From NCBI GenBank assembly GCA_000597885.1, contig CP004371.1:2930501-2994500 (forward strand): DNA of 64,000 nucleotides, given 5' to 3'. The translations under genes and the position numbers were made by a program. The notes under the pieces were generated by a model. It saw only the letters and a list, made by a program, of their open reading frames with translations. It was not told the origin of the DNA and ran no database searches. This document shows, piece after piece, positions 1-64,000 of the stretch. Position 1 is the stretch's first letter. Every line of letters starts with the position of its first letter. Source of the stretch: Flammeovirgaceae bacterium 311 (GTDB taxonomy: Bacteria; Bacteroidota; Bacteroidia; Cytophagales; Cyclobacteriaceae).

Positions 1-460
1 CCCGCTAACGCCCAGCAGGCTCTCTACCTTTGCGCATGTGGTGAGCTGCGACCCGGTAGTGGTACATGATACACTGGCCTATGTAACCCTTAGAGGAGGC
101 ACCGCCTGCGGCGGTTTTACCAACCAGCTCGATATTATCAACATCAAAAACCCCCAATCGCCGGAGCTGCTGATTTCCCACCCCATGAGCAGCCCCTACG
201 GCCTGGCTTACGACGACGGCCTGCTGTTTATCTGCGAAGGCGAGCATGGCCTGAAAGTGTTTGATGTTACCAACATCCACACCATGAGCTCACGCCTGCT
301 GGATCATGAAGAGGGCATCGATGCTTTTGATGTAATTCCTTATGAGGAGGTGCTGATTATGATTGGCCGCGAGGGTTTGTATCAATATGATTACAGCGAT
401 CCTACTGATCTGAAACTGCTTAGCCGCCTCACCATAGAAAGAACAAAACCAATCAACTAA
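1..460 (+). CDS. LVIVD-repeat protein, C-terminal part (cut by window edge)
   Basis: The reading frame is open to the first base (codons begin at base 2), so this is the 3' end of a longer gene; the GTG at 38 is only an internal valine. About 152 residues remain. They contain the pattern of LVIVD beta-propeller repeats, short segments of the form 'LDIINIKNPQSPELL' and 'LKVFDVTN', each describing one blade. Such proteins are usually secreted or surface lipoproteins of Bacteroidota with unknown ligand. The stop codon TAA overlaps the ATG of the next gene by one base, so the two are probably translationally coupled. No signal peptide can be judged because the N-terminus is missing. Confidence 0.75.
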   Translation, partial: PLTPSRLSTFAHVVSCDPVVVHDTLAYVTLRGGTACGGFTNQLDIINIKNPQSPELLISHPMSSPYGLAYDDGLLFICEGEHGLKVFDVTNIHTMSSRLLDHEEGIDAFDVIPYEEVLIMIGREGLYQYDYSDPTDLKLLSRLTIERTKPIN

Positions 461-1266
461 TGAAAAATTGCTTCAGGACTACTGTTTTGTCTATTCTCCT
501 GCTCTTTACTGCAGTTACCTTTGCCTCGGCACAGGATTACAGGTACAAAGCAAAGGTAGTACTCATGAATGGTGATGTAATCAACGGACGGCTCTCGGAG
601 CCCTGGTCGGGCGGCAATTTATACCTGTACGTATCTGAAAATACGCTTCTGGAGATTAACTCTTCAGATATCAGGAAGCTGAAACAGGAACAGCTGAATG
701 GTAAAAAGAGCTCCCATAGCTTAAACAAGTTAAGCGACAGAGGCGCATACGGCAGGCAGGAAGGTTTTTACCACCACGCCTTTGCCGGACTCTCTTTTGG
801 AGAACATGATACAAATGCCAGCCTGGGAATGGTGAACGGTTACCGCTTCAATAAGCTGGTTTCACTGGGACTGGGCGTTAATTACGACAGATTTGATCAG
901 GCTTCCGCACTGCCCATTTATCTTCAGCCCAGGCTGCATCTGAAAAATGATAAATTAAGTCTGTACTGTTTTACCGACCTGGGCTATAGCCCTGCCTGGC
1001 AAAATAAAGGAGTAGGACACGATATGTATGTGGTCAATACAACAGGAGGCCTGATGGGCCAGGCGGGTATGGGCTATCAGCTTAATTTTGCAAAATCGGC
1101 CCTGAATTTTACGCTGGGCTATAAACTGCAAAAAATAGAGGTGCATTCTGAAGTGTACAACTATTATTATACTGAACCGGGGGGCATTCTACCCTCAAAA
1201 ATAATTGACATTCAGGAGAAAAGACTCATCAGGCGGGTAGCATTTACAGTTGGCTTAATGCTGTAA
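460..1266 (+). CDS. Putative outer-membrane beta-barrel protein
   Basis: 268 residues with a clear signal peptide (hydrophobic stretch ending in 'FASAQ', cleavage near residue 25). Residues about 30-75 form a small N-terminal part with 'VVLMNGDVINGRLSEP', resembling the short beta domain that precedes barrels in many Bacteroidota proteins. From about residue 105 the chain alternates aromatic and glycine-rich amphipathic strands ('HAFAGLSFGEHD', 'LGLGVNYDRF', 'AGMGYQLNF') and ends in 'VAFTVGLML', typical of a closing beta-strand. The function is unknown; it may be a partner of the LVIVD protein it overlaps by one base. A strong hairpin terminator follows, closing the operon. Confidence 0.6.
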   Translation: MKNCFRTTVLSILLLFTAVTFASAQDYRYKAKVVLMNGDVINGRLSEPWSGGNLYLYVSENTLLEINSSDIRKLKQEQLNGKKSSHSLNKLSDRGAYGRQEGFYHHAFAGLSFGEHDTNASLGMVNGYRFNKLVSLGLGVNYDRFDQASALPIYLQPRLHLKNDKLSLYCFTDLGYSPAWQNKGVGHDMYVVNTTGGLMGQAGMGYQLNFAKSALNFTLGYKLQKIEVHSEVYNYYYTEPGGILPSKIIDIQEKRLIRRVAFTVGLML

Positions 1267-1302
1267 CGCTTGCTCTGGAGTGATCTCAGCTCTGATTATT
1301 GA

Positions 1303-1334
1303 ATGGCACAGCACTAACGGGCTGTGCCATTTTT
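1303..1334 (+). terminator. Rho-independent terminator after the LVIVD/barrel operon
   Basis: A perfect 10-bp stem (ATGGCACAGC / GCTGTGCCAT) encloses an 8-base loop and runs into a T-tract. It lies 37 bases after the stop codon of the barrel gene. Confidence 0.85.
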
Positions 1335-1552
1335 AATTTATTACTGTTAAGGGCTGCGCTGTAAAATCTGCAGAAAATTTTAAAACGCACTTTAGTCTCC
1401 CTGTTACATGCTCGCAGAGCATATGATTTCTACCGTGGGCTTCCGCAGCAACAGTTTACCTCAACTATTTGTTATTCAGTCTTTTTTTTGGTAGATTCAT
1501 TACCTGTTAAATCAGAATCTTCTGTTTTCTGAAAACAAGGACCACGTTTTTC

Positions 1553-4500
1553 ATGAGGTCATTCAACTTATTTACATATACCCGCACTTTTGCATGGGCA
1601 CTATTAGCCTGGTTAGCAGCAGTAGGTGTGGGTTGTCCCGTAAATCTTTATGCCCAGGATAATGAAATCAAATTCAAGTCGCTTACATCCAGGGAGGGTC
1701 TCTCCAGTAGTCTGGTATGGAGCATGGCACAGGATCAGCATGGGTTTATCTGGATAGGAACTAATGATGGGCTGAATGTATACAATGGATACGAATTCAA
1801 GACCTACCGGCACCTGGAAACAGATACAACCTCCATCACGCATAATTACACCTCTTCCCTGCTTTACGACAGCAACAACCGTTTGTGGGTGGGAACTCCC
1901 CATGGCCTTGACCTCTACAATGCAGAAAAAGATAATTTTACCCATTACAAACCTGGCAGCAAAACCGATAACAGGCATAATAATATTTTGTGGGTATATG
2001 AAGACCGGCAGCAAAACATCTGGACGGGTACCAACAGCGGCATGAGCTTCTATGATGAAGCAACAAAAAAATTTGAAACCTCCCCCATGCCTGCCAGCAT
2101 GGGCATCACCACTCAGGTAACGGCTCTGCTGCAGGATAAAAAAGGCCGCTACTGGCTGGGAACCGAGGAGGGCCTTTATGCCTATTCTCCCCAGCAGAAA
2201 AGCTTCACTGTATACAGATCCAATAAAAGTGATCCTGCTTCCATTGCCACCGATCACATCTATACCCTATACGAAGACAGCCGGGGAGATATCTGGGTGG
2301 GAACATCCGAAGGACTTAGCCTGTATAAGCCAGAAGAAAAGGGATTTACGCATTTCAGGCTCGAGCATCCTTATTATTACACTAAAAATTTCAGTGCGGT
2401 CCGCTGTATGGTAGAAGGCCGTGATGGCAATCTCTGGGTGGGTACTTATGAAGGAGGCGTCAAAAAATTTAATGTTACTTCGCAAACGTTTACGACTTAT
2501 TTAAATGATCCCCGAGACCCCTACAGCCTGGTAGATAATGCTGTAAAAGATATCCTGATTGACCAAACTGGTGGTTTATGGATCTCTACCTTTAGGGGAA
2601 TAGGGTTTGCCGATCATTACCAGCTGCAGTTTGATCATCTGGAACACCATGAGTACGATCCAAACAGCCTGACAGATAACTATATCACCTCTCTTTTTAA
2701 AGACAGCAAAGACAACCTTTGGTCGGGTAACCGCAATGGAATCTCCCGCTTTGACCCTAACACCCAAAAATTCACTCATTACAAACACGATCCTGCCGAT
2801 CAATCTTCCATAGCCGATGGCGCCGTTATCCATATGAGCGAAGATACCGAAGGCAATCTGTGGAGTATCACGCATATAGGCATTGTAAACAGCTTCGATC
2901 CCGGAACTAAAACCTTCAGACGGTATGAGGCAGATCCTGGAGACAGCAGCAGCATTCAGGAACATTCTAACTTTGTACTTTGCACACAGGATGGAGGAGT
3001 TTGGGTAAGCTTCCGGCAGGGCATTAGCCTCAAGGATAAAGACGGAAAAGGTTTTACCCACTTTTATTTACCTGATTCCATTTCACTAGGTGGAATCAAA
3101 TTTATGTTCGAAGACTCCCGGGAAAACCTGTTAGCCGTGGGCGGAGGAACTATCTATAAGTTTGACCGGAGCAGCGGTGCTTTTTCTTTCTATCAGGCAA
3201 TTCCTGATTCTTTGATCCCCTTTCAGACCACTGATATTCTGGAAGACAGGAATAACAATTTATGGATAGGAAGTGCTTATTCAGGGCTTATTTTTTATAA
3301 TCCCGATAAGGATTCTTTAAGACTCTACACCAACAAAGGAGATTTACCGGATCTGTACATCAAAGGCATACTGGAAGACCGGCTTGGGAACCTCTGGCTC
3401 AGTACAAACAATAGCCTGTGCAAGTTTAACCCAACCTCGGGGCAATATACCATCTACGATCAGGCTGACGGGCTAAAAAACTCCGAATTCAACATGTGGG
3501 ACTGCGTAAGAGCGGCAGATGGCAGGATGTACTTTGGTGGCAATTATGGTATAAGCGCCTTTTATCCCGGGCAGATCCTTAAAAACCCGAACAAACCCAA
3601 AGTAGTGGTTACCAACTTTCAGTTATTTAACAAAGCAGTACCTATCGGAGAAAATTCTCCACTGAAAAAGTCTATCACTGAAACATCTTACCTTGAGCTG
3701 GATTATAAGCAAAGTGTGCTTTCATTCGAGTTTGTGGCGCTAAATTTCAATTCTCCTGAAAAAAATCAGTATGCCTACCGCATGCTTGGGTTTGATAATG
3801 ACTGGAATTACTCCGGCACACGCCGGTATGCTACCTACACTAATTTACCTCCGGGTAAAACCTATATCTTTCAGGTAAAAGCCTCTAACAATGCCGGTGT
3901 CTGGAATGAGGAGGGAACTTCTATCCAGATCTATATCCAGCCGCCTTTCTGGATTACCTGGTGGTTCTACACCCTGCTGGCAAGTTTCATAATTGCCTGT
4001 CTCTGGCTGTTCTACCACTGGCGTAGCCGTCAGCATTATCTTCAGCGCAGGGAACTGGAGGTAAAGGTAAAGGAAAGAACAGAAGAGGTAGAAGCACAGA
4101 AGGAGGTACTGGAAGCACACGCCAACCACCTGAAATCTGCCAATCAAGAAATCAAGCGGAAAAACAAAAAGATAATCAGGCAGTCGAACAAGCTGAAGGC
4201 CCTGGACCAGCTAAAATCGCAATTCCTGCAAAATATTTCGCATGAGTTTCGCACGCCGCTCACGCTTATTCTCGTGCCGCTGGAAGAAATGCTCTCCGCA
4301 TCCCAGTCTAATGCAGATACAAAAGGGCAGCTGTCTGTTATGAACCGGAATGCCCGGCGGCTCCTGCAGCTGATTAACCAGCTACTTGACCTATCAAAGC
4401 TGGAAAACGGCAGCGTTCCCATGGAGTTATCGCCTAAAAACATCATCCAATTTATAAAGTCTGCCGCTTTATCGTTTGAGTCCCTGGCTAAAAAACACAG

Positions 4501-5836
4501 GATCGATTACAGTTTCTTTTGCCATGAAGCAGAGATTATCACGCCTTTCGATGCAGACAAGCTGGAAAAGATCATGTACAACCTGATCTCCAATGCCTTT
4601 AAATTTACGCCTGAAGGGGGAAGCATAAAAGTAGGTGTAAAATCGCTGGAGCTAACCGAAAGCGGCGATTCTAACAGGCAGGTAAAACAGCAGCAGTACG
4701 TACAAATTACCGTGAGCGATACAGGCGCCGGAATTTCTGCAGAACACCTGCCCTATATTTTTGACAGGTTTTACCAGGCAGAACCATCGCTGGTCCGAAA
4801 AAGCGACGGCACCGGTATTGGACTGGCCCTAACCAGAGAGTTGGTAAAGCTACATGGCGGAAAAATAAAAGTAAGCAGCGAACCCGGGCAAGGCACCTGT
4901 TTTACAGTACTGCTACCCCTGATGGAACAGACTGTCGAACAATCCACTCCAGCAGACATAACAGCGCCAGAAGTAACATTAGCAGCATTGGGGGAAGAAA
5001 GTGCAGATTACAGCAACGATACGCCAGCTGTTTTGCCCAACAAGGCAGCGCCTCTATTGCTGATCGTTGAGGATAATCCGGATTTGCGGCAGCAGATAAA
5101 AAGAATTTTCTCTGCTGACTTCAAGGTGGAAGAAGCCTCCGATGGTACGGAGGGGTGGCAGAAAGCAGTTGAATGCATGCCTGACTTTATTATATCGGAT
5201 GTAATGATGCCCGGAAAAGATGGACTGGCGCTGTGTAATCAGCTAAAAAACAGCCCCGATACCAGCCACATTCCCACCATTCTGCTATCGGCCCGGATAG
5301 ACGGCGAAGAAGCCGGCCTGCGCATAGGTGCCGATGATTACATTACCAAACCTTTCAATGCCAAAACCCTGGTGTTGAAAGTAAAAAATCTGCTTAAAAC
5401 ACGCCAGAAATTCAGAGAAGCCTTATGCAGAGAATTAGGCGTGCAGCCGCTGGCCACGGCTCCTGAAACAGCTGCCATTAATCCACAGGACAAACAGTTC
5501 CTGGAGCAGGCTTCTGAAATTGCCCTGAATCACCTGACCGATGCTGATTTTGATATGGAGCTGTTTTACCGCGAACTGGGCATGAGCAGAACCCTGGTGT
5601 ACAAGAAGCTGAAGTCATTAACCGGTCTGGGTCCTAATGAGTTTATCCGCCGTATTCGCCTGAACAAAGCTTCCAGTCTGCTGCTGAAGGGCAAGTATTC
5701 CATATCAGAAGTGATGTTCGAGACTGGCTTTAACCATCGCTCTTATTTTATTAAATGCTTCAGAGGCGAATTCGGGCATTTACCTTCCGAACATGCCTCC
5801 AGCCAGAAAGCACTGCCCGCTCTTCAGCAGGAGTAA
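1553..5836 (+). CDS. Hybrid two-component system regulator (HTCS), PUL sensor
   Basis: 1427 residues with the full HTCS architecture in one chain. It has a signal peptide ending near 'LYAQ'. About 14 two-component-regulator propeller repeats ('GFIWIGTNDGLNVYNG', 'GNLWVGTYEGGVKKF' and similar) span residues ~35-690. A Y_Y_Y domain follows (~735-795), then one membrane helix (~800-823) and a coiled coil. The HisKA box has H897 ('NISHEFRTP'), the ATPase domain has 'GTGIGLAL', the receiver has D1216 ('ISDVMMPGKDG'), and an AraC-type DNA-binding domain ends the chain (~1325-1415). In this family the periplasmic propellers bind a glycan fragment and the AraC domain activates the PUL. All phospho-acceptor residues are present, so it should be functional. 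It stands alone at the regulatory end of the locus, so it is the natural activator of the genes that follow. Its ligand cannot be read from the sequence. Confidence 0.95.
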   Translation: MRSFNLFTYTRTFAWALLAWLAAVGVGCPVNLYAQDNEIKFKSLTSREGLSSSLVWSMAQDQHGFIWIGTNDGLNVYNGYEFKTYRHLETDTTSITHNYTSSLLYDSNNRLWVGTPHGLDLYNAEKDNFTHYKPGSKTDNRHNNILWVYEDRQQNIWTGTNSGMSFYDEATKKFETSPMPASMGITTQVTALLQDKKGRYWLGTEEGLYAYSPQQKSFTVYRSNKSDPASIATDHIYTLYEDSRGDIWVGTSEGLSLYKPEEKGFTHFRLEHPYYYTKNFSAVRCMVEGRDGNLWVGTYEGGVKKFNVTSQTFTTYLNDPRDPYSLVDNAVKDILIDQTGGLWISTFRGIGFADHYQLQFDHLEHHEYDPNSLTDNYITSLFKDSKDNLWSGNRNGISRFDPNTQKFTHYKHDPADQSSIADGAVIHMSEDTEGNLWSITHIGIVNSFDPGTKTFRRYEADPGDSSSIQEHSNFVLCTQDGGVWVSFRQGISLKDKDGKGFTHFYLPDSISLGGIKFMFEDSRENLLAVGGGTIYKFDRSSGAFSFYQAIPDSLIPFQTTDILEDRNNNLWIGSAYSGLIFYNPDKDSLRLYTNKGDLPDLYIKGILEDRLGNLWLSTNNSLCKFNPTSGQYTIYDQADGLKNSEFNMWDCVRAADGRMYFGGNYGISAFYPGQILKNPNKPKVVVTNFQLFNKAVPIGENSPLKKSITETSYLELDYKQSVLSFEFVALNFNSPEKNQYAYRMLGFDNDWNYSGTRRYATYTNLPPGKTYIFQVKASNNAGVWNEEGTSIQIYIQPPFWITWWFYTLLASFIIACLWLFYHWRSRQHYLQRRELEVKVKERTEEVEAQKEVLEAHANHLKSANQEIKRKNKKIIRQSNKLKALDQLKSQFLQNISHEFRTPLTLILVPLEEMLSASQSNADTKGQLSVMNRNARRLLQLINQLLDLSKLENGSVPMELSPKNIIQFIKSAALSFESLAKKHRIDYSFFCHEAEIITPFDADKLEKIMYNLISNAFKFTPEGGSIKVGVKSLELTESGDSNRQVKQQQYVQITVSDTGAGISAEHLPYIFDRFYQAEPSLVRKSDGTGIGLALTRELVKLHGGKIKVSSEPGQGTCFTVLLPLMEQTVEQSTPADITAPEVTLAALGEESADYSNDTPAVLPNKAAPLLLIVEDNPDLRQQIKRIFSADFKVEEASDGTEGWQKAVECMPDFIISDVMMPGKDGLALCNQLKNSPDTSHIPTILLSARIDGEEAGLRIGADDYITKPFNAKTLVLKVKNLLKTRQKFREALCRELGVQPLATAPETAAINPQDKQFLEQASEIALNHLTDADFDMELFYRELGMSRTLVYKKLKSLTGLGPNEFIRRIRLNKASSLLLKGKYSISEVMFETGFNHRSYFIKCFRGEFGHLPSEHASSQKALPALQQE

Positions 5837-6371
5837 CGACAGGCAAAAAGACAAGCAAAAAACCCTTGCCTGAAAGCACCCCCCCCTGCTGCATCGTTCA
5901 TTCCTTAAGTCTGCTATAGCTTCTCCTATCACTAAAGATCCTGTTTCCATCAGAAGCTATTTCTGCTGTTAAAGCAGACTGGCGGCATTCTGCCTTCAGG
6001 CATACAGCCTGTTAATTTCCCCTGGTTTGGAAGTTACTTTCCTGGCATATTATGCTGCACCAAAAGGCCTCCGCACCATTCCACCACTCTCACTAATTGC
6101 ATTTTTTTAATCAAATGGTGGCAGGCAATCCTTTTCTGCTTTTCGCTTTTTCTTATGCAAGCGAAAATAACCCGCTATGCCGCATTAAAATGAAAAAGCT
6201 TTGTTTTTAAGCTCCTGAAGCCGATGTGCACATATTGCTCATCCAAAAAAAGCAATATGTGCTCCCCCTCGCCGGCAAAAAAATATTAGTTTGATCACAG
6301 TAATTCACAGGATTACTTAGCAATCGACAGAAACCAACAATTGTTTTTTTCCAACCCAACCCCAACTGACT
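5837..6371. other. Intergenic region between the two regulators
   Basis: 535 bases without a credible gene. It holds a weak 7-bp inverted repeat just after the HTCS stop (5840-5846 with 5866-5872, no T-tract), a perfect 12-bp inverted repeat at 6228-6262, and two ACAG words 10 bases apart at 6297-6310, about 65 bases before the GntR start codon. The last third should contain the GntR promoter; no certain -33/-7 pair is visible. Confidence 0.5.
6228..6262. repeat. Perfect 12-bp inverted repeat upstream of the GntR regulator
   Basis: GCACATATTGCT is followed after 11 bases by AGCAATATGTGC, its exact reverse complement. There is no T-tract after the right arm (C-rich sequence follows), so it does not look like a terminator. 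It lies 109 bases before the GntR gene and could be an operator (autoregulation) or an RNA hairpin in the leader. Confidence 0.5.
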
Positions 6372-7418
6372 ATGTTTACTACTAAATGCAAACCCGACAT
6401 TTTTAAGGACTTTCTGGAAATTGATGAAGATTCTAAAATTCCAAAATACCAGCAACTGGTAGATACCTTCATCAACGACATTGAAATAGGCATGGTAAAG
6501 ATCGGAGAGAAGATGCCTTCCATCAATGAAACCAGCGAAGAGTTTTACCTGTCGCGCGATACTGTTATTAAGGCATACGAATTACTACGCAACAGGGGAA
6601 TTATCACTGCTGTAAAAGGCAAGGGATTTTATGTGAGCAGCACCGCCAAAAACAAGGGGAAAAGAATACTCCTGTTATTCAACAAGCTTAGCGATCATAA
6701 AAAAACGATCTACAATTCCTTTGTCAGCAATTTGCCCGAAGATTCAATAGTAGATTTACAGGTACATAATTGTGATTCGGCAGTACTGGAAAAAATAATC
6801 ATCGAAAACCTGGGCAAGTATGACTACTATGTAATTATGCCGCACCTGAAAACAGAAACAGAAAGTGTTAAAGCGGCTATCAATAAAATTCCGAAAGATA
6901 AACTAGTGCTCGTTAACAAAGATCTGGACCATATTGACGGAGACTATGCCTGTGTTTACGAAGATTTTGAGCAGGATATTTATGAAGGTTTAACTTTTGG
7001 ACTGAATCAGATAAAAAATTACTCCAAGCTCTACCTGGTTTTTCCCAGCTCAAATTATTACTGCTCCGGCATCAAGAATGGCTTTATTAAATTCTGCGCC
7101 AGGAATAATTTTGACTGGGACATCACCAATGATTCAACCCAGATAAATATTAAGCCCGGTGAGTTGTTTATAGTGATCGAGGAAACCGACCTGGTGGATG
7201 TAATCAAACAAACCACTACCAAAGAACTGAAACTGGGAGTGGATGTTGGTTTGATCTCTTATAACAGCACCCCTTTCAAAGAAATTTTAGCAGGCGGGAT
7301 CAGTGTTTTAAGTACTGATTTTGAAAGAATGGGAAGCACCATTGCCCAGATGATCATGAATAAAACTAAAAGCAAGGTTAAGAATCCTTTTTCTTTTACA
7401 AGAAGAAATTCGATTTAG
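6372..7418 (+). CDS. GntR-family transcriptional regulator with sugar-binding domain
   Basis: 348 residues. Residues ~15-85 are a GntR winged helix: 'IPKYQQLVDTFINDIEIG', 'KMPSINETSEEFYLSRDTV', 'YELLRNRGIITAVKGKGFYV'. The rest (~95-335) looks like a periplasmic-binding-protein/LacI-type effector fold ('ILLLFNKLSDHKKTIYNSF', 'FKEILAGGISVLSTDFERMG'). It ends in 'NPFSFTRRNSI', a tail common in Bacteroidota regulators of this type. Family members bind a sugar or sugar phosphate and usually repress; fucose and arabinose regulators of Bacteroidota have this design. Placed between the HTCS and the first glycosidase gene, it probably senses an intracellular product of the PUL, plausibly rhamnose or a uronate derivative. 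That ligand is an inference from the neighbours. Confidence 0.85.
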   Translation: MFTTKCKPDIFKDFLEIDEDSKIPKYQQLVDTFINDIEIGMVKIGEKMPSINETSEEFYLSRDTVIKAYELLRNRGIITAVKGKGFYVSSTAKNKGKRILLLFNKLSDHKKTIYNSFVSNLPEDSIVDLQVHNCDSAVLEKIIIENLGKYDYYVIMPHLKTETESVKAAINKIPKDKLVLVNKDLDHIDGDYACVYEDFEQDIYEGLTFGLNQIKNYSKLYLVFPSSNYYCSGIKNGFIKFCARNNFDWDITNDSTQINIKPGELFIVIEETDLVDVIKQTTTKELKLGVDVGLISYNSTPFKEILAGGISVLSTDFERMGSTIAQMIMNKTKSKVKNPFSFTRRNSI

Positions 7419-7514
7419 AATAATGACATACATGCTGCCCGCTTTCCGGGCCTACAGGTCTCTTCCATAAAAAGTTTTTTCCAAGACAGAGACTGTTTGT
7501 AAAGTTTAACCCTA

Positions 7515-7544
7515 AAAAAGGCTGGCGCAGCGCCAGTCTTTTTG
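7515..7544 (+). terminator. Rho-independent terminator after the GntR gene
   Basis: A GC-rich stem (CTGGCG / CGCCAG, extended by flanking A-tract/T-tract pairing) is followed by TCTTTTTGCTTTT. It sits about 100 bases after the GntR stop codon. Confidence 0.75.
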
Positions 7545-7663
7545 CTTTTATCACATATTGGCAACAGAAGCAAAGGCAGCTCTTTAAAAGCTTGGAAGCA
7601 TATAAACTACCTCTATCCCACTCTGGCCAAAACTCCTGAAGTAGGTGACTGGTACAGAGGCAC

Positions 7664-7675
7664 ACAGCACAGTAT
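7664..7675 (+). promoter_or_regulatory. Recurrent PUL leader element, copy 1
   Basis: ACAGCACAGTAT, 11 of 12 matches to the consensus ACAGTACAGTAT seen before several PUL operons. It lies 89 bases before the start codon of the GH78-like gene and has the same orientation relative to that gene as the other copies have to theirs. Confidence 0.5.
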
Positions 7676-7763
7676 GCATCATTAAAAATAGTACCTTAGA
7701 TTTCATTCCCTAAGACCCTATTTGCCTGAAACCCAGACTTACCAGAACATAACAGAAGGGATC

Positions 7764-10142
7764 ATGAATCTGAAATTTTACACCCTGATCGTATTGCTCA
7801 CATGCAGCCTTCAATTGCAGGCCATGGTTGACTGGCAGGCACAATGGATAAGCTTTCCCAATCTTAATCCAGATTCGTATGCTGTGCTGCATTTCCGCAA
7901 CAGCTTTGAGTTAAGCGAAATTCCGGCACGGCTTCCCCTGCTCATTTCTGCCGACATTCGCTATAAGCTCTACATTAACGGAAAGTACCTGGGCCAGGGG
8001 CCTGCCAATAACGATCAGCGGCACTATGTGTATGATGAACATGATATTGCAACATCGCTCCGAAAAGGGAAAAATACGATAGCGGTTACCGTTTTCAGCC
8101 TGGCGGAAATGACTCCGCTCCGCTACGAAACCAGTGGGGCAAAGTTAATTGTACAGGCCAGCAATGATGCGCTGAGCAAGGTATTGAATACTGGCAGCGG
8201 AAACTGGCGTGTGAAACTGAATGAAGCGTACTCGCCCACCCGCAGAGGCAGAGAATTTGAGGTAATAAGCTACTTTGCCATGGGGGGAGGAGAAAAAATA
8301 AAAGCCGACCAATACCCCTGGGGCTGGAAGGAGCAGGGATTTGATGATGCTGGCTGGCCGGTTGCCATGGCAATAGCAAAGGGCGCTAATTACGGACACA
8401 AATATGAGTACGGCGCAGCAGATCTAAGCCTGCAGGCCCGCAGCATTCCCTTCATGGACGAAAGCTTTGAGCAACGGCCGGTTATGAGAAATACACCGGG
8501 CCCTTTAACCAAAGGTTTTGTGACTGCATGGCAAAAAAACAAGCCACTGACGATTCCTGCCAATACCGAAGCCACTCTTTTACTTGACCAGACCTACCTG
8601 ACAAAAGGCCATCCTTATTATACCTTTTCCGGAGGCAGAAATGCCGTGGTAAAGGTTGGTTATGCAGAAACATTATTCGTGGATGTTGAAGAGCATCAGC
8701 AGGGCCACAGAGATGTAGTAGATGGAAAAGAGTTTATTGGCCTTTCTGATATTTACCTACTGGACGGCGGGAAAGACAGAGAATTCTCTACCCTTATTCC
8801 ACGGGTATGGCGCTATATACAGGTAAAAGTTAAAACGGCCGATGAACCTTTAAGCTGGAACAGCTATCAGGCTACAAAATTTATTTATCCTTTCCGGGAA
8901 AATGCATCCTTTGCCTCAAATTTGCCTGTGCATAAGAGCATCTGGAATGTAGGCTGGCGAACAGCCCGCCTTTGTGCTGACGAAACCTATATGGATTGCC
9001 CCTATTATGAGCAGCTGCAATATGTGGGCGATACCCGTATCCAGGCCCTGATCTCCCTGTACGTATCGGGCGATGACCGGCTGATGAAGAATGCCATTAA
9101 CCAATTTGCCAACTCCATCACCGACGAAGGTATTACCCAAAGCCGTTTCCCCTCCAGCTCGCTTCAGTACATTCCGCCCTATTCGCTCTTCTGGGTAAAC
9201 ATGGTGCACGATTACCACATGCACCGGAAAGATGATGCTTTTACTGCTCAATACCTCCATCAGATAACTTCTGTTTTATTATGGTTCGAAACCAGGCTGC
9301 GTGAGGATAAGCTGCTGGGGCCTATGCCCTGGTGGTCGTATGTGGATGTTGTAGATGGCTGGACAAAAGCAAGCCCTCCGGGCTCATGGGAAGGTGGCTC
9401 TTTAATGCTGACTCTACAGTATGTATATGCGCTGCAGGATGCCATTGCCCTGCTTGAGCACCATCAGAAAGACGCCCTGGCAAAGTATTTCTCAGATCTG
9501 AAAAATAGTATTCAGCAGGCTGTGGTGGCAAAAGGCTATAATGCCGACAGCAGGTTATTTGCCGATACGCCCGATCAGGCATCCTACAGCCAGCACACAA
9601 ACATTATGGCCATCCTTACCGACACTGCCCCCATAAACCAGCAAGCTGCCATCTTTGAAAAGATAACCACTGATCCATCAGTAGCCAGAACGAACATCTA
9701 TTTTTCCTTTTACCTGCACAGGGCCGCCCAAAAAACGGGTAATGGCGCTTATTTTTTAAACAACCTGGACATATGGAAAAAGATGCTGAAACAAGGCTTA
9801 ACCACCTTTTCTGAAACCATGCAGCAGACCCGCTCCGACTGCCATGCCTGGAGCGCCAGCCCCAATTACGAATTCCTGAACCTAGTGTGTGGGATCCAGC
9901 CTGCTTCTGCCCATTTCGAATCAATAAGAATTGAGCCTAATCCAGGCAGCCTTCGTAAACTATCGGGCAAAATGCCTCACCCCAAAGGAAGCATAGGAGT
10001 AGATTTCTCCTTTGATAAGAATTCTGTAGCCGGAGAGATAGTGATTCCAGAAAATACACAGGCTACTTTTTACTGGAAAGGAAAAGAGGTGCCGCTGGTA
10101 CAGGGAAAAAATAGTATCAAAATTTCTAATTCCCTGCCCTAG
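7764..10142 (+). CDS. GH78-like alpha-L-rhamnosidase, secreted (copy 1)
   Basis: 792 residues from the ATG at 7764, chosen because it starts a clean signal peptide ('MNLKFYTLIVLLTCSLQLQA') and has AGAAGGG just upstream. The N-terminal half has the beta-sandwich pattern of GH78 ('DIRYKLYINGKYLGQGPAN'), followed by an (alpha/alpha)6 barrel. The catalytic motif 'DCPYYEQLQYVGD' gives D411, E416 and D423, with the same +5/+12 spacing as the catalytic D-E-D set of Bacillus RhaB. The Glu of 'TTFSE' (residue 684) stands where the proposed catalytic base lies, about 268 residues further on. The expected role is removal of alpha-L-rhamnose (or a related sugar) from glycans in the periplasm. It has a close paralogue on the other strand (16566-18947). 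Its own leader element and a convergent terminator show it is a single-gene unit. Confidence 0.85.
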   Translation: MNLKFYTLIVLLTCSLQLQAMVDWQAQWISFPNLNPDSYAVLHFRNSFELSEIPARLPLLISADIRYKLYINGKYLGQGPANNDQRHYVYDEHDIATSLRKGKNTIAVTVFSLAEMTPLRYETSGAKLIVQASNDALSKVLNTGSGNWRVKLNEAYSPTRRGREFEVISYFAMGGGEKIKADQYPWGWKEQGFDDAGWPVAMAIAKGANYGHKYEYGAADLSLQARSIPFMDESFEQRPVMRNTPGPLTKGFVTAWQKNKPLTIPANTEATLLLDQTYLTKGHPYYTFSGGRNAVVKVGYAETLFVDVEEHQQGHRDVVDGKEFIGLSDIYLLDGGKDREFSTLIPRVWRYIQVKVKTADEPLSWNSYQATKFIYPFRENASFASNLPVHKSIWNVGWRTARLCADETYMDCPYYEQLQYVGDTRIQALISLYVSGDDRLMKNAINQFANSITDEGITQSRFPSSSLQYIPPYSLFWVNMVHDYHMHRKDDAFTAQYLHQITSVLLWFETRLREDKLLGPMPWWSYVDVVDGWTKASPPGSWEGGSLMLTLQYVYALQDAIALLEHHQKDALAKYFSDLKNSIQQAVVAKGYNADSRLFADTPDQASYSQHTNIMAILTDTAPINQQAAIFEKITTDPSVARTNIYFSFYLHRAAQKTGNGAYFLNNLDIWKKMLKQGLTTFSETMQQTRSDCHAWSASPNYEFLNLVCGIQPASAHFESIRIEPNPGSLRKLSGKMPHPKGSIGVDFSFDKNSVAGEIVIPENTQATFYWKGKEVPLVQGKNSIKISNSLP

Positions 10143-10218
10143 GGTTCTATCCTGGCAGAGGCAGAAAACCCCTGCTGCTGCACGCATAGATGCCAGGTTG
10201 CTTCACTACGGTAGCAAA

Positions 10219-10287
10219 TAAGGCCGGCGGAAATATAAAACTGCCTAGAATTATTACCCAGAGCAGTTTTATTTTCCGCCGGCCTTA
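10219..10287. terminator. Large bidirectional terminator
   Basis: An about 24-bp nearly perfect stem (TAAGGCCGGCGGAAAAT-type arms, one base bulged) lies between the convergent GH78-like and Gfo/Idh genes. A/T-rich outer arms allow termination in both directions. Confidence 0.75.
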
Positions 10288-10399
10288 CATAAACCGGAAT
10301 GAATCATATTTAAGGCATTTCCGACTACTAATGCAGTAGCATTACATTACCTGAATGTTTTTATACCAGCAAGATAAAAGAAGCTAAAGGTATGCACAC

Positions 10400-11737
10400 T
10401 TATACCACAGGCTCCCAGCCCGGGGCATATTCACGTCTCCACATTTTCATGGCTTCTGCGTCATTTAAAATATGCCCGTTCTTCTGGTCTATATGGAGGG
10501 TTCTGCCAACTTCCTGGGAAATATTTCCATAATGACACAGCAGGCTGGTAATGGCTGCTTCATCTATCGGAGAATTAAGTTTTTCAGAATTCCGGATCGC
10601 ATTCACAAAATTGGTCATGTGATAATTATCCAAAGCGCCCTCGCCTGCGGTATTGGTGGTGGCACTGCTGTGCTCTTCCTTTATCTCTTTTACCAGCGTT
10701 CCCTTCTGATCAAAGACCTGGTAAACATTCCGGTCTACCAATACGGTGCCGTCAGTGCCGTGTATGGTAGCACCCCTGCCCCTATCGTAATAATTAAATC
10801 CGTTGCAGCTCTTTCCTTCCCAGGTGATCATTTTATTGTCGGCATATTCATAGCTCACTACCTGGGTATCGTAGAACTCCCAGTCATCATTATAGTGGAA
10901 CCTGCCGCCTGATGATTTTACCCGCTCGGGAATATCTACCCCCAGCGCCCAGCGGCAAATATCTATCTCGTGGGTACCGTTGTTATGTATCTCGCCGGTG
11001 CCGTAATTCCAGAACCAGTGCCAGTTGTAGTGCACCAGGTTATCCTGGTAGTCCTGCCTTGGTGCCGGCCCCTGCCACAGCTCCCAGTTGAGCCAGTCTG
11101 GCACAGCCACTTTTTTGCCTATACCAATAGAGCCCCGGTTATTGCTGTACCAGGCTTTGCCAAAATAAGGCGTGCCAATAATGCCCTCCCGGATTTCTTT
11201 TACGGCCTGAATGGAAGTAGGGGCAGAGCGCTGCTGATTACCCATTTGTATCACCCTGCCTGTTTTTTTCTGCACTGCCACCAGCAGTTCCCCTTCATAG
11301 GGATTATGGCTGCAGGGTTTCTCTACATACACATGCTTTCCTGCTTGGGCAGCCATAATAGCCATGGGAGCATGCCAGTGCTCCGGGGTGGCAATGGCTA
11401 CAGCATCAAAATCTTTTTTTTCGATCAGGGAGCGAAAATCTACAATGGCTTTAGGCTTTTTCCCGCCTCCATCCTGCACCATTTTACTTACCCCGTTCAA
11501 CACCCTGGAATCTACATCGCAGATGTAGCCAATGCTGGTATTAGGCGATGCCATGGCAGATTTCACGAGGGCTTTTCCCCTGTTGTTGATACCGGCCACA
11601 GCAAAATTAACCCTATCGTTTGCACCAATGATACGGGCATAGCTGCTTGCCGGAAAAGCCATAGCACCTAAAGAGATGCCTGCAGTTCCTAAGACTGCTT
11701 TTCTGAGAAAATCCCGGCGGGAATTATTAGCTTTCAT
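10400..11737 (-). CDS. Tat-exported Gfo/Idh/MocA-family sugar oxidoreductase
   Basis: 445 residues. The N-terminus carries a twin-arginine signal ('NNSRRDFLRKAVLGTAG'), so the protein would be folded with its nicotinamide cofactor before export. A Rossmann domain follows ('VNFAVAGINNRGKALV'), then 'VYVEKPCSHNPYEGE' with the EKP lysine typical of the family, and the C-terminal substrate domain with 'GEIHNNGTHEIDICRWALG', which supplies the catalytic His/Asp region. Family members oxidise a sugar hydroxyl, often at C3, or use a bound NAD redox cycle to cleave glycosides (GH109). It lies 6 bases downstream of the double DUF1080 gene. That pairing fits oxidation of a glycoside to a 3-keto form followed by DUF1080-catalysed cleavage. 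The substrate is unknown. Confidence 0.9.
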   Translation of the reverse strand: MKANNSRRDFLRKAVLGTAGISLGAMAFPASSYARIIGANDRVNFAVAGINNRGKALVKSAMASPNTSIGYICDVDSRVLNGVSKMVQDGGGKKPKAIVDFRSLIEKKDFDAVAIATPEHWHAPMAIMAAQAGKHVYVEKPCSHNPYEGELLVAVQKKTGRVIQMGNQQRSAPTSIQAVKEIREGIIGTPYFGKAWYSNNRGSIGIGKKVAVPDWLNWELWQGPAPRQDYQDNLVHYNWHWFWNYGTGEIHNNGTHEIDICRWALGVDIPERVKSSGGRFHYNDDWEFYDTQVVSYEYADNKMITWEGKSCNGFNYYDRGRGATIHGTDGTVLVDRNVYQVFDQKGTLVKEIKEEHSSATTNTAGEGALDNYHMTNFVNAIRNSEKLNSPIDEAAITSLLCHYGNISQEVGRTLHIDQKNGHILNDAEAMKMWRREYAPGWEPVV

Positions 11738-11743
11738 ATTCGT

Positions 11744-13165
11744 TTACTTATTGGCTTGTTGCTTATCCAGTTCCTTGATTTTAATGCTTCTGAAAGCCAC
11801 GGTATTGCCATGGTCCTGGAGCAGTATATGGCCCTTTTCGGCCATGCCGAAATTCTTCCAGTCTTTGTACTTACTGATTGCCACCAGATCCTTAAACTCC
11901 TGCGAGCCTCTATCATATTCCAGTACCTTCACCCCGTTTAGCCAGTGTTCTACTGTATTATCTGGATTAACAACCAGGCGGGCCCTGTTCCATTCTCCGA
12001 TGGGCTTCAGGAAGCGGTCCTGCTTTTCGGCAGTTTTCAGATCATATAAGGAGGCCAGGGTACGGTTGCCGTCGCGGCCCATCTTAGCATCGGGATGATT
12101 CTTATCATCCAGGATTTGATATTCCAGGCCTATGGCGGATGCATTTTTCACCTCTTCCTCTTCGGTTACAAAATACTTGATGCCACTGTTGGCACCTTCG
12201 GTTAGCTTAAACTCTAGCTGCAGGTCAAAGGCACCATATTCTTTTTCTGTTACAATGTCGCCACCGTTCACTGATTCTCCTCCGCCCGATTCCAGCACCC
12301 TTAGCTCTCCGTTCTGGATTTCCCAGCCACCTTCAGGAAAACTGGCTTTGTGTGCTCCTCTCCATCCAATGGTAGTTTTGCCATCCCACAGCAAACTCCA
12401 GCCCTGTTCCTTTTCCTTTTCGGTGAGGGAGTTGGGAATCAGGTTTACTACAAAAGCATCATGCCCCTGCTGGTGGGCAAGCCCTTCTGTTTTGATGCGG
12501 ATGTTGCGCCATTTTATCTCTTTGCCTGCATCTTTATCGTCATAGATAGAATGTACCTGCAGGGCAATGATCCCGGATGGGGTCATATCATCTACCAGGT
12601 GTGCCACTGGCACACCATTCACCCATGTTCTGATGTCATTTCCGAGGGCCTCTATCCTGGCTTTGTTCCATTCTCCTATTTTTAGAGCAGACTTGGCCTC
12701 TTCATTCAGAGAAAGCGGATAAAGCCACATGCGTCTGGCCTCATCGTAGATACCACCGGTCCAGTTTCTTTCAGAAGGATCAAGCTCAAACTGATAGCCA
12801 TGCACCCTTCCCTCCATGATGGCAGGATCGGAAATACTCCGGAATTGCATACCGCTGTTAATATCCGGATGCATCATAAACTCCAGCTCCAGAATAAAAT
12901 CGCCATAGGGCTGATCGGTGGCTAAAAAACTGTTTGGCGAACCGGAAACAGTGGTTCCAACAATTGCGCCATCTTCCACTTTATAAGGAGCTGTTCCGTT
13001 TACCTGATTCCATCCTGTAAGGTCTGTGCCATTGAACAGCGGGGTCCAGCCTTCTTCTTCGGCACCAGCCTGCTCCTGACTCACCTGGCATGCCTGGAAA
13101 GAGAAGAAAAGGCTGAAAAGCACTAAAGAAAGGGGTAAAGCGGGTAAGTGTAATTTTTTATTCAT
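11744..13165 (-). CDS. Lipoprotein with two tandem DUF1080 (3-keto-disaccharide hydrolase) domains
   Basis: 473 residues. The signal peptide ends in a lipobox ('FFSFQAC'), so it is membrane-anchored. Two complete DUF1080 (PF06439, '3-keto-disaccharide hydrolase') jelly-roll domains follow. Domain 1 (~40-235) has 'WTPLFNGTDLTGWNQV' and 'MHPDINSGMQFRS'; domain 2 (~255-465) has 'WSLLWDGKTTIGWRGA' and 'LTEGANSGIKYFV'. Characterised members cleave glycosides already oxidised to the 3-keto form by elimination or hydrolysis. The gene starts the two-gene operon with the Gfo/Idh oxidoreductase, which could make the keto substrate. Two domains in one chain may act on two linkages, or one may only bind. 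Its 5' leader carries a 15-bp tandem repeat. Confidence 0.88.
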   Translation of the reverse strand: MNKKLHLPALPLSLVLFSLFFSFQACQVSQEQAGAEEEGWTPLFNGTDLTGWNQVNGTAPYKVEDGAIVGTTVSGSPNSFLATDQPYGDFILELEFMMHPDINSGMQFRSISDPAIMEGRVHGYQFELDPSERNWTGGIYDEARRMWLYPLSLNEEAKSALKIGEWNKARIEALGNDIRTWVNGVPVAHLVDDMTPSGIIALQVHSIYDDKDAGKEIKWRNIRIKTEGLAHQQGHDAFVVNLIPNSLTEKEKEQGWSLLWDGKTTIGWRGAHKASFPEGGWEIQNGELRVLESGGGESVNGGDIVTEKEYGAFDLQLEFKLTEGANSGIKYFVTEEEEVKNASAIGLEYQILDDKNHPDAKMGRDGNRTLASLYDLKTAEKQDRFLKPIGEWNRARLVVNPDNTVEHWLNGVKVLEYDRGSQEFKDLVAISKYKDWKNFGMAEKGHILLQDHGNTVAFRSIKIKELDKQQANK

Positions 13166-13245
13166 TGCGCTGATTCTGGTATAGATGAATTATATAATCT
13201 GCAAAAACTGTGGCCGGTAGCTTTGGCTTCACCCCCCGCAGGGAA

Positions 13246-13305
13246 CCACTCCGGATGGAGCCGCTCCGGATGGAGCCGCTCCGGATGGAGCCGCTCCGGA
13301 TGGAG
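13246..13305. repeat. Four tandem copies of a 15-bp repeat
   Basis: The unit CCGCTCCGGATGGAG occurs three times exactly, preceded by one copy with a single change (CCACTCCGGATGGAG). It lies 81-140 bases upstream of the DUF1080 gene start, in its likely 5' leader. Each unit contains the palindrome CTCCGGA/TCCGGA core, so stem-loops or a repeated protein-binding site are possible. Confidence 0.9.
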
Positions 13306-13502
13306 TTGTTACGGTGAAGCCTGTCAAAGCAGTAAAAAAAGCTAATGGGAAGCATGCCATACTGTAAGCCTACAATCCTGATCAAGGTACATTATGCTTT
13401 ATTACGCTGGTTGCAAACCTGCTATTCTTTAATTTAAAAAGTAATAAACTTCATCGGGAATACCTATCCACATTCTAAAATTCAGCTGTATTCTTCATAA
13501 AG

Positions 13503-13535
13503 ATGCCTCACCAATAAATTCGGTGAGGCATTTTT
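13503..13535. terminator. Hairpin terminator between the esterase gene and the DUF1080 leader
   Basis: A perfect 10-bp stem (ATGCCTCACC / GGTGAGGCAT) with a 9-base loop is followed by five T on the plus strand; on the minus strand the tail is CTTTATG, weaker. It lies about 225 bases beyond the stop of the leftward esterase gene, so it could end the long leftward operon by readthrough. Confidence 0.6.
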
Positions 13536-13686
13536 GAAATACTACACTTAACCAAACCAATCAACTTTAAACTTCTGCCTCTGCACCAAAACAGGTTTCA
13601 GAGAAATATCTTTCATCCTATATAGAATGTGTAAAACAGTACTTAATAAACTTTTATTGAATATAGGGGATCTCTGTTTTTAATCT

Positions 13687-13698
13687 GTTCTGTACTGT
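13687..13698 (-). promoter_or_regulatory. Recurrent PUL leader element, copy 2
   Basis: On the minus strand it reads ACAGTACAGAAC, 10 of 12 matches to the consensus, preceded by CCAT as in the SusC copy. It is unusually far (about 520 bases) from the DUF1080 start, with a hairpin in between, so its target promoter is uncertain. Confidence 0.35.
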
Positions 13699-13759
13699 AT
13701 GGTATGCTTGTGATTCTTTTTCAGCATCAACAGTTAAGTACTTTTTTTATCTGTGCTCC

Positions 13760-14731
13760 CTAATCTTTCAAAGATAAAAACCACTTCATCAGTGCTTCCT
13801 GGTAGTCGCCTTTATAAGAATGTCCTACTCCAGCCTGCTCCTCCCAGCGAACATTTACTCCCTCCTGCTGCAGGTGGTCTCTTAGTGTTCGGTTATTTTC
13901 TGCCCACCTTTCCGTTTCTCCCCAAGTCATCCAGACTGGCAGGTTTTTCAGCTTTTTAACCTCTTCAGGCGTAGATTTCATAATGCCGGAGTAAATCCCC
14001 AGGGCTGTCCACCGATCCGGGGTCTCCAGTGCCATAAGGTAAGCTCCCTTTCCTCCCATGGAAAAGCCATATACATACTGCCTGTCAGGGTCGGTGGTAA
14101 ACAGCGCATCAAAATCTGCAAGGCTTTCCTTAATATCGGTAAAGGCTATGCCATTATATCCTTTGTCCCCTCTTCCCCAGGGATAGATCATGAACCCATC
14201 CCTGCGGTACATTTGTGCAGTACCCGCAGCCTCTTCAGGTTTCAGGTAATGGTACAGCATTTTCCAGGGCGGGTTGTTTGAGCCTCCTCCACTGCCATGC
14301 AATTCCATATAAAGGGGATAATCTTTTTTTTCAGAGCTAAAATCCCGGGGCAGGAATAACCAATAATAACTGTTTTTACCATCGGCAGGAGACTGGTAAG
14401 CCATAATCAGGGGTCGTGGCTTTTGTAAATAAGTTTGCCAGTTTTTCCCGTCGCCTTTAAAAAATTCCAGCACCTCAGCCACCGACTGCAAATCCTTTTC
14501 CTCCATTGAAAATCCATGGGTGGTATCCAGTGTCATCAGGGCCAGGGACTCAAAATGCCTTTTCAGCAGTGGGTTCTGCTCTTTTTTTGCAAGCTGCCGC
14601 AGCTGCGCAACAAGTGTGGCAACCACTTTTTCCCGGGGTGTTGCCTGGGCTGCCCCGGCAGGAGGCTGGCAACTAAAACAACAGAAGATAATTATCAAAA
14701 ACAGGCTTTGCCTGAATGTATGATGGGTCAT
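13760..14731 (-). CDS. Secreted alpha/beta-hydrolase (esterase/PHB-depolymerase-like) lipoprotein
   Basis: 323 residues from the ATG at 14731, chosen because it opens a signal peptide with lipobox-like 'IIIFCCFSC'; an upstream ATG at 14788 adds 19 charged residues and is less likely. The hydrolase domain (~130-320) shows an oxyanion region 'YMELHGSGGGSN', the nucleophile elbow 'YGFSMGGKGAY' and a catalytic His in 'GVGHSYKGDY'. This pattern matches feruloyl/acetyl esterases and PHB-depolymerase-like enzymes. It is the last gene of the leftward operon that begins with the O-acetylesterase at 22431, so removal of an acyl group from the glycan is likely. The natural ester is unknown. Confidence 0.8.
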   Translation of the reverse strand: MTHHTFRQSLFLIIIFCCFSCQPPAGAAQATPREKVVATLVAQLRQLAKKEQNPLLKRHFESLALMTLDTTHGFSMEEKDLQSVAEVLEFFKGDGKNWQTYLQKPRPLIMAYQSPADGKNSYYWLFLPRDFSSEKKDYPLYMELHGSGGGSNNPPWKMLYHYLKPEEAAGTAQMYRRDGFMIYPWGRGDKGYNGIAFTDIKESLADFDALFTTDPDRQYVYGFSMGGKGAYLMALETPDRWTALGIYSGIMKSTPEEVKKLKNLPVWMTWGETERWAENNRTLRDHLQQEGVNVRWEEQAGVGHSYKGDYQEALMKWFLSLKD

Positions 14732-14827
14732 AAGGGTGGATCTTTTTTTTTCCAAAGCCAAAACAATTTTTCTATGAAGGCGCCTCACAAAAGCCTGGTG
14801 CTAAAGTACAGTACGTGCTTTAGCTGC

Positions 14828-16495
14828 CTATTCCAAACGTTGCTTACCGGCTAATAAAACTTGCTTCAGCCTGTCATAGGGAAGCGCCTGAAGGGGGATC
14901 TTCTGGTCGATGGCAAGAGAGGCAGCTGTGGCAGCAGATTGCCCCAGCACCATAAAAACGGGTTCCATGCGGATAGAGCCAAAGGCCATGTGGGTAGAAC
15001 TTAAGCATACCGGAACCAGCAAATTAGTGCACTCCGTTGCTTTTGGAATAATGGAGCGGTAGCTGATGGGATAAGGACCTGCCACTCCTGCCTGAACATT
15101 TCCCTCGTTTTGTACATAACCGTTGGCATCTATGTAGCGCTGTACATGGTGTGAGTCCATTCCGTATGCCGCTAACCCTACCGGGTCTTCTGCCACCTCC
15201 AGGCGTTCGCCGTGTTTTTGTGTCATCACATAATCACTGATCATGCGTCTGGCCTCCCGAATGTAAAGTTGCTGCTGCCAGCCATCAGCCCGCTCATACT
15301 CATCCTTACTGGTTCCCCAGCGCGAAACCTCCTGCCTTATCTGTTCTGGAATTCTTGGATGATAGGCCAGAGACCACATCAGGCCCTTCTGATAGTTTCT
15401 GTGTGCTTCAATAATTTTTTCCCTTTCCTCGTAAGAGCCTTCGGGATAATTGTAATTCTGGCCTATAAAATCGGTGGAAAAGCCATGATTGTTGTTGGTA
15501 TCTGTTTTGCGGTTAGGCATACTGGAATTGATCCACGGAATTTTCGTCTCCCCTGCCTCGTAATTTCTGAAAAGCAGCTCATAATTCTGCTCGTTATAAT
15601 CTGCAGGTTTTTCAAACGGAATGCGGTTTTCAGGATGATCTGTAAGCGTCATACGGAAACCGTATGCCTGTATCCTTTTATCCCCGTTCCCTTCTAATCC
15701 CGGCCCATCAGTGTCTATATAAGGCAGTACTCCACTTGATTTATCACCTTTCACCACATAAGGATCCACAGCCTGCACAAAATTATGGTTACGTGCATTA
15801 TGAGATATTCCATTCCTTAAAGTCAGGTTTATATTATTAGCCTGAACGCCATTCAGGGATTCGCCATACTGCTCATTAGACTCACGTCCGTACGTATAGC
15901 TAACCCCTGCTGCTGCCATCAGGTCTCCTTCGTAGGTGGCATCTATGAACATCTTAGCCCTGTACACTTCTCCACTTTCCATCTCTATCTGTGTGATAGC
16001 AGTGCCATTTTTAATAACGCCCTCTTCCCGGTTCAGCCGTTTTCCATACACAAGCTTAACTTTTTCAGCGGCCAGCATATCATGAAACACTTTCAGGGCT
16101 GCCGATGGCTCAAAGGTCCACATGGTGCTTTCGCCTTCTTCGGTACGGGTTTGCCCGCCATCTTTATATTCCTCTTTTTTTTGCCATTTCCAGTTGGCCG
16201 GGTCGTCGTAGTATTTTTTAATGTTCTGGTAAAACTCCCTGGAAATTCCTCCAACAGCCTGTTTGTTGCCAATATCTGTCTGACCCAGCCCGCCGGTGCT
16301 TAAGCCCCCAATTCTTTGCGAAGGCTCAATCAGCAATACACTTTTACCCATTCTGGAACTTTGAATGGCTGCTACAATGCCAGCTGAAGTACCGCCATAA
16401 ATAACAATATCATATTTAGATGTTTTTGCCCGTTGTGCAAACACAGAAGAGGCAAAGGCAAACAGGCATGCCATCAAAAGCATAGATTTTCTCAT
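14828..16495 (-). CDS. Secreted FAD-dependent oxidoreductase (PF12831 type)
   Basis: 555 residues with a signal peptide ('[15 protein letters not shown]'). A dinucleotide-binding motif follows at ~30-55 ('[18 protein letters not shown]...VLLIEP'), then '[16 protein letters not shown]' and a distal FAD-contact region with '[19 protein letters not shown]'. This is the FAD_oxidored family found in many Bacteroidota PULs and often misnamed 'xanthan lyase'. The reaction is not known. In this operon, between the GH78-like and esterase genes, it could oxidise a sugar hydroxyl, or take part with the exported Gfo/Idh enzyme and the DUF1080 protein in an oxidative cleavage route; that link is inference. 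Its start lies 70 bases after the GH78-like stop. Confidence 0.82.
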
Positions 16496-16565
16496 ATATC
16501 TGCAAGTAATAATTTTTGGGTGCTGCCCAGTAAAAATGAAGAATCGTATTCTCCAGAGGCTTTAC

Positions 16566-18947
16566 TCAATTAAGTGTATTTATATTTTTTCCGCCCGAAA
16601 GCGGATATGATTGATTTTTGTACTTTAAGACTCCTGTCAGGTTATGGGGCAATACTACCTCATACCTTAACCTTTCCTTTTTATCCTTTGTAAAAGACAC
16701 TGCAATTTCACCCATGTAATGCGGAATGGTGCCTGATGCTTTAGTCAGCTCCCCTAGTTGAGGTTCAATTTTAACAGTTTTAAAGCCCGGGGAGGAAGAA
16801 GTTACGCCGCAGACAATACTTAAAAAGTCGTACATCGGGTGGGCCGACCAGGCATGGCAATCCGAACGGCTTTCAATACCATGCTCTGGAAAGGTTGTGA
16901 GTCCATAATCGAGGAATGTCTGCCATTTCTCCATCAAAGCGGTTACTTCACCGCCTAAACCTGCTTTTTTCAGGGCCTGAAAAACATAGAAATCAAAGTA
17001 GAGCGAAGTTTGAATCAAGCTGCCGTCATCAATGATTTTCCTTGCTACTGCCTTTTCGGTTTGCGCATCGAACATGCCGGCCAGAATGGCAAAGCTGTTG
17101 GTGTGCCTGGAATATAATTGCTGATCGGGCGTCTCGGCCAGCAGTCCTTTATCTCTGTTCAAACAGAGCTTAAGTGTGTTTTCCTTCAGCTTTGCTGAAA
17201 CAGGCAGAAGATTTTCCGCATCGCAGGCATACCCATAATAGGTGAGCATTTCCGCTGCCCTGTCAATAGTGTAGGCTAATAAAACAGACATATGGGCAGA
17301 GCCGCCATCGCTGATCCCCGGAGGCGACCCATTCACAAATTTTGTTCCTCCATCAATATGATTCCAGTACGGCAAAGGGCCCAGCATTCCACTATCATCA
17401 ATCCTGCTTATAAACCAATCCAGGATAAACTTTACGCCTGGCATGTACTGCTTTACAAACCCACTGTCTTTGCCCAGCATGTGGTAATCGTGCAGCATGG
17501 AAATGTACAGGAGCGAAAAAGGAGGTATAATTTGTGTACCTGCTGCCGGGTGGTTGCTTTTTGTAAGGCCCATGGGTTGCATGGAAGCATAAAACTGTTC
17601 CAATGCATTTTTTACCAGCCGCTCGTCGCCTCCCACATACATAGAAATCAGGGCCTGGATGCGGGTATCGCCTATATACTGCAGCTGTTCGTAATAGGGG
17701 CAGTCCATATAGGTTTCCAGGGCACATAGCTGTGCGGTGCGCCAGGACACATCCCATATTTTCTCAAAGTCTTTTTTGCTGGATGTAAAAGTAGCTTTTT
17801 GCTCCAGGGGATAAGCGGTGTATAAATTTTTAAAACCATTGATGCTTAAGGGCTCATTCCCGGTGCTGACTGTTATTTTAACATAGCGGAAAACACGTAT
17901 CCATAGGGGCTCAAATAATCTATTACCGCCATCAGGCAAAAAAACATCGTAATAGCCTTTCATTACTTTTCCCCTCCACTCATCCCGGTTTCCTTTGCCA
18001 CCCTCCTCATTAAATAAAGCCTCCTGATACTGTATTTTTATTTTACTGCCCCTTCCTCCTGATACTAAAAGTTGCGGAAATCCCATTGTCAGCACCCCAT
18101 TATCCAGTAAAATTTCAGCTTGTGTATTGGGTGGAATTTGGGTTTGCAGCGAGCCCTTATAGGCTGATAGAGGATAAGAAAATCCCTTTACATCCAGGAG
18201 TTGGGGTATAGTTTCTAACTTTTGCTCCATCAGGGGAATCTTTCTGGCCTGGAGCATCCAGGGCGTTCCAACCCAGGTATCCAGTCCCTGGTGATTTCCC
18301 TTTCCTAATTTCCTGGCAGCCTGCCAGGCAGCATCATCATATGATAACAAATTCCAGCCCCAGGGATGCTTAAAACCATCAACACTGTCGGTGCCGCCTG
18401 CTATGTAGCCACCGCCAGCAATTCTTCTATTAATGGCAATACCATGGTAGCCTCTATCTTTTATAATCTTCCATGAATTATTGGTATTTGCTACCTGCTC
18501 TGCTGGTGAATTGCCCTGCAGGATAAAAGCAGTTTTGTGAGAGATCTGCCGGGCACCTCTCAGACTTCCCATATTCCAGACCTGTGAGGCAATGATATTT
18601 TTACCTTCCTTCAGGTAAGGGGCAATATCGGTGGTTTCGTAGTTCCAGTTAAACATATCGCCCACGGCAGGACCCCAAATAACCAGTTTCTCATTCACCC
18701 ATAAGCGATACCGGTTATCGGCAGAAACGTGTATGATGAAGCTTTTAGGTACCTCCTTCAGCTCCACTGCTTTCCTGAAGTAAAACACTCCATAATCTGA
18801 ATCTCCAGGCCCTATCCAATCTGCAAAAGAGCTGTCATTAAGCTGCGCGGGCAGGCTAACAAATGGCTTCGACTGCCCGAACAATGCTAATTGGAAGAGT
18901 AGCAGCGGGATAATAAGGACAGATGTTTTGATAGCTCCCATGGTCAT
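16566..18947 (-). CDS. GH78-like alpha-L-rhamnosidase, secreted (copy 2)
   Basis: 793 residues with signal peptide 'VLIIPLLLFQLALFGQ'; a second in-frame ATG two codons later could equally be the start. It is collinear with the GH78-like protein at 7764-10142, sharing 'SADNRYRLWVNEKL', the catalytic motif 'DCPYYEQLQYIGD' (D415, E420, D427) and the downstream 'TTFPEHGIESRSDCHAWSA' with the candidate base Glu. All expected catalytic acids are therefore present. It begins 3 bases after the stop of the GH30-like gene, which implies tight coupling. The two GH78-like copies sit in separately transcribed units of the same PUL, suggesting different linkages or different stages of rhamnose removal. Confidence 0.86.
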   Translation of the reverse strand: MTMGAIKTSVLIIPLLLFQLALFGQSKPFVSLPAQLNDSSFADWIGPGDSDYGVFYFRKAVELKEVPKSFIIHVSADNRYRLWVNEKLVIWGPAVGDMFNWNYETTDIAPYLKEGKNIIASQVWNMGSLRGARQISHKTAFILQGNSPAEQVANTNNSWKIIKDRGYHGIAINRRIAGGGYIAGGTDSVDGFKHPWGWNLLSYDDAAWQAARKLGKGNHQGLDTWVGTPWMLQARKIPLMEQKLETIPQLLDVKGFSYPLSAYKGSLQTQIPPNTQAEILLDNGVLTMGFPQLLVSGGRGSKIKIQYQEALFNEEGGKGNRDEWRGKVMKGYYDVFLPDGGNRLFEPLWIRVFRYVKITVSTGNEPLSINGFKNLYTAYPLEQKATFTSSKKDFEKIWDVSWRTAQLCALETYMDCPYYEQLQYIGDTRIQALISMYVGGDERLVKNALEQFYASMQPMGLTKSNHPAAGTQIIPPFSLLYISMLHDYHMLGKDSGFVKQYMPGVKFILDWFISRIDDSGMLGPLPYWNHIDGGTKFVNGSPPGISDGGSAHMSVLLAYTIDRAAEMLTYYGYACDAENLLPVSAKLKENTLKLCLNRDKGLLAETPDQQLYSRHTNSFAILAGMFDAQTEKAVARKIIDDGSLIQTSLYFDFYVFQALKKAGLGGEVTALMEKWQTFLDYGLTTFPEHGIESRSDCHAWSAHPMYDFLSIVCGVTSSSPGFKTVKIEPQLGELTKASGTIPHYMGEIAVSFTKDKKERLRYEVVLPHNLTGVLKYKNQSYPLSGGKNINTLN

Positions 18948-18950
18948 AAC

Positions 18951-20459
18951 TTAATTCTTTACTCCATAAAAGGTGGTAACTGATTTCTGGGGTATCTCTA
19001 TGGTTAAGGTGTTATTCTCAAATTTATAATCCCCTGCTTTACTCCATTTGGTATGAAAATGAGTTTCGAAAGCTTCGAAGTCTCTGGATTCAGCCCCTTT
19101 TAATGTGATGGTAATCTTTGCCGGGTTTTGGGTGTTATTGTTGATGATGGTGAAGGCGTCGGGATTATTTGATCCGTTAGCAGAAAAAGCAATAACTTTC
19201 ACCTGATCATGATCTGATAAAACATTTGCCACTGCCATTCCCGACTGTCCTGCCCTGCTAACGTGCTTGTAGAGGTAATATCCGGGCTCCAGAAAATAGA
19301 TGTTCTTGTCTTCCCTTATTCTGATGGCCGTACCTACATTAGGGCTGTTGTACCACCACCTCTCCGTATTCACCGTAGCCCAGGGAATAAGGGCATTTAC
19401 CTTGGCATCGTAAATCTGCCTGCGCACATCTTCCAGGAAATTCAGGTTCATAGAGCCCCAGGTCATCGAGGTAACCCAGGAGTGCATCTGGGGCTTTTTT
19501 AAACGGATCAGGTCATTCCCGTCGCTGCGCCAATCACCAAACCAGTCTTTATGATCGCCAATAAAGCCATGGCTGGTGAGGATGGCTAAATTATTCAGGG
19601 CTTCTTCATCTTCATACAGGGCTGGTGCATAGCCATACCCGATAAATTTGTACCAGTCAGAACATTCACCAGGGGTTAAACCTACATCGCTCAACCCCAT
19701 TTTATTCATCATGGGCCGCATAAACTTCACAAAATCTACTACCTGAGCCGGAGACCAGTACATATTATGATCGTGCTGGTTATGATAGCCAGTTTGCGCA
19801 TCCATAGGCCACCTTACGTAGTGATCGCCTTCATTATGGATAGACAAGTACATGAGCGGCAATTTCTGATCTTCCTTCAGAAACTTTGCCCAGGCAATCA
19901 TATACTCTGCCAGTTCATATTTATAAGCAGGATCAAGGTCGCGCCCCCTGAATATCTTCTGCCTGGTCATCCAGCCCGGCGGGCCATAAAGTGTGGTAAT
20001 GATCTGAATATCTGCTCCTCTGGCCCTTGAGGTTTTTACACCATTGCGGGCAAAATAAAGCATGTTTTCATTTGTAGTAAAATGGTCAAACCCTTTTTTA
20101 TTGATCTTGAAGGGGTCTTTATTATCATTAGCCTGCTCAGTGTAGCCTTCCTGAAAAGGATCCAGAAACATTTTAAGGATAGAGGGTTTAAGACCATCCT
20201 CCCCAAAAATCAGCTCAATAATTTCCTGCCGTTGTGGTTCATCAATATAGCTGAAGCCGCTGTAATCTTCTTTCAGTTCACGGTAATCATGGGTTCTGGA
20301 TGTTTCAACATAGTTCACCCCAAAGCCATCCCAGTCTCTAAGCTTATCAGAAAAATCTACGGTTACCCTGGCTTCGAAAGGGTGTAACTGTTGGGAATAA
20401 GCCTTTGGTGTTATAATTACCGGAAGAACCAAAATGGTTATTAGCAGGTAAAACTTCAT
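18951..20459 (-). CDS. GH30-like clan GH-A protein, Ser at nucleophile position (copy 1)
   Basis: 502 residues with signal peptide ending 'PKAYSQ'. The order of motifs follows GH30: 'RDWDGFGVNYVET' at the start of the barrel, 'LYGPPGWMTRQ' on strand 3, 'YLSIHNEGD' with E210 matching the acid/base of 'QNEP', 'LTPGECSDW' on strand 5, 'ILTSHGF' on strand 6 and 'HSWVTSMTW' on strand 7. In active GH30 enzymes the last motif is of the form 'W-M-T-E' with the nucleophile Glu; here S331 takes that place. A C-terminal beta domain ends in 'SVTTFYGV'. A close paralogue (27282-28781) has the same substitution. The protein may bind without cleaving, use another nucleophile, or work on an oxidised sugar; the sequence does not decide. 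Second gene of the esterase-led operon. Confidence 0.75.
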   Translation of the reverse strand: MKFYLLITILVLPVIITPKAYSQQLHPFEARVTVDFSDKLRDWDGFGVNYVETSRTHDYRELKEDYSGFSYIDEPQRQEIIELIFGEDGLKPSILKMFLDPFQEGYTEQANDNKDPFKINKKGFDHFTTNENMLYFARNGVKTSRARGADIQIITTLYGPPGWMTRQKIFRGRDLDPAYKYELAEYMIAWAKFLKEDQKLPLMYLSIHNEGDHYVRWPMDAQTGYHNQHDHNMYWSPAQVVDFVKFMRPMMNKMGLSDVGLTPGECSDWYKFIGYGYAPALYEDEEALNNLAILTSHGFIGDHKDWFGDWRSDGNDLIRLKKPQMHSWVTSMTWGSMNLNFLEDVRRQIYDAKVNALIPWATVNTERWWYNSPNVGTAIRIREDKNIYFLEPGYYLYKHVSRAGQSGMAVANVLSDHDQVKVIAFSANGSNNPDAFTIINNNTQNPAKITITLKGAESRDFEAFETHFHTKWSKAGDYKFENNTLTIEIPQKSVTTFYGVKN

Positions 20460-20493
20460 TATTACATTCTTTAGGTTTTGTAGAACTGGGTAT

Positions 20494-22431
20494 TTAGCGA
20501 TTTTGAGTGATGGTTACCCAGTCATCTGTCCGGAAAGGAGATGCCGGCAGGCCTTCCTGGTTGTACAGGTTGGCATCATCAGGATTGTCTGCCCAGCCGT
20601 ACCGCACCGCCACCGGGTTTTTAACCGTATCGCTGTACACCACTACTTTATCACCATCCAAATAGGCTTTTGCCCACACAAACTTCTGGTCGGCGCCTGC
20701 AATGGCAAAGCTTTTCAGGTACCCATACTTATCTTTTACCAGCAAGCCACTGCCCTGATTACTGAAACTTAAGATCGCCCTGTTACCCTCTACCTTCATT
20801 GACTCAAACACCGGCCCTGAGTATACCAGTTCTTTGCCATAAGCTGTTTTCAGGGCAGCCAGCGCCAGCCGGTGCCCTACATCCTTTTTATTGCGGGGGT
20901 GTATATCATTGGCTTCTCCAATATCGATGATAACCGCCTGGGCTGTATTGGGCAAGGCCAGCGTTTTGCTTTGCGCTTCCCGCAAATCTGCCCAATCACT
21001 CTCGGCAGGCTGCTCCACCGGCTTTTTGTAATTGGCCAGCTGCACCCAAATAAAGGGGAAATCCTTCCCCCACTTTTCTCTCCAGCCCTTAATCATGGTA
21101 GGAAACAAAGTTCTGTAGCGATATCCTTGCGGAGCATTGGTTTCGCCCTGGTACCAGATAGCACCCTTGATGGCAAAATTATGCAGCGGGGCAATCATGG
21201 CATTGTATAATTCAGATGGATACTGGTTGGGGCTAAAGTTCTGAATGTTAAAATCTGTGGACAGGGCCGCAGGCTTGTACTTCCATTGGCCATTTAGGGG
21301 TATTTTCTGCCCATCGGCTCTTAGATAAAGTTGGTCGGGTGTACCTCTGATACCTCCCAGAGAGGCTCTGTCAGTCACTTTTATGGTAATTCTGTTTTTT
21401 CCTGCCACCAAAACACCGGGGGCAAGCTCGTACAACCTGTCAACGTTCCATACATCTGTAGACCCTACCAGCTTTCCGTTCACATAGGTTTCATCAGCAT
21501 CGTCTATTACACCCAAACTCAGCTGGGCTTCTTCGCCAGCTAAAGAAGCAGGCACCTCAACATCCCTGCTGAACCACACAATCCCATCTGCTTTGCCAAG
21601 CTCTGTATCACCAAATTCAACCGGCAGCTCCATACTTTTCCAGGCTGTTATATCCGTTGCGGGGCTAAACCATTTCTCTGCCATGCCCTGATCGCTCTCC
21701 AGCGCCTTTCTGTACCTGCTCCAGCTTTGCTCTCTTTCTGCTTCTGTTTGTGTTTGCACCCTCGGCTTCACCCCCCTGAACTCTTCAAACTGTTTTAAAT
21801 CCTCCATATTGGTCCAGGCTTCTATGTTGGTCCCACCCCAGGAGGTATTGATCAGCCCGATGGGCACATCCAGCTCTTTCTGAAGATCTCTTCCAAAGAA
21901 ATAAGCCACTGCCGAAAACTCTTTTACATTTTCTGGTGTGCAAACCAGCCACTCACCTCCTTTAAGGTCTTCTTGGGGCGTTGGCAGCATCTGTTTGTCA
22001 ACCTTAAAAAGCCTTATTTTAGGATGATTGGCTCTGGCAATCTCTACTTCTGCATTGTCCGTATTTTTGAGTATCCACTCCATATTGGACTGACCACTGC
22101 AAATCCAGACATCGCCAATTAAAATATTGGAAAGCCTGACAGTATTATTTTTGCCGGAGACCTGCATTTCGTAGGGGCCGCCATAAGCCATAGGTTTTAG
22201 ATTAACCACCCATCTGCCCTTTCTGTCGGCTTTGGTACGGAGCTGCTGCCCGTTAAAGGAAACTTTTACCCCTTCTCCGGCATCTGCCCAGCCCCAGACT
22301 TTCAGGGGCTCATCCCGCTGCAAAACAATGTTATCAGAAAAAATATAGGGAAGTTTAACTTCTGCCAGCACATTATTAACCCCGAACAGCAGAATGATTA
22401 AGAAGTACAGCGAGAGCCTTATTTTTATCAT
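20494..22431 (-). CDS. Sialate-O-acetylesterase-like carbohydrate esterase (SASA family)
   Basis: 645 residues with signal peptide ending 'NNVLA'. The SGNH-type esterase domain carries the block 'CSGQSNMEW' with catalytic S115, 'INTSWGGTNIEAW', 'GAIWYQGETNAP' and 'DIGEANDIHPRNK' with catalytic H511. A galactose-binding-like beta-sandwich is inserted at ~250-370 ('VPASLAGEEAQLSLGVIDDADETYVNG'). This layout is that of SASA (PF03629) esterases, which in PULs usually remove acetyl groups from plant or algal glycans rather than sialic acid. It is the first gene of a five-gene leftward operon and is preceded by an exact copy of the PUL leader element. Confidence 0.88.
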   Translation of the reverse strand: MIKIRLSLYFLIILLFGVNNVLAEVKLPYIFSDNIVLQRDEPLKVWGWADAGEGVKVSFNGQQLRTKADRKGRWVVNLKPMAYGGPYEMQVSGKNNTVRLSNILIGDVWICSGQSNMEWILKNTDNAEVEIARANHPKIRLFKVDKQMLPTPQEDLKGGEWLVCTPENVKEFSAVAYFFGRDLQKELDVPIGLINTSWGGTNIEAWTNMEDLKQFEEFRGVKPRVQTQTEAEREQSWSRYRKALESDQGMAEKWFSPATDITAWKSMELPVEFGDTELGKADGIVWFSRDVEVPASLAGEEAQLSLGVIDDADETYVNGKLVGSTDVWNVDRLYELAPGVLVAGKNRITIKVTDRASLGGIRGTPDQLYLRADGQKIPLNGQWKYKPAALSTDFNIQNFSPNQYPSELYNAMIAPLHNFAIKGAIWYQGETNAPQGYRYRTLFPTMIKGWREKWGKDFPFIWVQLANYKKPVEQPAESDWADLREAQSKTLALPNTAQAVIIDIGEANDIHPRNKKDVGHRLALAALKTAYGKELVYSGPVFESMKVEGNRAILSFSNQGSGLLVKDKYGYLKSFAIAGADQKFVWAKAYLDGDKVVVYSDTVKNPVAVRYGWADNPDDANLYNQEGLPASPFRTDDWVTITQNR

Positions 22432-22747
22432 TTGTGAGATGGTATGGTAGTGTAACTGTTGCTTGATGGACGGCTTAGTAAAAGATCCTCATGAAAATCA
22501 GACCAGCTGTTATTCAGCTCTTAAAATATAAGCTATATAAGGCTTTAAATACAGCTTTCTATACTGTACTGTTAGGTGTTTGGTAATGCATAGCTGTTTT
22601 AATACCTTCCCGGCATTATACTGGCTTCAGCAGGGATACAGAAAATCATTTACAACGGGCAGCCTATATACCCAAACCACGGCAACTTTCTGGAACGTAG
22701 ATACAGGGTACACTGGCAGGCAGTGCACAGCCTTAATAATTGAATTC
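22432..22747. other. Leader region of the esterase-GH30-GH78 operon
   Basis: 316 bases without a gene. The only marked signal is the exact leader element at 22561-22572. No terminator hairpin for the upstream GH37-like gene is visible, so some readthrough from that operon is possible. Confidence 0.55.
22561..22572 (-). promoter_or_regulatory. Recurrent PUL leader element, copy 3 (exact)
   Basis: The minus strand reads ACAGTACAGTAT, identical to the SusC copy, and is preceded by CCTA. It lies 130 bases upstream of the O-acetylesterase start. Confidence 0.6.
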
Positions 22748-24115
22748 CTAATTGGCTGGAAATAAGTAACTGTAGCAAAATGCTGCAGTGCCTCCGGTCC
22801 ATCCCATCATGGTGTTAGCAGTGTACTCATGGTCATTGATGGTGCCATCAATCCTGTATTTTTCGTAAAGGTGCCCCGGCTCTCTTGTGATATTTACGCC
22901 TTTTTTAACGGCCTCTGCAGGCGTTGGAGTCAGGTAGTTTCTGGCCAGAAGATCCAGGTATTTAGAAGCGATACGTTTTGCTTCCTTTTTATATCCGTAC
23001 TTATCGAGGCCTGCCACCGTAAGCATTTGCATGGGGGCCCACACCGATGTTTCACCCCATTGGTGAGGTTTTATCTCACCGGCTTTTTCTGTTGTTGCCA
23101 TACCCCATTCGCTTTCAAACAGGGGCATGTTGCTCACTACTCTTGCGGCCTGTTCTTTAGAAGCCATGCCTGCCCACAGGGGCTGAAAGGTGGTTACGGC
23201 CGCTACTTTACTGCTCCGTTTATTCACAAAGTCATAATCCAGAAAGAGGCCTCTTTCTTCATTCCAGCAATACTGATTTACCAGCCTTTTTCTTCTTTCA
23301 GCTATTGTATTCCAGTCTGGTTCGCCCTTTAGCTTTAACAAATCAACCATCCAGCTGAAATTTTTCTCATAAACATAAAGCAGTGTATTTAGCTCCACCG
23401 CTATAAAATCAGGCGCCCGCTGCTCGAAGCGGGTGGTAAAATCCATACCGGAGGCCGCCTCTACCAGGTAAGGAATGGTGACTTTTATTTTTTCTGCATC
23501 ACTGATATCTTTTGAAATGGAAAATCTAGTGGCAAGCTCTTCGAACAGGGTAAGAATTTCATCTTCCTTGGCATGATGATAAAAGCGTTGCAGACCCTGA
23601 ATTGGGGTATTGTGCTGTTCTATGGCATTTAGAGAGGTGTCTGTCCAGAACAGATACTCCTTTTTCAGGATGGGGTAAGCCTTTTTGAGAAATGCAGTAT
23701 CTTTTGCCCCTGTGCTTTCGAACATATTCCTGACCATTGCCGAAAGGTAAGGCGGCTGCGAGCGATTCATCCCCCAGCTGGTAACAGCTGCATTGCCCAT
23801 GTATCCATACTGATCTACTACATAGAGCAGGTTTTCTGTATTTCCTGCAGCCATTGCATCCATTTCATGAATGTTAAGGCCCACATTCGTAAAGTAAGTA
23901 TCCCAGTAAAACATAAAGGGCAGCCCTGGAAATGCCCCTACATAAATATGTGGAAGATTATCAGATTTATTCAGCTCGTTATCCCAGCGCGAACGCACAT
24001 AACTGTTGATCTCACTCCATTTAGCAGCATATTTTGGTTTATAGGTTTCTGTTTTATGCTGAGCACTCAAAATCAGGGAGCTGAACAGAAACAAAAGAAT
24101 GAGCCTGGTTTTCAT
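22748..24115 (-). CDS. GH37-like (trehalase-family) glycosidase, secreted
   Basis: 455 residues from the ATG at 24115, chosen because it opens the signal peptide 'LILLFLFSSLILSAQ'; an upstream frame extension of 25 residues is not signal-like. The (alpha/alpha)6 barrel shows both trehalase signatures in altered form: 'PGLPFMFYWDTYFTNVGL' near residue 65 and 'HQWGETSVWAPMQ' near residue 355. The acid 'SGMDFTTRF' gives D225 and the 'YEKYRIDG' segment gives E418; their spacing of about 190 agrees with the catalytic pair of E. coli periplasmic trehalase. The C-terminal block is 'MMGWTGGTAAF' where trehalases have 'GFGWTNGV'. In this PUL the substrate is more probably another alpha-linked glycan than trehalose (inference). 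Last gene of the operon starting at 26941. Confidence 0.78.
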   Translation of the reverse strand: MKTRLILLFLFSSLILSAQHKTETYKPKYAAKWSEINSYVRSRWDNELNKSDNLPHIYVGAFPGLPFMFYWDTYFTNVGLNIHEMDAMAAGNTENLLYVVDQYGYMGNAAVTSWGMNRSQPPYLSAMVRNMFESTGAKDTAFLKKAYPILKKEYLFWTDTSLNAIEQHNTPIQGLQRFYHHAKEDEILTLFEELATRFSISKDISDAEKIKVTIPYLVEAASGMDFTTRFEQRAPDFIAVELNTLLYVYEKNFSWMVDLLKLKGEPDWNTIAERRKRLVNQYCWNEERGLFLDYDFVNKRSSKVAAVTTFQPLWAGMASKEQAARVVSNMPLFESEWGMATTEKAGEIKPHQWGETSVWAPMQMLTVAGLDKYGYKKEAKRIASKYLDLLARNYLTPTPAEAVKKGVNITREPGHLYEKYRIDGTINDHEYTANTMMGWTGGTAAFCYSYLFPAN

Positions 24116-24206
24116 GGTTAGGTCACAATTTGGTAAGGATAAAAAGCCGGGTGCCTGGTCTATCTTTATTCCTGACCCAGAAGACTTCATTCTGCCAATG
24201 CCTTTT

Positions 24207-25076
24207 CTACTTTTTAACCAGATCGGGATAGCTTATCAGCTGTATTCCCAATCTCCTGATAGTTTCCTTCACCCGCTGGTCGGTCCAGCAGTCGGTAACC
24301 CCCTGCCTGTCTACGGCAACATTATCGTAACCTGCATGGTGTATGGCTTTTAGTTCAGGAGTATTAAGCCCCGGATGGTCTACAAAAAAATAGGTTTCTC
24401 CTGCCTCCAGGCTTTCCAACATTTTAATAAAGCTCTGCACCTTTTCTTCTGCAGTTTCTTTTGGTCCTGCATACCTCACTTTGTGTGCCTTGTAGTCTGC
24501 CGGATCAATATCAATTCCATACTCCCGGGCCAGCTTCTTTGTCATTGCCTGCACCTCAGGCGTCATATCATAGCAGCCCATGTGAGCGGTAATATGGCTG
24601 ATATGCGGAATCTTTTTCAGCGCCAGCTCTATCTGAGCCCGGAATTCCCGCTCTATATCCTCCAGTTTCCACCCATGTTCCATTAATGCCTGTCCGGGTC
24701 TGTTTTTATTTGGATGGATGATTGGGTAAAAATAGCCCCCCTCATCTGTAATGCTGGAGGGACCAGATACCGGTCTGAACTTCATATTATCCCATTCACT
24801 GGTAAGGGTAAGGTGCACTCCCACATCGATGGAGGGATTATCCTTTAAAATTTTAACCGCCTCCGGAAACCAGGGCGATGGCACCAAAACCTCTATAGAA
24901 GTGGCAACCCCCTCTTTTACAGTCTGCATAATCGCATCGTTGGCAGCATGAGAGAAGCCCATATCATCTGCCCGCACAATCAGGCGCGGAGGCTGCTTCT
25001 GCTGACCGCAGGCAGGCACCACCAGCAACAGGCAGTTCAGGATAAGCAGGCTCAGAAACAAGTGTAAATTTTTCAT
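24207..25076 (-). CDS. ChbG/HpnK-family (YdjC) carbohydrate deacetylase lipoprotein
   Basis: 289 residues with a lipobox ('LLLVVPAC'), so it is membrane-anchored. The YdjC fold (PF04794) is indicated by the metal-binding 'VRADDMGFS', 'DVGVHLTLTSEW', 'HITAHMGCYD' and 'FFVDHPGLN'. Members use a divalent metal to deacetylate chito-oligosaccharide or related N- or O-acetylated sugars in the periplasm. Together with the SASA esterase, the SGNH esterase and the alpha/beta hydrolase it gives the locus four candidate deacylases, which points to a heavily decorated substrate. It lies 91 bases upstream of the GH37-like start and after a 293-base gap holding a possible gene remnant. Confidence 0.86.
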   Translation of the reverse strand: MKNLHLFLSLLILNCLLLVVPACGQQKQPPRLIVRADDMGFSHAANDAIMQTVKEGVATSIEVLVPSPWFPEAVKILKDNPSIDVGVHLTLTSEWDNMKFRPVSGPSSITDEGGYFYPIIHPNKNRPGQALMEHGWKLEDIEREFRAQIELALKKIPHISHITAHMGCYDMTPEVQAMTKKLAREYGIDIDPADYKAHKVRYAGPKETAEEKVQSFIKMLESLEAGETYFFVDHPGLNTPELKAIHHAGYDNVAVDRQGVTDCWTDQRVKETIRRLGIQLISYPDLVKK

Positions 25077-25108
25077 ATCATTTTTTAAAATTCATAAAGC
25101 GGCACTAC

Positions 25109-25162
25109 TTACAACCCCAGCAGCCGCTCAACATTGCCACCCATCAACGGTCCTTTCTGATT
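25109..25162 (-). pseudogene. Possible remnant of an amidohydrolase C-terminus
   Basis: In the gap between the ADP-ribosylglycohydrolase-like and ChbG genes, the minus strand encodes 'GPLMGGNVERLLGL' followed by a stop. This closely resembles the extreme C-terminus of amidohydrolase-2 family proteins (typically 'GGNAxRLLGL'). Upstream the frame is lost; another frame gives 'GLVKLLWNTSLPHYQDLPGMAV' before a stop. This is consistent with a deleted and frameshifted gene of the same operon, but the segment is very short. Confidence 0.35.
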
Positions 25163-25369
25163 CCCAGGCAGACAGGAACAAGATTTACAGCCATTCCCGG
25201 TAAATCCTGGTAATGGGGCAGGCTGGTATTCCAGAGCAGCTTCACCAGCCCTGCCGATTTAAAGCCTGTCAGCAACAAAAACTATGGTAAGTCCATAAAC
25301 CAACAGGTTCAGGAGCATTTCTGCATAGCATCAGCCCCTGAAGCGGCTTTTCTTCCTGCAAACCATCGC

Positions 25370-26941
25370 TTATTCCAACACAATCTCTGTGGGATCTTTC
25401 CAGATGATGGAAGAGTAAACTTCCTCATCGGTGAGCTTACGGGGAGGTGCAGTGAAGCCCGAAGCAATAAACTTCTCCTTCAGCTCATTCAGGGTTTTGA
25501 AATCCGACCCCCAGAACACATTATTCATTACTTTGTAATAGCCTTTCAGTTCTTTGATTGCCCGCTGCCACTGGTTAGGGTGTTTCTGGCTAAGTTCGTC
25601 CTGCATATCCAGGCATATGGCCAGGTAAACAGCCTTTGCTGAACTGGCCCTATCTTCGCTAAGCAGGTCTCTTTCAATACTGCTGTTCAGGGCTGCGAGT
25701 AGGATCTTCTGCTGGCTGTCTTTGGTTCTGAGGGGCACCACTGCTCTGGGCTTTTCTGCTGGTATCTTATAGACTATCCGTTGGTTTGAAACTATTTTAG
25801 CACCCCCATTTTCTTCGTTCAGCAGCTCAAAGAGTTCAATGACCCTGTCGGCAAAGCTGGTAATGGTTTCATCTTCCGGCATATTGTCGCGGGTGGTATT
25901 CTGGTATCGGTCTACGATTTGCCAGCCCTGGCTCATCATCCATTTATAGCCTTTTACAGTACCCAGAATAGTGCCGGCAGTTGCGGCATTACAATCCGCA
26001 TCCCAGCCAAAGTTATAGGCAAACTCCATGGTGCGGGCATAATCTCCTTCACCATACAGCAGTGCTGCCACCACGCCTGCAGAATTCAGCTCATAGCCGT
26101 TGTTAGATCTGATCCAGCTTGTTTTAGGTGAGTACTTTTCTTCAATCAGCTTGCGGGTGTGTTTCCAGTCCTGAGGATACTGGCGGTGCCATTCTTTTAA
26201 ATCGGCCACCAGCATGGGCAATATGCTGCTGGTATCTGTTGCCTGCACACCTGCATCAAGAATTTTGATAATATCGCTTTCCACAAATGCTGTGGCAATC
26301 ATACTGGTAAAAAACTGTGTGGTTTGTGCCGGCTCATAATCTATAGCAACATTGGTATAGTGCAGGCCTATTTTAGATGCCGATTGAGGCATGGCAGGAG
26401 CAATCAATCCAAAGGTTTCGCATAAGAACTGACCCGAAATGTTGAATTCAGCCCAGGGATTTAAAGCAATGTTTCCGGTATGGGGTGGATCAATGTCAAT
26501 ATCCATCAGTGATCTTGCATAACGGTTTGAACACCAGATGTTCTTATTGATTCTCTCCTTCCACAAGGTGGCAATATTCTGGTAAGGTATTTTTAACTGC
26601 CTTTGCTGCTGCATGGTGTATATGTATACCCACTCAAAATCAGTATCATCATCTGTAATGGCACCTTCCGGAAGAGCGGGTACATATCCACTTACATTTC
26701 CGGGCTCTTCAATAAATTTAAACTCATACTGAAGCCCGTTTTGCACCCCTATCATCTGACCCAGCAAACCGCCTCTTATCTTATCGGTAATGGTTTCTGC
26801 AGGAATCTCTATAAAGCTAAGGCTTCTATCTTCAACCCTTATTCCTTCACGTGCTGCTTGTTCGTTGCAGGCTGTTGTAAGGCCTAAACCTACCAGCAGT
26901 AATAGACCAGGCTTGATCAGGGATAATTTCTTTGCATTCAT
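25370..26941 (-). CDS. ADP-ribosylglycohydrolase-family lipoprotein
   Basis: 523 residues with lipobox 'GLGLTTAC'. The all-alpha ADP-ribosylglycohydrolase fold (PF03747) spans ~40-360. It is marked by 'DKIRGGLLGQMIGV', the metal-binding 'AITDDDTDFEWVY' and 'FGWDADCNAATAGTILG'. Exported members of this family recur in Bacteroidota PULs and there probably act on a glycoside, not on ADP-ribosylated protein; the reaction is not established. The C-terminal ~150 residues form an extra helical part with no recognised domain. It opens an operon with ChbG and GH37-like genes and shares its upstream region with the divergent GH30-like gene. Confidence 0.85.
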   Translation of the reverse strand: MNAKKLSLIKPGLLLLVGLGLTTACNEQAAREGIRVEDRSLSFIEIPAETITDKIRGGLLGQMIGVQNGLQYEFKFIEEPGNVSGYVPALPEGAITDDDTDFEWVYIYTMQQQRQLKIPYQNIATLWKERINKNIWCSNRYARSLMDIDIDPPHTGNIALNPWAEFNISGQFLCETFGLIAPAMPQSASKIGLHYTNVAIDYEPAQTTQFFTSMIATAFVESDIIKILDAGVQATDTSSILPMLVADLKEWHRQYPQDWKHTRKLIEEKYSPKTSWIRSNNGYELNSAGVVAALLYGEGDYARTMEFAYNFGWDADCNAATAGTILGTVKGYKWMMSQGWQIVDRYQNTTRDNMPEDETITSFADRVIELFELLNEENGGAKIVSNQRIVYKIPAEKPRAVVPLRTKDSQQKILLAALNSSIERDLLSEDRASSAKAVYLAICLDMQDELSQKHPNQWQRAIKELKGYYKVMNNVFWGSDFKTLNELKEKFIASGFTAPPRKLTDEEVYSSIIWKDPTEIVLE

Positions 26942-27281
26942 ATTGTATTACTTCTGCTCCCTTCAGGTACCGTGCTTTTTATGCGGCAGAAATGGACCTG
27001 CCAACAAGTTTAATTTTCTAAAATTTAAAAAAGATGCCCGAGAGTCTCATGCTGTACTGTTAGGGACCACAATGGACAATGGATTATAGACACTGGACAG
27101 GATCTGTCTGGTTGGGCACCAGCATCTATATCTATATTCCTTATACCCTAAATTTTGTACTGCACCAGTGGCCTACAAGGTGCCGCACCAGCCACCATTC
27201 ACTAACCACAGGCATACCAGTGCAGGATGAAAGCCTGCTCCTTTTTTTGATTATTTCCCGTTTACCATATCATTCAGCACC
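26942..27281. other. Divergent promoter region between two PUL units
   Basis: 340 bases separating the leftward ADP-ribosylglycohydrolase operon from the rightward GH30-like gene. It holds one leader element (27049-27060) oriented toward the leftward operon. An open frame at 27079-27285 overlaps the GH30 start and has no protein-like features. Confidence 0.55.
27049..27060 (-). promoter_or_regulatory. Recurrent PUL leader element, copy 4
   Basis: The minus strand reads ACAGTACAGCAT (11 of 12), preceded by CCCTA. It lies 108 bases upstream of the ADP-ribosylglycohydrolase-like gene and about 220 bases upstream of the divergent GH30-like gene. Confidence 0.55.
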
Positions 27282-28781
27282 ATGACTCTTAAAACCAATC
27301 TCCTCCTGCTTTCCCTGCTCTCCTGTTTACCGGGAGCGGCACATGCTCAAGCCGATAACTTCACAGCCATAGCGGCTGAAGTTGACTTTTCAAAAAAAGT
27401 ACGGGATTGGGATGGTTTTGGCTTTAATTATGTAGAAACAGCCCAAACTCTGGATTATACCAATGCACCACAGGAATACGGTGGCTTTAGCCTGCTGAAC
27501 GAAGGGCAGAAGCAGGAAATAATTGAACTGGTTTTTGGAAACGAGGGCCTGAAGGTAGGCCTGGTAAAAATGTTCCTGGACCCATACCACCAGGAGCAGC
27601 CCGGCGGAGCCTTTGACCACACCCGTACCACCCAACACATGCGCTACTTTGTGAAGCAGGGGTATGCCAAAACCAAAGAAAGCGGCAGAGACCTGACCAT
27701 CATCACCACCATGTACGGTCCGCCTGCCTGGGCTACGAAGCAAAAGGAGATTCGGGGGCGCGATCTGGATCCGGTCCAGAAAGAAAACCTGGCCAGGTAC
27801 ATGATCGACTGGGCTAAATTTTTACGCCAGCAGGAAGGCCTGCCGGTAAAGTATATATCCCTGCACAACGAGGGTGAGGACTGGATGCGCTGGGAAACAG
27901 ACGGCATCACCCACGAAGCGCTTAACTATGGCCATGATTACAATCTTTTCTGGCCACCCCAGCAGGTTGTGGATTTTTTAAGCTTTATGCCCGACATGCT
28001 TAATAAAGAAGGACTGAACGATGTGAAATTAACTCCGGGAGAAACCTATAGCTGGGACAAATTCTTTAAATGGGGATATCCTTATGCCATTACTGATAAT
28101 AACAGGGCGCTGAACAACCTGGGCCTGATTACCTCTCATGGCTTTTTACATTTTGGCTATGGCCGCTGGAACAGCTATCACCTGAGCACCGGCACCGATA
28201 TTATCAGGGAAAAACGCCCGGAGCTGCATGCATGGGTAACCTCCACCAGCTGGAAAAACATGGATGCTGAGTTTGTTACTGAAATCTATAATAACATCTA
28301 TTACTCTAAAGTAAACGGGCTGATTCCCTGGGCTGGCATTCAGCAACCTAATAAGTGGTATGGAAAAGAGGGCGATCCGAACCCCGGCTGTGCCATCTGG
28401 GTTAAGCCCGACGGCAGCTACGAGGTCAGGAGGGGCTACTATTACTACAAGCAGGTATCTGCCGCAGGCCTGCCCGGCATGGCAGTTGTCAGAACCCAGG
28501 CGCAGGAATCAGAAGTATCCATCATTGGTTTTGGTGCAAACGGCACCCCCAATCCGGATGCAATGGTGCTGATCAATGTAGGGCCTGCTGCCCGTGTTGT
28601 ACACCTTAGTGTGAAGGGAAGCAAGGCTAAAAATTTCCTGGCCTACAGAACATCAGAGGGAGAAAGAAGGCTGAATATCCCTGTAGAAAGGTTTACCCCT
28701 ATTGGTGATTTTCCTGTTCAGCAGGGAAAAATTGTTGTGGAAGTACCTGCCAGATCGGTTACGACCTTTTACGGTCAGTAA
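27282..28781 (+). CDS. GH30-like clan GH-A protein, Ser at nucleophile position (copy 2)
   Basis: 499 residues with signal peptide ending 'GAAHAQ'. It is collinear with the protein at 18951-20459: 'RDWDGFGFNYVETAQ', 'MYGPPAWATKQ', 'YISLHNEGED' with acid/base E197, 'LTPGETYSWDKF', 'LITSHGF' and 'HAWVTSTSW', where S321 stands at the expected nucleophile Glu. The C-terminal beta domain ends in 'SVTTFYGQ'. Unlike its paralogue it is a single rightward gene, bounded by a divergent promoter region and a strong terminator. Identical loss in two diverged copies argues for a conserved functional change rather than decay. GH30 relatives include beta-galactanases, xylanases and beta-glucosidases; the substrate cannot be read here. 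Confidence 0.75.
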   Translation: MTLKTNLLLLSLLSCLPGAAHAQADNFTAIAAEVDFSKKVRDWDGFGFNYVETAQTLDYTNAPQEYGGFSLLNEGQKQEIIELVFGNEGLKVGLVKMFLDPYHQEQPGGAFDHTRTTQHMRYFVKQGYAKTKESGRDLTIITTMYGPPAWATKQKEIRGRDLDPVQKENLARYMIDWAKFLRQQEGLPVKYISLHNEGEDWMRWETDGITHEALNYGHDYNLFWPPQQVVDFLSFMPDMLNKEGLNDVKLTPGETYSWDKFFKWGYPYAITDNNRALNNLGLITSHGFLHFGYGRWNSYHLSTGTDIIREKRPELHAWVTSTSWKNMDAEFVTEIYNNIYYSKVNGLIPWAGIQQPNKWYGKEGDPNPGCAIWVKPDGSYEVRRGYYYYKQVSAAGLPGMAVVRTQAQESEVSIIGFGANGTPNPDAMVLINVGPAARVVHLSVKGSKAKNFLAYRTSEGERRLNIPVERFTPIGDFPVQQGKIVVEVPARSVTTFYGQ

Positions 28782-28842
28782 TAAGTCATCAGCACAAAAC
28801 TTAGATAACACACCGCTATGATCAACCTTGATCCTTAAAATG

Positions 28843-28876
28843 AAAACAGCCCCGGCACACACCAGGGCTGTTTTTT
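28843..28876. terminator. Bidirectional terminator
   Basis: A 10-bp stem (AAAACAGCCC / GGGCTGTTTT) encloses a 12-base loop and is followed by T6 overall. It lies between the convergent GH30-like gene and the lipoprotein gene. Confidence 0.8.
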
Positions 28877-28949
28877 CATGAATCATGCAATGTTAAAGTT
28901 CTAAACCATAAGTTTTGAAATACCCGGGGTGCTTGTGGCTATTTATTAT

Positions 28950-29381
28950 TTACTCAAGCTTCACAAAGGTGATAATCTCTACAGGATCATTACTCCTATA
29001 AAAATTACCGATTTTCATCTTACCTTTTTCCACTCTAAAAAAGTAATTATGATACCTGCTGTTACTGGAAAGTGCCCAATTGAGTGACACTGAATCTTTT
29101 CCCAGCAGAGGTTTATAATTCCAGTTGCCGGAGCCGCTTTTGGGCAATAAATTTCCATTACTATTTTCTTTACCCCTTAAAAGCCAGAACCAGTCTGTAT
29201 CGGGTAAATCAGAAAAAGCAATTGTGTCTGTCCGCTCCTCCTCTTCTACCCATACTCCCTCTAATTCAAGGATTGTGATTTTATCACTACTTTCCTCTGT
29301 CTTATCGATGATATCTTCCTGGCAGCTGCCCAGCATCCATACAGATGCTAGCAGGTAGAAAAATGGCACGAAAGTTTTCAT
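28950..29381 (-). CDS. Small hypothetical lipoprotein
   Basis: 143 residues with signal peptide and lipobox 'SVWMLGSC'. The mature part is acidic at the start, then contains 'TILELEGVWVEEEERTDTIAF' and alternating strands ending 'VEIITFVKL', which recalls lipocalin-like domains (a 'G-x-W' start and beta-strands). No family is recognised with confidence. It sits between the GH30-like gene and the SusD gene, separated from SusD by several hairpins, so it is probably its own unit; involvement in the PUL is uncertain. Confidence 0.6.
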   Translation of the reverse strand: MKTFVPFFYLLASVWMLGSCQEDIIDKTEESSDKITILELEGVWVEEEERTDTIAFSDLPDTDWFWLLRGKENSNGNLLPKSGSGNWNYKPLLGKDSVSLNWALSSNSRYHNYFFRVEKGKMKIGNFYRSNDPVEIITFVKLE

Positions 29382-29540
29382 GAGTCTGCGTTAACGGTGA
29401 AAAACATCCTTTTATATATGTGAGCTATGCAATGATACAGCGTATAAGTTCTGAATTAAACATCAATACAACAACTTTCATATGTACTTAAGAAGTAAAA
29501 AAGGGGAGTCATCCCGAATTATCTAGTAACTAAGATTTCT

Positions 29541-29580
29541 ATAAAAACGGCCTCTACAGATCTGCAGAGGCCGTTTTTAT
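29541..29580. terminator. 40-base palindromic bidirectional terminator
   Basis: ATAAAAACGGCCTCT pairs perfectly with AGAGGCCGTTTTTAT; the 10-base centre is itself palindromic apart from one mismatch. Outer A/T tracts make it usable in both directions. Confidence 0.75.
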
Positions 29581-29602
29581 TAGCAGTACAGCCTTTGCAA
29601 AC

Positions 29603-29710
29603 GTAGCGAAGCGGAGTGCGGGGGCCGCCCCGCGGCAATCTGGCTTCTTTACGTGTAGATGCCAGATTGCCGCTTCGGCGGTCCGATTCGTCGTACCTCC
29701 CGGGCCTCGG
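29603..29710. repeat. GC-rich REP-like palindromic element
   Basis: A 13-bp perfect inverted repeat (GCGGCAATCTGGC at 29632-29644 with its complement at 29661-29673) is flanked by GCGAAGCGG and CGCTTCGGCGG segments that can pair outside it. The composition is much more GC-rich than its surroundings. The arms resemble the dispersed 'GCGAAGCAATCTG' type of bacterial repeat, so this may be one copy of a genome-wide element; only one copy is present here. Confidence 0.5.
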
Positions 29711-29738
29711 TGGCTCGCAAATGCAGACCCTTGAATAC

Positions 29739-29774
29739 AAAAAAGGCTCTGGATATTCTTCCAGAGCCTTTTTT
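29739..29774. terminator. Bidirectional terminator after SusD
   Basis: A 14-bp perfect stem (AAAAAAGGCTCTGG / CCAGAGCCTTTTTT) with an 8-base loop lies about 90 bases beyond the SusD stop codon and would end the SusC-SusD transcript. Confidence 0.85.
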
Positions 29775-29865
29775 GTTAAAGAACAACCCCAGATAAAATT
29801 TGGGATGAATTGTGTTTATCTAAAAACCATGTCTCAACTTAAAGGCTATTGCTGCAAATGACAGC

Positions 29866-31479
29866 TTAATAACCAGGGTTATTTTGCATAATGGCACGAT
29901 TCCTGTCAATTTCAACCTGTGGAATTGGAAAGAGCAGGTTAGTACTTACATCGAATTCAACAGGTGAAGACAATTCGGTACTGAAATGTTCATCACTACC
30001 ATCCCAGCCAGACAAGTCGATATCGCCGGCCACGTGCCATCTTTTAAGGTCCCACCAGCGCTGTCCTTCACCGGCAAGCTCTACAAAACGCTCATTCATG
30101 ATCCACTCCATGATCATGTCCTCATCGGTTACGGCCAGATCATAATCTTCAAGGCCAGTACCATCGCTTAAACCATACTCAATAGCCCACTCTCTGGTAC
30201 GTGCTCTTATCTTATTCAATTCTTCTATGGCCAGTTGCGGCTGATTGGTTTTCAGATAAGCTTCAGCGGCTATCAACACTAAATCTGCCATGCGTAACAC
30301 TCTTTCGTTGTTTACAGAGCCTCCGCCACCACGTACATCCACAACACCTGCTCCAGTAGCCTCGTCAGCAACATCAACATTGCCAAGCCAGTATTTCTGA
30401 AAGATCCTACCCTCTTCGCCGTCGTCAGGGTTGATAAACACCATCAATCTTGGGTCATTGCCAAAATTATTTTTTATTTTATCGGTCAGCAGAAATCTGG
30501 TGGTGGCACCGGCATTAGCCCAGCCGGGAGTTCCTGGCTGCATCATAAAGCCGCGGTAAATACTCATGTTTTCCACTCCTCGCCAGGCACCATCGTTATA
30601 TAGGGCCAGGTTGTTCAGGTTTGGATTATCAGCCTGTATCTCAAACAATGATTCCTGGTTATTCTCGTGGTATGCGCTAAAGTTATGGACAAAGTTTGGC
30701 ACAAGCTGCGCAGTAATTTCGTTGTACACCTGGAGTGCTGCTGAATGATCGGACATGCTTCCGAAATGGTTAGCGCGAAAAACCAAAGCCTTTGCCATCA
30801 GTCCACGGGCAGAGTTCTTGGTTGCTCTACCGGAAAATTCTGAAGCCCAGGTGTCTGGTAAAATTGGTAAAGCTGCCTCTAAGTCAGCAATTACCTGGTC
30901 AAGCACTACGGCTGGTTCGCTTAGGGGCTTGTTCATATCGTCCCCGGGTGCAAATCTATCCTCAATTACTACGGCCCGGCCAAAGACATTGAATAAGATC
31001 CAATGTGCATAAGCGCGTAGAAAGAGTGCTTCACCCTCCATCAGGCGAATTTCATCTGCTCCTCTTACGGTAGTTAAATCGTCATTTCTAACGTGATCAA
31101 TGATTACGTTGGCCCGGGCAATCATTTTATAAGAGGCTCCCCAAACCCTTTCCATTTGCTCGTTATTCGGATTTAAAGAATCGTCGAATAATTCGACAGC
31201 CCTTCTGTTCCCATTTGTTTCTGTAAGATCGTCGCCGGGCAACAGCCAGGTACTATGGGCCCACTGGTTTGACCCGGATGTGAAGGAAAGATTGCCATAA
31301 TGGTAATAATCATACAGGGCCGCATAAGCACTTGCCAAAGCCGCTCTGTAGTTCACATCCTGGTTAAATAAGCTTTGTTCGGTTAGCCCTAGCGGATCTT
31401 CGTCGATAAGCTTTGGATCGCAGCCAAAAACAGCGGTAGCTGCCAGGCCCATGAAAATATTTTTTATATAATTTTTCAT
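29866..31479 (-). CDS. SusD/RagB-family glycan-binding lipoprotein
   Basis: 537 residues with lipobox 'AATAVFGC', so it is anchored at the outer surface next to SusC. The N-terminal 'LIDEDPLGLTEQSLFN' and 'YRAALASAYAALYDYYH', the TPR-like middle ('MEGEALFLRAYAHWILFNVFG') and the C-terminal 'RVLRMADLVLIAAEAYLKTN...AIEELNKIRARTREW' are classic SusD features. It binds the oligosaccharide and forms the lid of the SusC channel. It starts 29 bases after the SusC stop codon, in the usual SusC-SusD order, and a strong terminator follows it. Ligand-binding aromatics cannot be assigned without a structure. Confidence 0.96.
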   Translation of the reverse strand: MKNYIKNIFMGLAATAVFGCDPKLIDEDPLGLTEQSLFNQDVNYRAALASAYAALYDYYHYGNLSFTSGSNQWAHSTWLLPGDDLTETNGNRRAVELFDDSLNPNNEQMERVWGASYKMIARANVIIDHVRNDDLTTVRGADEIRLMEGEALFLRAYAHWILFNVFGRAVVIEDRFAPGDDMNKPLSEPAVVLDQVIADLEAALPILPDTWASEFSGRATKNSARGLMAKALVFRANHFGSMSDHSAALQVYNEITAQLVPNFVHNFSAYHENNQESLFEIQADNPNLNNLALYNDGAWRGVENMSIYRGFMMQPGTPGWANAGATTRFLLTDKIKNNFGNDPRLMVFINPDDGEEGRIFQKYWLGNVDVADEATGAGVVDVRGGGGSVNNERVLRMADLVLIAAEAYLKTNQPQLAIEELNKIRARTREWAIEYGLSDGTGLEDYDLAVTDEDMIMEWIMNERFVELAGEGQRWWDLKRWHVAGDIDLSGWDGSDEHFSTELSSPVEFDVSTNLLFPIPQVEIDRNRAIMQNNPGY

Positions 31480-31508
31480 ATTGATTACACTAATTTCAGA
31501 TCTGGAGA

Positions 31509-34500
31509 TTAAAATCTAACATTCAGGCCGGCACTTACTGTTTTTTGCAGCGGATATCTGTCGTTCACCGGATCCAGACCAGACCAGCTGAACATATAAA
31601 GGTTATTCTGGCCGCCTACGTACACCCGCACTGAGCTTATGAGATTGGTTTTGCTTAACAAAGAAGCAGGTAAGGAATAACCCAGCTGCCAGTTATTCAG
31701 GCGGAAGAAAGCAGCACTCTCTACCCAGCGATCTGATAAACGGTTGTTTTGAGCAGGGTCGTTAATAACTGCACGCGGCATGGTGGTGCTTGGATTTTCA
31801 GGAGTCCATCTGTTAAGGGTACTGGCAGAATAGTTAACCCCTGCACCAGACATGCCTTCGAGTGCTCTTCTAACTTCATTGTACCGATCTACATCGCCCT
31901 CGCCATAAAAGTTAAAGGAAACATCAAATCCTTTCCAGCCACCATTCAGGTTAATTCCGTAGGTATGGCCCGGGATGGTATTGCCTATCTGGGTCTGGTC
32001 GTAATTATTCAGAACGCCATCGGGTGTTTCGCTATAAAATGGTTCTTCATCTGTTGGGGGGCCACCAATATCGCGGAACCATATATCGCCAGGTCCTACA
32101 AAACTTTCATTACTTACAATCCGGTCGTCTATTTGTTCATTGTAGTAGTTGGTAACCTCCTGCTGCGACTGGAAAATACCACCCATCTGGTAACCCCAGA
32201 TGTGGCCTACGGGTCTGCCAATTTCAACCCTGCCGGCACCAGTGGTTAAGGGCTGATTGAGATACAGGGCTGTTACTTCGTTTTTCAGGAAGCTGATGTT
32301 ACCAGAAATACCATAGGTGAATTCACCCAGCCTGTCGTTGAATCCCAACTGAAGATCTATTCCTTTATTATCCAGGGAGCCAATATTTTGCAGTGGGTTT
32401 AACAAACCAACTGATAGTGGTATATCTACAGTTTGTAAAATATCATCAGTTGTTCTTTTAAATACCTCAAAGGTTAAGTTAAGCCTGTTCTTGAACATGT
32501 AAGCATCGAAACCGGCATAGGATGTTGTTACCACCTCCCAGGATAATTCTCTGGTAGGATAACCCTGAACCCGCCTGCCTGTAGTGTAGTTACCTTCGCC
32601 AGGTACGTTGCTGGAACCCCATGCGTATGATGAAACGCCAGTGGCACCTGATAAGAATGCATATTGTCCTACAGCAGCCTGGTCATTACCTGCCTGGCCC
32701 CATCCACCTCTTATCTTCAGGTCATCCAGGAAAGGAATGGAACCTTGCATAAATGGCTCAGCACTAATCCTCCAGGCACCGGATAAGGAGTAGAAGTTAC
32801 CCCATTGGTAGTCATCATCAAAACCATTACTACCGTCTCTTCTGTAAGAGCCATCGATATAATACTTGTTATTGTAAGAATAACTTGCCCTGCCAACTAA
32901 ACCAAACCAGTATCTGCGATCCCAGCCATAAAAAGAGCCGTTAGCACCTACTGCCGGGTCCCATCCCTGCCGGTATGGATCCTCGGTAATGTTTTCAATG
33001 CTATTGGCAGAAAGGTTTTGATTTTCTCTGGTATGCCGCTGGTCCTGCACACCGGCAGTCAGAATCATATTATGCTTACTGGCAAAAGTACGATTGTAAA
33101 TGGCTGTAAAATCTGCCTGGTAGTTAAAGATGTTATTGATACGATGCTCTGCTCTGGCCAGTGTATTCGGAAAACCAGGAATTTCTGCCTGAGGGTTATT
33201 TCCTGCTATTCTGAAAATATTTACCCTTGAAATCGTATTCAGGTTGTACCTGTCCTGTGTGCCGTAATCAAGGTTCAGACTACCTCTTAAACTTAAACCT
33301 TCAATTGGAGTCAGTTCTGCATATAGCTGACCAATCTGTCTGCTAAGCTTAAAACTGTTGGTATTCAAATCGGTTATTGCCAGATAATTGTCATTTGTTC
33401 CCTGACCGTATATTCTGTGAGGGCGCCAGGTTGAAACGGTACCACCCAGATAAGGATCTATAACTTCCTGATAGCCATAAACATTATTTGGGTCACGCAG
33501 TGGCTGCCAGGGTGCTACATCGGCCATTTCCTCCAGGTTAAGCCCAATCAGGGAGGTTTGGTTGGTATATTTATAATTAACCCCAACCTTAAGCCAATCA
33601 GTAACGTTGGTATTAAGATTTATGGCTGCATTATAACGTTTAAGGTCGTTGCCGTACATCATGCCTTCCTGCTGAAAAAAGCCAATGGAAGCATAGTAGT
33701 CAACTGCATCGGTACCGCCGGAAACCTTCACATCATGCTGCTGATTAACAGCATTTTTGATAACTAGTTCGTCCTGCCAGTTATAGGTAGTGCGGTCGCT
33801 GATATAATAGGGACTTGTAGGATCAAACTGCGGACTCCTGCTTTGCAGCCTTTCCGAATCGGTACCCAGAGTTCTGCCATACAGCTGATTTTCGATGGTA
33901 ACATCCGGATTCTGATTGTTAGCAAACATCTCCTCGGTTATATCCACAAACTGCTGCGTATTCAGCATATCGAAGGTAGGGATGTTTTGCACTCCATATC
34001 TGGAGTTAAGTTCTACAGTAGGAGTCCCTTTTTTACCTTTTTTAGTTGTGATAAGAATTACGCCATTGGCACCACGGCTACCATAAACGGCTGCAGCAGA
34101 GGCATCTTTCAATACTGTGATTGACTCAATATCATTTGGGTTAATCAGGTTAAACATGTTTGGAGGAGTGGCCAGACCAAAACCTGCAATAACATCCTGA
34201 TTACCAGCACGGGGAGGCTCAAAGATCTGACCGTCGATTACATACAGCGGCTGAGAATCGCCATTCCAGGTACCTATACCCCTTACAAAAATTCTGGGCG
34301 CTTCGTTTGGGTTACCACTGGAGTTTATAACGCGAACACCGGCAGCGTTACCCTGCAGGGCAAACTGAGGCGAAGCTGACTGTATTTTTGAAATTTCGGC
34401 CTCTCCTACGGTTGAGATGGAGCCAGTAAGGTCTTTTCTTTTTCTTTCTCCAAAACCAATCACAACCACCTCATCCAGCTGGTCAATATCTGTCTCCAGG

Positions 34501-34787
34501 GCAATGTTGATGGTTGTTTGATTTCCAACAGTAACTTCTCTGGTTTGGTAACCTATAAAGTTAAACTGCAGCACTGCCTCCCGGGAAGGCACCTGTACGC
34601 TGTAGTTACCCTCATTATCTGTGGTGGTACCTGTGCCGGTACCTTTCACCAGTACGGTTACACCGGGTAGTCCCGAATTGTCTTCTGCATCCGTTACCCT
34701 ACCGGATATTCTTTGTTGTTGCTGTGCATGGACCTGCAGAACAAACAGGCTCAACAGCACACACCAGGCGGATAGAAATGTTCTCAT
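31509..34787 (-). CDS. SusC/RagA-family TonB-dependent outer-membrane transporter
   Basis: 1092 residues with signal peptide ('LLSLFVLQVHAQ'). A carboxypeptidase-regulatory-like domain (~25-105) has 'ISGRVTDAEDNSGLPGVTV'. The plug has 'LDEVVVIGFGERKRKDLTGS' and 'PLYVIDGQIF...NDIESITVLKDASAAAVYGSRGANGVILITTK', and the 22-strand barrel ends in a terminal Phe ('VSAGLNVRF'). No N-terminal STN signalling domain is present, so regulation should go through the HTCS rather than an anti-sigma factor. It imports oligosaccharides released at the cell surface using TonB energy. It is the only SusC gene of the window and has an exact copy of the PUL leader element 64 bases before its start. Confidence 0.97.
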   Translation of the reverse strand: MRTFLSAWCVLLSLFVLQVHAQQQQRISGRVTDAEDNSGLPGVTVLVKGTGTGTTTDNEGNYSVQVPSREAVLQFNFIGYQTREVTVGNQTTINIALETDIDQLDEVVVIGFGERKRKDLTGSISTVGEAEISKIQSASPQFALQGNAAGVRVINSSGNPNEAPRIFVRGIGTWNGDSQPLYVIDGQIFEPPRAGNQDVIAGFGLATPPNMFNLINPNDIESITVLKDASAAAVYGSRGANGVILITTKKGKKGTPTVELNSRYGVQNIPTFDMLNTQQFVDITEEMFANNQNPDVTIENQLYGRTLGTDSERLQSRSPQFDPTSPYYISDRTTYNWQDELVIKNAVNQQHDVKVSGGTDAVDYYASIGFFQQEGMMYGNDLKRYNAAINLNTNVTDWLKVGVNYKYTNQTSLIGLNLEEMADVAPWQPLRDPNNVYGYQEVIDPYLGGTVSTWRPHRIYGQGTNDNYLAITDLNTNSFKLSRQIGQLYAELTPIEGLSLRGSLNLDYGTQDRYNLNTISRVNIFRIAGNNPQAEIPGFPNTLARAEHRINNIFNYQADFTAIYNRTFASKHNMILTAGVQDQRHTRENQNLSANSIENITEDPYRQGWDPAVGANGSFYGWDRRYWFGLVGRASYSYNNKYYIDGSYRRDGSNGFDDDYQWGNFYSLSGAWRISAEPFMQGSIPFLDDLKIRGGWGQAGNDQAAVGQYAFLSGATGVSSYAWGSSNVPGEGNYTTGRRVQGYPTRELSWEVVTTSYAGFDAYMFKNRLNLTFEVFKRTTDDILQTVDIPLSVGLLNPLQNIGSLDNKGIDLQLGFNDRLGEFTYGISGNISFLKNEVTALYLNQPLTTGAGRVEIGRPVGHIWGYQMGGIFQSQQEVTNYYNEQIDDRIVSNESFVGPGDIWFRDIGGPPTDEEPFYSETPDGVLNNYDQTQIGNTIPGHTYGINLNGGWKGFDVSFNFYGEGDVDRYNEVRRALEGMSGAGVNYSASTLNRWTPENPSTTMPRAVINDPAQNNRLSDRWVESAAFFRLNNWQLGYSLPASLLSKTNLISSVRVYVGGQNNLYMFSWSGLDPVNDRYPLQKTVSAGLNVRF

Positions 34788-35303
34788 AGAGTGGTGGTTT
34801 AATTTGATCAGTTATTTTAGACCAACTTAGCCATAAGATTTCCCCTCTGTATACTGTACTGTATGGGCTTTGTGCATTTTGTGCCATAAAATATTATATT
34901 CCCTTACCATTTATAGTATAACATTCTCCCTTTCCCCTCCATGAGGCCCTTTTACCATCGGTATTATTAAGTTTTCTGTAAAATCAGCCAAAAAAATCGA
35001 TTGCGGAAAGGTAAAAAGTGCGCTGCTACGGCAGGCACTTTGGCAATCATTATGTGTTAAAGGGAGCTGTTACTGCTTATTAGCACTTGGATGTGTTTTC
35101 CAAAAGCAGCCGGATTCATCGGACTTGCTTTCAGGGCAGGAAGGAGGGTAAAGCAGCTATCGGTGCAGTAATTTATTATGGCCGGCAGCTAGTATATCTA
35201 GTAAATACCATGCTATACTGATTTGGTCTTCTTTTGCCGGCTTCCCCAGCAGGTGCAGGGAAGGCAGCAGGCGTACAGGCAGAAAGGCACGAGTTTTCTT
35301 TAT
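34788..35303. other. SusC leader and intergenic region
   Basis: 516 bases without a gene. The leader element (34851-34862) lies close to the SusC start. The remainder carries no clear hairpin or repeat; a weaker partial match to the element (GCTATACTGAT) occurs near 35212-35222. Confidence 0.5.
34851..34862 (-). promoter_or_regulatory. Recurrent PUL leader element, copy 5 (exact)
   Basis: The minus strand reads ACAGTACAGTAT preceded by CCCAT, identical in its 12-base core to copy 3. At 64 bases before SusC it is the copy closest to a start codon. Confidence 0.6.
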
Positions 35304-36515
35304 CTAGAATTTTACTTCTACTGGTGAAGCGATGCGTTTGGCAAAGTTTGCCAGGTACTGATCCCATTCTTGGGGAGTCTTAAATTGCCCGCTTTTATTC
35401 CAGCCAAAGCCTGCCCAGTAGGTAAGCTTATTTTGTTGCGGATTGGCCAGCACCAGCAGGTGGCTCTGGTCTTTGGTTGTAACTTTATGCTCTTTGTATT
35501 CCGCTACTCTGGCAGGATCTATCACAAGCCCCACACCCAGCTCAGAACCATCCATAGGCTCCCAATACCTGAACCATCCTTCGTCCGGATTAGCATTTAT
35601 AGTCCCCTCCTGCTCGTGCAGGGTCAAGCCAACGGCCGCATTAGGCAATGGCTGATCGCTCTCCAGCACTACTTCGTAGCGGCTTAGGTTGCTGCCCAGG
35701 TCCAGGCTAATGCGCTTGGTTTCCCTGATGGTGCGTTCTCCGGCCTGCCAGGGTGCATAGCTTAGCTCAAATATGGTTCTGATTGGGCCGGTGGCAATAG
35801 TTTGATGACTGATAAAGTTTTTTGAAACATACAGCGAATCATTCTCCCATACTCCTATACCGCCAACACCCCTGCTATCGCCTACATGGTAAGGATCATA
35901 GCCTTCGCCGGAATCGATATGATAAGCACCGGGAGATTTAAGATGATTTGCATACCACTTATCGATAATGGGATACTCCACCCTCTTTAGCCAGGCATCC
36001 ATACCGCTGGTAAGGGTGCCGCCCGGCTCACCAGATTCTGTGATCCGCTGCGCTTCCGGACCATAGGTGCGGAAGGCCACCCGGTCGTTCTCCCAGGTAT
36101 AATCATCGATTCTTTCGGGCACAAACCTGGAGTAGGTGCTGATTTCACTGCCGGGCTGCAACGCTTTTCCCCCTGCTCTTCCTTCAATGGTAAACTTTTT
36201 TTCGGCATTTGGTGCCAGGTCTGTCTGAAACAGGATTTCATCTATGCTTCCATCGCCATCCATATCTACCGCCTGGCTAAGCAATACTTCCTCCCCGCCT
36301 TCTTCTTGGATCAGCAGGTTTTCAACACCAAACTTCCCTATCAGCGCCTCTAACTCTTTTGCCGGAATACTGATGGTTTCCCGCTGCCGCTCCTGATCAA
36401 GTGTATTTTTTACAGTGAAATTTTTCTGGTTTTCTTCCTCCTGGCAGGCAAACAGCAGGGGGAGCATTAGGATGATTACAGCAAACCGGTTATTTTCTTT
36501 CAGTAATGTAAACAT
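35304..36515 (-). CDS. DUF4861-family PUL lipoprotein
   Basis: 403 residues from the ATG at 36515, which opens a signal peptide with lipobox 'MLPLLFAC'; the frame continues upstream for 42 residues without signal character. The chain matches DUF4861: 'DMDGDGSIDEILFQTDL' in the N-terminal beta domain, then 'YTWENDRVAFRTYGPEAQ', 'GTLTSGMDAWLKRVEYPIIDKWY', 'YHIDSGEGYDPYHVGDSRG' and 'TYWAGFGWNKSGQF'. The family is frequent in PULs next to uronyl hydrolases; its reaction is not established. The conserved Asp, His and Glu residues suggest an enzyme. It is the last gene of the SGNH-GH88-DUF4861 operon. Confidence 0.82.
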   Translation of the reverse strand: MFTLLKENNRFAVIILMLPLLFACQEEENQKNFTVKNTLDQERQRETISIPAKELEALIGKFGVENLLIQEEGGEEVLLSQAVDMDGDGSIDEILFQTDLAPNAEKKFTIEGRAGGKALQPGSEISTYSRFVPERIDDYTWENDRVAFRTYGPEAQRITESGEPGGTLTSGMDAWLKRVEYPIIDKWYANHLKSPGAYHIDSGEGYDPYHVGDSRGVGGIGVWENDSLYVSKNFISHQTIATGPIRTIFELSYAPWQAGERTIRETKRISLDLGSNLSRYEVVLESDQPLPNAAVGLTLHEQEGTINANPDEGWFRYWEPMDGSELGVGLVIDPARVAEYKEHKVTTKDQSHLLVLANPQQNKLTYWAGFGWNKSGQFKTPQEWDQYLANFAKRIASPVEVKF

Positions 36516-36794
36516 AAACCTAAGGTAAAAGGCAGGTGGTAAAATTATTCTCTCTTTGCAGAAAGGCATAAGGCCCGCTAAGAAAGGGAAAATAACAAGC
36601 ACCCCTTTAGAAAACAAACCAGTTTCTGAACAATTTGGCAAACTCCGGCTAAGCTTGTGCCCTGTAGTATCCTGACTCCTATAGGGAGTGTGTATAAAGG
36701 AATGAGGATGTTAAGCTATTTTAAAAAAACGGACTGATAACTCGCAGGATCAATCCGGTTAAACCAGATTTTATATTTTCTTAGGCTTCCTGCC

Positions 36795-37985
36795 CTAAAG
36801 GCTTGTTTGCTCCTTTTTCTCCCTGTAGCGAAGCATTGCTTCCAGGTAATAGTAATCGGCATAGTTCAGGGGCTTATCCACTTCGGAATTTACAGGTTTG
36901 TAGCCCGTGCTGTGTTTTAAGATAAAGCCCTGATTAGAGCCGGGCGTGGCCAGATAGGCGGGAGAAGAAAGGCTCTTCAGCATAGCTTCGGCAGCCTGCA
37001 GGTACTCCTCCCGATGGGTGTTGGTATAATCACTTAGCTCCAGCAGAGCAGATGCTACCAACGCAGCAGCAGAGGCATCGCGTGGTTCATCGGGAATACC
37101 GGGGGCATCAAAATCCCAGTAAGGCACTTTATCCTCCGGCAGGTTAGGGTGGTTCAGATAATAAAGTGCGATTGCCTCTGCCTGCTCCAGAAAACGCGGA
37201 TCTCTTGTTTCCCTGAAACAAAATTTATATCCATACAAACCCCAGGCTTGGCCTCTTGCCCAGGCAGATTCATCCGCATGGCCCTGAAAGGTCTCCTGCT
37301 TACGCACAGCTCCGCTGATGGTATCATAATCAACCACATGGAAAGAGCTGAAATCGTTGCGAAAATGATTGTTCATGGTGGTAAGCGCGTGGTTATACGC
37401 AATGTCATAAAAAGACTGATCACCACTTTCCCTTGCCGCCCAGAAGAGCAGTTCCAGGTTCATCATATTATCAATGATTACAGGGAAGCTCCAGCGGTTT
37501 CTGGCCCAGTCCCAGGAGCGGATTGCTTTTACCCGCGGATTATAGCGTGAAGCAAGCGAACGGGCTCCCTCCAGCAATATGGCACGATATTCCTGATCGC
37601 CGGTAAGGCGGTAGCCGTTCCCAAAGCTGCAGTAGAGCATAAAACCAATGTCATGGGTACCCCGGTTATGCTGCTGCTCTGCCAGGCCTGCAGACCATCT
37701 TCTTGCCTGATCTTCCCATTTCGGATCTCTGGTGTACTCGTACATATACCATAAAGAACCAGGAAAAAACCCACTGGTCCAGTCAGAGGCCTCTACCAGG
37801 TGCAGGCTGCCGTCGGGGTTAACAGAGCGTGGGTAGCTGAGGGTGTCATCCAGCATCTGTACAGCATATGCCAGCTGCTCCCTGGCCTGGTTCAGGCTGT
37901 TGGTCACCCAGTCATCCTGCTGCGGTTTGGATTGGCAGGCACTAAAAATAATGAGCACAAGTATAGATAGAGAATACTGCTTCAT
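36795..37985 (-). CDS. GH88-family unsaturated uronyl hydrolase lipoprotein
   Basis: 396 residues from the ATG at 37985, which opens the lipoprotein signal 'SILVLIIFSAC'; 18 upstream in-frame residues are a less likely start. The (alpha/alpha)6 barrel carries 'GTHDIGFML' with D112 and 'VIIDNMMNLELLFW' with D172, matching in spacing the two essential Asp residues of Bacillus unsaturated glucuronyl hydrolase. It also has 'QGHADESAWARGQAWGLYGY' and 'PRDASAAA'. The enzyme hydrates the 4,5-double bond of unsaturated uronic acids at chain ends, releasing them. This implies that the substrate contains hexuronate and is first cut by a polysaccharide lyase, yet none is recognised in this window. Confidence 0.9.
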   Translation of the reverse strand: MKQYSLSILVLIIFSACQSKPQQDDWVTNSLNQAREQLAYAVQMLDDTLSYPRSVNPDGSLHLVEASDWTSGFFPGSLWYMYEYTRDPKWEDQARRWSAGLAEQQHNRGTHDIGFMLYCSFGNGYRLTGDQEYRAILLEGARSLASRYNPRVKAIRSWDWARNRWSFPVIIDNMMNLELLFWAARESGDQSFYDIAYNHALTTMNNHFRNDFSSFHVVDYDTISGAVRKQETFQGHADESAWARGQAWGLYGYKFCFRETRDPRFLEQAEAIALYYLNHPNLPEDKVPYWDFDAPGIPDEPRDASAAALVASALLELSDYTNTHREEYLQAAEAMLKSLSSPAYLATPGSNQGFILKHSTGYKPVNSEVDKPLNYADYYYLEAMLRYREKKEQTSL

Positions 37986-38078
37986 AAGGTAACTAAGCAT
38001 CAGTAAGCAAAATATGTAAAGCAGGCAAAGCCTGAGCAATTGGAGAAATTGCCTGTCAGAAGTGTGGCAGAAAACAGT

Positions 38079-38774
38079 TTAATCCTTGCGGGCAGTATCC
38101 ATGTAGGGCTCCAGCACGGTTTTCCAGATAGCATAGCCTTCTGAATTCATGTGCAAATTATCTTTCAGGAAAATATTGTCATACACTACCCCGTTTTCAT
38201 CCAGCATGGCCGTCCATACATCGGCATACATGGTGTTTTTTGTTTTATCAGCGTAGGCTTTCAGCTCCCTGTTCAGCGCCTCATATTTATCTTTCATGGC
38301 CCAGCGTGCTACACTTGGTTTCGGAGAAATAAAAACCACCGGCACTCCCGGAAGGGCTTTGGCAATTTCCTCACGCAGCTGAATGGCCTTCTTTAATATT
38401 TCTTTTGCATCTTCTCCTGAAGCCACGTCATTATCACCCTCGTAAATAAAGATTTTTGAAGGTTTATAGGGGTAGATCACCCTGGGGGCATAATGGAGCA
38501 GGTCGGTAAAGTTTGACCCTCCAAAGCCTCTGTTCAGCACCTGATGCTCCGGAAAATGGTTTGCCAGATCTTTGTACATCACAATGGAAGAGCTTCCTGT
38601 AAACAAAATCGCCCCTTTCTCCGGAGGGTTGGCCTGATCCTGCTTTTCAAAATTTCGGATAGTTTCCTCCCAGCGCAGCGGACCTTTTTTCTCCTGTGCA
38701 AATAAGGAGACAGAGGTGCCAAGCATCAGAAAGATGCCAAGGAAGATGCATAAGAGGGTTCTGTTATACTTCAT
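38079..38774 (-). CDS. SGNH/GDSL-family esterase, secreted
   Basis: 231 residues with signal peptide ending 'SVSLFAQ'. The SGNH blocks are present in order: block I 'ILFTGSSSIVMY' (catalytic Ser), block II 'LNRGFGGSNFTDL' (Gly), block III 'IYEGDNDVA' (Asn) and block V 'FLKDNLHMNSEGY' (Asp and His). Proteins of this size are common in PULs as acetyl or other acyl esterases. It is the first gene of the operon with GH88 and DUF4861. A diverged copy of the PUL leader element lies about 250 bases upstream. Confidence 0.88.
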   Translation of the reverse strand: MKYNRTLLCIFLGIFLMLGTSVSLFAQEKKGPLRWEETIRNFEKQDQANPPEKGAILFTGSSSIVMYKDLANHFPEHQVLNRGFGGSNFTDLLHYAPRVIYPYKPSKIFIYEGDNDVASGEDAKEILKKAIQLREEIAKALPGVPVVFISPKPSVARWAMKDKYEALNRELKAYADKTKNTMYADVWTAMLDENGVVYDNIFLKDNLHMNSEGYAIWKTVLEPYMDTARKD

Positions 38775-39168
38775 ACAGAAAATAAATAGTTTATTGATGA
38801 TTCTGCTTAACGTGCCACTGCCAGTCGCACTGCTTAGAATCTTACTTATTACTTATTCTTATATCAGCCTTATTAAGGGCAGCTGTATCCAACAGAATTT
38901 GCTGCTCAAATAAAGGAGAACAGGAAAAAAACAGAATATACAAAAACCATTATTAGTACGCCGGCATTTTGCTATTCTTTCAGGTACTACTCAAAAATAA
39001 TCAAAGTTAGCATGGCTGGCATCCTGCACTGTACCGTATAGCATCCATAACAGCTAAAACCTGTTCCGGACAGGCATCAGCCAGTATCACCAGGCAGAAA
39101 CACATCACCTTTTACCCCTTTAGCTAAATTAACCTGTCCGGATTCCGGTTGCTTTCGTAGGAAAAGGT
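38775..39168. other. Divergent region at the right border of the PUL
   Basis: 394 bases separating the last PUL operon (leftward) from the rightward alpha/beta-hydrolase gene. It holds the most diverged leader element (39026-39037). No hairpin terminator or repeat stands out. This is where PUL-type content stops. Confidence 0.5.
39026..39037 (-). promoter_or_regulatory. Recurrent PUL leader element, copy 6 (diverged)
   Basis: The minus strand reads ACGGTACAGTGC, 9 of 12 matches, about 250 bases before the SGNH esterase gene. On its own it would not be convincing; position and orientation agree with the other copies. Confidence 0.35.
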
Positions 39169-40017
39169 ATGGATATAGAAGCGCAGTATTATCAGGTAAA
39201 TGGTATTCGTTTGCATGTAATAGAGGCTGGCAGGCAGGATGGCGAGATCCTGCTCTTTCTGCATGGTTTTCCCGAATACTGGTGGGGCTGGCGCCACCAG
39301 ATCTCTTACTTTGCCCAGCTGGGTTACCGGGTTGTGGCACCCGCCCAGCGGGGCTACCATCTTAGCAGCAAACCAGCGCAAACGAAGGCTTATGGCATGA
39401 AGCACCTCACCGATGATGTTGCTGCACTGATCAGGCAGCTGCCAAAGCAAAAGGTAAATCTGGTAGGGCACGACTGGGGCGGTGCCGTAGCCTGGGCAAT
39501 GGCACTACGCTACCCGGAGCTGCTGCATAAACTGATTGTACTGAACCTGCCCCACCCGCAGGTAATGCGCCGTTCTTTTGTGAAATGGCCTAAACAGCTG
39601 CTCAAAAGTTGGTACATAGGTTTTTTTCAGCTCCCGTTGCTGCCCGAAAAACTGCTTAGTCGGCATAATTTTAAACTGCTGACCAAAACCATGATGGCCT
39701 CATCTAAAGAAGGTACTTTCAGCCAGGAAGATATGCTCCGCTATAAACAAGCCTGGCAACAGCCGGGAGCCCTGAAAGCCATGATCAACTGGTACCGCGC
39801 TGCCCTTTCCGGCACCCTGAAACTGAACCACCTTGTTACTACTCCCACCCTGCTCATCTGGGGCAAACAAGATCAGTTCCTAAGCCATGAAATGGCGCCT
39901 GCCAGCATTGAGAAGTGCGAAAAGGGCCGGCTGGAAATGATTCCGGATGCCACCCACTGGGTACAGCACGAAAAGTCAGAACTGGTCAATAAACTGATAC
40001 TGGAATTTATCAGCTGA
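39169..40017 (+). CDS. Alpha/beta-hydrolase, epoxide-hydrolase-like
   Basis: 282 residues without a signal peptide, so cytoplasmic. It has 'LLFLHGFPEYWWGWRHQ' (oxyanion HGFP motif typical of epoxide hydrolases and haloalkane dehalogenases), 'VVAPAQRGYHLSS', the nucleophile elbow 'LVGHDWGGAVAW' with D102, 'LLIWGKQDQFL' with the acid, and 'DATHWVQHE' with the catalytic His. An Asp nucleophile points to epoxide hydrolase or dehalogenase chemistry rather than a Ser esterase. It stands alone, divergent from the PUL. Its stop is followed by a convergent small membrane-protein gene 29 bases away. Confidence 0.82.
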   Translation: MDIEAQYYQVNGIRLHVIEAGRQDGEILLFLHGFPEYWWGWRHQISYFAQLGYRVVAPAQRGYHLSSKPAQTKAYGMKHLTDDVAALIRQLPKQKVNLVGHDWGGAVAWAMALRYPELLHKLIVLNLPHPQVMRRSFVKWPKQLLKSWYIGFFQLPLLPEKLLSRHNFKLLTKTMMASSKEGTFSQEDMLRYKQAWQQPGALKAMINWYRAALSGTLKLNHLVTTPTLLIWGKQDQFLSHEMAPASIEKCEKGRLEMIPDATHWVQHEKSELVNKLILEFIS

Positions 40018-40046
40018 TTTCAACAGGTGTAACCTAAGGTGGCAGA

Positions 40047-40379
40047 TCATCTTCCTCCCATGTCTTTCCGCCTGCAGGCCATTTTTACAAAGTGATAGAC
40101 CACAATATTTGCCCCGGCCACCACAAAGCCTAACAGTGGTCCATATCTGCCCGGAATCAAATCGGCTATGATCAGCCCGCCTCCCATGCCTGCTGCTATC
40201 AGAGCCACAATTACCCAAAAGTCGCTGTTGGCCAGATTAGGATCCATGCCCTGCTCTATCAGAGCCATGCGCTCCCGGTTACGGGTGGTGAAGTAGAGGT
40301 AAAAAATTCCGAAAATGGTGGCCAGTACCAGCACTACCAGCAGAAAGAAAAGCGTGGAGCTAAAAAATGAGTTTTCCAT
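40047..40379 (-). CDS. DUF6249-like small membrane protein
   Basis: 110 residues from the ATG at 40379, which starts directly before the first hydrophobic helix ('FFLLVVLVLATIFGIFYLYF'). The motif 'RNRERMALIEQGMDP' that follows is typical of the DUF6249 group. Two more hydrophobic segments ('FWVIVALIAAGMGGGLII', 'LLGFVVAGANIVVYHFV') give about three helices. Such proteins are often found beside ECF sigma factor genes, as here (divergent, 122 bases away). The function is unknown. Confidence 0.72.
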   Translation of the reverse strand: MENSFFSSTLFFLLVVLVLATIFGIFYLYFTTRNRERMALIEQGMDPNLANSDFWVIVALIAAGMGGGLIIADLIPGRYGPLLGFVVAGANIVVYHFVKMACRRKDMGGR

Positions 40380-40501
40380 AGTCTTGGGGTTTAATGGTGT
40401 TCGTCTAAATGCTTTGACAGGCAGAAGCATGCAGGTGGTTACAATATAATTCCTTATTTTTTGTTGTAACCGGTTTTACCCTGGCCTTGTCAAAAGCAGT
40501 A

Positions 40502-41077
40502 ATGGGCACCACAGATATTACTATTCAGATCCAAAAGGTACTTGCAGGCGATGTTGCTGCTTACAGCAACATTGTGAGCCTGTATCGGGATCTGGCCCAC
40601 ACCCTTGCCTACAACATACTGCTCAACCACGAAGACGCAGAAGAAGCAGTACAGGATGCTTTTGTTAAGGCTTACCTGAAGCTCAGTACCTTTAAGGGGG
40701 AGGCTAAGTTCTCCACCTGGCTCTACCGCATTGTGTTTACCACGGCCATCAATAAAAGCAAAAAGAAAAAGCTCCCCCTCATCAGCCTGGAAGATCAGCT
40801 GAACGATGAGGAGCTTTCGCCGCAGCTAAACAGCCAGCTGGCTGCCTATGCGCTGGCAGAGCAACAGAAATTTATTCAGCAGGCCATGGTGGCACTCAAG
40901 GAAGATGAGCGTGTGTGCATTACCCTGTTTTACCTCCAGGAGTTTTCGGTAAGCGAGGTGGAGGAGCTAACCCAGTACACAGCCTCCAACATAAAAGTAC
41001 TGTTGCACCGGGGCCGGAAAAAGCTGCTCGTAAGCCTGCAGCAAATCCTGAAAAATGATATACACTCCTTAATCTGA
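40502..41077 (+). CDS. ECF-type RNA polymerase sigma factor
   Basis: 191 residues from the ATG at 40502 (a TTG five codons earlier is possible but not needed). Region 2 (~20-85) has 'AHTLAYNILLNHEDAEEAVQDAFVKAY' and 'STWLYRIVFTTAINKSKKK', which melts and binds the -10 element. Region 4 (~125-180) has 'LKEDERVCITLFYLQEFSVSEVEELT' and 'ASNIKVLLHRGRKKL', the -35-binding helix-turn-helix. It belongs to the sigma-E-like ECF group. The next gene, 6 bases downstream, encodes a small membrane protein that may be its anti-sigma partner. Its target promoters are unknown. Confidence 0.93.
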   Translation: MGTTDITIQIQKVLAGDVAAYSNIVSLYRDLAHTLAYNILLNHEDAEEAVQDAFVKAYLKLSTFKGEAKFSTWLYRIVFTTAINKSKKKKLPLISLEDQLNDEELSPQLNSQLAAYALAEQQKFIQQAMVALKEDERVCITLFYLQEFSVSEVEELTQYTASNIKVLLHRGRKKLLVSLQQILKNDIHSLI

Positions 41078-41083
41078 TCCTTT

Positions 41084-41458
41084 ATGCAGGAAGATAAACA
41101 CTTAAAAGAGATATTGACCAGAGGCGGTACCATAGCGGCATCGCCAGCGCTTGATGAAGCCATCATGAAGCGGGTACAGAAAATTGCTGCAGCCAGAAAA
41201 AAGGCCAGGCATCCGCTCCTGAACATCCGGCTGATGGCCGGGCTGGTGCTATCCTACACCCTGGTATCCCTGCTGGTACTGCTGATCAGCTATATGCTCG
41301 ACCAGGGTTTTACCTTTACCACCAGAGCCATACCACAGCTTTTTGCCCTGGATGCAGGTAGGGCTGGCACACTGGTATTTTCCCTGCTGGCTTTTTGGGT
41401 GCTGATGTTTTTTAACCTTTGGCTGAAAAAATATTTTAAGAAATTCCAGCAAAAATAA
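41084..41458 (+). CDS. Small two-helix membrane protein, candidate anti-sigma factor
   Basis: 124 residues. A short cytoplasmic N-terminus ('MQEDKHLKEILTRGG...SPALDEAIMKRVQKI') is followed by two membrane helices ('LMAGLVLSYTLVSLLVLLIS' and 'LVFSLLAFWVLMFFNLWL') and a basic tail. It is coupled to the ECF sigma gene by a 6-base gap. The arrangement fits an ECF sigma/anti-sigma pair, but the N-terminus lacks the HxxxCxxC zinc motif of the classical anti-sigma domain, so the role is an inference from position. Confidence 0.65.
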   Translation: MQEDKHLKEILTRGGTIAASPALDEAIMKRVQKIAAARKKARHPLLNIRLMAGLVLSYTLVSLLVLLISYMLDQGFTFTTRAIPQLFALDAGRAGTLVFSLLAFWVLMFFNLWLKKYFKKFQQK

Positions 41459-41616
41459 GCCCTGGTCCTAATTTGCTGCGCCAGATCGCTCCCTGCCACT
41501 TCAATATAATATTGAAATCTTTAAAGCTTTAATGCAAGGGGTTGGTGCAGAAAGCAGGATACCTTATCTTCGTAATCTATAATTCTGTTTGTACTATCGC
41601 TAAGGCCGATTTTGTG

Positions 41617-42702
41617 ATGAAGGTGATTACTGCTGCGCGAACGTATTGTTTACTGTTCTTCATGCTATGTGCATGTACGACCCTCTATGCTCAAAACGAG
41701 CCCAAGAAAGTAGTGGCCGAAAATGGCGATGGTATTTATGTACTGCTGCGTAAAAACGGGCTTGACCCCAGCAAATACTTTCAGGCTTTCCTGGATCTGA
41801 ATGCTGCCAACATTGGCAAAGACAACAGCCTCTACATTGGCAGAACTTACGTCCTGCCCACTGCAGCCCCTGCCAGCCCGGAAACGCTGCTGGCTTCTAC
41901 CGCAGCAGAGGCAAAACCTGCCCCTGCAGAAAAACCGGCAGCCGCAACCGCTAAAGCAGAACTGGGCGTGTTGGATGTGCCCCTTTTTGGCAAAAAGTAC
42001 AGCCGCGTAGAAGTTAAGGACCTGCAGCTAAAGGGAGCTGTTTATTACCTGATAGCAGGGCATGGCGGCCCCGACCCCGGGGCTATTGGCAAGTACGGAT
42101 CCTATGATCTTGCCGAAGATGAGTATGCTTATGATGTAACCATCCGGCTTGCCCGCCGCCTGATGGAACACGGCGCTATCGTGTACATGATTATTCAGGA
42201 CGGAGACGATGGCATACGCGATGATAGTGTACTACCCATGGACCGTGACGAATCTTGCTACCCGAACGAACCCATCCCCTACAGCCAGAAAGAACGTTTA
42301 CGGCAGCGCACAAATGCCGTAAATGCGCTGTACCTAAAGCACAGGGGTGCTTACCAGCGTATGCTGTCTATCCATGTAGACAGCCGCAGCAAGGGCCAGA
42401 ATATTGATGTATTCTTTTATCATCATGAAAACAGCCCCCAGGGCAAGCGCCTTGCCGAAACTGTTCTGCAGACATTTACTGCTAAATACAACCAGCACCA
42501 GCCTAACCGAAATTACCACGGCAGCGTCTCTACCCGCAGTAGCCTTTATGTGATCAAATACAGCCATCCACCGGCTGTATTCATAGAGTTGGGCAACATC
42601 AAAAATGATCTGGACCAGCGCCGTTTTGTGCTGTTCGAAAACAGGTGGGCCCTGGCAAACTGGATTGCAGATGGCATGATAAGCGATTACAAAGCCCGCT
42701 AG
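41617..42702 (+). CDS. N-acetylmuramoyl-L-alanine amidase (Amidase_3) with N-terminal LysM-like segment
   Basis: 361 residues from the ATG at 41617, which opens the signal peptide 'LLFFMLCACTTLYAQ'. A LysM-like region (~30-80: 'NGDGIYVLLRKNGLDP...LYIGRTYVLP') is followed by an Ala/Pro-rich linker and the Zn-dependent amidase domain (~140-355). Zinc ligands are visible as His in 'IAGHGGPDPGAIG', Glu in 'DLAEDEYAYD' and His in 'LSIHVDSR'; the catalytic Glu is in 'VFIELGNIKND'. It cleaves the amide between MurNAc and the stem peptide during septum splitting or cell-wall turnover. An HD-type hydrolase gene follows after 7 bases. Confidence 0.88.
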   Translation: MKVITAARTYCLLFFMLCACTTLYAQNEPKKVVAENGDGIYVLLRKNGLDPSKYFQAFLDLNAANIGKDNSLYIGRTYVLPTAAPASPETLLASTAAEAKPAPAEKPAAATAKAELGVLDVPLFGKKYSRVEVKDLQLKGAVYYLIAGHGGPDPGAIGKYGSYDLAEDEYAYDVTIRLARRLMEHGAIVYMIIQDGDDGIRDDSVLPMDRDESCYPNEPIPYSQKERLRQRTNAVNALYLKHRGAYQRMLSIHVDSRSKGQNIDVFFYHHENSPQGKRLAETVLQTFTAKYNQHQPNRNYHGSVSTRSSLYVIKYSHPPAVFIELGNIKNDLDQRRFVLFENRWALANWIADGMISDYKAR

Positions 42703-42709
42703 CAGCAAA

Positions 42710-43345
42710 TTGATGGATGCTAAAATACTGAAAGAAGCATGGCTGGTGTTAAACAGGCGCTACACCAATGATATAACTCTTTCAGAACAGCTATGGCAGG
42801 AGCTGGAAACAGCCTATACGGCCAAAGGACGCTACTACCATACGCTGCAGCACATTAACGAAATGTTGCTCCTTGTTGCCACCCATAGCACCTCCCTGCA
42901 GGATACTGATTCTTTAAGCTTTGCCATTTTCTACCACGATATTATCTATAGCCCCCTAAGCAAGGATAATGAAGAAAAAAGTGCGGCTCTGGCAGTAAAA
43001 CGACTGCAGCGGTTAGGCCTCCCTGCTCAACAGCAGGCACATATCCGGCAGATGATCCTGGCTACCAAAGCCCATGTCTCATCATCAGACCCGGACACCA
43101 ACCTGCTGCTGGACTTTGATTTATCGATCCTGGCCAGTGCATGGGACCATTATCTTACCTACACCCGGCAAATTCGGAAAGAATATAGCATAGTGCCTTA
43201 CCTCCTCTACAAAAAGGGCCGAAAAAAAGTATTGCAGCATTTTTTAGCAATGCCCCGCATTTACAAGACACAGCAGTTTTATGAACAATATGAGGAGGTC
43301 GCAAAGCAAAATATGGAATGGGAGCTTCAGCAACTGCTTGCCTGA
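42710..43345 (+). CDS. HD-domain-like metal-dependent hydrolase (COG4339 type)
   Basis: 211 residues, cytoplasmic. It shows 'GRYYHTLQHINEML', the HD pair in 'FAIFYHDIIYSP' and 'NEEKSAALAVKRLQRLGLP', then 'LLLDFDLSILAS' and 'EYSIVPYLLYKKGRKKVLQHFL'. This is the predicted HD-superfamily hydrolase family common in many bacteria; the substrate is not known. It starts 7 bases after the amidase stop and is probably co-transcribed. Confidence 0.8.
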   Translation: MMDAKILKEAWLVLNRRYTNDITLSEQLWQELETAYTAKGRYYHTLQHINEMLLLVATHSTSLQDTDSLSFAIFYHDIIYSPLSKDNEEKSAALAVKRLQRLGLPAQQQAHIRQMILATKAHVSSSDPDTNLLLDFDLSILASAWDHYLTYTRQIRKEYSIVPYLLYKKGRKKVLQHFLAMPRIYKTQQFYEQYEEVAKQNMEWELQQLLA

Positions 43346-43636
43346 TCCCATACTTTTAATGAAAAATATTAAAAGGTTATAATATATACTTCAACTGCCC
43401 ATAAAATGCCAGGGTAGCACTAAGCCAATGGCAAAAGCTGCCGAACATAATGCCGCCGCTCAAAAGACTTTTTCTTCCGAAAATCATTTTTATTTGCCAC
43501 CAATAATATGCCTGCTTCATGCATTAGCAAAATGGTTCCACTGGCACAGATGTTGCTCCAGTTTATGCAACGGGCTAAGTTAGTTAAAGTACCCTTTAGC
43601 TTACAGTCTGCCCCTATTCCTAAACCTTTTTTACCC

Positions 43637-44395
43637 ATGAAACGCACATTTTTTGTTCTGGCACTCGTGCTGGCAGCCTGCACCACTCCGCAAATGCTGG
43701 TAGATCAGCAACTTACAAACCAAAGCACCCCTATGCCGGTATCTGGCCGCCAGGGCCTGCTTATCAACCAAAAGATTCGCTTTGGCCACTACGAATCTGA
43801 AAAGGTTCAGCGCAGCTGGACCAGGAGCTATAGCATGGATGCATTTCTGGCCAAACTTCAAGACGCCAGAGACAAGTACAGCTTTACTCTTTTCGATAAT
43901 GACCGCGGTGCCTACACCATAGATGCCGTAAATCACATTAAAGGCGCAGAGCTGCCTGTTGGCCGCTTTCTGGGCAGCAACACCTCTGATGCTTTACGGG
44001 AGTTAGCTTCTTTTACCGTACAAACCAAAGACTTGTTTGCAGCAACCATGTACAGCAACAGCCGGCAGGAAGAATGGCACCTGATGCTGATGAACCGCGA
44101 CGACATCAGGAGAAATGGCCGCTATGCAGGCCTGCTCATAAACAATCAGCAGCAACAACAAATAGAAGTGCTGCCTGTACGCAAACTGCAGGGGGCTAAA
44201 ACCTGGGGTACCGATATTATTGGTTATGAATTCAGGCAGGAAGACAAATCCCTTGCTGCCGTAGAATTGATCAACAAAGGCAGGGTGTGGATAGATCCAA
44301 CACTGGACCCTAACATGCAGCTGGTGCTGGCCTCTGCCAGTGCCACCTTGCTCCTGCAGCAGGAGCTTGAGTTACCTTCAGAGCAAATTCATTAA
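43637..44395 (+). CDS. Hypothetical lipoprotein
   Basis: 252 residues from the ATG at 43637, chosen because it opens 'MKRTFFVLALVLAAC', a textbook lipoprotein signal; the frame extends 43 residues upstream without such features. The mature chain has 'GRQGLLINQKIRFGHYESEKVQRSWTRSY' and 'RVWIDPTLDPNMQLVLASASATLLL', with mixed alpha/beta character. No family is recognised. A strong bidirectional terminator follows directly after the stop. Confidence 0.7.
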   Translation: MKRTFFVLALVLAACTTPQMLVDQQLTNQSTPMPVSGRQGLLINQKIRFGHYESEKVQRSWTRSYSMDAFLAKLQDARDKYSFTLFDNDRGAYTIDAVNHIKGAELPVGRFLGSNTSDALRELASFTVQTKDLFAATMYSNSRQEEWHLMLMNRDDIRRNGRYAGLLINNQQQQQIEVLPVRKLQGAKTWGTDIIGYEFRQEDKSLAAVELINKGRVWIDPTLDPNMQLVLASASATLLLQQELELPSEQIH

Positions 44396-44398
44396 AAA

Positions 44399-44432
44399 CC
44401 TTAGTCCCGGGTGTTACAGCCCGGGACTAAGG
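44399..44432. terminator. Bidirectional terminator
   Basis: A perfect 13-bp stem (CCTTAGTCCCGGG / CCCGGGACTAAGG) with an 8-base loop starts 4 bases after a stop codon and lies 27 bases before the stop of the convergent alcohol dehydrogenase gene. Confidence 0.8.
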
Positions 44433-44458
44433 CTTCTTTCCACCGACCGCTCAATCAA

Positions 44459-45613
44459 TTAAGGCTGCAGTACCACTTTTAGGCAATCGTCTTCTTTGTT
44501 GTTGAAGATCTCATATGCATGCGGAGCCTCGCTTAGCGGCATTTTGTGCGTGATAATATCATCGAGCGTTACCTTGCCCTCTTCTACCAGTGCAATAAGC
44601 TTTTCGATGTACGCCTGCACCGGCGCCTGGCCCATGCGCATGGTCAAACCTTTATCAAAAGCCTGGCCCAGCGGGAAGTTATTATAATAACTGCCGTACA
44701 CCCCTACAATAGAGACCACACCACCACGGCGCACCGAGCTGAAGCAATCATCCAGCACATTGAGCGTGCCTGCCTGCAGCCGCAGGGTATTCATGAATTT
44801 CTCCAGCACACTGCGGTCGGCCTCCATGCCAACGGCATCGATGCAGGCATCGGCACCACGGCCGCCCGTCATGCTGCGCACTACTTGTTTTACATCCTGC
44901 TCTGCCGAATTGATCACTTCTGAATTAGCCGTCAGCCTGGCTCTCTCCAGCCGGTAGGGCAGGATATCTACACCTATAACCCGGCCAGCTCCCTGAATCC
45001 AGGCAGCTTTTTGTGCCATAATACCCACAGGCCCACAACCAAAAACCACCACTGTTTCGCCACCTTTCAGGTTGCACCAGTCTACCGCTGCCCAGCCGGT
45101 GGGGAAAATATCTGTCAGGAATAACACCTTGTCATCGGGCATGCCATTTGGTACTTTGCGCGGTCCAAAGTCCCCGTAAGGCACCCGTACAAATTCGGCC
45201 TGCCCTCCGGAATAGCCGCCATACAGGTTGGTATATCCAAATAAGGCAGCCCCTTTTTCTTTCAACAGGCCGCCTTCCGGTCCGTAGTTATCGTTTGAGT
45301 TTTCGCAGTGGGTGTGCAGGTCGTGCTGGCAGAAATAGCAATTGCCACAGCTGATGGGAAAGGGCACCACTACCCGGTCTCCTTTTTTCAGGTTCTGAAC
45401 CGCACTGCCGGTTTCTACCACCTCCCCCATAAATTCATGGCCAACAATCATATTTTCCACCTGAGGAATTTTGCCATTGTAGATGTGCAGGTCGGAGCCA
45501 CAAATAGCAGTGGCAGTTACTTTTAAGATAATATCCCTGTTATCTTCAATAGTGGGATCAGGTACATTATCCACCTTCATGACTTTTGGCATGTGATATC
45601 GTACTGCTTTCAT
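44459..45613 (-). CDS. Zinc-dependent alcohol/formaldehyde dehydrogenase family protein
   Basis: 384 residues, cytoplasmic, medium-chain dehydrogenase fold. The catalytic zinc site is shown by 'AICGSDLHIYNG' and 'IVGHEFMGEVVE', the structural zinc by four Cys in 'SCGNCYFCQHDLHTHCE', and the NAD-binding Rossmann motif by 'VVVFGCGPVGIMAQKAAW'. The length and 'ACIDAVGMEA' segment fit the glutathione-independent formaldehyde dehydrogenase/threonine-dehydrogenase-like branch. It oxidises an alcohol or aldehyde adduct with NAD. The gene is monocistronic by its setting. Confidence 0.88.
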   Translation of the reverse strand: MKAVRYHMPKVMKVDNVPDPTIEDNRDIILKVTATAICGSDLHIYNGKIPQVENMIVGHEFMGEVVETGSAVQNLKKGDRVVVPFPISCGNCYFCQHDLHTHCENSNDNYGPEGGLLKEKGAALFGYTNLYGGYSGGQAEFVRVPYGDFGPRKVPNGMPDDKVLFLTDIFPTGWAAVDWCNLKGGETVVVFGCGPVGIMAQKAAWIQGAGRVIGVDILPYRLERARLTANSEVINSAEQDVKQVVRSMTGGRGADACIDAVGMEADRSVLEKFMNTLRLQAGTLNVLDDCFSSVRRGGVVSIVGVYGSYYNNFPLGQAFDKGLTMRMGQAPVQAYIEKLIALVEEGKVTLDDIITHKMPLSEAPHAYEIFNNKEDDCLKVVLQP

Positions 45614-45796
45614 AAAAAAATGTGTTACAATTGATGAAATTTTCTCTTTAAAAAAGCAACCTGATTAAGATCAGAAGGTTGGCATTCAACAAAGCAACTT
45701 CTAATATAAATAGCGTTAATACATTGGCAGCGAGCAGCATGTCCAACATGAGATCTGCTGAGGCAAACCCAATTTTATCTAGCCAGAACGACACAT

Positions 45797-46822
45797 ATGC
45801 TATATCGTTTTTTATTAATCACAACACTACTGATCTCCTTCAGCAGCACTGCTCAGGTATACAAAAACCTTGTATTTGAAGGAGCCGGCATTAGAGGGCT
45901 TGCCTATGCAGGGGCTTTGAAGGAGCTGGAAAAGCAGGGCTTACTCCTTCCTGTAGAAAAAGTAGGTGGTACATCTGCCGGTGCCATTACCGCCCTTGCC
46001 GTATCCCTGGGGTACAGCAGCCATGAGCTGGAGGAGCTGATTTACAACACAGACTTTCAGCAATTCAATGACGGCCGGTTTATCTTTATTGGTGGCATTA
46101 GCAGAACAACAAAGCGCTTTGGCTGGTATCGTGGAGAAAAAATTACCCGATGGATTGGCAATATCATTGAAAAGAAAACGGGCAATGCTGACATTACTTT
46201 TCTGGAGCTGCACCAGCAGGGATATAAAGAGCTCTACATTACCGGCACAAGCCTCAACCAGCAGAAGCTGCTGGTTTTTTCGCACCACAACTATCCTCAT
46301 ATGAAGGTGAAAGATGCCGTTAGAATAAGCATTTCCATTCCTCTTTACTACGGCGCTGTGTGCATAGATAAAGACGGAAGGGTACTTAAACAGAAAAACA
46401 ATACAAGCTGCGATAATGTGATGGTAGACGGGGGCATCGTAGGTAACTTTCCCATACATATCTTCGACAGCACCAGGCAGCAAAATGGGGAAACTGCCAG
46501 AGTAGCAAACCAGCAGACGCTGGGGTTCAGAATTGATTCTGATGCCCAGATTCAGTCTGATGCAGAAGGCCAGGGGCTGGCCCCGGTTGATATTCAAAAC
46601 TTCATGGATTACACTGGCGCCTTTTATATATACGTACTGGAAAGCCTAAACAGAACCCCTCTTACAGAAGAAGACTGGGACAGAACAGTATCCATCAGCT
46701 CTGCTGATATCGGTCCGCGGGTAAAGCGCCTGAACAAAGAGCAAAAAGAGCTCCTGATTGAAAACGGGAGAATGGCAGTAGTGCGGTTTATGGAGGCAGG
46801 AGAAGACCCGACAGGGCTCTAA
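45797..46822 (+). CDS. Patatin-like phospholipase, secreted
   Basis: 341 residues with a short signal peptide ('LLITTLLISFSSTAQ'). The oxyanion loop 'FEGAGIRGLAYAGAL', the nucleophile 'VGGTSAGAITAL' with S60 and the dyad Asp in 'VMVDGGIVGNFPI' (D211) form the complete patatin catalytic set. Patatins hydrolyse acyl chains of phospholipids or other lipids. There is no C-terminal barrel (length 341), unlike the larger Bacteroidota patatin/OmpA fusions, so it should be periplasmic or released. Confidence 0.9.
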   Translation: MLYRFLLITTLLISFSSTAQVYKNLVFEGAGIRGLAYAGALKELEKQGLLLPVEKVGGTSAGAITALAVSLGYSSHELEELIYNTDFQQFNDGRFIFIGGISRTTKRFGWYRGEKITRWIGNIIEKKTGNADITFLELHQQGYKELYITGTSLNQQKLLVFSHHNYPHMKVKDAVRISISIPLYYGAVCIDKDGRVLKQKNNTSCDNVMVDGGIVGNFPIHIFDSTRQQNGETARVANQQTLGFRIDSDAQIQSDAEGQGLAPVDIQNFMDYTGAFYIYVLESLNRTPLTEEDWDRTVSISSADIGPRVKRLNKEQKELLIENGRMAVVRFMEAGEDPTGL

Positions 46823-47599
46823 AAAATGATACGCCCACATCTGTTTTCCAGGATGATGGGTAAGTGTACAGCAGCTCCGATATCCTTTACTGCCAAATGC
46901 CGGCACCAGATGTGCCATACACATAAGTCTGGAGAACATCCTGAAGGCACTATCATACTCCAGGCACGATAGTATCCGGAAAAAACCCATCCCTCAATTC
47001 CATGCCCTCAGCAGCAACCTGCCCGGTCCTGCTTTTCAGAGATCTTTCATTCAATTAAAATTATACAATTAAGCGCAAAGCAATTTTTCTTTTTGCTTTT
47101 GCCTGTAAAGCAGTATAGAACAGCATACAATCCTTTGCGGCAGATGTGATCTTACACCTATAAATCTATCTGCCAAAAATTTATCTATGATAAAGTTATA
47201 TTTTTTAAAGGATCATATCGGGTGGCACCTTGCACACAATCCTTGTCAGCCACCTGCGTACCAGCGTGCCCCGACAGTATGCTGCTGGTGTACAATAGCT
47301 GTTACTGCCACATGCTAATCTAAAATATTCTTTAGGATATAGTTTTCTAAAGGCCTCCGGAGCATTTTATAAAATACGGCTCCCTGCGTTTTTCACTCCT
47401 GGCTTATTTTCGAGGCTGCTGCCAATGACTGGCAAAGAGTAATGCCTGCCCCATACCATCTTAAGAGGGAGAGAGCCCTGCACTCAATTTTCCGGAACTG
47501 AATTTTAACAAGCCTGGGCACCTGCAGCATCATTTGCAACTACCAATAATCCATCAAGAACCTGAATATTTTTTAACAACCTTCAAAATTAAATTATTT
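46823..47599. other. Long intergenic region
   Basis: 777 bases, A/T-rich, with no gene of convincing composition. Short open frames occur but lack start context or family features. No hairpin terminator with T-tract was found directly after the patatin gene. The last part should hold the promoter of the T9SS protein. Confidence 0.45.
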
Positions 47600-50500
47600 A
47601 TGAAAAAACGTTTTACAAGAAGTTTTTCATCATGGGGTATCCTATCCCATGGACCCGGCAGGAAAACCAGTACGGCTCTGCTGTTTCTTTTCTGTACTTT
47701 CTTACTTGCTTTTACCGCTTCTGCCCAGTCTGAAGCAGAAGGTATAAGCCCTACCTCCTACAGATACCTGAGACTAACAGTTTTGGGTGGTGTGAGCCAC
47801 CAAAAAGTAACGATCAATGAAATAAACTGGCTGGTAGGAGCCGACGTTTATCCTGATATACGTACTACTTCCGGCTCTACCAATGTTACTGCGCCAGAAA
47901 CAGATAACAGCGCAACAGCCTGGAGGGCTTATGATGGCATCACAGATTCTCCTTCTTCAGTCTGGAGACCTAACAGCCCAACCTACCCTTATTCAATTGT
48001 AATTGATTTGGGAACAGATGGAGCTATTGATCCCACAGGCATACAAATTGGTATTGAAGCCACCGAAAGAGCACTGGCTTCATTTTCAATTGAAGGTTCG
48101 AATGACAATGCTTCCTGGACAACCATCTATTCCCAAAGTGGATTAGCTGTATCTGACTGGACGGCTAACACTTTTAAAACCTTTGAATTTCCGGATACCC
48201 AGGCCCCCACAGTTCCTGCCGGATTGAGCGCGTCAGCCATCAGAGCGGATGCTTTCATTTTGTCGTGGAATGCCTCTACAGATAATCGTGGCGAGGTCTC
48301 CTATGAGGTTTTTGCAGGCTCTGAATCAAAAGGAATCACTACCGCCACCTCCATGGCGCTTACAGCACTAAGCTGCAACACAACCTACGAAATGACGGTG
48401 AAGGCCCTGGATCCTGCAGGTAACCAGTCTGCTGCAAGTCAGCCTTTATCTGTTAAAACGCTAACCTGCATTACTCCGAACCTGATCAGCAATGGAGAGT
48501 TTAACGATGGCACCAATGGCTGGAGATCCATCTTTCACAGTCCGGCCGAGGGCAGTTTAGGAGTAGATACAGATGCAGATTTAAGTGGCTCCAATGCCGG
48601 TAAATTAACGATCAGCAATGGTGGGGCAGGCTGGCAAATAGAGCTTTTTACGGTATTAAACCTGGAAGAGGGTAAAACCTATGATATCTCTTTCAAAGCA
48701 AAAGCAGCAGAAGGCAGAACAGCCCAGGTAACTTTTCAGAGAGGATCCAACCCTTTTAATAACTATTGGTCGCAAACTGTAAACCTTACCACTACTACCC
48801 GGGAGTTTGGGCCATTCAGATGGACCTCTAACATCACCGATCCGGTGGCAAGGCTTAATTTCAGGGCCGGAGGTAGCGAAGCAGACGTTTGGCTGGATGC
48901 TATCGTGGTAAAAGAGGTGATCCTGACGGGTGATAACGAAGCACCAACAGCTCCCACCAATCTAACCGCCTCTAAAATCACAGAAAACGGGCTTGCCTTA
49001 TCCTGGGATGCCTCTACAGATAATGAGGCGGTTGCCCTGTATGAGGTATTTGCCGGTGTTACCTCCAAAGGCACTACTACGGCTACCTCCATGGAATTAT
49101 CAGACCTGAACTGTGGCACCAACTACTCCTTTACAGTATTAGCCAGGGATGTAGAAGGAAACGTTTCTGAGCCAAGTGATAGCAAAAGCGTTGCCACCAG
49201 CGCCTGTTCCGTACCCACAGATCCTAATACTGCGCAACTCGGCATGAACATGTCGTCGCCAAGACCGTGGAATTCAGAATTTATCTTTACCAACCTGGCC
49301 CACTACTCCATGACCTGGATGCCGGTAGAAACAGCTCCTGCTTTTAATGTAAGGATACCGAGCAGTGAATTAACAGCCGAAAGGTATTTGCAACCTGGCG
49401 CTACCGGCAGGCTAAATGTTTTCTGGGATTTAAACCCGGCCTTTATCACTACCGGCGAATATGTGTTCACCTATGAAGGCACTGCCGATGTGGCACTTTC
49501 TACCTATAGCAGTAATGGGTTCACTGAGGTATCCAATGAGCCTGGCAGAATCGTGATAAATGTAGCTGCAGCTACTTCAAACAGGTTCTTGTATTTTGAT
49601 GTGACCAGCAACAGCGAAACAGATCCCATCAAAAACATCCGGTTCACTGAAATAGACCGGGAGCATGTTACAGAAATCTTCAGGCCCGAGATTGTAAATG
49701 ATTATGCGAGCTTAAAAGCCTTCAGGTTTATGGACTGGATGAAGGTAAACAACAGTACAATCAGCCGCTGGGAAGAATATCCTGCCGACAATGCACTGCT
49801 CCAGACAGAAAATGTGAGCATCAACTACATGATAGCCCTTGCTAACCAGACCGGTATGGATGCCTGGTTCTGTGCCCCTCTCCTGGCAGATGATGACTTC
49901 TTACGGCAGCTGGCGGTTAGGCTGAGAGATGAGCTAAATCCTGATTTAAGGGTTTACATTGAGCTTTCCAACGAAGTATGGAACGGAAGTTTTGCCGCTA
50001 CAGGCCAGGCCGCCGCAAAAGCCAGGGAACTTGGCCTTACTGATAACACCAACAACAAGCAGGCGGCAGGTATATACTATGGCTACAGAACTGCCCAAAT
50101 GGAAAATCTATTTGAAGAAGTATTTGGTATGGCAGCTACAAAGCCTGCGCTTACCACGGTTGTTTCATGGCAGGCAGTAGATACCTGGTCTTTTGAAAAT
50201 ATGGTGATACCCGGTTACAGAATAGTGATGGGAAGCAGTGCGGCTCCGGAAGCGGTTGCAATAGCCCCCTACTTTGGCGGTAGTATTGGTTCTGCAGCCA
50301 ATGAAGCTGAAGTTGTAACCTGGTCATCAGATATGATTCTTGACCAACTGTTGTACAATACCTATGGTGATAGAATTACAGGCAGCTCTATTACTGTTGC
50401 GCAGTCCATAAACAATATGGCAACCTATAAGACAGTGCTGGACAAATATAATGTTCCTGAATTTCTGGCGTATGAAGGCGGCCAGCACATGGTAGCAGCC

Positions 50501-51028
50501 AACAATAACTCAACCCTGGTAGCCCTGCTGGCAGATGCCAACAGAAACAGAAAGATGTTTGATGCCTACATGGCCTACTTTGATGCTTGGAGAGACCTGG
50601 GAGGCGATTTGTTTGCCACCTTTGCCTCTACCTCCACTTACGGCAGAAGCGGCTCATGGGGCTGGAAAGAGCGGCCCTCGCAAACCAGGGAGCAGGCACC
50701 AAAATACGATGCCATCCTTACCTGGAACAGCAATAATCCGCTGACAACAGATGGTACTGTTTTAAGGGTAATTGCCGGAGATGAGGCTGCAGCCGCTTCT
50801 TTAAGAGATCTTAGGGTTTACCCAAATCCGGTAAAGCACGGATCTGTTACTGTTAAGTTTGATCAACCAACAGCAAACAGCCTGGTAATTTACAATAGCA
50901 ACGGAAAGGTGTATGTAAATGAAAGAATAGACCAGGAGTCAAAAACGATTGAACTCAAAGGATTTAATCCCGGATTGTACTTCTTTAAAATCAACGGTGT
51001 TTCTAAAAAGGTACTGATTCAGGAGTAG
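47600..51028 (+). CDS. Large secreted multidomain protein: discoidin-like, FN3, CBM4/9-like, GH-A-like domain, T9SS sorting domain
   Basis: 1142 residues from the ATG at 47600, which starts a basic N-region and signal peptide ending 'FTASAQ'; 22 upstream residues are discarded. A discoidin-like domain (~20-175: 'WRPNSPTYPYSIVIDLG') is followed by an FN3 domain ('PTVPAGLSASAIRADAFILSW'), a CBM4/9-like domain ('NLISNGEFNDGTNGW') and a second FN3 ('APTAPTNLTASKITENGLALSW'). Next comes a ~480-residue domain with 'VYIELSNEVWNGSF' and 'FLAYEGGQHMVA', which look like the acid/base and nucleophile Glu of a clan GH-A glycosidase. The end 'LRDLRVYPNPVKHGSVTVKF...GLYFFKI' is a T9SS type A sorting domain. 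It should be a surface or released glycan-active enzyme. The exact GH family is not assigned. It is not linked to the PUL by position. Confidence 0.8.
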   Translation: MKKRFTRSFSSWGILSHGPGRKTSTALLFLFCTFLLAFTASAQSEAEGISPTSYRYLRLTVLGGVSHQKVTINEINWLVGADVYPDIRTTSGSTNVTAPETDNSATAWRAYDGITDSPSSVWRPNSPTYPYSIVIDLGTDGAIDPTGIQIGIEATERALASFSIEGSNDNASWTTIYSQSGLAVSDWTANTFKTFEFPDTQAPTVPAGLSASAIRADAFILSWNASTDNRGEVSYEVFAGSESKGITTATSMALTALSCNTTYEMTVKALDPAGNQSAASQPLSVKTLTCITPNLISNGEFNDGTNGWRSIFHSPAEGSLGVDTDADLSGSNAGKLTISNGGAGWQIELFTVLNLEEGKTYDISFKAKAAEGRTAQVTFQRGSNPFNNYWSQTVNLTTTTREFGPFRWTSNITDPVARLNFRAGGSEADVWLDAIVVKEVILTGDNEAPTAPTNLTASKITENGLALSWDASTDNEAVALYEVFAGVTSKGTTTATSMELSDLNCGTNYSFTVLARDVEGNVSEPSDSKSVATSACSVPTDPNTAQLGMNMSSPRPWNSEFIFTNLAHYSMTWMPVETAPAFNVRIPSSELTAERYLQPGATGRLNVFWDLNPAFITTGEYVFTYEGTADVALSTYSSNGFTEVSNEPGRIVINVAAATSNRFLYFDVTSNSETDPIKNIRFTEIDREHVTEIFRPEIVNDYASLKAFRFMDWMKVNNSTISRWEEYPADNALLQTENVSINYMIALANQTGMDAWFCAPLLADDDFLRQLAVRLRDELNPDLRVYIELSNEVWNGSFAATGQAAAKARELGLTDNTNNKQAAGIYYGYRTAQMENLFEEVFGMAATKPALTTVVSWQAVDTWSFENMVIPGYRIVMGSSAAPEAVAIAPYFGGSIGSAANEAEVVTWSSDMILDQLLYNTYGDRITGSSITVAQSINNMATYKTVLDKYNVPEFLAYEGGQHMVAANNNSTLVALLADANRNRKMFDAYMAYFDAWRDLGGDLFATFASTSTYGRSGSWGWKERPSQTREQAPKYDAILTWNSNNPLTTDGTVLRVIAGDEAAAASLRDLRVYPNPVKHGSVTVKFDQPTANSLVIYNSNGKVYVNERIDQESKTIELKGFNPGLYFFKINGVSKKVLIQE

Positions 51029-51048
51029 GCCCTGCTCGTGGAGCAAAT

Positions 51049-51090
51049 AAGAATGGCCCCGGCAGGTAATACCGGGGCCATTCTTTTTTT
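51049..51090. terminator. Strong terminator after the T9SS glycosidase-like gene
   Basis: A 14-bp perfect stem (AAGAATGGCCCCGG / CCGGGGCCATTCTT) with a 9-base loop is followed by a T-tract. It is mainly rightward; the next gene converges from the other side. Confidence 0.88.
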
Positions 51091-51185
51091 CTGCGCATAC
51101 CTGATCAAAATGCAAAGCTCTGTGCTGAAGAAACTAAACTGCACCTTGGCATGCGCTATACACTTCTCCCAAAATGTATGCCGTA

Positions 51186-53807
51186 CTAACTTCCTACCTG
51201 CGCCAGATCGGCACCTATAAGGGAGTATATCTTCTGTTTTAACTCTTCCGGGTTAAAGGGCTTCACTACAAAATCCTGCATGCCGGAGGCAAAGGCCTGT
51301 GCCTGTACATGCGGCTCTACTGAAGCCGACATGGCCACTACCGGAATCCGGGCATTGCTGAACCCGGAGGCCCTTAAGCGCTCCACCACCTCAAAACCAT
51401 CAATATCTGGCAGCTGAAGGTCCATCAGCACCAGCTTATAGCTGTGCTGCTGCAGTAGCTCCAGCGCTTCAGCTCCTGTTTCCGCCATATCGAGCTGCAT
51501 ACCCCAGCGGATCAGGAATTTCTCTGCTACAAAACGGTTCAGGGGATTGTCTTCTACCAGCAGTATACGTACGTTTTCAAGGTTGTCTTCGGGCTCAATA
51601 ATAATCGTGTGCATAGGAACAGTCGTTTGGGAGAGTTTCTCGAACAGCAGTACAAAAGTAAAAACAGACCCCTCTCCGGGGGTACTTTCAACAGTAATCT
51701 GGCTATCCTGCAACTCCAGCAGGCGTTTGGTAATGGCGAGCCCAAGACCAGTACCGCCAAAACGGCGGGTGGTATCGGCCTCGGCCTGGGCAAAACTTTC
51801 AAAGATCAGGTGTAACTTATCGGCTGCTATACCAATGCCGGTATCTTCCACCTTGAAAGCAATGTGGCATTTGCCAGCCTCTTCTTTCAGCAGGCTGGTT
51901 TGGATGCGCACACTACCCTGTGCGGTAAACTTAACGGCATTGCTAAGCAGGTTGGTTAATACCTGCGACAGGCGCACCGGATCGCCCAGAACCATCTGTG
52001 GCAATTCGGCATCGTGCAAAACCTCCAGCAGAAGCCCTTTTTCGCGGGCGCTGGTCTGCATGGAGTTTTTCAGGTCTGATACCAGCTGGGGCAAATCGAA
52101 TGGTGTGTTTTCGAACACCACCTTACCGGCCTCTATTTTATTAAAATCAAGTACATCGTTGATGAGGGCCAGCAGGTTTTCGGCAGAAAAGCGCAGTATG
52201 CGCAGGTTTTCCTGCTGATCGGGCCTGGGGTTTTCCTGCAGCAGCACGTGCGTCATGCCAATAACGGCATTCATGGGCGTGCGGATCTCGTGGCTCATGG
52301 TGCTCAGGAACTGCGTTTTAATGCGGGTGGCTTCCTCTGCTTTTTCCTTGGCATCTATCAGCGCCAGCTCGGCCTGCTTCTGAATGGTAATATCTTCGGC
52401 AAATACCGTAAAACGGTCTGCTTCGCCATCTTTCATGATCGGGTGCACCCACACTTTAAAGGTGCATGCACGGCCTGCAATGTACCTGTTGTCCAGGTAT
52501 TCTTCCATTTTTCCAGCACGGGCTATCTCTACGCGTTCTAACCAGCTCAGTCGCTCCTTTTCCGGCACAGATGCCATCAGGTTCATACCACGGAAAGGTT
52601 CTTTCTGATAGAGCAGCTGAAGCAGGTTGATAAAGGCTTTGTTATAATCGAGCAGCTTAAAGTTTCTGTCTACCATCCAGATGGCGGTAGGGCTGTTGTC
52701 CAGAATACTGCGGATGTTCTTTTCCTTGCGGATCAGCTCCTGCTCGTAATGCACCCTTTCGGTAATATCCCTGGCGGTTATTACAATGCCGTTTACAGCC
52801 TGATTGGTTAGCAAATTGGATCCGTTGGCTTGCAGGTACATATATTCTCCGTTTGCCTTACGGTAACGGAACATAAAGGTTTGCCCCATGCCGCCATCAT
52901 GCACCCTCCGGAAGAAACGTTCCTGGCATTCCGCCACGTCATCAGGGTGTACAAGATCAAAGATCATCATGTTCCGGATATCGTCCTGTGAGTAACCGGT
53001 AAGCCGGTAAAACGAAGGTGTCAGGTATTTTACCAGGCCCTTGTTTCCGGTAACGCAAATAATATCAGATGCATTTTGAATAACAGACTTGAAATAGTCT
53101 TTGCTGGCTTTCAGGTTCTCCAGCAGCAGGTCGGAATATTGCAGATTACTCTCCAGGCTCCGCTCTTTCTCGGTTAATGCAACATTCAGATCTCCAAGCT
53201 GCTGTATGGCACCCGATAGTTGCGTTTGCTGCTGATTGGTGATGCGGAAATACAGAAAGGCCAGTAAAAAAGAGATCAGAATAGTTACTAAATAGTTAAT
53301 AACATACGCCTGCCGCAACACTTCCTCATCTACAAAAGTATTGATCACAAAGCTGTCTCCGGCCAGCCAGAGAAGTGAAATGGTAAAAAGCGGCACCAGG
53401 AGCACCAGCATTCTCTGCCATTTCCGGCGCATATCAAACACCAGGGCAGAGCCGAAAATAACCGGTATGAAGAATAAATGAGCACCACTGACTAAGCCTA
53501 CAAAAGCTGCCAGGGTAAAGCAGTAAATATTAATCTCCAGGTAAAGTGCAATTTTTGCGAGCTTACAATAGCCCAGCCTGTTGATCAGGGGCGTTAGCAG
53601 CATTATAACCGGGGCTGAGATCATAATTGACCGTAACAGCAGCCCTATGTTGGGGTAGGGTATAAAGTTGACTAACAGTATAACTCCCGCAATCAGCATG
53701 CTTAGCTGATTTACCAGTTTTATATACTTGGATTTTCCCATAGAGTATTCCGGCCTTACGCCCTGCTCGGAAACCCGGGAAAGAAAACTGGTAATTTTAC
53801 GGATCAT
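51186..53807 (-). CDS. Hybrid membrane sensor histidine kinase with PAS domains and receiver
   Basis: 873 residues. The N-terminal ~200 residues hold about six membrane helices ('LSMLIAGVILLVNFI', 'FVGLVSGAHLFFIPVIFG' and others). A coiled coil and PAS domain 1 (~235-360: 'NASDIICVTGNKGLVKYLT') and PAS domain 2 (~365-480: 'DNSPTAIWMVDRNFKLLDYN') follow. Then come HisKA with H506 ('STMSHEIRTPMNAV'), HATPase_c ('GTGLGLAI') and a C-terminal receiver with D796 ('LVLMDLQLPDIDGFEV'). All catalytic residues are present. There is no output domain, so the signal must pass to another regulator through a phosphorelay. No cognate regulator is adjacent; the ligand is unknown. Confidence 0.93.
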   Translation of the reverse strand: MIRKITSFLSRVSEQGVRPEYSMGKSKYIKLVNQLSMLIAGVILLVNFIPYPNIGLLLRSIMISAPVIMLLTPLINRLGYCKLAKIALYLEINIYCFTLAAFVGLVSGAHLFFIPVIFGSALVFDMRRKWQRMLVLLVPLFTISLLWLAGDSFVINTFVDEEVLRQAYVINYLVTILISFLLAFLYFRITNQQQTQLSGAIQQLGDLNVALTEKERSLESNLQYSDLLLENLKASKDYFKSVIQNASDIICVTGNKGLVKYLTPSFYRLTGYSQDDIRNMMIFDLVHPDDVAECQERFFRRVHDGGMGQTFMFRYRKANGEYMYLQANGSNLLTNQAVNGIVITARDITERVHYEQELIRKEKNIRSILDNSPTAIWMVDRNFKLLDYNKAFINLLQLLYQKEPFRGMNLMASVPEKERLSWLERVEIARAGKMEEYLDNRYIAGRACTFKVWVHPIMKDGEADRFTVFAEDITIQKQAELALIDAKEKAEEATRIKTQFLSTMSHEIRTPMNAVIGMTHVLLQENPRPDQQENLRILRFSAENLLALINDVLDFNKIEAGKVVFENTPFDLPQLVSDLKNSMQTSAREKGLLLEVLHDAELPQMVLGDPVRLSQVLTNLLSNAVKFTAQGSVRIQTSLLKEEAGKCHIAFKVEDTGIGIAADKLHLIFESFAQAEADTTRRFGGTGLGLAITKRLLELQDSQITVESTPGEGSVFTFVLLFEKLSQTTVPMHTIIIEPEDNLENVRILLVEDNPLNRFVAEKFLIRWGMQLDMAETGAEALELLQQHSYKLVLMDLQLPDIDGFEVVERLRASGFSNARIPVVAMSASVEPHVQAQAFASGMQDFVVKPFNPEELKQKIYSLIGADLAQVGS

Positions 53808-53985
53808 TATGCTTTTTCGCCCCTTTAACAGAAAGCTAAATAATACTATTGGCAGCGTAAAAAAAATGCATAAACAGCCCAGAAGTTACACCTCTGCCAA
53901 AGTGTCATTATTTATGCTTTTGCCCCGCTGTGGAACAGTTTTTGAAATGGAGCAGGCAGAACAATAAACTAAACTATTATAGGCT

Positions 53986-55851
53986 ATGCAGGAAAAAGGA
54001 ACCATTTCCATCCATACCGAGAACATTTTTCCAATCATAAAAAAGTTCTTGTACTCCGACCACGAGATCTTTTTACGTGAGCTGGTAAGTAACGGCGTAG
54101 ATGCCTGCCAGAAATTACAGAAGCTGTCGCAGCTGGGCGAATACAGCGGTGAAACAGGAGAACTGAAGGTAACGGTAAAGCTGGATAAAGAGGCAAAAAC
54201 CATCACCGTTAGCGACAACGGCATTGGTATGACTGCCGAGGAGATCAAAAAATACATCAACCAGATCGCTTTTAGCGGCGCCACTGAATTTATCGAGAAA
54301 TATAAGGAAGAGGGCGATGCCAAAAACATCATAGGCCGCTTTGGCCTTGGCTTCTACTCCTCCTTTATGGTGGCCGATAAGGTAGATATTATTACCCGCT
54401 CTTATAAAGCCGATGCAGAACCAGCCCGCTGGGAGTGTACCGGTAATACCGAGTTTGAAATAAGCACTGCCGACAAGGCCGAGCGTGGTACAGATGTGGT
54501 GCTGCACATTAACAAAGACAGCGAGGAGTTCCTGGAGTCCTTCCGCCTGCGCGGCATCCTGGAGAAATATGGCAAATTCCTGCCCGTGCCTGTATACTTC
54601 GACAGCGGCGAAAAAGCCGAAGCAGAAAAAGAAGGTGAAGAAGCAGCTCCTAAGGCTGAGCAGATCAACGAAACCAAACCCCTCTGGACCAAGCAGCCCA
54701 GCGAGCTGAAGGACGAGGACTACCAGAACTTCTACAAAGAGCTGTATCCCTTTGCGCCAGACCCGCTCTTCTGGATCCACCTGAACGTAGACTACCCCTT
54801 TAACCTGACCGGTGTTCTGTACTTCCCCAAGCTGAAGAACGAGCTGGAGCTGCAGAAAAACAAAATTCAGCTCTACAGCCGCCAGGTGTTTATTACCGAC
54901 GAGGTAAAAGACGTGGTGCCCGAGTTTCTGCAGCTGCTGCATGGTGTGATCGACTCACCGGATATACCGCTGAACGTAAGCCGCAGCTTTTTGCAGAGCG
55001 ACAGCAACGTTAAGAAAATCAACAGCCACATTACCAAAAAAGTGGCCGACAAGCTGCAGGAACTGTATAAGAAAGACCGCGAAGCCTACGAGAAAAAGTG
55101 GGACGACATCGGCCTGTTCGTGAAGTATGGCATGATTACCGACGATAAGTTCTACGACCGTGCCAAAGACTTTGCCCTGCTCAAAAATACCGAAGGCAAA
55201 TATTTTACCCTGGCAGAATACCCCGAGCATGTAAAGGCCAACCAGGTAGACAAAAGCGAGCAGCAGGTGTGGCTCTACACCACCCACCCCGGCCAGCAGG
55301 ATGCCTATGTGCAGTCGGCCAAACGCCGCAGCTACGATGTGCTGGAGCTGGGCTCTCCGCTCGACAGCCACTTTGTAAACCTGCTGGAGCGCAAGCTGGA
55401 AAAAACCAACCTCAAGCGTGTAGATGCCGATACCATCGATAAGCTGATCGAAAAAGACGAAAAGCTGGAGAGTGTATTGAGCAAAGAGCAGGAAGAAAAG
55501 GTAAAGAACGTTTTTGAAGAAACCGTGGGCGACAAGAGCAAAACCGTGCAGGTTAGCCCTATGGCACCAGACGAGCTCCCGGTAACCCTCACCATGCCCG
55601 AGTTTATGCGCCGCATGAAGGACATGAGCATGATGCAGGGCATGGGCTTTGGCCAGATGCCCGACAGCTACCAGCTAACGGTAAACGCCAACCACCCGCT
55701 CATCAACAAGCTAGCCGGCGAGAGCGATGCCGACAAGCAGAAAGCGCTGGCCCGTCAGGCTTACGACCTGGCCCTCTTGAGCCAGGACATGCTGCAGGGC
55801 GCCGCCCTCACCGACTTCATCCGCCGCAGTACGGAAATGCTGGTGAAGTAA
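53986..55851 (+). CDS. htpG: Molecular chaperone HtpG (Hsp90)
   Basis: 621 residues, the normal length for bacterial Hsp90. The N-terminal ATPase has 'FLRELVSNGVDAC', 'VSDNGIGMTAEEI', 'GRFGLGFYSSFMV' and 'GTDVVLHI', the Bergerat-fold nucleotide site. The middle domain has 'LYSRQVFITDEV' and 'DIPLNVSRSFLQ' with the catalytic Arg, and the C-terminal dimerisation domain ends 'LSQDMLQGAALTDFIRRSTEML'. A short charged insert (~205-225, Glu/Lys/Ala-rich) lies between the first two domains. It folds client proteins under stress. It stands alone, divergent from the hybrid kinase, with a terminator directly after it. Confidence 0.97.
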   Translation: MQEKGTISIHTENIFPIIKKFLYSDHEIFLRELVSNGVDACQKLQKLSQLGEYSGETGELKVTVKLDKEAKTITVSDNGIGMTAEEIKKYINQIAFSGATEFIEKYKEEGDAKNIIGRFGLGFYSSFMVADKVDIITRSYKADAEPARWECTGNTEFEISTADKAERGTDVVLHINKDSEEFLESFRLRGILEKYGKFLPVPVYFDSGEKAEAEKEGEEAAPKAEQINETKPLWTKQPSELKDEDYQNFYKELYPFAPDPLFWIHLNVDYPFNLTGVLYFPKLKNELELQKNKIQLYSRQVFITDEVKDVVPEFLQLLHGVIDSPDIPLNVSRSFLQSDSNVKKINSHITKKVADKLQELYKKDREAYEKKWDDIGLFVKYGMITDDKFYDRAKDFALLKNTEGKYFTLAEYPEHVKANQVDKSEQQVWLYTTHPGQQDAYVQSAKRRSYDVLELGSPLDSHFVNLLERKLEKTNLKRVDADTIDKLIEKDEKLESVLSKEQEEKVKNVFEETVGDKSKTVQVSPMAPDELPVTLTMPEFMRRMKDMSMMQGMGFGQMPDSYQLTVNANHPLINKLAGESDADKQKALARQAYDLALLSQDMLQGAALTDFIRRSTEMLVK

Positions 55852-55870
55852 CTATATTCTGATTGTATTT

Positions 55871-55910
55871 ATAAAAGCGAGGGATAGATTTCTCTCGCTT
55901 TTATTCTTTT
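55871..55910. terminator. Terminator after htpG, overlapping the end of the next gene
   Basis: An 11-bp stem (ATAAAAGCGAG / CTCGCTTTTAT) is followed by TCTTTTTG. It overlaps the last codons of the convergent beta-barrel gene and could serve both directions. Confidence 0.75.
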
Positions 55911-56626
55911 TGGGGCTTCTGTTTTAAATGATAGGTTACACTTAACTGGGATCCCAGACTTGATTTGGGGCTGTATGTTGTATTAGGATTATCTTTGAAG
56001 ATCCTGTCGTTGCGCCAGCGGGTATGTAGTGGCGCAAGAATATGCACGCCTAAGGAGAGCCTAGTTCCAAATTTCCTGTTAATGCCAGCTGAAAAGTTGA
56101 GCATGTTGCCAAAATCTTTGAAGTCCTTATTGACCTGGGTAAGCTTGCCGTAGCCATGATTAGAGCTAGGCGTATATTCCTGCCGAAATGTGTAGAGCCA
56201 GTTATAAGATAAATTACCAGAGAGAAACCAGTTTTTCCCAATAGAATGGTTATAAGTTACCCCCAGGATACCCTGTAAGCTATAATAAGAATAATGATGC
56301 GTATAGAAAATTGGCAATAAGATTGATACATAATCAAATGGCCTAATTATATCAAAACGTTGCTTAAAGTAGCCGCCGCCAATAACGAACTGGAGATGTT
56401 CACTTTTAATAAGGATAGGTGCTTTGAACGAGTAGGTTATGTTAACGCCATGTCCTGCTGCAGTTCCATTAAATTCATTTTGACGATGAACAGCGGTGGG
56501 TGGGCTCCAGTTGTTTGGTACCTGAAAAGTGCTCCAGATGACTGGCGTTGAGATAGAAATATTTTTCTGTCCATAGACAGCACTATAAGAAAGTATTAGC
56601 AGGATGAATGCAAATAAGTATCTCAC
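55901..56626 (-). CDS. Putative outer-membrane beta-barrel protein
   Basis: 241 residues with signal peptide ending 'YSAVYGQ'. The mature part alternates aromatic/glycine strands ('HLQFVIGGGYFKQRF', 'YSLQGILGVTYNHSIG', 'WFLSGNLSYNWLYTF', 'LSLGVHILAPLHTRW'), the pattern of an 8-10-stranded barrel. It ends 'QLSVTYHLKQKPQKE', with a short basic tail after the last strand. No named family is recognised. Confidence 0.6.
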   Translation of the reverse strand: MRYLFAFILLILSYSAVYGQKNISISTPVIWSTFQVPNNWSPPTAVHRQNEFNGTAAGHGVNITYSFKAPILIKSEHLQFVIGGGYFKQRFDIIRPFDYVSILLPIFYTHHYSYYSLQGILGVTYNHSIGKNWFLSGNLSYNWLYTFRQEYTPSSNHGYGKLTQVNKDFKDFGNMLNFSAGINRKFGTRLSLGVHILAPLHTRWRNDRIFKDNPNTTYSPKSSLGSQLSVTYHLKQKPQKE

Positions 56627-57001
56627 GATGGCAACTTTTGATGTATCATATTTTATGGTTTGTATTACCTGCTACGCCCTTCCTGTAAAAGAGTAGCTGC
56701 AGCTTCATACAGAAGTATACAATCATTTTACCATTGCCTGTGAAATAAATTATTGATTCACAAGGTCCATTCTTTCAACAGCCGTAACCTCAAATTTACA
56801 GCCGAAGCTGGTTCTGAATTCAGGTCTGGTTAGCAGTCCACAGCAGCTCTTTTTCGTGCCACTGGTAAAAACTTTATATAACTATCGGCTTGTTTACCCA
56901 ATGGTGTATTATAAAAAAAGCGTATTATAATTGCTACGCCTCACATATCAAAGGTGAAGCTTCAAATCCTATCACTGTAATTAAACTCAAGCTTAGGAAT
57001 G
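56627..57001. other. Intergenic region
   Basis: 375 bases without a gene, between the starts and ends of two leftward genes. It is A/T-rich with no clear hairpin or repeat. It should contain the promoter of the beta-barrel gene at 56626. Confidence 0.45.
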
Positions 57002-57538
57002 TTATCGAGTGATCGGTATTATATAATTTAGTTCAACCCATTCAACAAAATCATAAGCTTCAAACCTTTTTTTCCATTCCTTTTCCTGTCCTTCTGGAAC
57101 TTTGAAGAAAATATTGAACCCTTCTCCTTTTTCTCTTAATTGCAAAATTTGCATAGACTCTAACCAATCAGCTTGATTCTCCTGATTCTTTATGTTAAAA
57201 AGTTTAGGGAATATTGTTATGGCATCTGTTGCATAATGGCGATAGCCTGTCACAGACCAAACTTCATCATTAGTATATGATTTAGCATTCAGATATTCCA
57301 GTACATAATTTAAGCTGTCGGAGGGTAATTCAGATAGGTATACCTCATTGTTCACACGCTCTACTTCTACTTCATCAAATGAATTGATGAAGTCAAAAAC
57401 CTCCCTGGCACTAACAGTACCATCTGTATGAAGGAGTACTTCTCCTGGTACGAAATCATACTCAGGTGTTATCTCTTCATCTTCTTTGCATGAAATAAAC
57501 AACAATAAGATGATTGCTGGTATAAGCAAACTTTTCAT
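57002..57538 (-). CDS. Hypothetical lipoprotein resembling a peptidase propeptide
   Basis: 178 residues with lipobox 'LLLFISC'. After an acidic linker the chain reads 'YDFVPGEVLLHTDGTVSAREVFDFIN' and ends with 'EAYDFVEWVELNYIIP'. These segments resemble the propeptide (inhibitor) domains that precede subtilisin-like proteases ('xxPGEVLVxF ... VEwVEpNyx'). No protease domain follows in the gene. It may be a free-standing intramolecular-chaperone or protease-inhibitor-like lipoprotein, or only share a fold. Function unknown. Confidence 0.55.
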   Translation of the reverse strand: MKSLLIPAIILLLFISCKEDEEITPEYDFVPGEVLLHTDGTVSAREVFDFINSFDEVEVERVNNEVYLSELPSDSLNYVLEYLNAKSYTNDEVWSVTGYRHYATDAITIFPKLFNIKNQENQADWLESMQILQLREKGEGFNIFFKVPEGQEKEWKKRFEAYDFVEWVELNYIIPITR

Positions 57539-57815
57539 GATAGTTAAAATGGATTAGGAGTACCCCTTTCTTTCATGACATTAAATTTAACAGGATGGTT
57601 GGGTAGTGTTTGGATTTTTAGATACCGATAAACACACTGGAAAATACGATACAATGTGCAAAAAATATACCCTCATGGAACAGAAAAGCAGAACTTAGTT
57701 GTTAAGCACCTGAAGCGATACAGGCATCCTATTTATAAATTATATAAAAACCGGTATTTTGCATCTTTGGTACATTGCATACCAAGAGCCATTGCCTTTG
57801 CGTTACCACATTTGT

Positions 57816-58679
57816 ATGAATAGATTTCTAGCATCCGTATGTTCGCTTAGTCTGCTGCTGCTCCTGCAACAGCCGCTGCTGGCCCAGACTGAAGAGGCAC
57901 CTCAACAGGAAGCCACGGCCACTGCCGCTACGGAAGAAAGCTTTACCACCGATAAGCCCCTCACCATCGATTTTGAGGAAGAAAAGGAGGAAGAGGAGGA
58001 AATTCCGGAAAAGAAGCGGAAAAAGAATGTATTCTTCGATCTGAAAACCCGTAAGGGCTTTACCAAAAGCGGCTATGGTACTGCAGAAAAAATCCAGCTG
58101 TTCCACCTGCTGCGCGAATGGCAGGACCCCGACCCTTATGTGCGCGACATCCACTGGTATGAGTACAAAAGCAAAACCGTTAAGGTAGGCGGCACCCCCA
58201 CCCCCGATAAAGGCATGCTGCTGCACGGCCCTTATAAAGTGCTGAAGGATGACCAGGTAGTGGAGGAAGGAATTTTTTACCTGGGAGCCAAGCATGGCCG
58301 CTGGACCACCTACCGCAAAATGTACGATTACTATGTGCTCGATAACAAAGAGAAATACTTTAAAGGCTGGCCAAAAGAATCAGAAGTTGCTTATTACAGC
58401 GATAAAGCCAAAAGCCTGCAGGAGGTTATTCCCGTAGAGTACGGCAAAAAAGAAGGCAACTACTTTTACTTTTTTGAAGACGGTCGCCTGGCAGTGAAGG
58501 GCGAGTACCGCTTTAATGAAAAAGTAGGCCCCTGGACGGAGTATTACCCCGGACCAAAAATGCGCCGCAAGCGGGTGGTACAATACCCTCCTACACCCTG
58601 GGATAAAAACCAGAACCCCTATATCCTGCAGGAGTGGGATAAAGACGGCAAGCTTATTTATGAGGCACGGAAAAAGTAA
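57816..58679 (+). CDS. Secreted MORN-like/YwqK-type repeat protein
   Basis: 287 residues from the ATG at 57816, which opens the signal peptide 'SLLLLLQQPLLAQ'; 19 upstream in-frame residues are not signal-like. A Glu-rich low-complexity linker (~40-65) is followed by several short beta repeats of the MORN/YwqK type: 'LHGPYKVLKDDQVVEEGIFYLGAKHGRWTTY', 'KKEGNYFYFFEDGRLAVKGEYRFNEKVGPWTEYYP' and 'YILQEWDKDGKLIYEA'. Such repeats occur in antitoxin-like and envelope proteins of Bacteroidota; the role is unknown. Confidence 0.65.
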   Translation: MNRFLASVCSLSLLLLLQQPLLAQTEEAPQQEATATAATEESFTTDKPLTIDFEEEKEEEEEIPEKKRKKNVFFDLKTRKGFTKSGYGTAEKIQLFHLLREWQDPDPYVRDIHWYEYKSKTVKVGGTPTPDKGMLLHGPYKVLKDDQVVEEGIFYLGAKHGRWTTYRKMYDYYVLDNKEKYFKGWPKESEVAYYSDKAKSLQEVIPVEYGKKEGNYFYFFEDGRLAVKGEYRFNEKVGPWTEYYPGPKMRRKRVVQYPPTPWDKNQNPYILQEWDKDGKLIYEARKK

Positions 58680-58905
58680 GCCTCCACTTCTTCCACTATC
58701 TCCCCATCAACCCCCGGTACAACCGCCTGATCCGGGCGTAATCCCGATGCAACTATAGCAACAGACTTGAATATTGTCTTTTCTGTCTATATTATGTACA
58801 ATAATCGTTGGATTTAATCCTGATTTACCGAACAAAACAAGCTGTCAAATCCTTAGTTGTTACTGTTACATCCATGCTGGTTAACCAAAAGCGAAAGCAT
58901 CGTTA

Positions 58906-60225
58906 ATGGCTGCAGACCAAATTACGAACAGTATTTATGCGAGCTTTATAAACTCGTCTTCTTTTTACCTGATATGCGTGGATAGTCAGGGGCATTATAC
59001 CTATGTTAACCCCTGTTTTGCAAGGAGATTTTCCTTTATCAACCCCAATTTTGTAGGCTCTCACATGAGTGCATCAGTACATCCCCCCGATCTGGCCAAA
59101 GCCTGGGATGTAGTGGCTGCCTGCATGGCCAGTCCCGGCAAAACCTTTACCCTCCGAATCCGCATGACGGATGGCAAGGGGAGCATGGCCTGGTCGCAAT
59201 GGGAAACCTCTGCCCTGAAAGATCAGGAAGACCGGGTGCAGGGTATTATATGCCTGGGCTATGATATTACAGAAGGCCAGCATGCCCAAAGAGAAGCTTT
59301 GCAGTATGCCATGAAACTGGAAAACATCATTGAAAATATTGCAGATGGCTTTTTGATCATCAACAGAAACTGGGAGTTTGTTAAAGCAAATAAGGTTTTT
59401 GAAGAAATTGTAGGCGTGGAGCGCCAGCAGGTACTGGGTAAATCCTTATGGGATGTTTTTCCCGACAATGGTACTTACCAGTACCCAAAAGCATACCGCA
59501 GGGCTATGCTGGAGCATGCAACCTCATACTTTATTGACTATAATGTAGAAGCCCAGCGCTGGTACGAAGGCACTGCCTACCCCTCTGAAGAAGGGCTAAC
59601 TGTGCTGTTCCGGGATATTACTGAAAAGAAACAGGCAGAAGAAAAGATACGCGAATCCAGAAATAAGCTCTCTGCCATCCTGAACAGCACCTCAGATATT
59701 AATATCCTGGTCGATCCGCAATACAAGATACTCTCGTTCAATAAAACTGCCCTGGAGAGCATGCGGGTACTGTACGATAATAAAAGCATTGAAGTGGGGC
59801 AGAATATACTGGATTATATTTTGCCGGGTACCGTAGAAGATTTTATTAAATATTTTGGGTCTGCATTGAAGGGAGAGCCTGTTGAAGTAAAAATAAAGCT
59901 TTTTTTTAAGCCAGGGCTGGCCTTATGGTTTTTAGTAAAATACTTTCCTGTTTACGATTCAGACAATAATATCATGGGTGTTGCCTTTAGCTCTACTAAC
60001 ATAAACCAGCAGCAGCGGCAGTACGAAAAACTGGAAGAAATTGCCAACCTGTATTCTCATGACATACGACGGCCAGTGGCTACTATTCTGGGCATTACCC
60101 AGCTTATTGAGCAGGAAGACCTGACTTTCGAAAACAAAGAATGGTTTGGCCATCTAAGGAAAACTACCCAGGAGCTGGACCGTGTTATTCATCAGATTGT
60201 AATCAAAACAAGCGAAATTGGTTAA
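58906..60225 (+). CDS. Triple-PAS protein with HisKA-like end and no ATPase domain (copy 1)
   Basis: 439 residues, cytoplasmic. PAS 1 (~10-130: 'YLICVDSQGHYTYVNPCFA') has a PAC-like end 'IICLGYDITEGQHA'. PAS 2 (~140-255: 'IENIADGFLIINRNWEFVKAN') and PAS 3 (~260-370: 'LNSTSDINILVDPQYKILSF') follow. The last ~65 residues look like a HisKA dimerisation helix pair with 'NLYSHDIRRPVATILGITQL', keeping H385 in an H-x-x-R-x-P box. Translation then stops with no HATPase_c domain. It therefore cannot phosphorylate itself in cis. It may dimerise with, or be a substrate of, a complete kinase, or act as a signal-dependent adaptor. A paralogue follows after 250 bases. Confidence 0.8.
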   Translation: MAADQITNSIYASFINSSSFYLICVDSQGHYTYVNPCFARRFSFINPNFVGSHMSASVHPPDLAKAWDVVAACMASPGKTFTLRIRMTDGKGSMAWSQWETSALKDQEDRVQGIICLGYDITEGQHAQREALQYAMKLENIIENIADGFLIINRNWEFVKANKVFEEIVGVERQQVLGKSLWDVFPDNGTYQYPKAYRRAMLEHATSYFIDYNVEAQRWYEGTAYPSEEGLTVLFRDITEKKQAEEKIRESRNKLSAILNSTSDINILVDPQYKILSFNKTALESMRVLYDNKSIEVGQNILDYILPGTVEDFIKYFGSALKGEPVEVKIKLFFKPGLALWFLVKYFPVYDSDNNIMGVAFSSTNINQQQRQYEKLEEIANLYSHDIRRPVATILGITQLIEQEDLTFENKEWFGHLRKTTQELDRVIHQIVIKTSEIG

Positions 60226-60475
60226 ACAGCAATACACGGCCGCTGCTCAACCTGGCAGAAATGATAACCTGGCAGCACCTTACGATAGCCAGCCAGTTCT
60301 CGCCTGGCACCTATCAACCGGTGTCAAAACAATAAAAATCATTAATATATTAAAGATCTGTAAAGGCAAAAGCACCTATGAACAATTCATAAATAGTACC
60401 TTAAGGCACCACCTGGCAGTTCAGCACAAATAATTGTCAGCAAAAAAACAAACATAACAGTACACATACCCATCA
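60226..60475. other. Spacer between the two PAS-protein paralogues
   Basis: 250 bases without a convincing gene; small open frames in other phases are out-of-frame readings of low-complexity sequence. The spacer is long enough for a separate promoter for copy 2. Confidence 0.4.
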
Positions 60476-61792
60476 ATGGCGGACCCTAATTTACCGGCTG
60501 GTTTATATGCACACCTGGAGAGTTCCGACACTTTCTACCTGATAAGGGTTGATATGGAGGGCAGGTATACTTATGTTAATCAGACATTTGCCAGAAAATT
60601 CAGCTTTATTGCGCCAGATCTTGTAGGTCTGCCTTTCGAATCGACCATCTATCCCGATGACCTGGAAACCTGCAGGAATGCCGCCATGATGAGCATTGCC
60701 AACCCGAGTAAGGCCATCCCGGTACAGTTACGCAAGACCGATGGCTACGGAGGCTGGTTTCTGTCTTTTTATGAATTCTCTGCCCTTCTGAATACATCGG
60801 GCGAGGTAGCAGAAATAATGTGCATTGGCTACGATATTACTGAAAGTGAAGCTGCACAGGCCGAACTCAAAAAAAATACCGATAAACTCGATATTGTAAT
60901 TGATAACATCACTGATGGATTTTATATCCTTGACAGGGAGTGGAGATTTATCAAGGCCAATAAGGTCTTTTCTGAAATTGTAGGCTTTCCAACCGAACAG
61001 ATCCTGGGCAGCCTCATCTGGGAGGTGCTGCCCAAAATCAAAGGCGATGAGTTATTCGCCTATTACCAGAAGGCAGTAGAAGAAAATATCACGCTTCGGT
61101 TTGAGGAATACTGGTATAAAACCAACACCTGGTTTGAACGTACCATATACCCCTCCGAAGATGGGCTTTCTGTACTGTTAAAAGACATCACTGAAAGAAA
61201 GCAGGTAGAGGAAAATATACAGGAAGCCAATAACAAGCTAATTGCCATCCTAAATAGCACCTCCGACCTTAACATCCTCATCAGCACCGATTTCAAAGTT
61301 ATATCCTTCAACCGGGTTGCTGCAGAATTTGCCAGTACCTTTTTTAACAGAGAAATTGCCGAGGGAGACTCTTTCTGGCTTTATTCACCTCCTGGTACCG
61401 AAGAGCTTTTCCGCATGCATATTCAGCAGGCTTTATCAGAAGAGGGCTCTGAGCTGATACAAAAGCTTAAGTTCTCCCCGGGTGTTGAGCTATGGTACAG
61501 GCTACGGTTTTTTAAGGTGCACGATGCCGATGAAAACCTTATTGGCATTGCCCTTAATGCAACAAATATTGATAAAGAGCAACAGCAGTACGAAAAGCTG
61601 GAAGAAATTGCCAGCCTTTACGTAAGGGAAGTTCGTAAACCTGTAGCCACCATTATGGGCATTACCCAGCTGATCAGGGAGGATGAGCTTAACCCTGAAA
61701 ACAAGGAATGGCTTGGTTATCTGATTACGACTACCCATGAGCTGAACCGGGTAATCAACAGGATTATGAAAAAAACCAACGAGTTTAGTTAG
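60476..61792 (+). CDS. Triple-PAS protein with HisKA-like end lacking the His (copy 2)
   Basis: 438 residues, collinear with the preceding gene: PAS 1 'YLIRVDMEGRYTYVNQTFA', PAS 2 'IDNITDGFYILDREWRFIKAN', PAS 3 'LNSTSDLNILISTDFKVISF', then the HisKA-like end. Here the box reads 'SLYVREVRKPVATIMGITQL', with R384 in place of the phospho-acceptor His while the surrounding 'R-x-P-V-A-T-I' is kept. No HATPase_c follows. The protein cannot be a kinase in any usual sense; it may dimerise with copy 1 or with full kinases. It is an ancient or fast-diverging tandem duplicate. Confidence 0.8.
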   Translation: MADPNLPAGLYAHLESSDTFYLIRVDMEGRYTYVNQTFARKFSFIAPDLVGLPFESTIYPDDLETCRNAAMMSIANPSKAIPVQLRKTDGYGGWFLSFYEFSALLNTSGEVAEIMCIGYDITESEAAQAELKKNTDKLDIVIDNITDGFYILDREWRFIKANKVFSEIVGFPTEQILGSLIWEVLPKIKGDELFAYYQKAVEENITLRFEEYWYKTNTWFERTIYPSEDGLSVLLKDITERKQVEENIQEANNKLIAILNSTSDLNILISTDFKVISFNRVAAEFASTFFNREIAEGDSFWLYSPPGTEELFRMHIQQALSEEGSELIQKLKFSPGVELWYRLRFFKVHDADENLIGIALNATNIDKEQQQYEKLEEIASLYVREVRKPVATIMGITQLIREDELNPENKEWLGYLITTTHELNRVINRIMKKTNEFS

Positions 61793-61862
61793 CAGTCAGC
61801 CCCTTTTATACGCCTGTATCTTTTCTTTTTATATTTTTAGTGCAGAAACTTTAAGCTCTTCC

Positions 61863-62021
61863 ATGGGACCACACCTGAATGCCATTATCATTTTACTGCT
61901 TGCTGTTTTGCTGCTGATCCTGAACGAAACCGTGCTGCCCGGCCAGATTCCGGCCTGGGTATTTATACTCCTGCTGGTGGTGTGGGTAATCGTACGGTTT
62001 GGCCCGCGCTTCAGGCGATAA
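61863..62021 (+). CDS. 52-residue hydrophobic membrane protein
   Basis: The frame starts ATG GGA CCA and encodes 52 residues with two hydrophobic helices ('NAIIILLLAVLLLILNE' and 'WVFILLLVVWVIVRF') joined by a short polar turn, and a basic end ('GPRFRR'). Codon composition resembles neighbouring genes. It lies 70 bases after the second PAS gene, with a weak hairpin just past the stop. The topology suggests both ends on the cytoplasmic side. Many small proteins of this kind are found in Bacteroidota; no function is known. Confidence 0.6.
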   Translation: MGPHLNAIIILLLAVLLLILNETVLPGQIPAWVFILLLVVWVIVRFGPRFRR

Positions 62022-62022
62022 A

Positions 62023-62052
62023 AAAACCGGCTGCATTTGCACAGGCGGTTTT
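62023..62052. terminator. Weak terminator-like hairpin
   Basis: AAAACCG and CGGTTTT are separated by 16 bases that can pair partly. It lies between the convergent small membrane-protein gene and the T9SS-tagged gene; A and T tracts form the stem base. Confidence 0.45.
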
Positions 62053-62078
62053 CAGGTGTATGAAGAGGTAATAAAATA

Positions 62079-63077
62079 CTATTCAAGCATAATGCGGCGG
62101 CTGTAGGTTTTGCCTTCCTGCTGAATCTGCAGCACCATTGTGCCTTTTATGCCCTGCGGAATCTTAACAGTTCTTTCAATGGTGCTGCCGGCAGCAGGTA
62201 GTTTTTCTTCGTAAACCAGCTTACCACTTAAATCGATGAGCCTAAGCATGGCAGCGCCCCTTTCACTTGTTTTAAAGCTTATCTGTACCTGATCATCTGC
62301 CGGGTTGGGATAAATCCTAAGTTCATCCAGCCAGGCCGGAGCTTCAGCAGGTGCGGCAGGCAGCTCCGGCTCTGCATCAGGTGCTTCGGGAACCTGCTCT
62401 GGCAGAGGAGCCAGCCCGGGTACTTCGGCAGGTACAGGTGGCACGGGCGGAACCGGGGGGACAGGTACTGAATCTGAAAGACTGAAGCATATTACCTGAT
62501 GCCCGCTCCCCAAAGCCAGGCCTCTTGCCTGCAGCATTTTCTGAAGATCTTCGGGCGTTTCCTTCAGGTAAGGCATTTCATCATCAGAAAAAGGCACCCC
62601 CTGAAACCTGAATACCTTCATATCCCGGTGAAGCCGCTCCATATCTGCACTATCCGGCCTCCGGAGCATATCCGGGAAACCACCATCTCTTTCCCGGATG
62701 ATAGAAAAGCTGGTCCTGTCTATCTGGTTTAACAGGCTGCTATCAATGGAAAACCTGAACTGCCTGCCCCTGAGCGAGTCTGCCATCAGCCTTAAGCGGT
62801 CGGCATCTACCATAAAGCGGTCCCTGGCAATTGCATCAGCATACTCCATACCAAAGCTGTCTTCCGGGAACAAAGGCACGTTCAGCGCTTTCAGGCGTTC
62901 ATCGTTATGCATTTCTTCCCGGCTGTCATATTCATAAACAGTCGTTTCACCGTTTTTCTGGTGTATGGTGATCCTGACTTTAGGTTCGGAGGCATTCTCC
63001 TGTTCCTGCGCCTGTACTTGCTGGCTACCCCACCCACATACCAGGCCCAGTATTAAAAATAAGGTTACTTTTTTCAT
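62079..63077 (-). CDS. T9SS-sorted hypothetical protein with Pro-rich linker
   Basis: 332 residues with signal peptide ending 'QQVQAQ'. The N-terminal part (~25-205) has no recognised domain: 'VRITIHQKNGETTVYEYDS', then an Arg/Asp-rich helical region and a segment like a PDZ tail ('EDLQKMLQARGLALG'). A Pro/Val-rich linker follows ('PVPPVPPVPPVPAEVP'). The C-terminus is a T9SS type A sorting domain ('LDELRIYPNPADDQVQISF...GTMVLQIQQEGKTYSRRIML'), so the protein should be exported to the cell surface. It is divergent from a sensor kinase gene and may be part of the same stress or envelope response. Confidence 0.75.
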   Translation of the reverse strand: MKKVTLFLILGLVCGWGSQQVQAQEQENASEPKVRITIHQKNGETTVYEYDSREEMHNDERLKALNVPLFPEDSFGMEYADAIARDRFMVDADRLRLMADSLRGRQFRFSIDSSLLNQIDRTSFSIIRERDGGFPDMLRRPDSADMERLHRDMKVFRFQGVPFSDDEMPYLKETPEDLQKMLQARGLALGSGHQVICFSLSDSVPVPPVPPVPPVPAEVPGLAPLPEQVPEAPDAEPELPAAPAEAPAWLDELRIYPNPADDQVQISFKTSERGAAMLRLIDLSGKLVYEEKLPAAGSTIERTVKIPQGIKGTMVLQIQQEGKTYSRRIMLE

Positions 63078-63213
63078 GGCTAAAAATTATAGATTGTTAC
63101 ATGATCAAAAGTATGGATTAGCCCCTTTCGCAGGTGTTAACGTATTCTTAATTAATGTTAAAGTATGTTAAAAGGGGAATTTTAAGTGCTTTTGAACGTA
63201 TTTTAGTAGAAGC

Positions 63214-64000
63214 ATGACACGTACCAAAATTTACATCCTGAGCATTTTGATGAGCCTGGCGGTACTGGGACTCATCTTCTTTCAGCTCTACTGGATAAAA
63301 ACCGCCGTGCACCTGAAGGAAGATGAACTTTCCCGTAACATTCAGGAGGCGCTGGTGGAGGTTAGCCGCAAGCTGGAAAAGCAGGAAGTAGTAAAATTCA
63401 ACTATCAGCACAACCGCTTTACCTACTACACCCAGATAACCGATGTGCCGGGGGCTCCCTTTCCACCTGCCCCGGAGATGGCTCCTGTTCCGCTGGATTC
63501 CCTGGGTAAAAAAGTGCGCATCGAGAATGGCCAGATCGTGGTAGACCTCCCGGCTGCCAGCAGAAGCACCCCAAAAATGCAGGAAGACAACCCATACCAG
63601 GATGCAGTTGCCAAAGCCCTGCAGGAGCGAATGCGACACCGGCATCAGGTAGACCAGCTCTACCTCAGGCAGTTTATGGCCGAAGAACTCTCGCTAAAAA
63701 AACGCATAGACTCTGTGCAGATAGATACCCTGTTGCAACAGGCGCTGAAAAACAGAGGTGTAGATGCCGATTATCACTGGGCTGTACTGCAGGGACCGCG
63801 CCGGCAGCTGGTGTACCAAAGCACCCGTACCCTGCCCGATACGGCCAACCTGTATCAGGCAGCTCTCTTTCCAAACGATATTTTCAGGGCCCATAGTTAT
63901 CTGAGCGTGTACCTGCCCAACCAGACAGGCTACCTGCTTAGCCGCATGAGCAGCACCCTGGCCTCCTCTGCCCTGCTGATGCTGATTGTGATGGGTTGTT
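63214..64000 (+). CDS. Membrane sensor histidine kinase, N-terminal part (runs off the window)
   Basis: The frame opened by the ATG at 63214 stays open to the last base (262 codons). An N-terminal membrane helix ('ILMSLAVLGLIFFQLYWI') is followed by a ~210-residue periplasmic domain ('HLKEDELSRNIQEALVEVSRKLEKQ', 'RIDSVQIDTLLQQAL') and the start of a second helix ('LASSALLMLIVMG') at the edge. This arrangement, with the 'F-Q-L-Y-W-I' helix end, is that of the RprX-like sensor kinases of Bacteroidota. The HisKA and ATPase domains would lie beyond the window, probably followed by a response regulator. It is divergent from the T9SS-tagged gene. Confidence 0.75.
   Translation, partial: MTRTKIYILSILMSLAVLGLIFFQLYWIKTAVHLKEDELSRNIQEALVEVSRKLEKQEVVKFNYQHNRFTYYTQITDVPGAPFPPAPEMAPVPLDSLGKKVRIENGQIVVDLPAASRSTPKMQEDNPYQDAVAKALQERMRHRHQVDQLYLRQFMAEELSLKKRIDSVQIDTLLQQALKNRGVDADYHWAVLQGPRRQLVYQSTRTLPDTANLYQAALFPNDIFRAHSYLSVYLPNQTGYLLSRMSSTLASSALLMLIVMGC

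Follow-up and report, generated by a model that had tools for sequence, protein, structure and literature searches.

A candidate GntR operator at a set distance from promoters in a rhamnose-linked gene cluster of Flammeovirgaceae bacterium 311

The 64,000-nucleotide stretch of Flammeovirgaceae bacterium 311 DNA analysed here (the window; contig CP004371.1, positions 2,930,501 to 2,994,500) carries a gene cluster that looks like one for the degradation of rhamnose-containing sugars. A short sequence recurs in one orientation in the leaders of its PUL operons, which raises the question of what reads it and to what effect. A preliminary description of this DNA had offered two binders, a GntR regulator and the AraC domain of a hybrid two-component regulator (HTCS). 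The former is supported here as the likely one and the latter is not: from their sequence and surroundings, the six elements look like docking sites of a rhamnose-linked GntR-family regulator, set at a fixed distance from promoters.

Extent of the element and its promoter spacing

Direct comparison with the window places six 12-mer copies at 7664-7675, 13687-13698, 22561-22572, 27049-27060, 34851-34862 and 39026-39037, agreeing with the consensus at 11, 10, 12, 11, 12 and 9 of 12 positions, as had been proposed. Their common orientation at the heads of PUL operons is likewise borne out, and at 13687 the next long gene is 520 bp away. The proposed size of 12 bp proved too short. The element spans 20 bp, made up of two 8-bp half-sites 10 bp apart (consensus in relatives CAKGAYAG-TA-CAGGAYAG), and is joined by a -7-like box (TAnnTTTG) that starts exactly 19 bp downstream at all six sites and agrees at 3 to 6 of 6 letters. 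On this frame the last copy had been placed 5 bases off register, and its 12-mer becomes 39021-39032 (10/12), within 39019-39038. The form CCWWACAGTACAGNAT is found in four of the six window sites. The tandem half-sites suggested earlier are supported by the sites of relatives, which are direct repeats, and a palindromic, GTAC-centred reading made by eye was dropped for this reason. The 19-bp offset from motif to box was first noticed in the relatives and then in the window.

Table 1. Candidate operators, -7-like boxes and neighbouring genes in the window; scores refer to the matrix built from relatives.
Feature	Position	Strand	Sequence	Remarks
Operator candidate	7658..7677	+	AGGCACACAGCACAGTATGC	Before GH78-like gene; contains the earlier 7664-7675; low matrix score (5.1)
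-7-like box	7697-7704		TAGATTTC	5/6 letters
Operator candidate	13685..13704	-	TACCATACAGTACAGAACAG	Before 3-keto-disaccharide hydrolase / Gfo-Idh-MocA genes; matrix 17.7
-7-like box	13658-13665		TATATTCA	Site 13685..13704 (-); 4/6 letters
Operator candidate	22559..22578	-	CACCTAACAGTACAGTATAG	Before SASA esterase / weak GH59-like / GH78-like genes; matrix 9.5
-7-like box	22532-22539		TATATAGC	Site 22559..22578 (-); 3/6 letters, weakest of six
Operator candidate	27047..27066	-	TCCCTAACAGTACAGCATGA	Before ADP-ribosyl-GH / YdjC / trehalase-like genes; matrix low (1.5)
-7-like box	27020-27027		TAAATTTT	Site 27047..27066 (-); 5/6 letters
Operator candidate	34849..34868	-	GCCCATACAGTACAGTATAC	Before susC/susD; matrix 11.8
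-7-like box	34822-34829		TAAGTTGG	Site 34849..34868 (-); 5/6 letters
Operator candidate	39019..39038	-	TACGGTACAGTGCAGGATGC	Before GDSL / GH88 / DUF4861 genes; matrix 21.2, best in window
-7-like box	38992-38999		TATTTTTG	Site 39019..39038 (-); 6/6 letters
GH78-like alpha-L-rhamnosidase gene	7764..10142	+		In-frame ATG at 7764; listed ORF begins at TTG 7722
Second GH78-like alpha-L-rhamnosidase gene	16566..18947	-
susD- and susC-like genes of PUL	29866..34787	-
GH88-family gene	36795..38039	-
HTCS (hybrid two-component regulator)	1553..5836	+		From domain search; rejected as binder of the element
GntR1, predicted cognate regulator	6372..7418	+		GntR winged helix and LacI-type effector domain

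A combined search for motif plus box, at its cutoffs, recovers only the sites at 39019 and 13685 among the six. Further matrix matches in the window at 36657 and 47109 were not kept, as the box there agrees at only 3/6 letters.

In Flavobacterium psychrophilum, the -7 box lies at -12 to -5 (PMC9723704). Of the 42 promoters compared in the present analysis, 29 have TA..TT beginning at +19, and no other offset from 10 to 29 is seen in more than two; T stands at +23 in 39/40 and at +24 in 40/40. For the six window sites the box score at +19 is 28/36, a value that none of 2 million draws attained. Because the box starts 19 bp after its end, the operator covers about -51 to -32, which is the place of the -33 element in the range that we assume for it here, and TTG was found at that place in 0/42 promoters. 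The half-sites, being 10 bp apart, lie on the same helix face. With its centre near -41.5, a fixed core-promoter distance and a missing -33 element, the arrangement is that of a class-II promoter, and the spacing, orientation and missing TTG suggest a class-II activator rather than a simple repressor.

The same GntR operator could instead serve a classical repressor that sits over the -33 region and leaves upon binding of a sugar ligand. Among the related sequences with a solved structure, several bear the name repressor (AraR 4egy, YvoA), and the reference list of PMC9296495 includes a title on a Zobellia GntR protein that represses alginate genes. However, the fixed 19-bp spacing to a box with near-constant T residues, the lack of TTG at -33 and the direction of the intergenic sites in relatives, 45 of 48 of which point to a same-strand gene, make repression unlikely. 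Repressor sites usually vary in position.

Occurrence in the genome and in relatives

Counts of the 12-mer and of CCWWACAGTACAG are partly circular, because both consensuses derive from window sites: the 12-mer with up to two mismatches has 16 matches in the window compared to 3.06 expected (0/100 shuffles reach 16); with up to one mismatch it has 35 genome-wide compared to 12 for the reversed pattern, five of them in the window (four earlier-noted sites and one within a gene); it reaches at least 11/12 in none, at least 10 in 4 and at least 9 in 24 of the 300-bp upstreams of 234 control genes from this genome; and the 6.67 Mb contain six copies of CCWWACAGTACAG, four of which lie in the window, compared to one of the reversed control. 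A binomial test on such counts is for the same reason not independent. The independent evidence for the element is the matrix from relatives and the spacing.

De novo motif search by EM in 28 rhaEW-operon upstreams, which left out the window and included the own and same-genus rha loci, gave a 20-bp motif with a log-likelihood ratio of 257.7, compared to 59.3-74.5 for five letter shuffles run with fewer starts. The matrix was built from 20 of the 28 upstream sites, none from this genome or genus; rows were dropped where no site was present (three), where it was weak (two) or where it nearly duplicated another (one). Intergenic matches scoring at least 10 number five in the window (three of them earlier-noted sites), three in the own rha locus and two in a 380 kb control, while control upstreams reach 10 in 4/231 cases and 14 in 0/231. 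Furthermore, 20/24 rhaEW loci of GntR genomes outside the matrix set score at least 10, and the motif is absent at both testable rhaEW loci of GntR-negative genomes. Among 98 family genomes, which are not independent samples, rhaEW is present in 46/49 with GntR and 3/49 without.

Near GntR relatives, the motif also precedes genes for alpha-L-rhamnosidase, GH88 and SusC-like proteins. Across 40 family neighbourhoods, motif plus box has 50 matches, 48 intergenic and 45 of these facing a same-strand gene; it was not found in 10 of the 40, including those of the closest relatives of GntR1 (L111 and L112), whose genomes carry a site at an unlinked rhaEW. Outside the family, motif plus box precedes rhaEW or rhaT at 7 of the 8 loci where rha genes are linked. 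Such a site is present in 8/18 named loci, and none was found at the rhaEW of G084, at the out-of-family L229 or at four out-of-family loci without rha genes. The earlier account of the element as a PUL feature was incomplete: it is part of a predicted rhamnose regulon, with sites before rhamnose catabolic genes and a regulator linked to them. A sugar-responsive regulon is of a known kind.

Matches scattered inside genes had been named in advance as evidence against the element. They are seen for the 12-mer, which falls inside genes in 20/35 genome-wide one-mismatch matches and is therefore not specific alone, and in part for the 20-bp matrix (21 matches of at least 10 in the 380 kb control, 19 of them in genes). 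They are not a feature of motif plus box, with one match, intragenic, per 380 kb control and 0.4 per letter-shuffled 233 kb. Direct recognition by a sigma factor, with the element as part of the promoter, or a repeat of ACAG arisen by chance would fit the intragenic 12-mer matches and the promoter-like distance to the box, but the 20-bp length, the de novo recovery at rha promoters and the rarity of motif plus box in both controls leave such an origin scarcely credible. The grounds for rejecting chance are the matrix from relatives and the spacing, not the window-consensus counts. Two more sites with a 5/6 box occur in the genome, before a DASS-type transporter (L025) and before a protein without a Pfam match (L046); as regulon sites these are unproven.

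GntR1 as the likely binder

GntR1 has a GntR winged helix-turn-helix (PF00392, E 1.9e-10, 40.7 bits against a cutoff of 27), and Peripla_BP_3 scores 21.9 bits, below its 26.5 cutoff. In the AlphaFold model (pLDDT 90.3, pTM 0.73), for which Foldseek gave the LacI-family proteins CcpA, SghR, LacI and PurR as top matches, the C-terminal domain is predicted to adopt a LacI/periplasmic-binding fold. The motif is a 10-bp direct repeat and does not follow the palindromic NyGTNxACNy operator of the GntR family.

An alternative binder is the AraC domain of the HTCS, which is encoded in the window, or a different AraC-family protein that controls the PUL. Proteins of this family recognise direct repeats and often act at class-II positions. 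However, no second copy at 21-bp spacing exists at the six sites, where 12-mer identity is at most 5/12 at -21 and +21 and, for one site, 7/12 at -22; the long spacer and period of about 21 bp of HTCS operators are thus missing. HTCS regulators also have direct-repeat motifs at PUL operons, but differ in their AraC domain and in long-spaced repeats such as 12-9-12 bp (PMC3878776). Moreover, the motif tracks GntR and is absent at two rhaEW loci adjoining an AraC gene (L215, L216). On the spacer mismatch and these motif-free loci the AraC-type binder was rejected, and we regard it as very improbable.

The genome holds three full-length GntR paralogs. Its own rha locus carries GntR2, not GntR1, and the neighbourhood of GntR3 (L091) has no motif-plus-box site. 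CATAACAG is found at rhaEW in the L111 and L112 genomes, whose GntR is 66% identical, and is absent from the clade members L113, L145 and L174; for a GntR1-specific half-site this is suggestive only. The sites, their spacing and orientation and the association with GntR and rhamnose genes are computed observations. From these we infer that a GntR-type regulator probably uses the six sites as operators. It is most likely GntR1 and not one of the paralogs, and it would respond to a rhamnose-type ligand and activate, rather than repress, the PUL by a class-II mechanism. GntR1 would sense the sugar through its LacI-like domain, and its family is tied to L-rhamnose catabolism. When L-rhamnose or a ligand derived from rhamnose is present, the protein may bind the half-sites head-to-tail and bring the housekeeping RNA polymerase to promoters that themselves lack a -33 box, which would switch on the PUL.

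Known systems and significance

AraR of Bacillus subtilis has the same layout of GntR winged helix and LacI-type effector domain, and the sequence matches include its DNA-binding domain (4egy). It acts as a repressor of arabinose genes and recognises palindromes, whereas the window system has direct repeats, activator-like geometry and rhamnose genes. RhaEW-type rhamnose catabolism is under the control of LacI-, DeoR- and AraC-type regulators (Rodionova 2013, PMC3870299), which belong to other protein families than GntR; the DeoR-type ones also use direct repeats, with a 10-11 bp period, and 'gntr' has 0 occurrences in the main text of that paper (PMC3870299). In Bacteroides, RhaR is of AraC type, and FucR (BT1272) and ManR (BT2103) are likewise GntR regulators of sugar use, but for fucose and mannose (PMC3878776). 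FarR, NagQ and NanR are GntR-family proteins on direct repeats as well, though of the FadR and HutC subfamilies and with other sequences (PMC4494728). The regulation of PULs in Bacteroidota is mostly told via HTCS, SusR and ECF/anti-sigma systems (PMC3878776). Literature searches covering open-licence PMC papers turned up no title or abstract opening that points to a GntR rhamnose regulator with this motif, and the variant appears undescribed in the searched papers.

A broader proposal, for and against which we see the balance as even, is that a chimera of GntR and LacI type works by class-II activation, reading a 10-bp head-to-tail repeat that replaces the -33 box of housekeeping promoters. 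It would run a rhamnose/rhamnoglycan regulon across several Bacteroidota families, swapping with AraC-type control, and in this genome the duplicate GntR1 would have diverged, with an operator variant of its own (CCWWACAGTACAG), and taken charge of an entire PUL.

A candidate GntR operator, fixed in its place relative to the promoter, would link six operons of one PUL with rhamnose catabolism. Such a circuit can be tested: the monosaccharide set free would drive the breakdown of the polymer. Additional members of the regulon can be predicted from the combination of operator and box, and the rhamnose pathway would be a clear example of GntR and AraC regulators replacing one another.

Putative operator element and its matrix

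The six copies of a 12-bp element that the preliminary description placed at the head of PUL operons (7664-39037) are present with the match counts it reported, and their positions held, while the register of the last was five bases off. At up to two mismatches the 12-mer matches 16 times in the window against 3.06 expected, and at one mismatch 35 times in the 6.67-Mb genome against 12 for the reversed pattern; the genome's control set of 234 upstream regions contains no 11/12 match. CCWWACAGTACAG occurs six times in the genome, four of them inside the window (reversed control, one), but these pattern counts are partly circular because both patterns came from window sites, so a binomial on them is no independent test.

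Expectation-maximisation on 28 rhaEW-operon upstream regions, with the window excluded and the own and same-genus rha loci kept, recovered aACAGgACAGTaCAGGATAG, a 10-bp direct repeat of which the 12-mer forms columns 7-18. Sites were assigned in 25 of the 28 regions, and the log-likelihood ratio was 257.7 versus 59.3-74.5 for five letter shuffles (40 starts for the shuffles, 120 for the real set). The relatives' matrix, built from 20 rhaEW sites of relatives, excludes rows from this genome or genus, together with one near-duplicate, three site-less and two weak rows. Intergenic matches scoring at least 10 number five in the window (three of the six sites plus two further positions), three in the own rha locus and two in 380 kb of control; with genes included, the figures are six, five and 21.

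Coordinates of features in the window (unlabelled) and in fetched loci (L numbers), with relatives' matrix scores and matches to the TAnnTTTG box
Feature	Position	Strand	Matrix score	Box matches
Operator site	7658-7677	+	5.1 (low)	5/6
Operator site	13685	-	17.7	4/6
Operator site	22559	-	9.5	3/6
Operator site	27047	-	1.5 (low)	5/6
Operator site	34849	-	11.8	5/6
Operator site	39019	-	21.2	6/6
Further intergenic matrix match	36657		>=10	
Further intergenic matrix match	47109		>=10	
GntR1 gene	6372-7418			
15-bp tandem repeat with 3.8 copies of CTCCGGATGGAGCCG at 100% matches, inside the ~500-bp stretch from the 13685 operator to the 3-keto-disaccharide hydrolase gene	13249-13305			
Further site of this genome, ahead of DASS-type transporter	L025 3991-4010			5/6 at +19
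Further site of this genome, ahead of 758-aa protein without Pfam match	L046			5/6 at +19
Two LUD/LutB_C + CCG-domain genes, lutB- and lutA-like (lactate utilisation), directly adjoining rhaK in the own rhamnose operon	L054 3928-6110			
483-aa protein, sub-cutoff NCS1-symporter match, headed by the locus-best matrix match; candidate rhamnose transporter	L054 11650-13101			
Third GntR paralog of this genome (GntR3)	L091 9202-10242			
rhaEW with AraC-family neighbour in place of GntR, operator absent	L215 9826-12929; L216 9315-12613			

Association of GntR with rhaEW

Relatives of GntR1, the predicted cognate regulator, were found at 18 loci. rhaEW lies within the fetched stretch in 8 of 16 of these (L004 and L005 left out). 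It is absent from the fetched stretches L111 and L112, whose contigs are apparently those of L004 and L005. A GntR relative at E 1e-40 occurs in 49 of 98 family genomes, and rhaEW in 46/49 of these (27/30 by search and 19/19 others by GntR neighbourhoods) versus 3/49 genomes without GntR (Fisher's test, 2.7e-20, with related genomes treated as independent).

The motif reaches 10 at 22 of 26 rhaEW loci of GntR genomes (28 minus two truncated loci), and at 20/24 once two training-genome loci are removed, at least one of the 24 sharing a genus with a training genome; among control upstream regions, 4/231 reach 10 and none of 231 reaches 14. It is missing at L154, L155, L175 (G084) and L181. The first two (L216 and L215, respectively) each adjoin an AraC gene, and at L181 a site lies just within an over-long gene call (L214 11036). 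Genome G007 thus carries both arrangements, one rhaEW locus with GntR as neighbour and a site, the other with AraC and no site. Two GntR-negative rhaEW loci have no site, and the third sits at a contig edge.

Promoter geometry and mode of regulation

The 42 rhaEW/rhaT promoters compared, including two of this genus, were picked by their motif score. In 29 of them TA..TT starts exactly 19 bp past the 20-mer, no other offset between 10 and 29 is shared by more than two promoters, and none has TTG at the -33 place. Of the 40 promoters outside this genus, 39 keep the T at +23 and all 40 the T at +24. The same +19 offset is seen at the six window sites, where the summed box matches (28) were reached by none of two million draws of window intergenic positions, and where 5/6 identity is reached by motif and box columns only (190 aligned columns). 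If the -7 box occupies positions -12 to -5, as described for Flavobacterium psychrophilum (PMC9723704), the operator would lie at about -51 to -32.

We infer binding, ligand and sign of regulation, the element being a putative operator that the GntR regulator would bind. Given such binding, the regulator is probably a class-II activator, because the direct repeat lies on one helix face, the orientation is constant, the -7 box distance is fixed and the -33 TTG is absent; that it is a repressor seems, on the same premise, unlikely.

The GntR1 structure model (mean pLDDT 90.3, pTM 0.73) has LacI-family proteins as its top structural matches; PDB sequence matches are mostly GntR winged-helix proteins, including AraR, and no NCBIfam model matched at cutoff. 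In the tree GntR1 groups with the L111 and L112 proteins (100/98), GntR2 with a same-genus protein in another clade, and GntR3 elsewhere.

Reach of the putative regulon

Motif plus box (the 20-bp operator with the box 19 bp downstream) gave 50 matches over 40 family neighbourhoods, with at least one in 30; 45 are intergenic toward a same-strand gene, three otherwise intergenic and two within called genes. Nineteen stand ahead of rhaEW or rhaT, mostly training sites, one more within an over-long rhaEW start (L120), 28 ahead of other genes and two without a called downstream gene. Pfam on eight genes behind sites gave GH88 twice, GH78, GH106, SusC-like and DUF4450 once each, a sub-cutoff GH20 match and no match; genes of 467-483 aa also come after some sites in relatives. 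The 380 kb control of this genome holds one match, in a gene. In the own rha locus, AACAGGACAGTACAGGACAA (box TATATTGA) heads a gene that matches NCS1 symporters weakly, and AACAGGACAGACCATGATAC (box TAATATTG) heads rhaEW.

GntR matches occur in 13 of 149 class genomes. Twelve other-family loci, fetched from 16 GntR matches in 11 class genomes, hold nine motif-plus-box matches versus 0.4 in letter shuffles; eight are ahead of rhaEW or rhaT, three of these within over-long gene calls. A match is present at 7/8 such loci with linked rha genes and at 0/4 without. Of the named loci, 8/18 have one, including Rufibacter, which has sites ahead of a SusC-like gene.

Some results stand against this picture. 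Of the six window sites, just two pass the motif-plus-box cutoffs. L111 and L112, GntR1's nearest relatives, have no match beside gntR, their genomes having a site at an unlinked rhaEW instead. Furthermore, rhaEW of this genome accompanies the paralog GntR2, not GntR1, and the 19-kb neighbourhood of GntR3 holds no motif-plus-box site.

Excerpts of earlier work name LacI, DeoR and AraC proteins as rhamnose regulators (PMC3870299), with AraC in Bacteroides (PMC3878776), and describe GntR motifs as mostly palindromic, a few direct repeats being exceptions (PMC4494728). Searches of open-licence papers turned up no report of such a GntR rhamnose regulon. Sugar-responsive regulons of this type are known, and we call the GntR/direct-repeat rhamnose variant apparently new in that literature.
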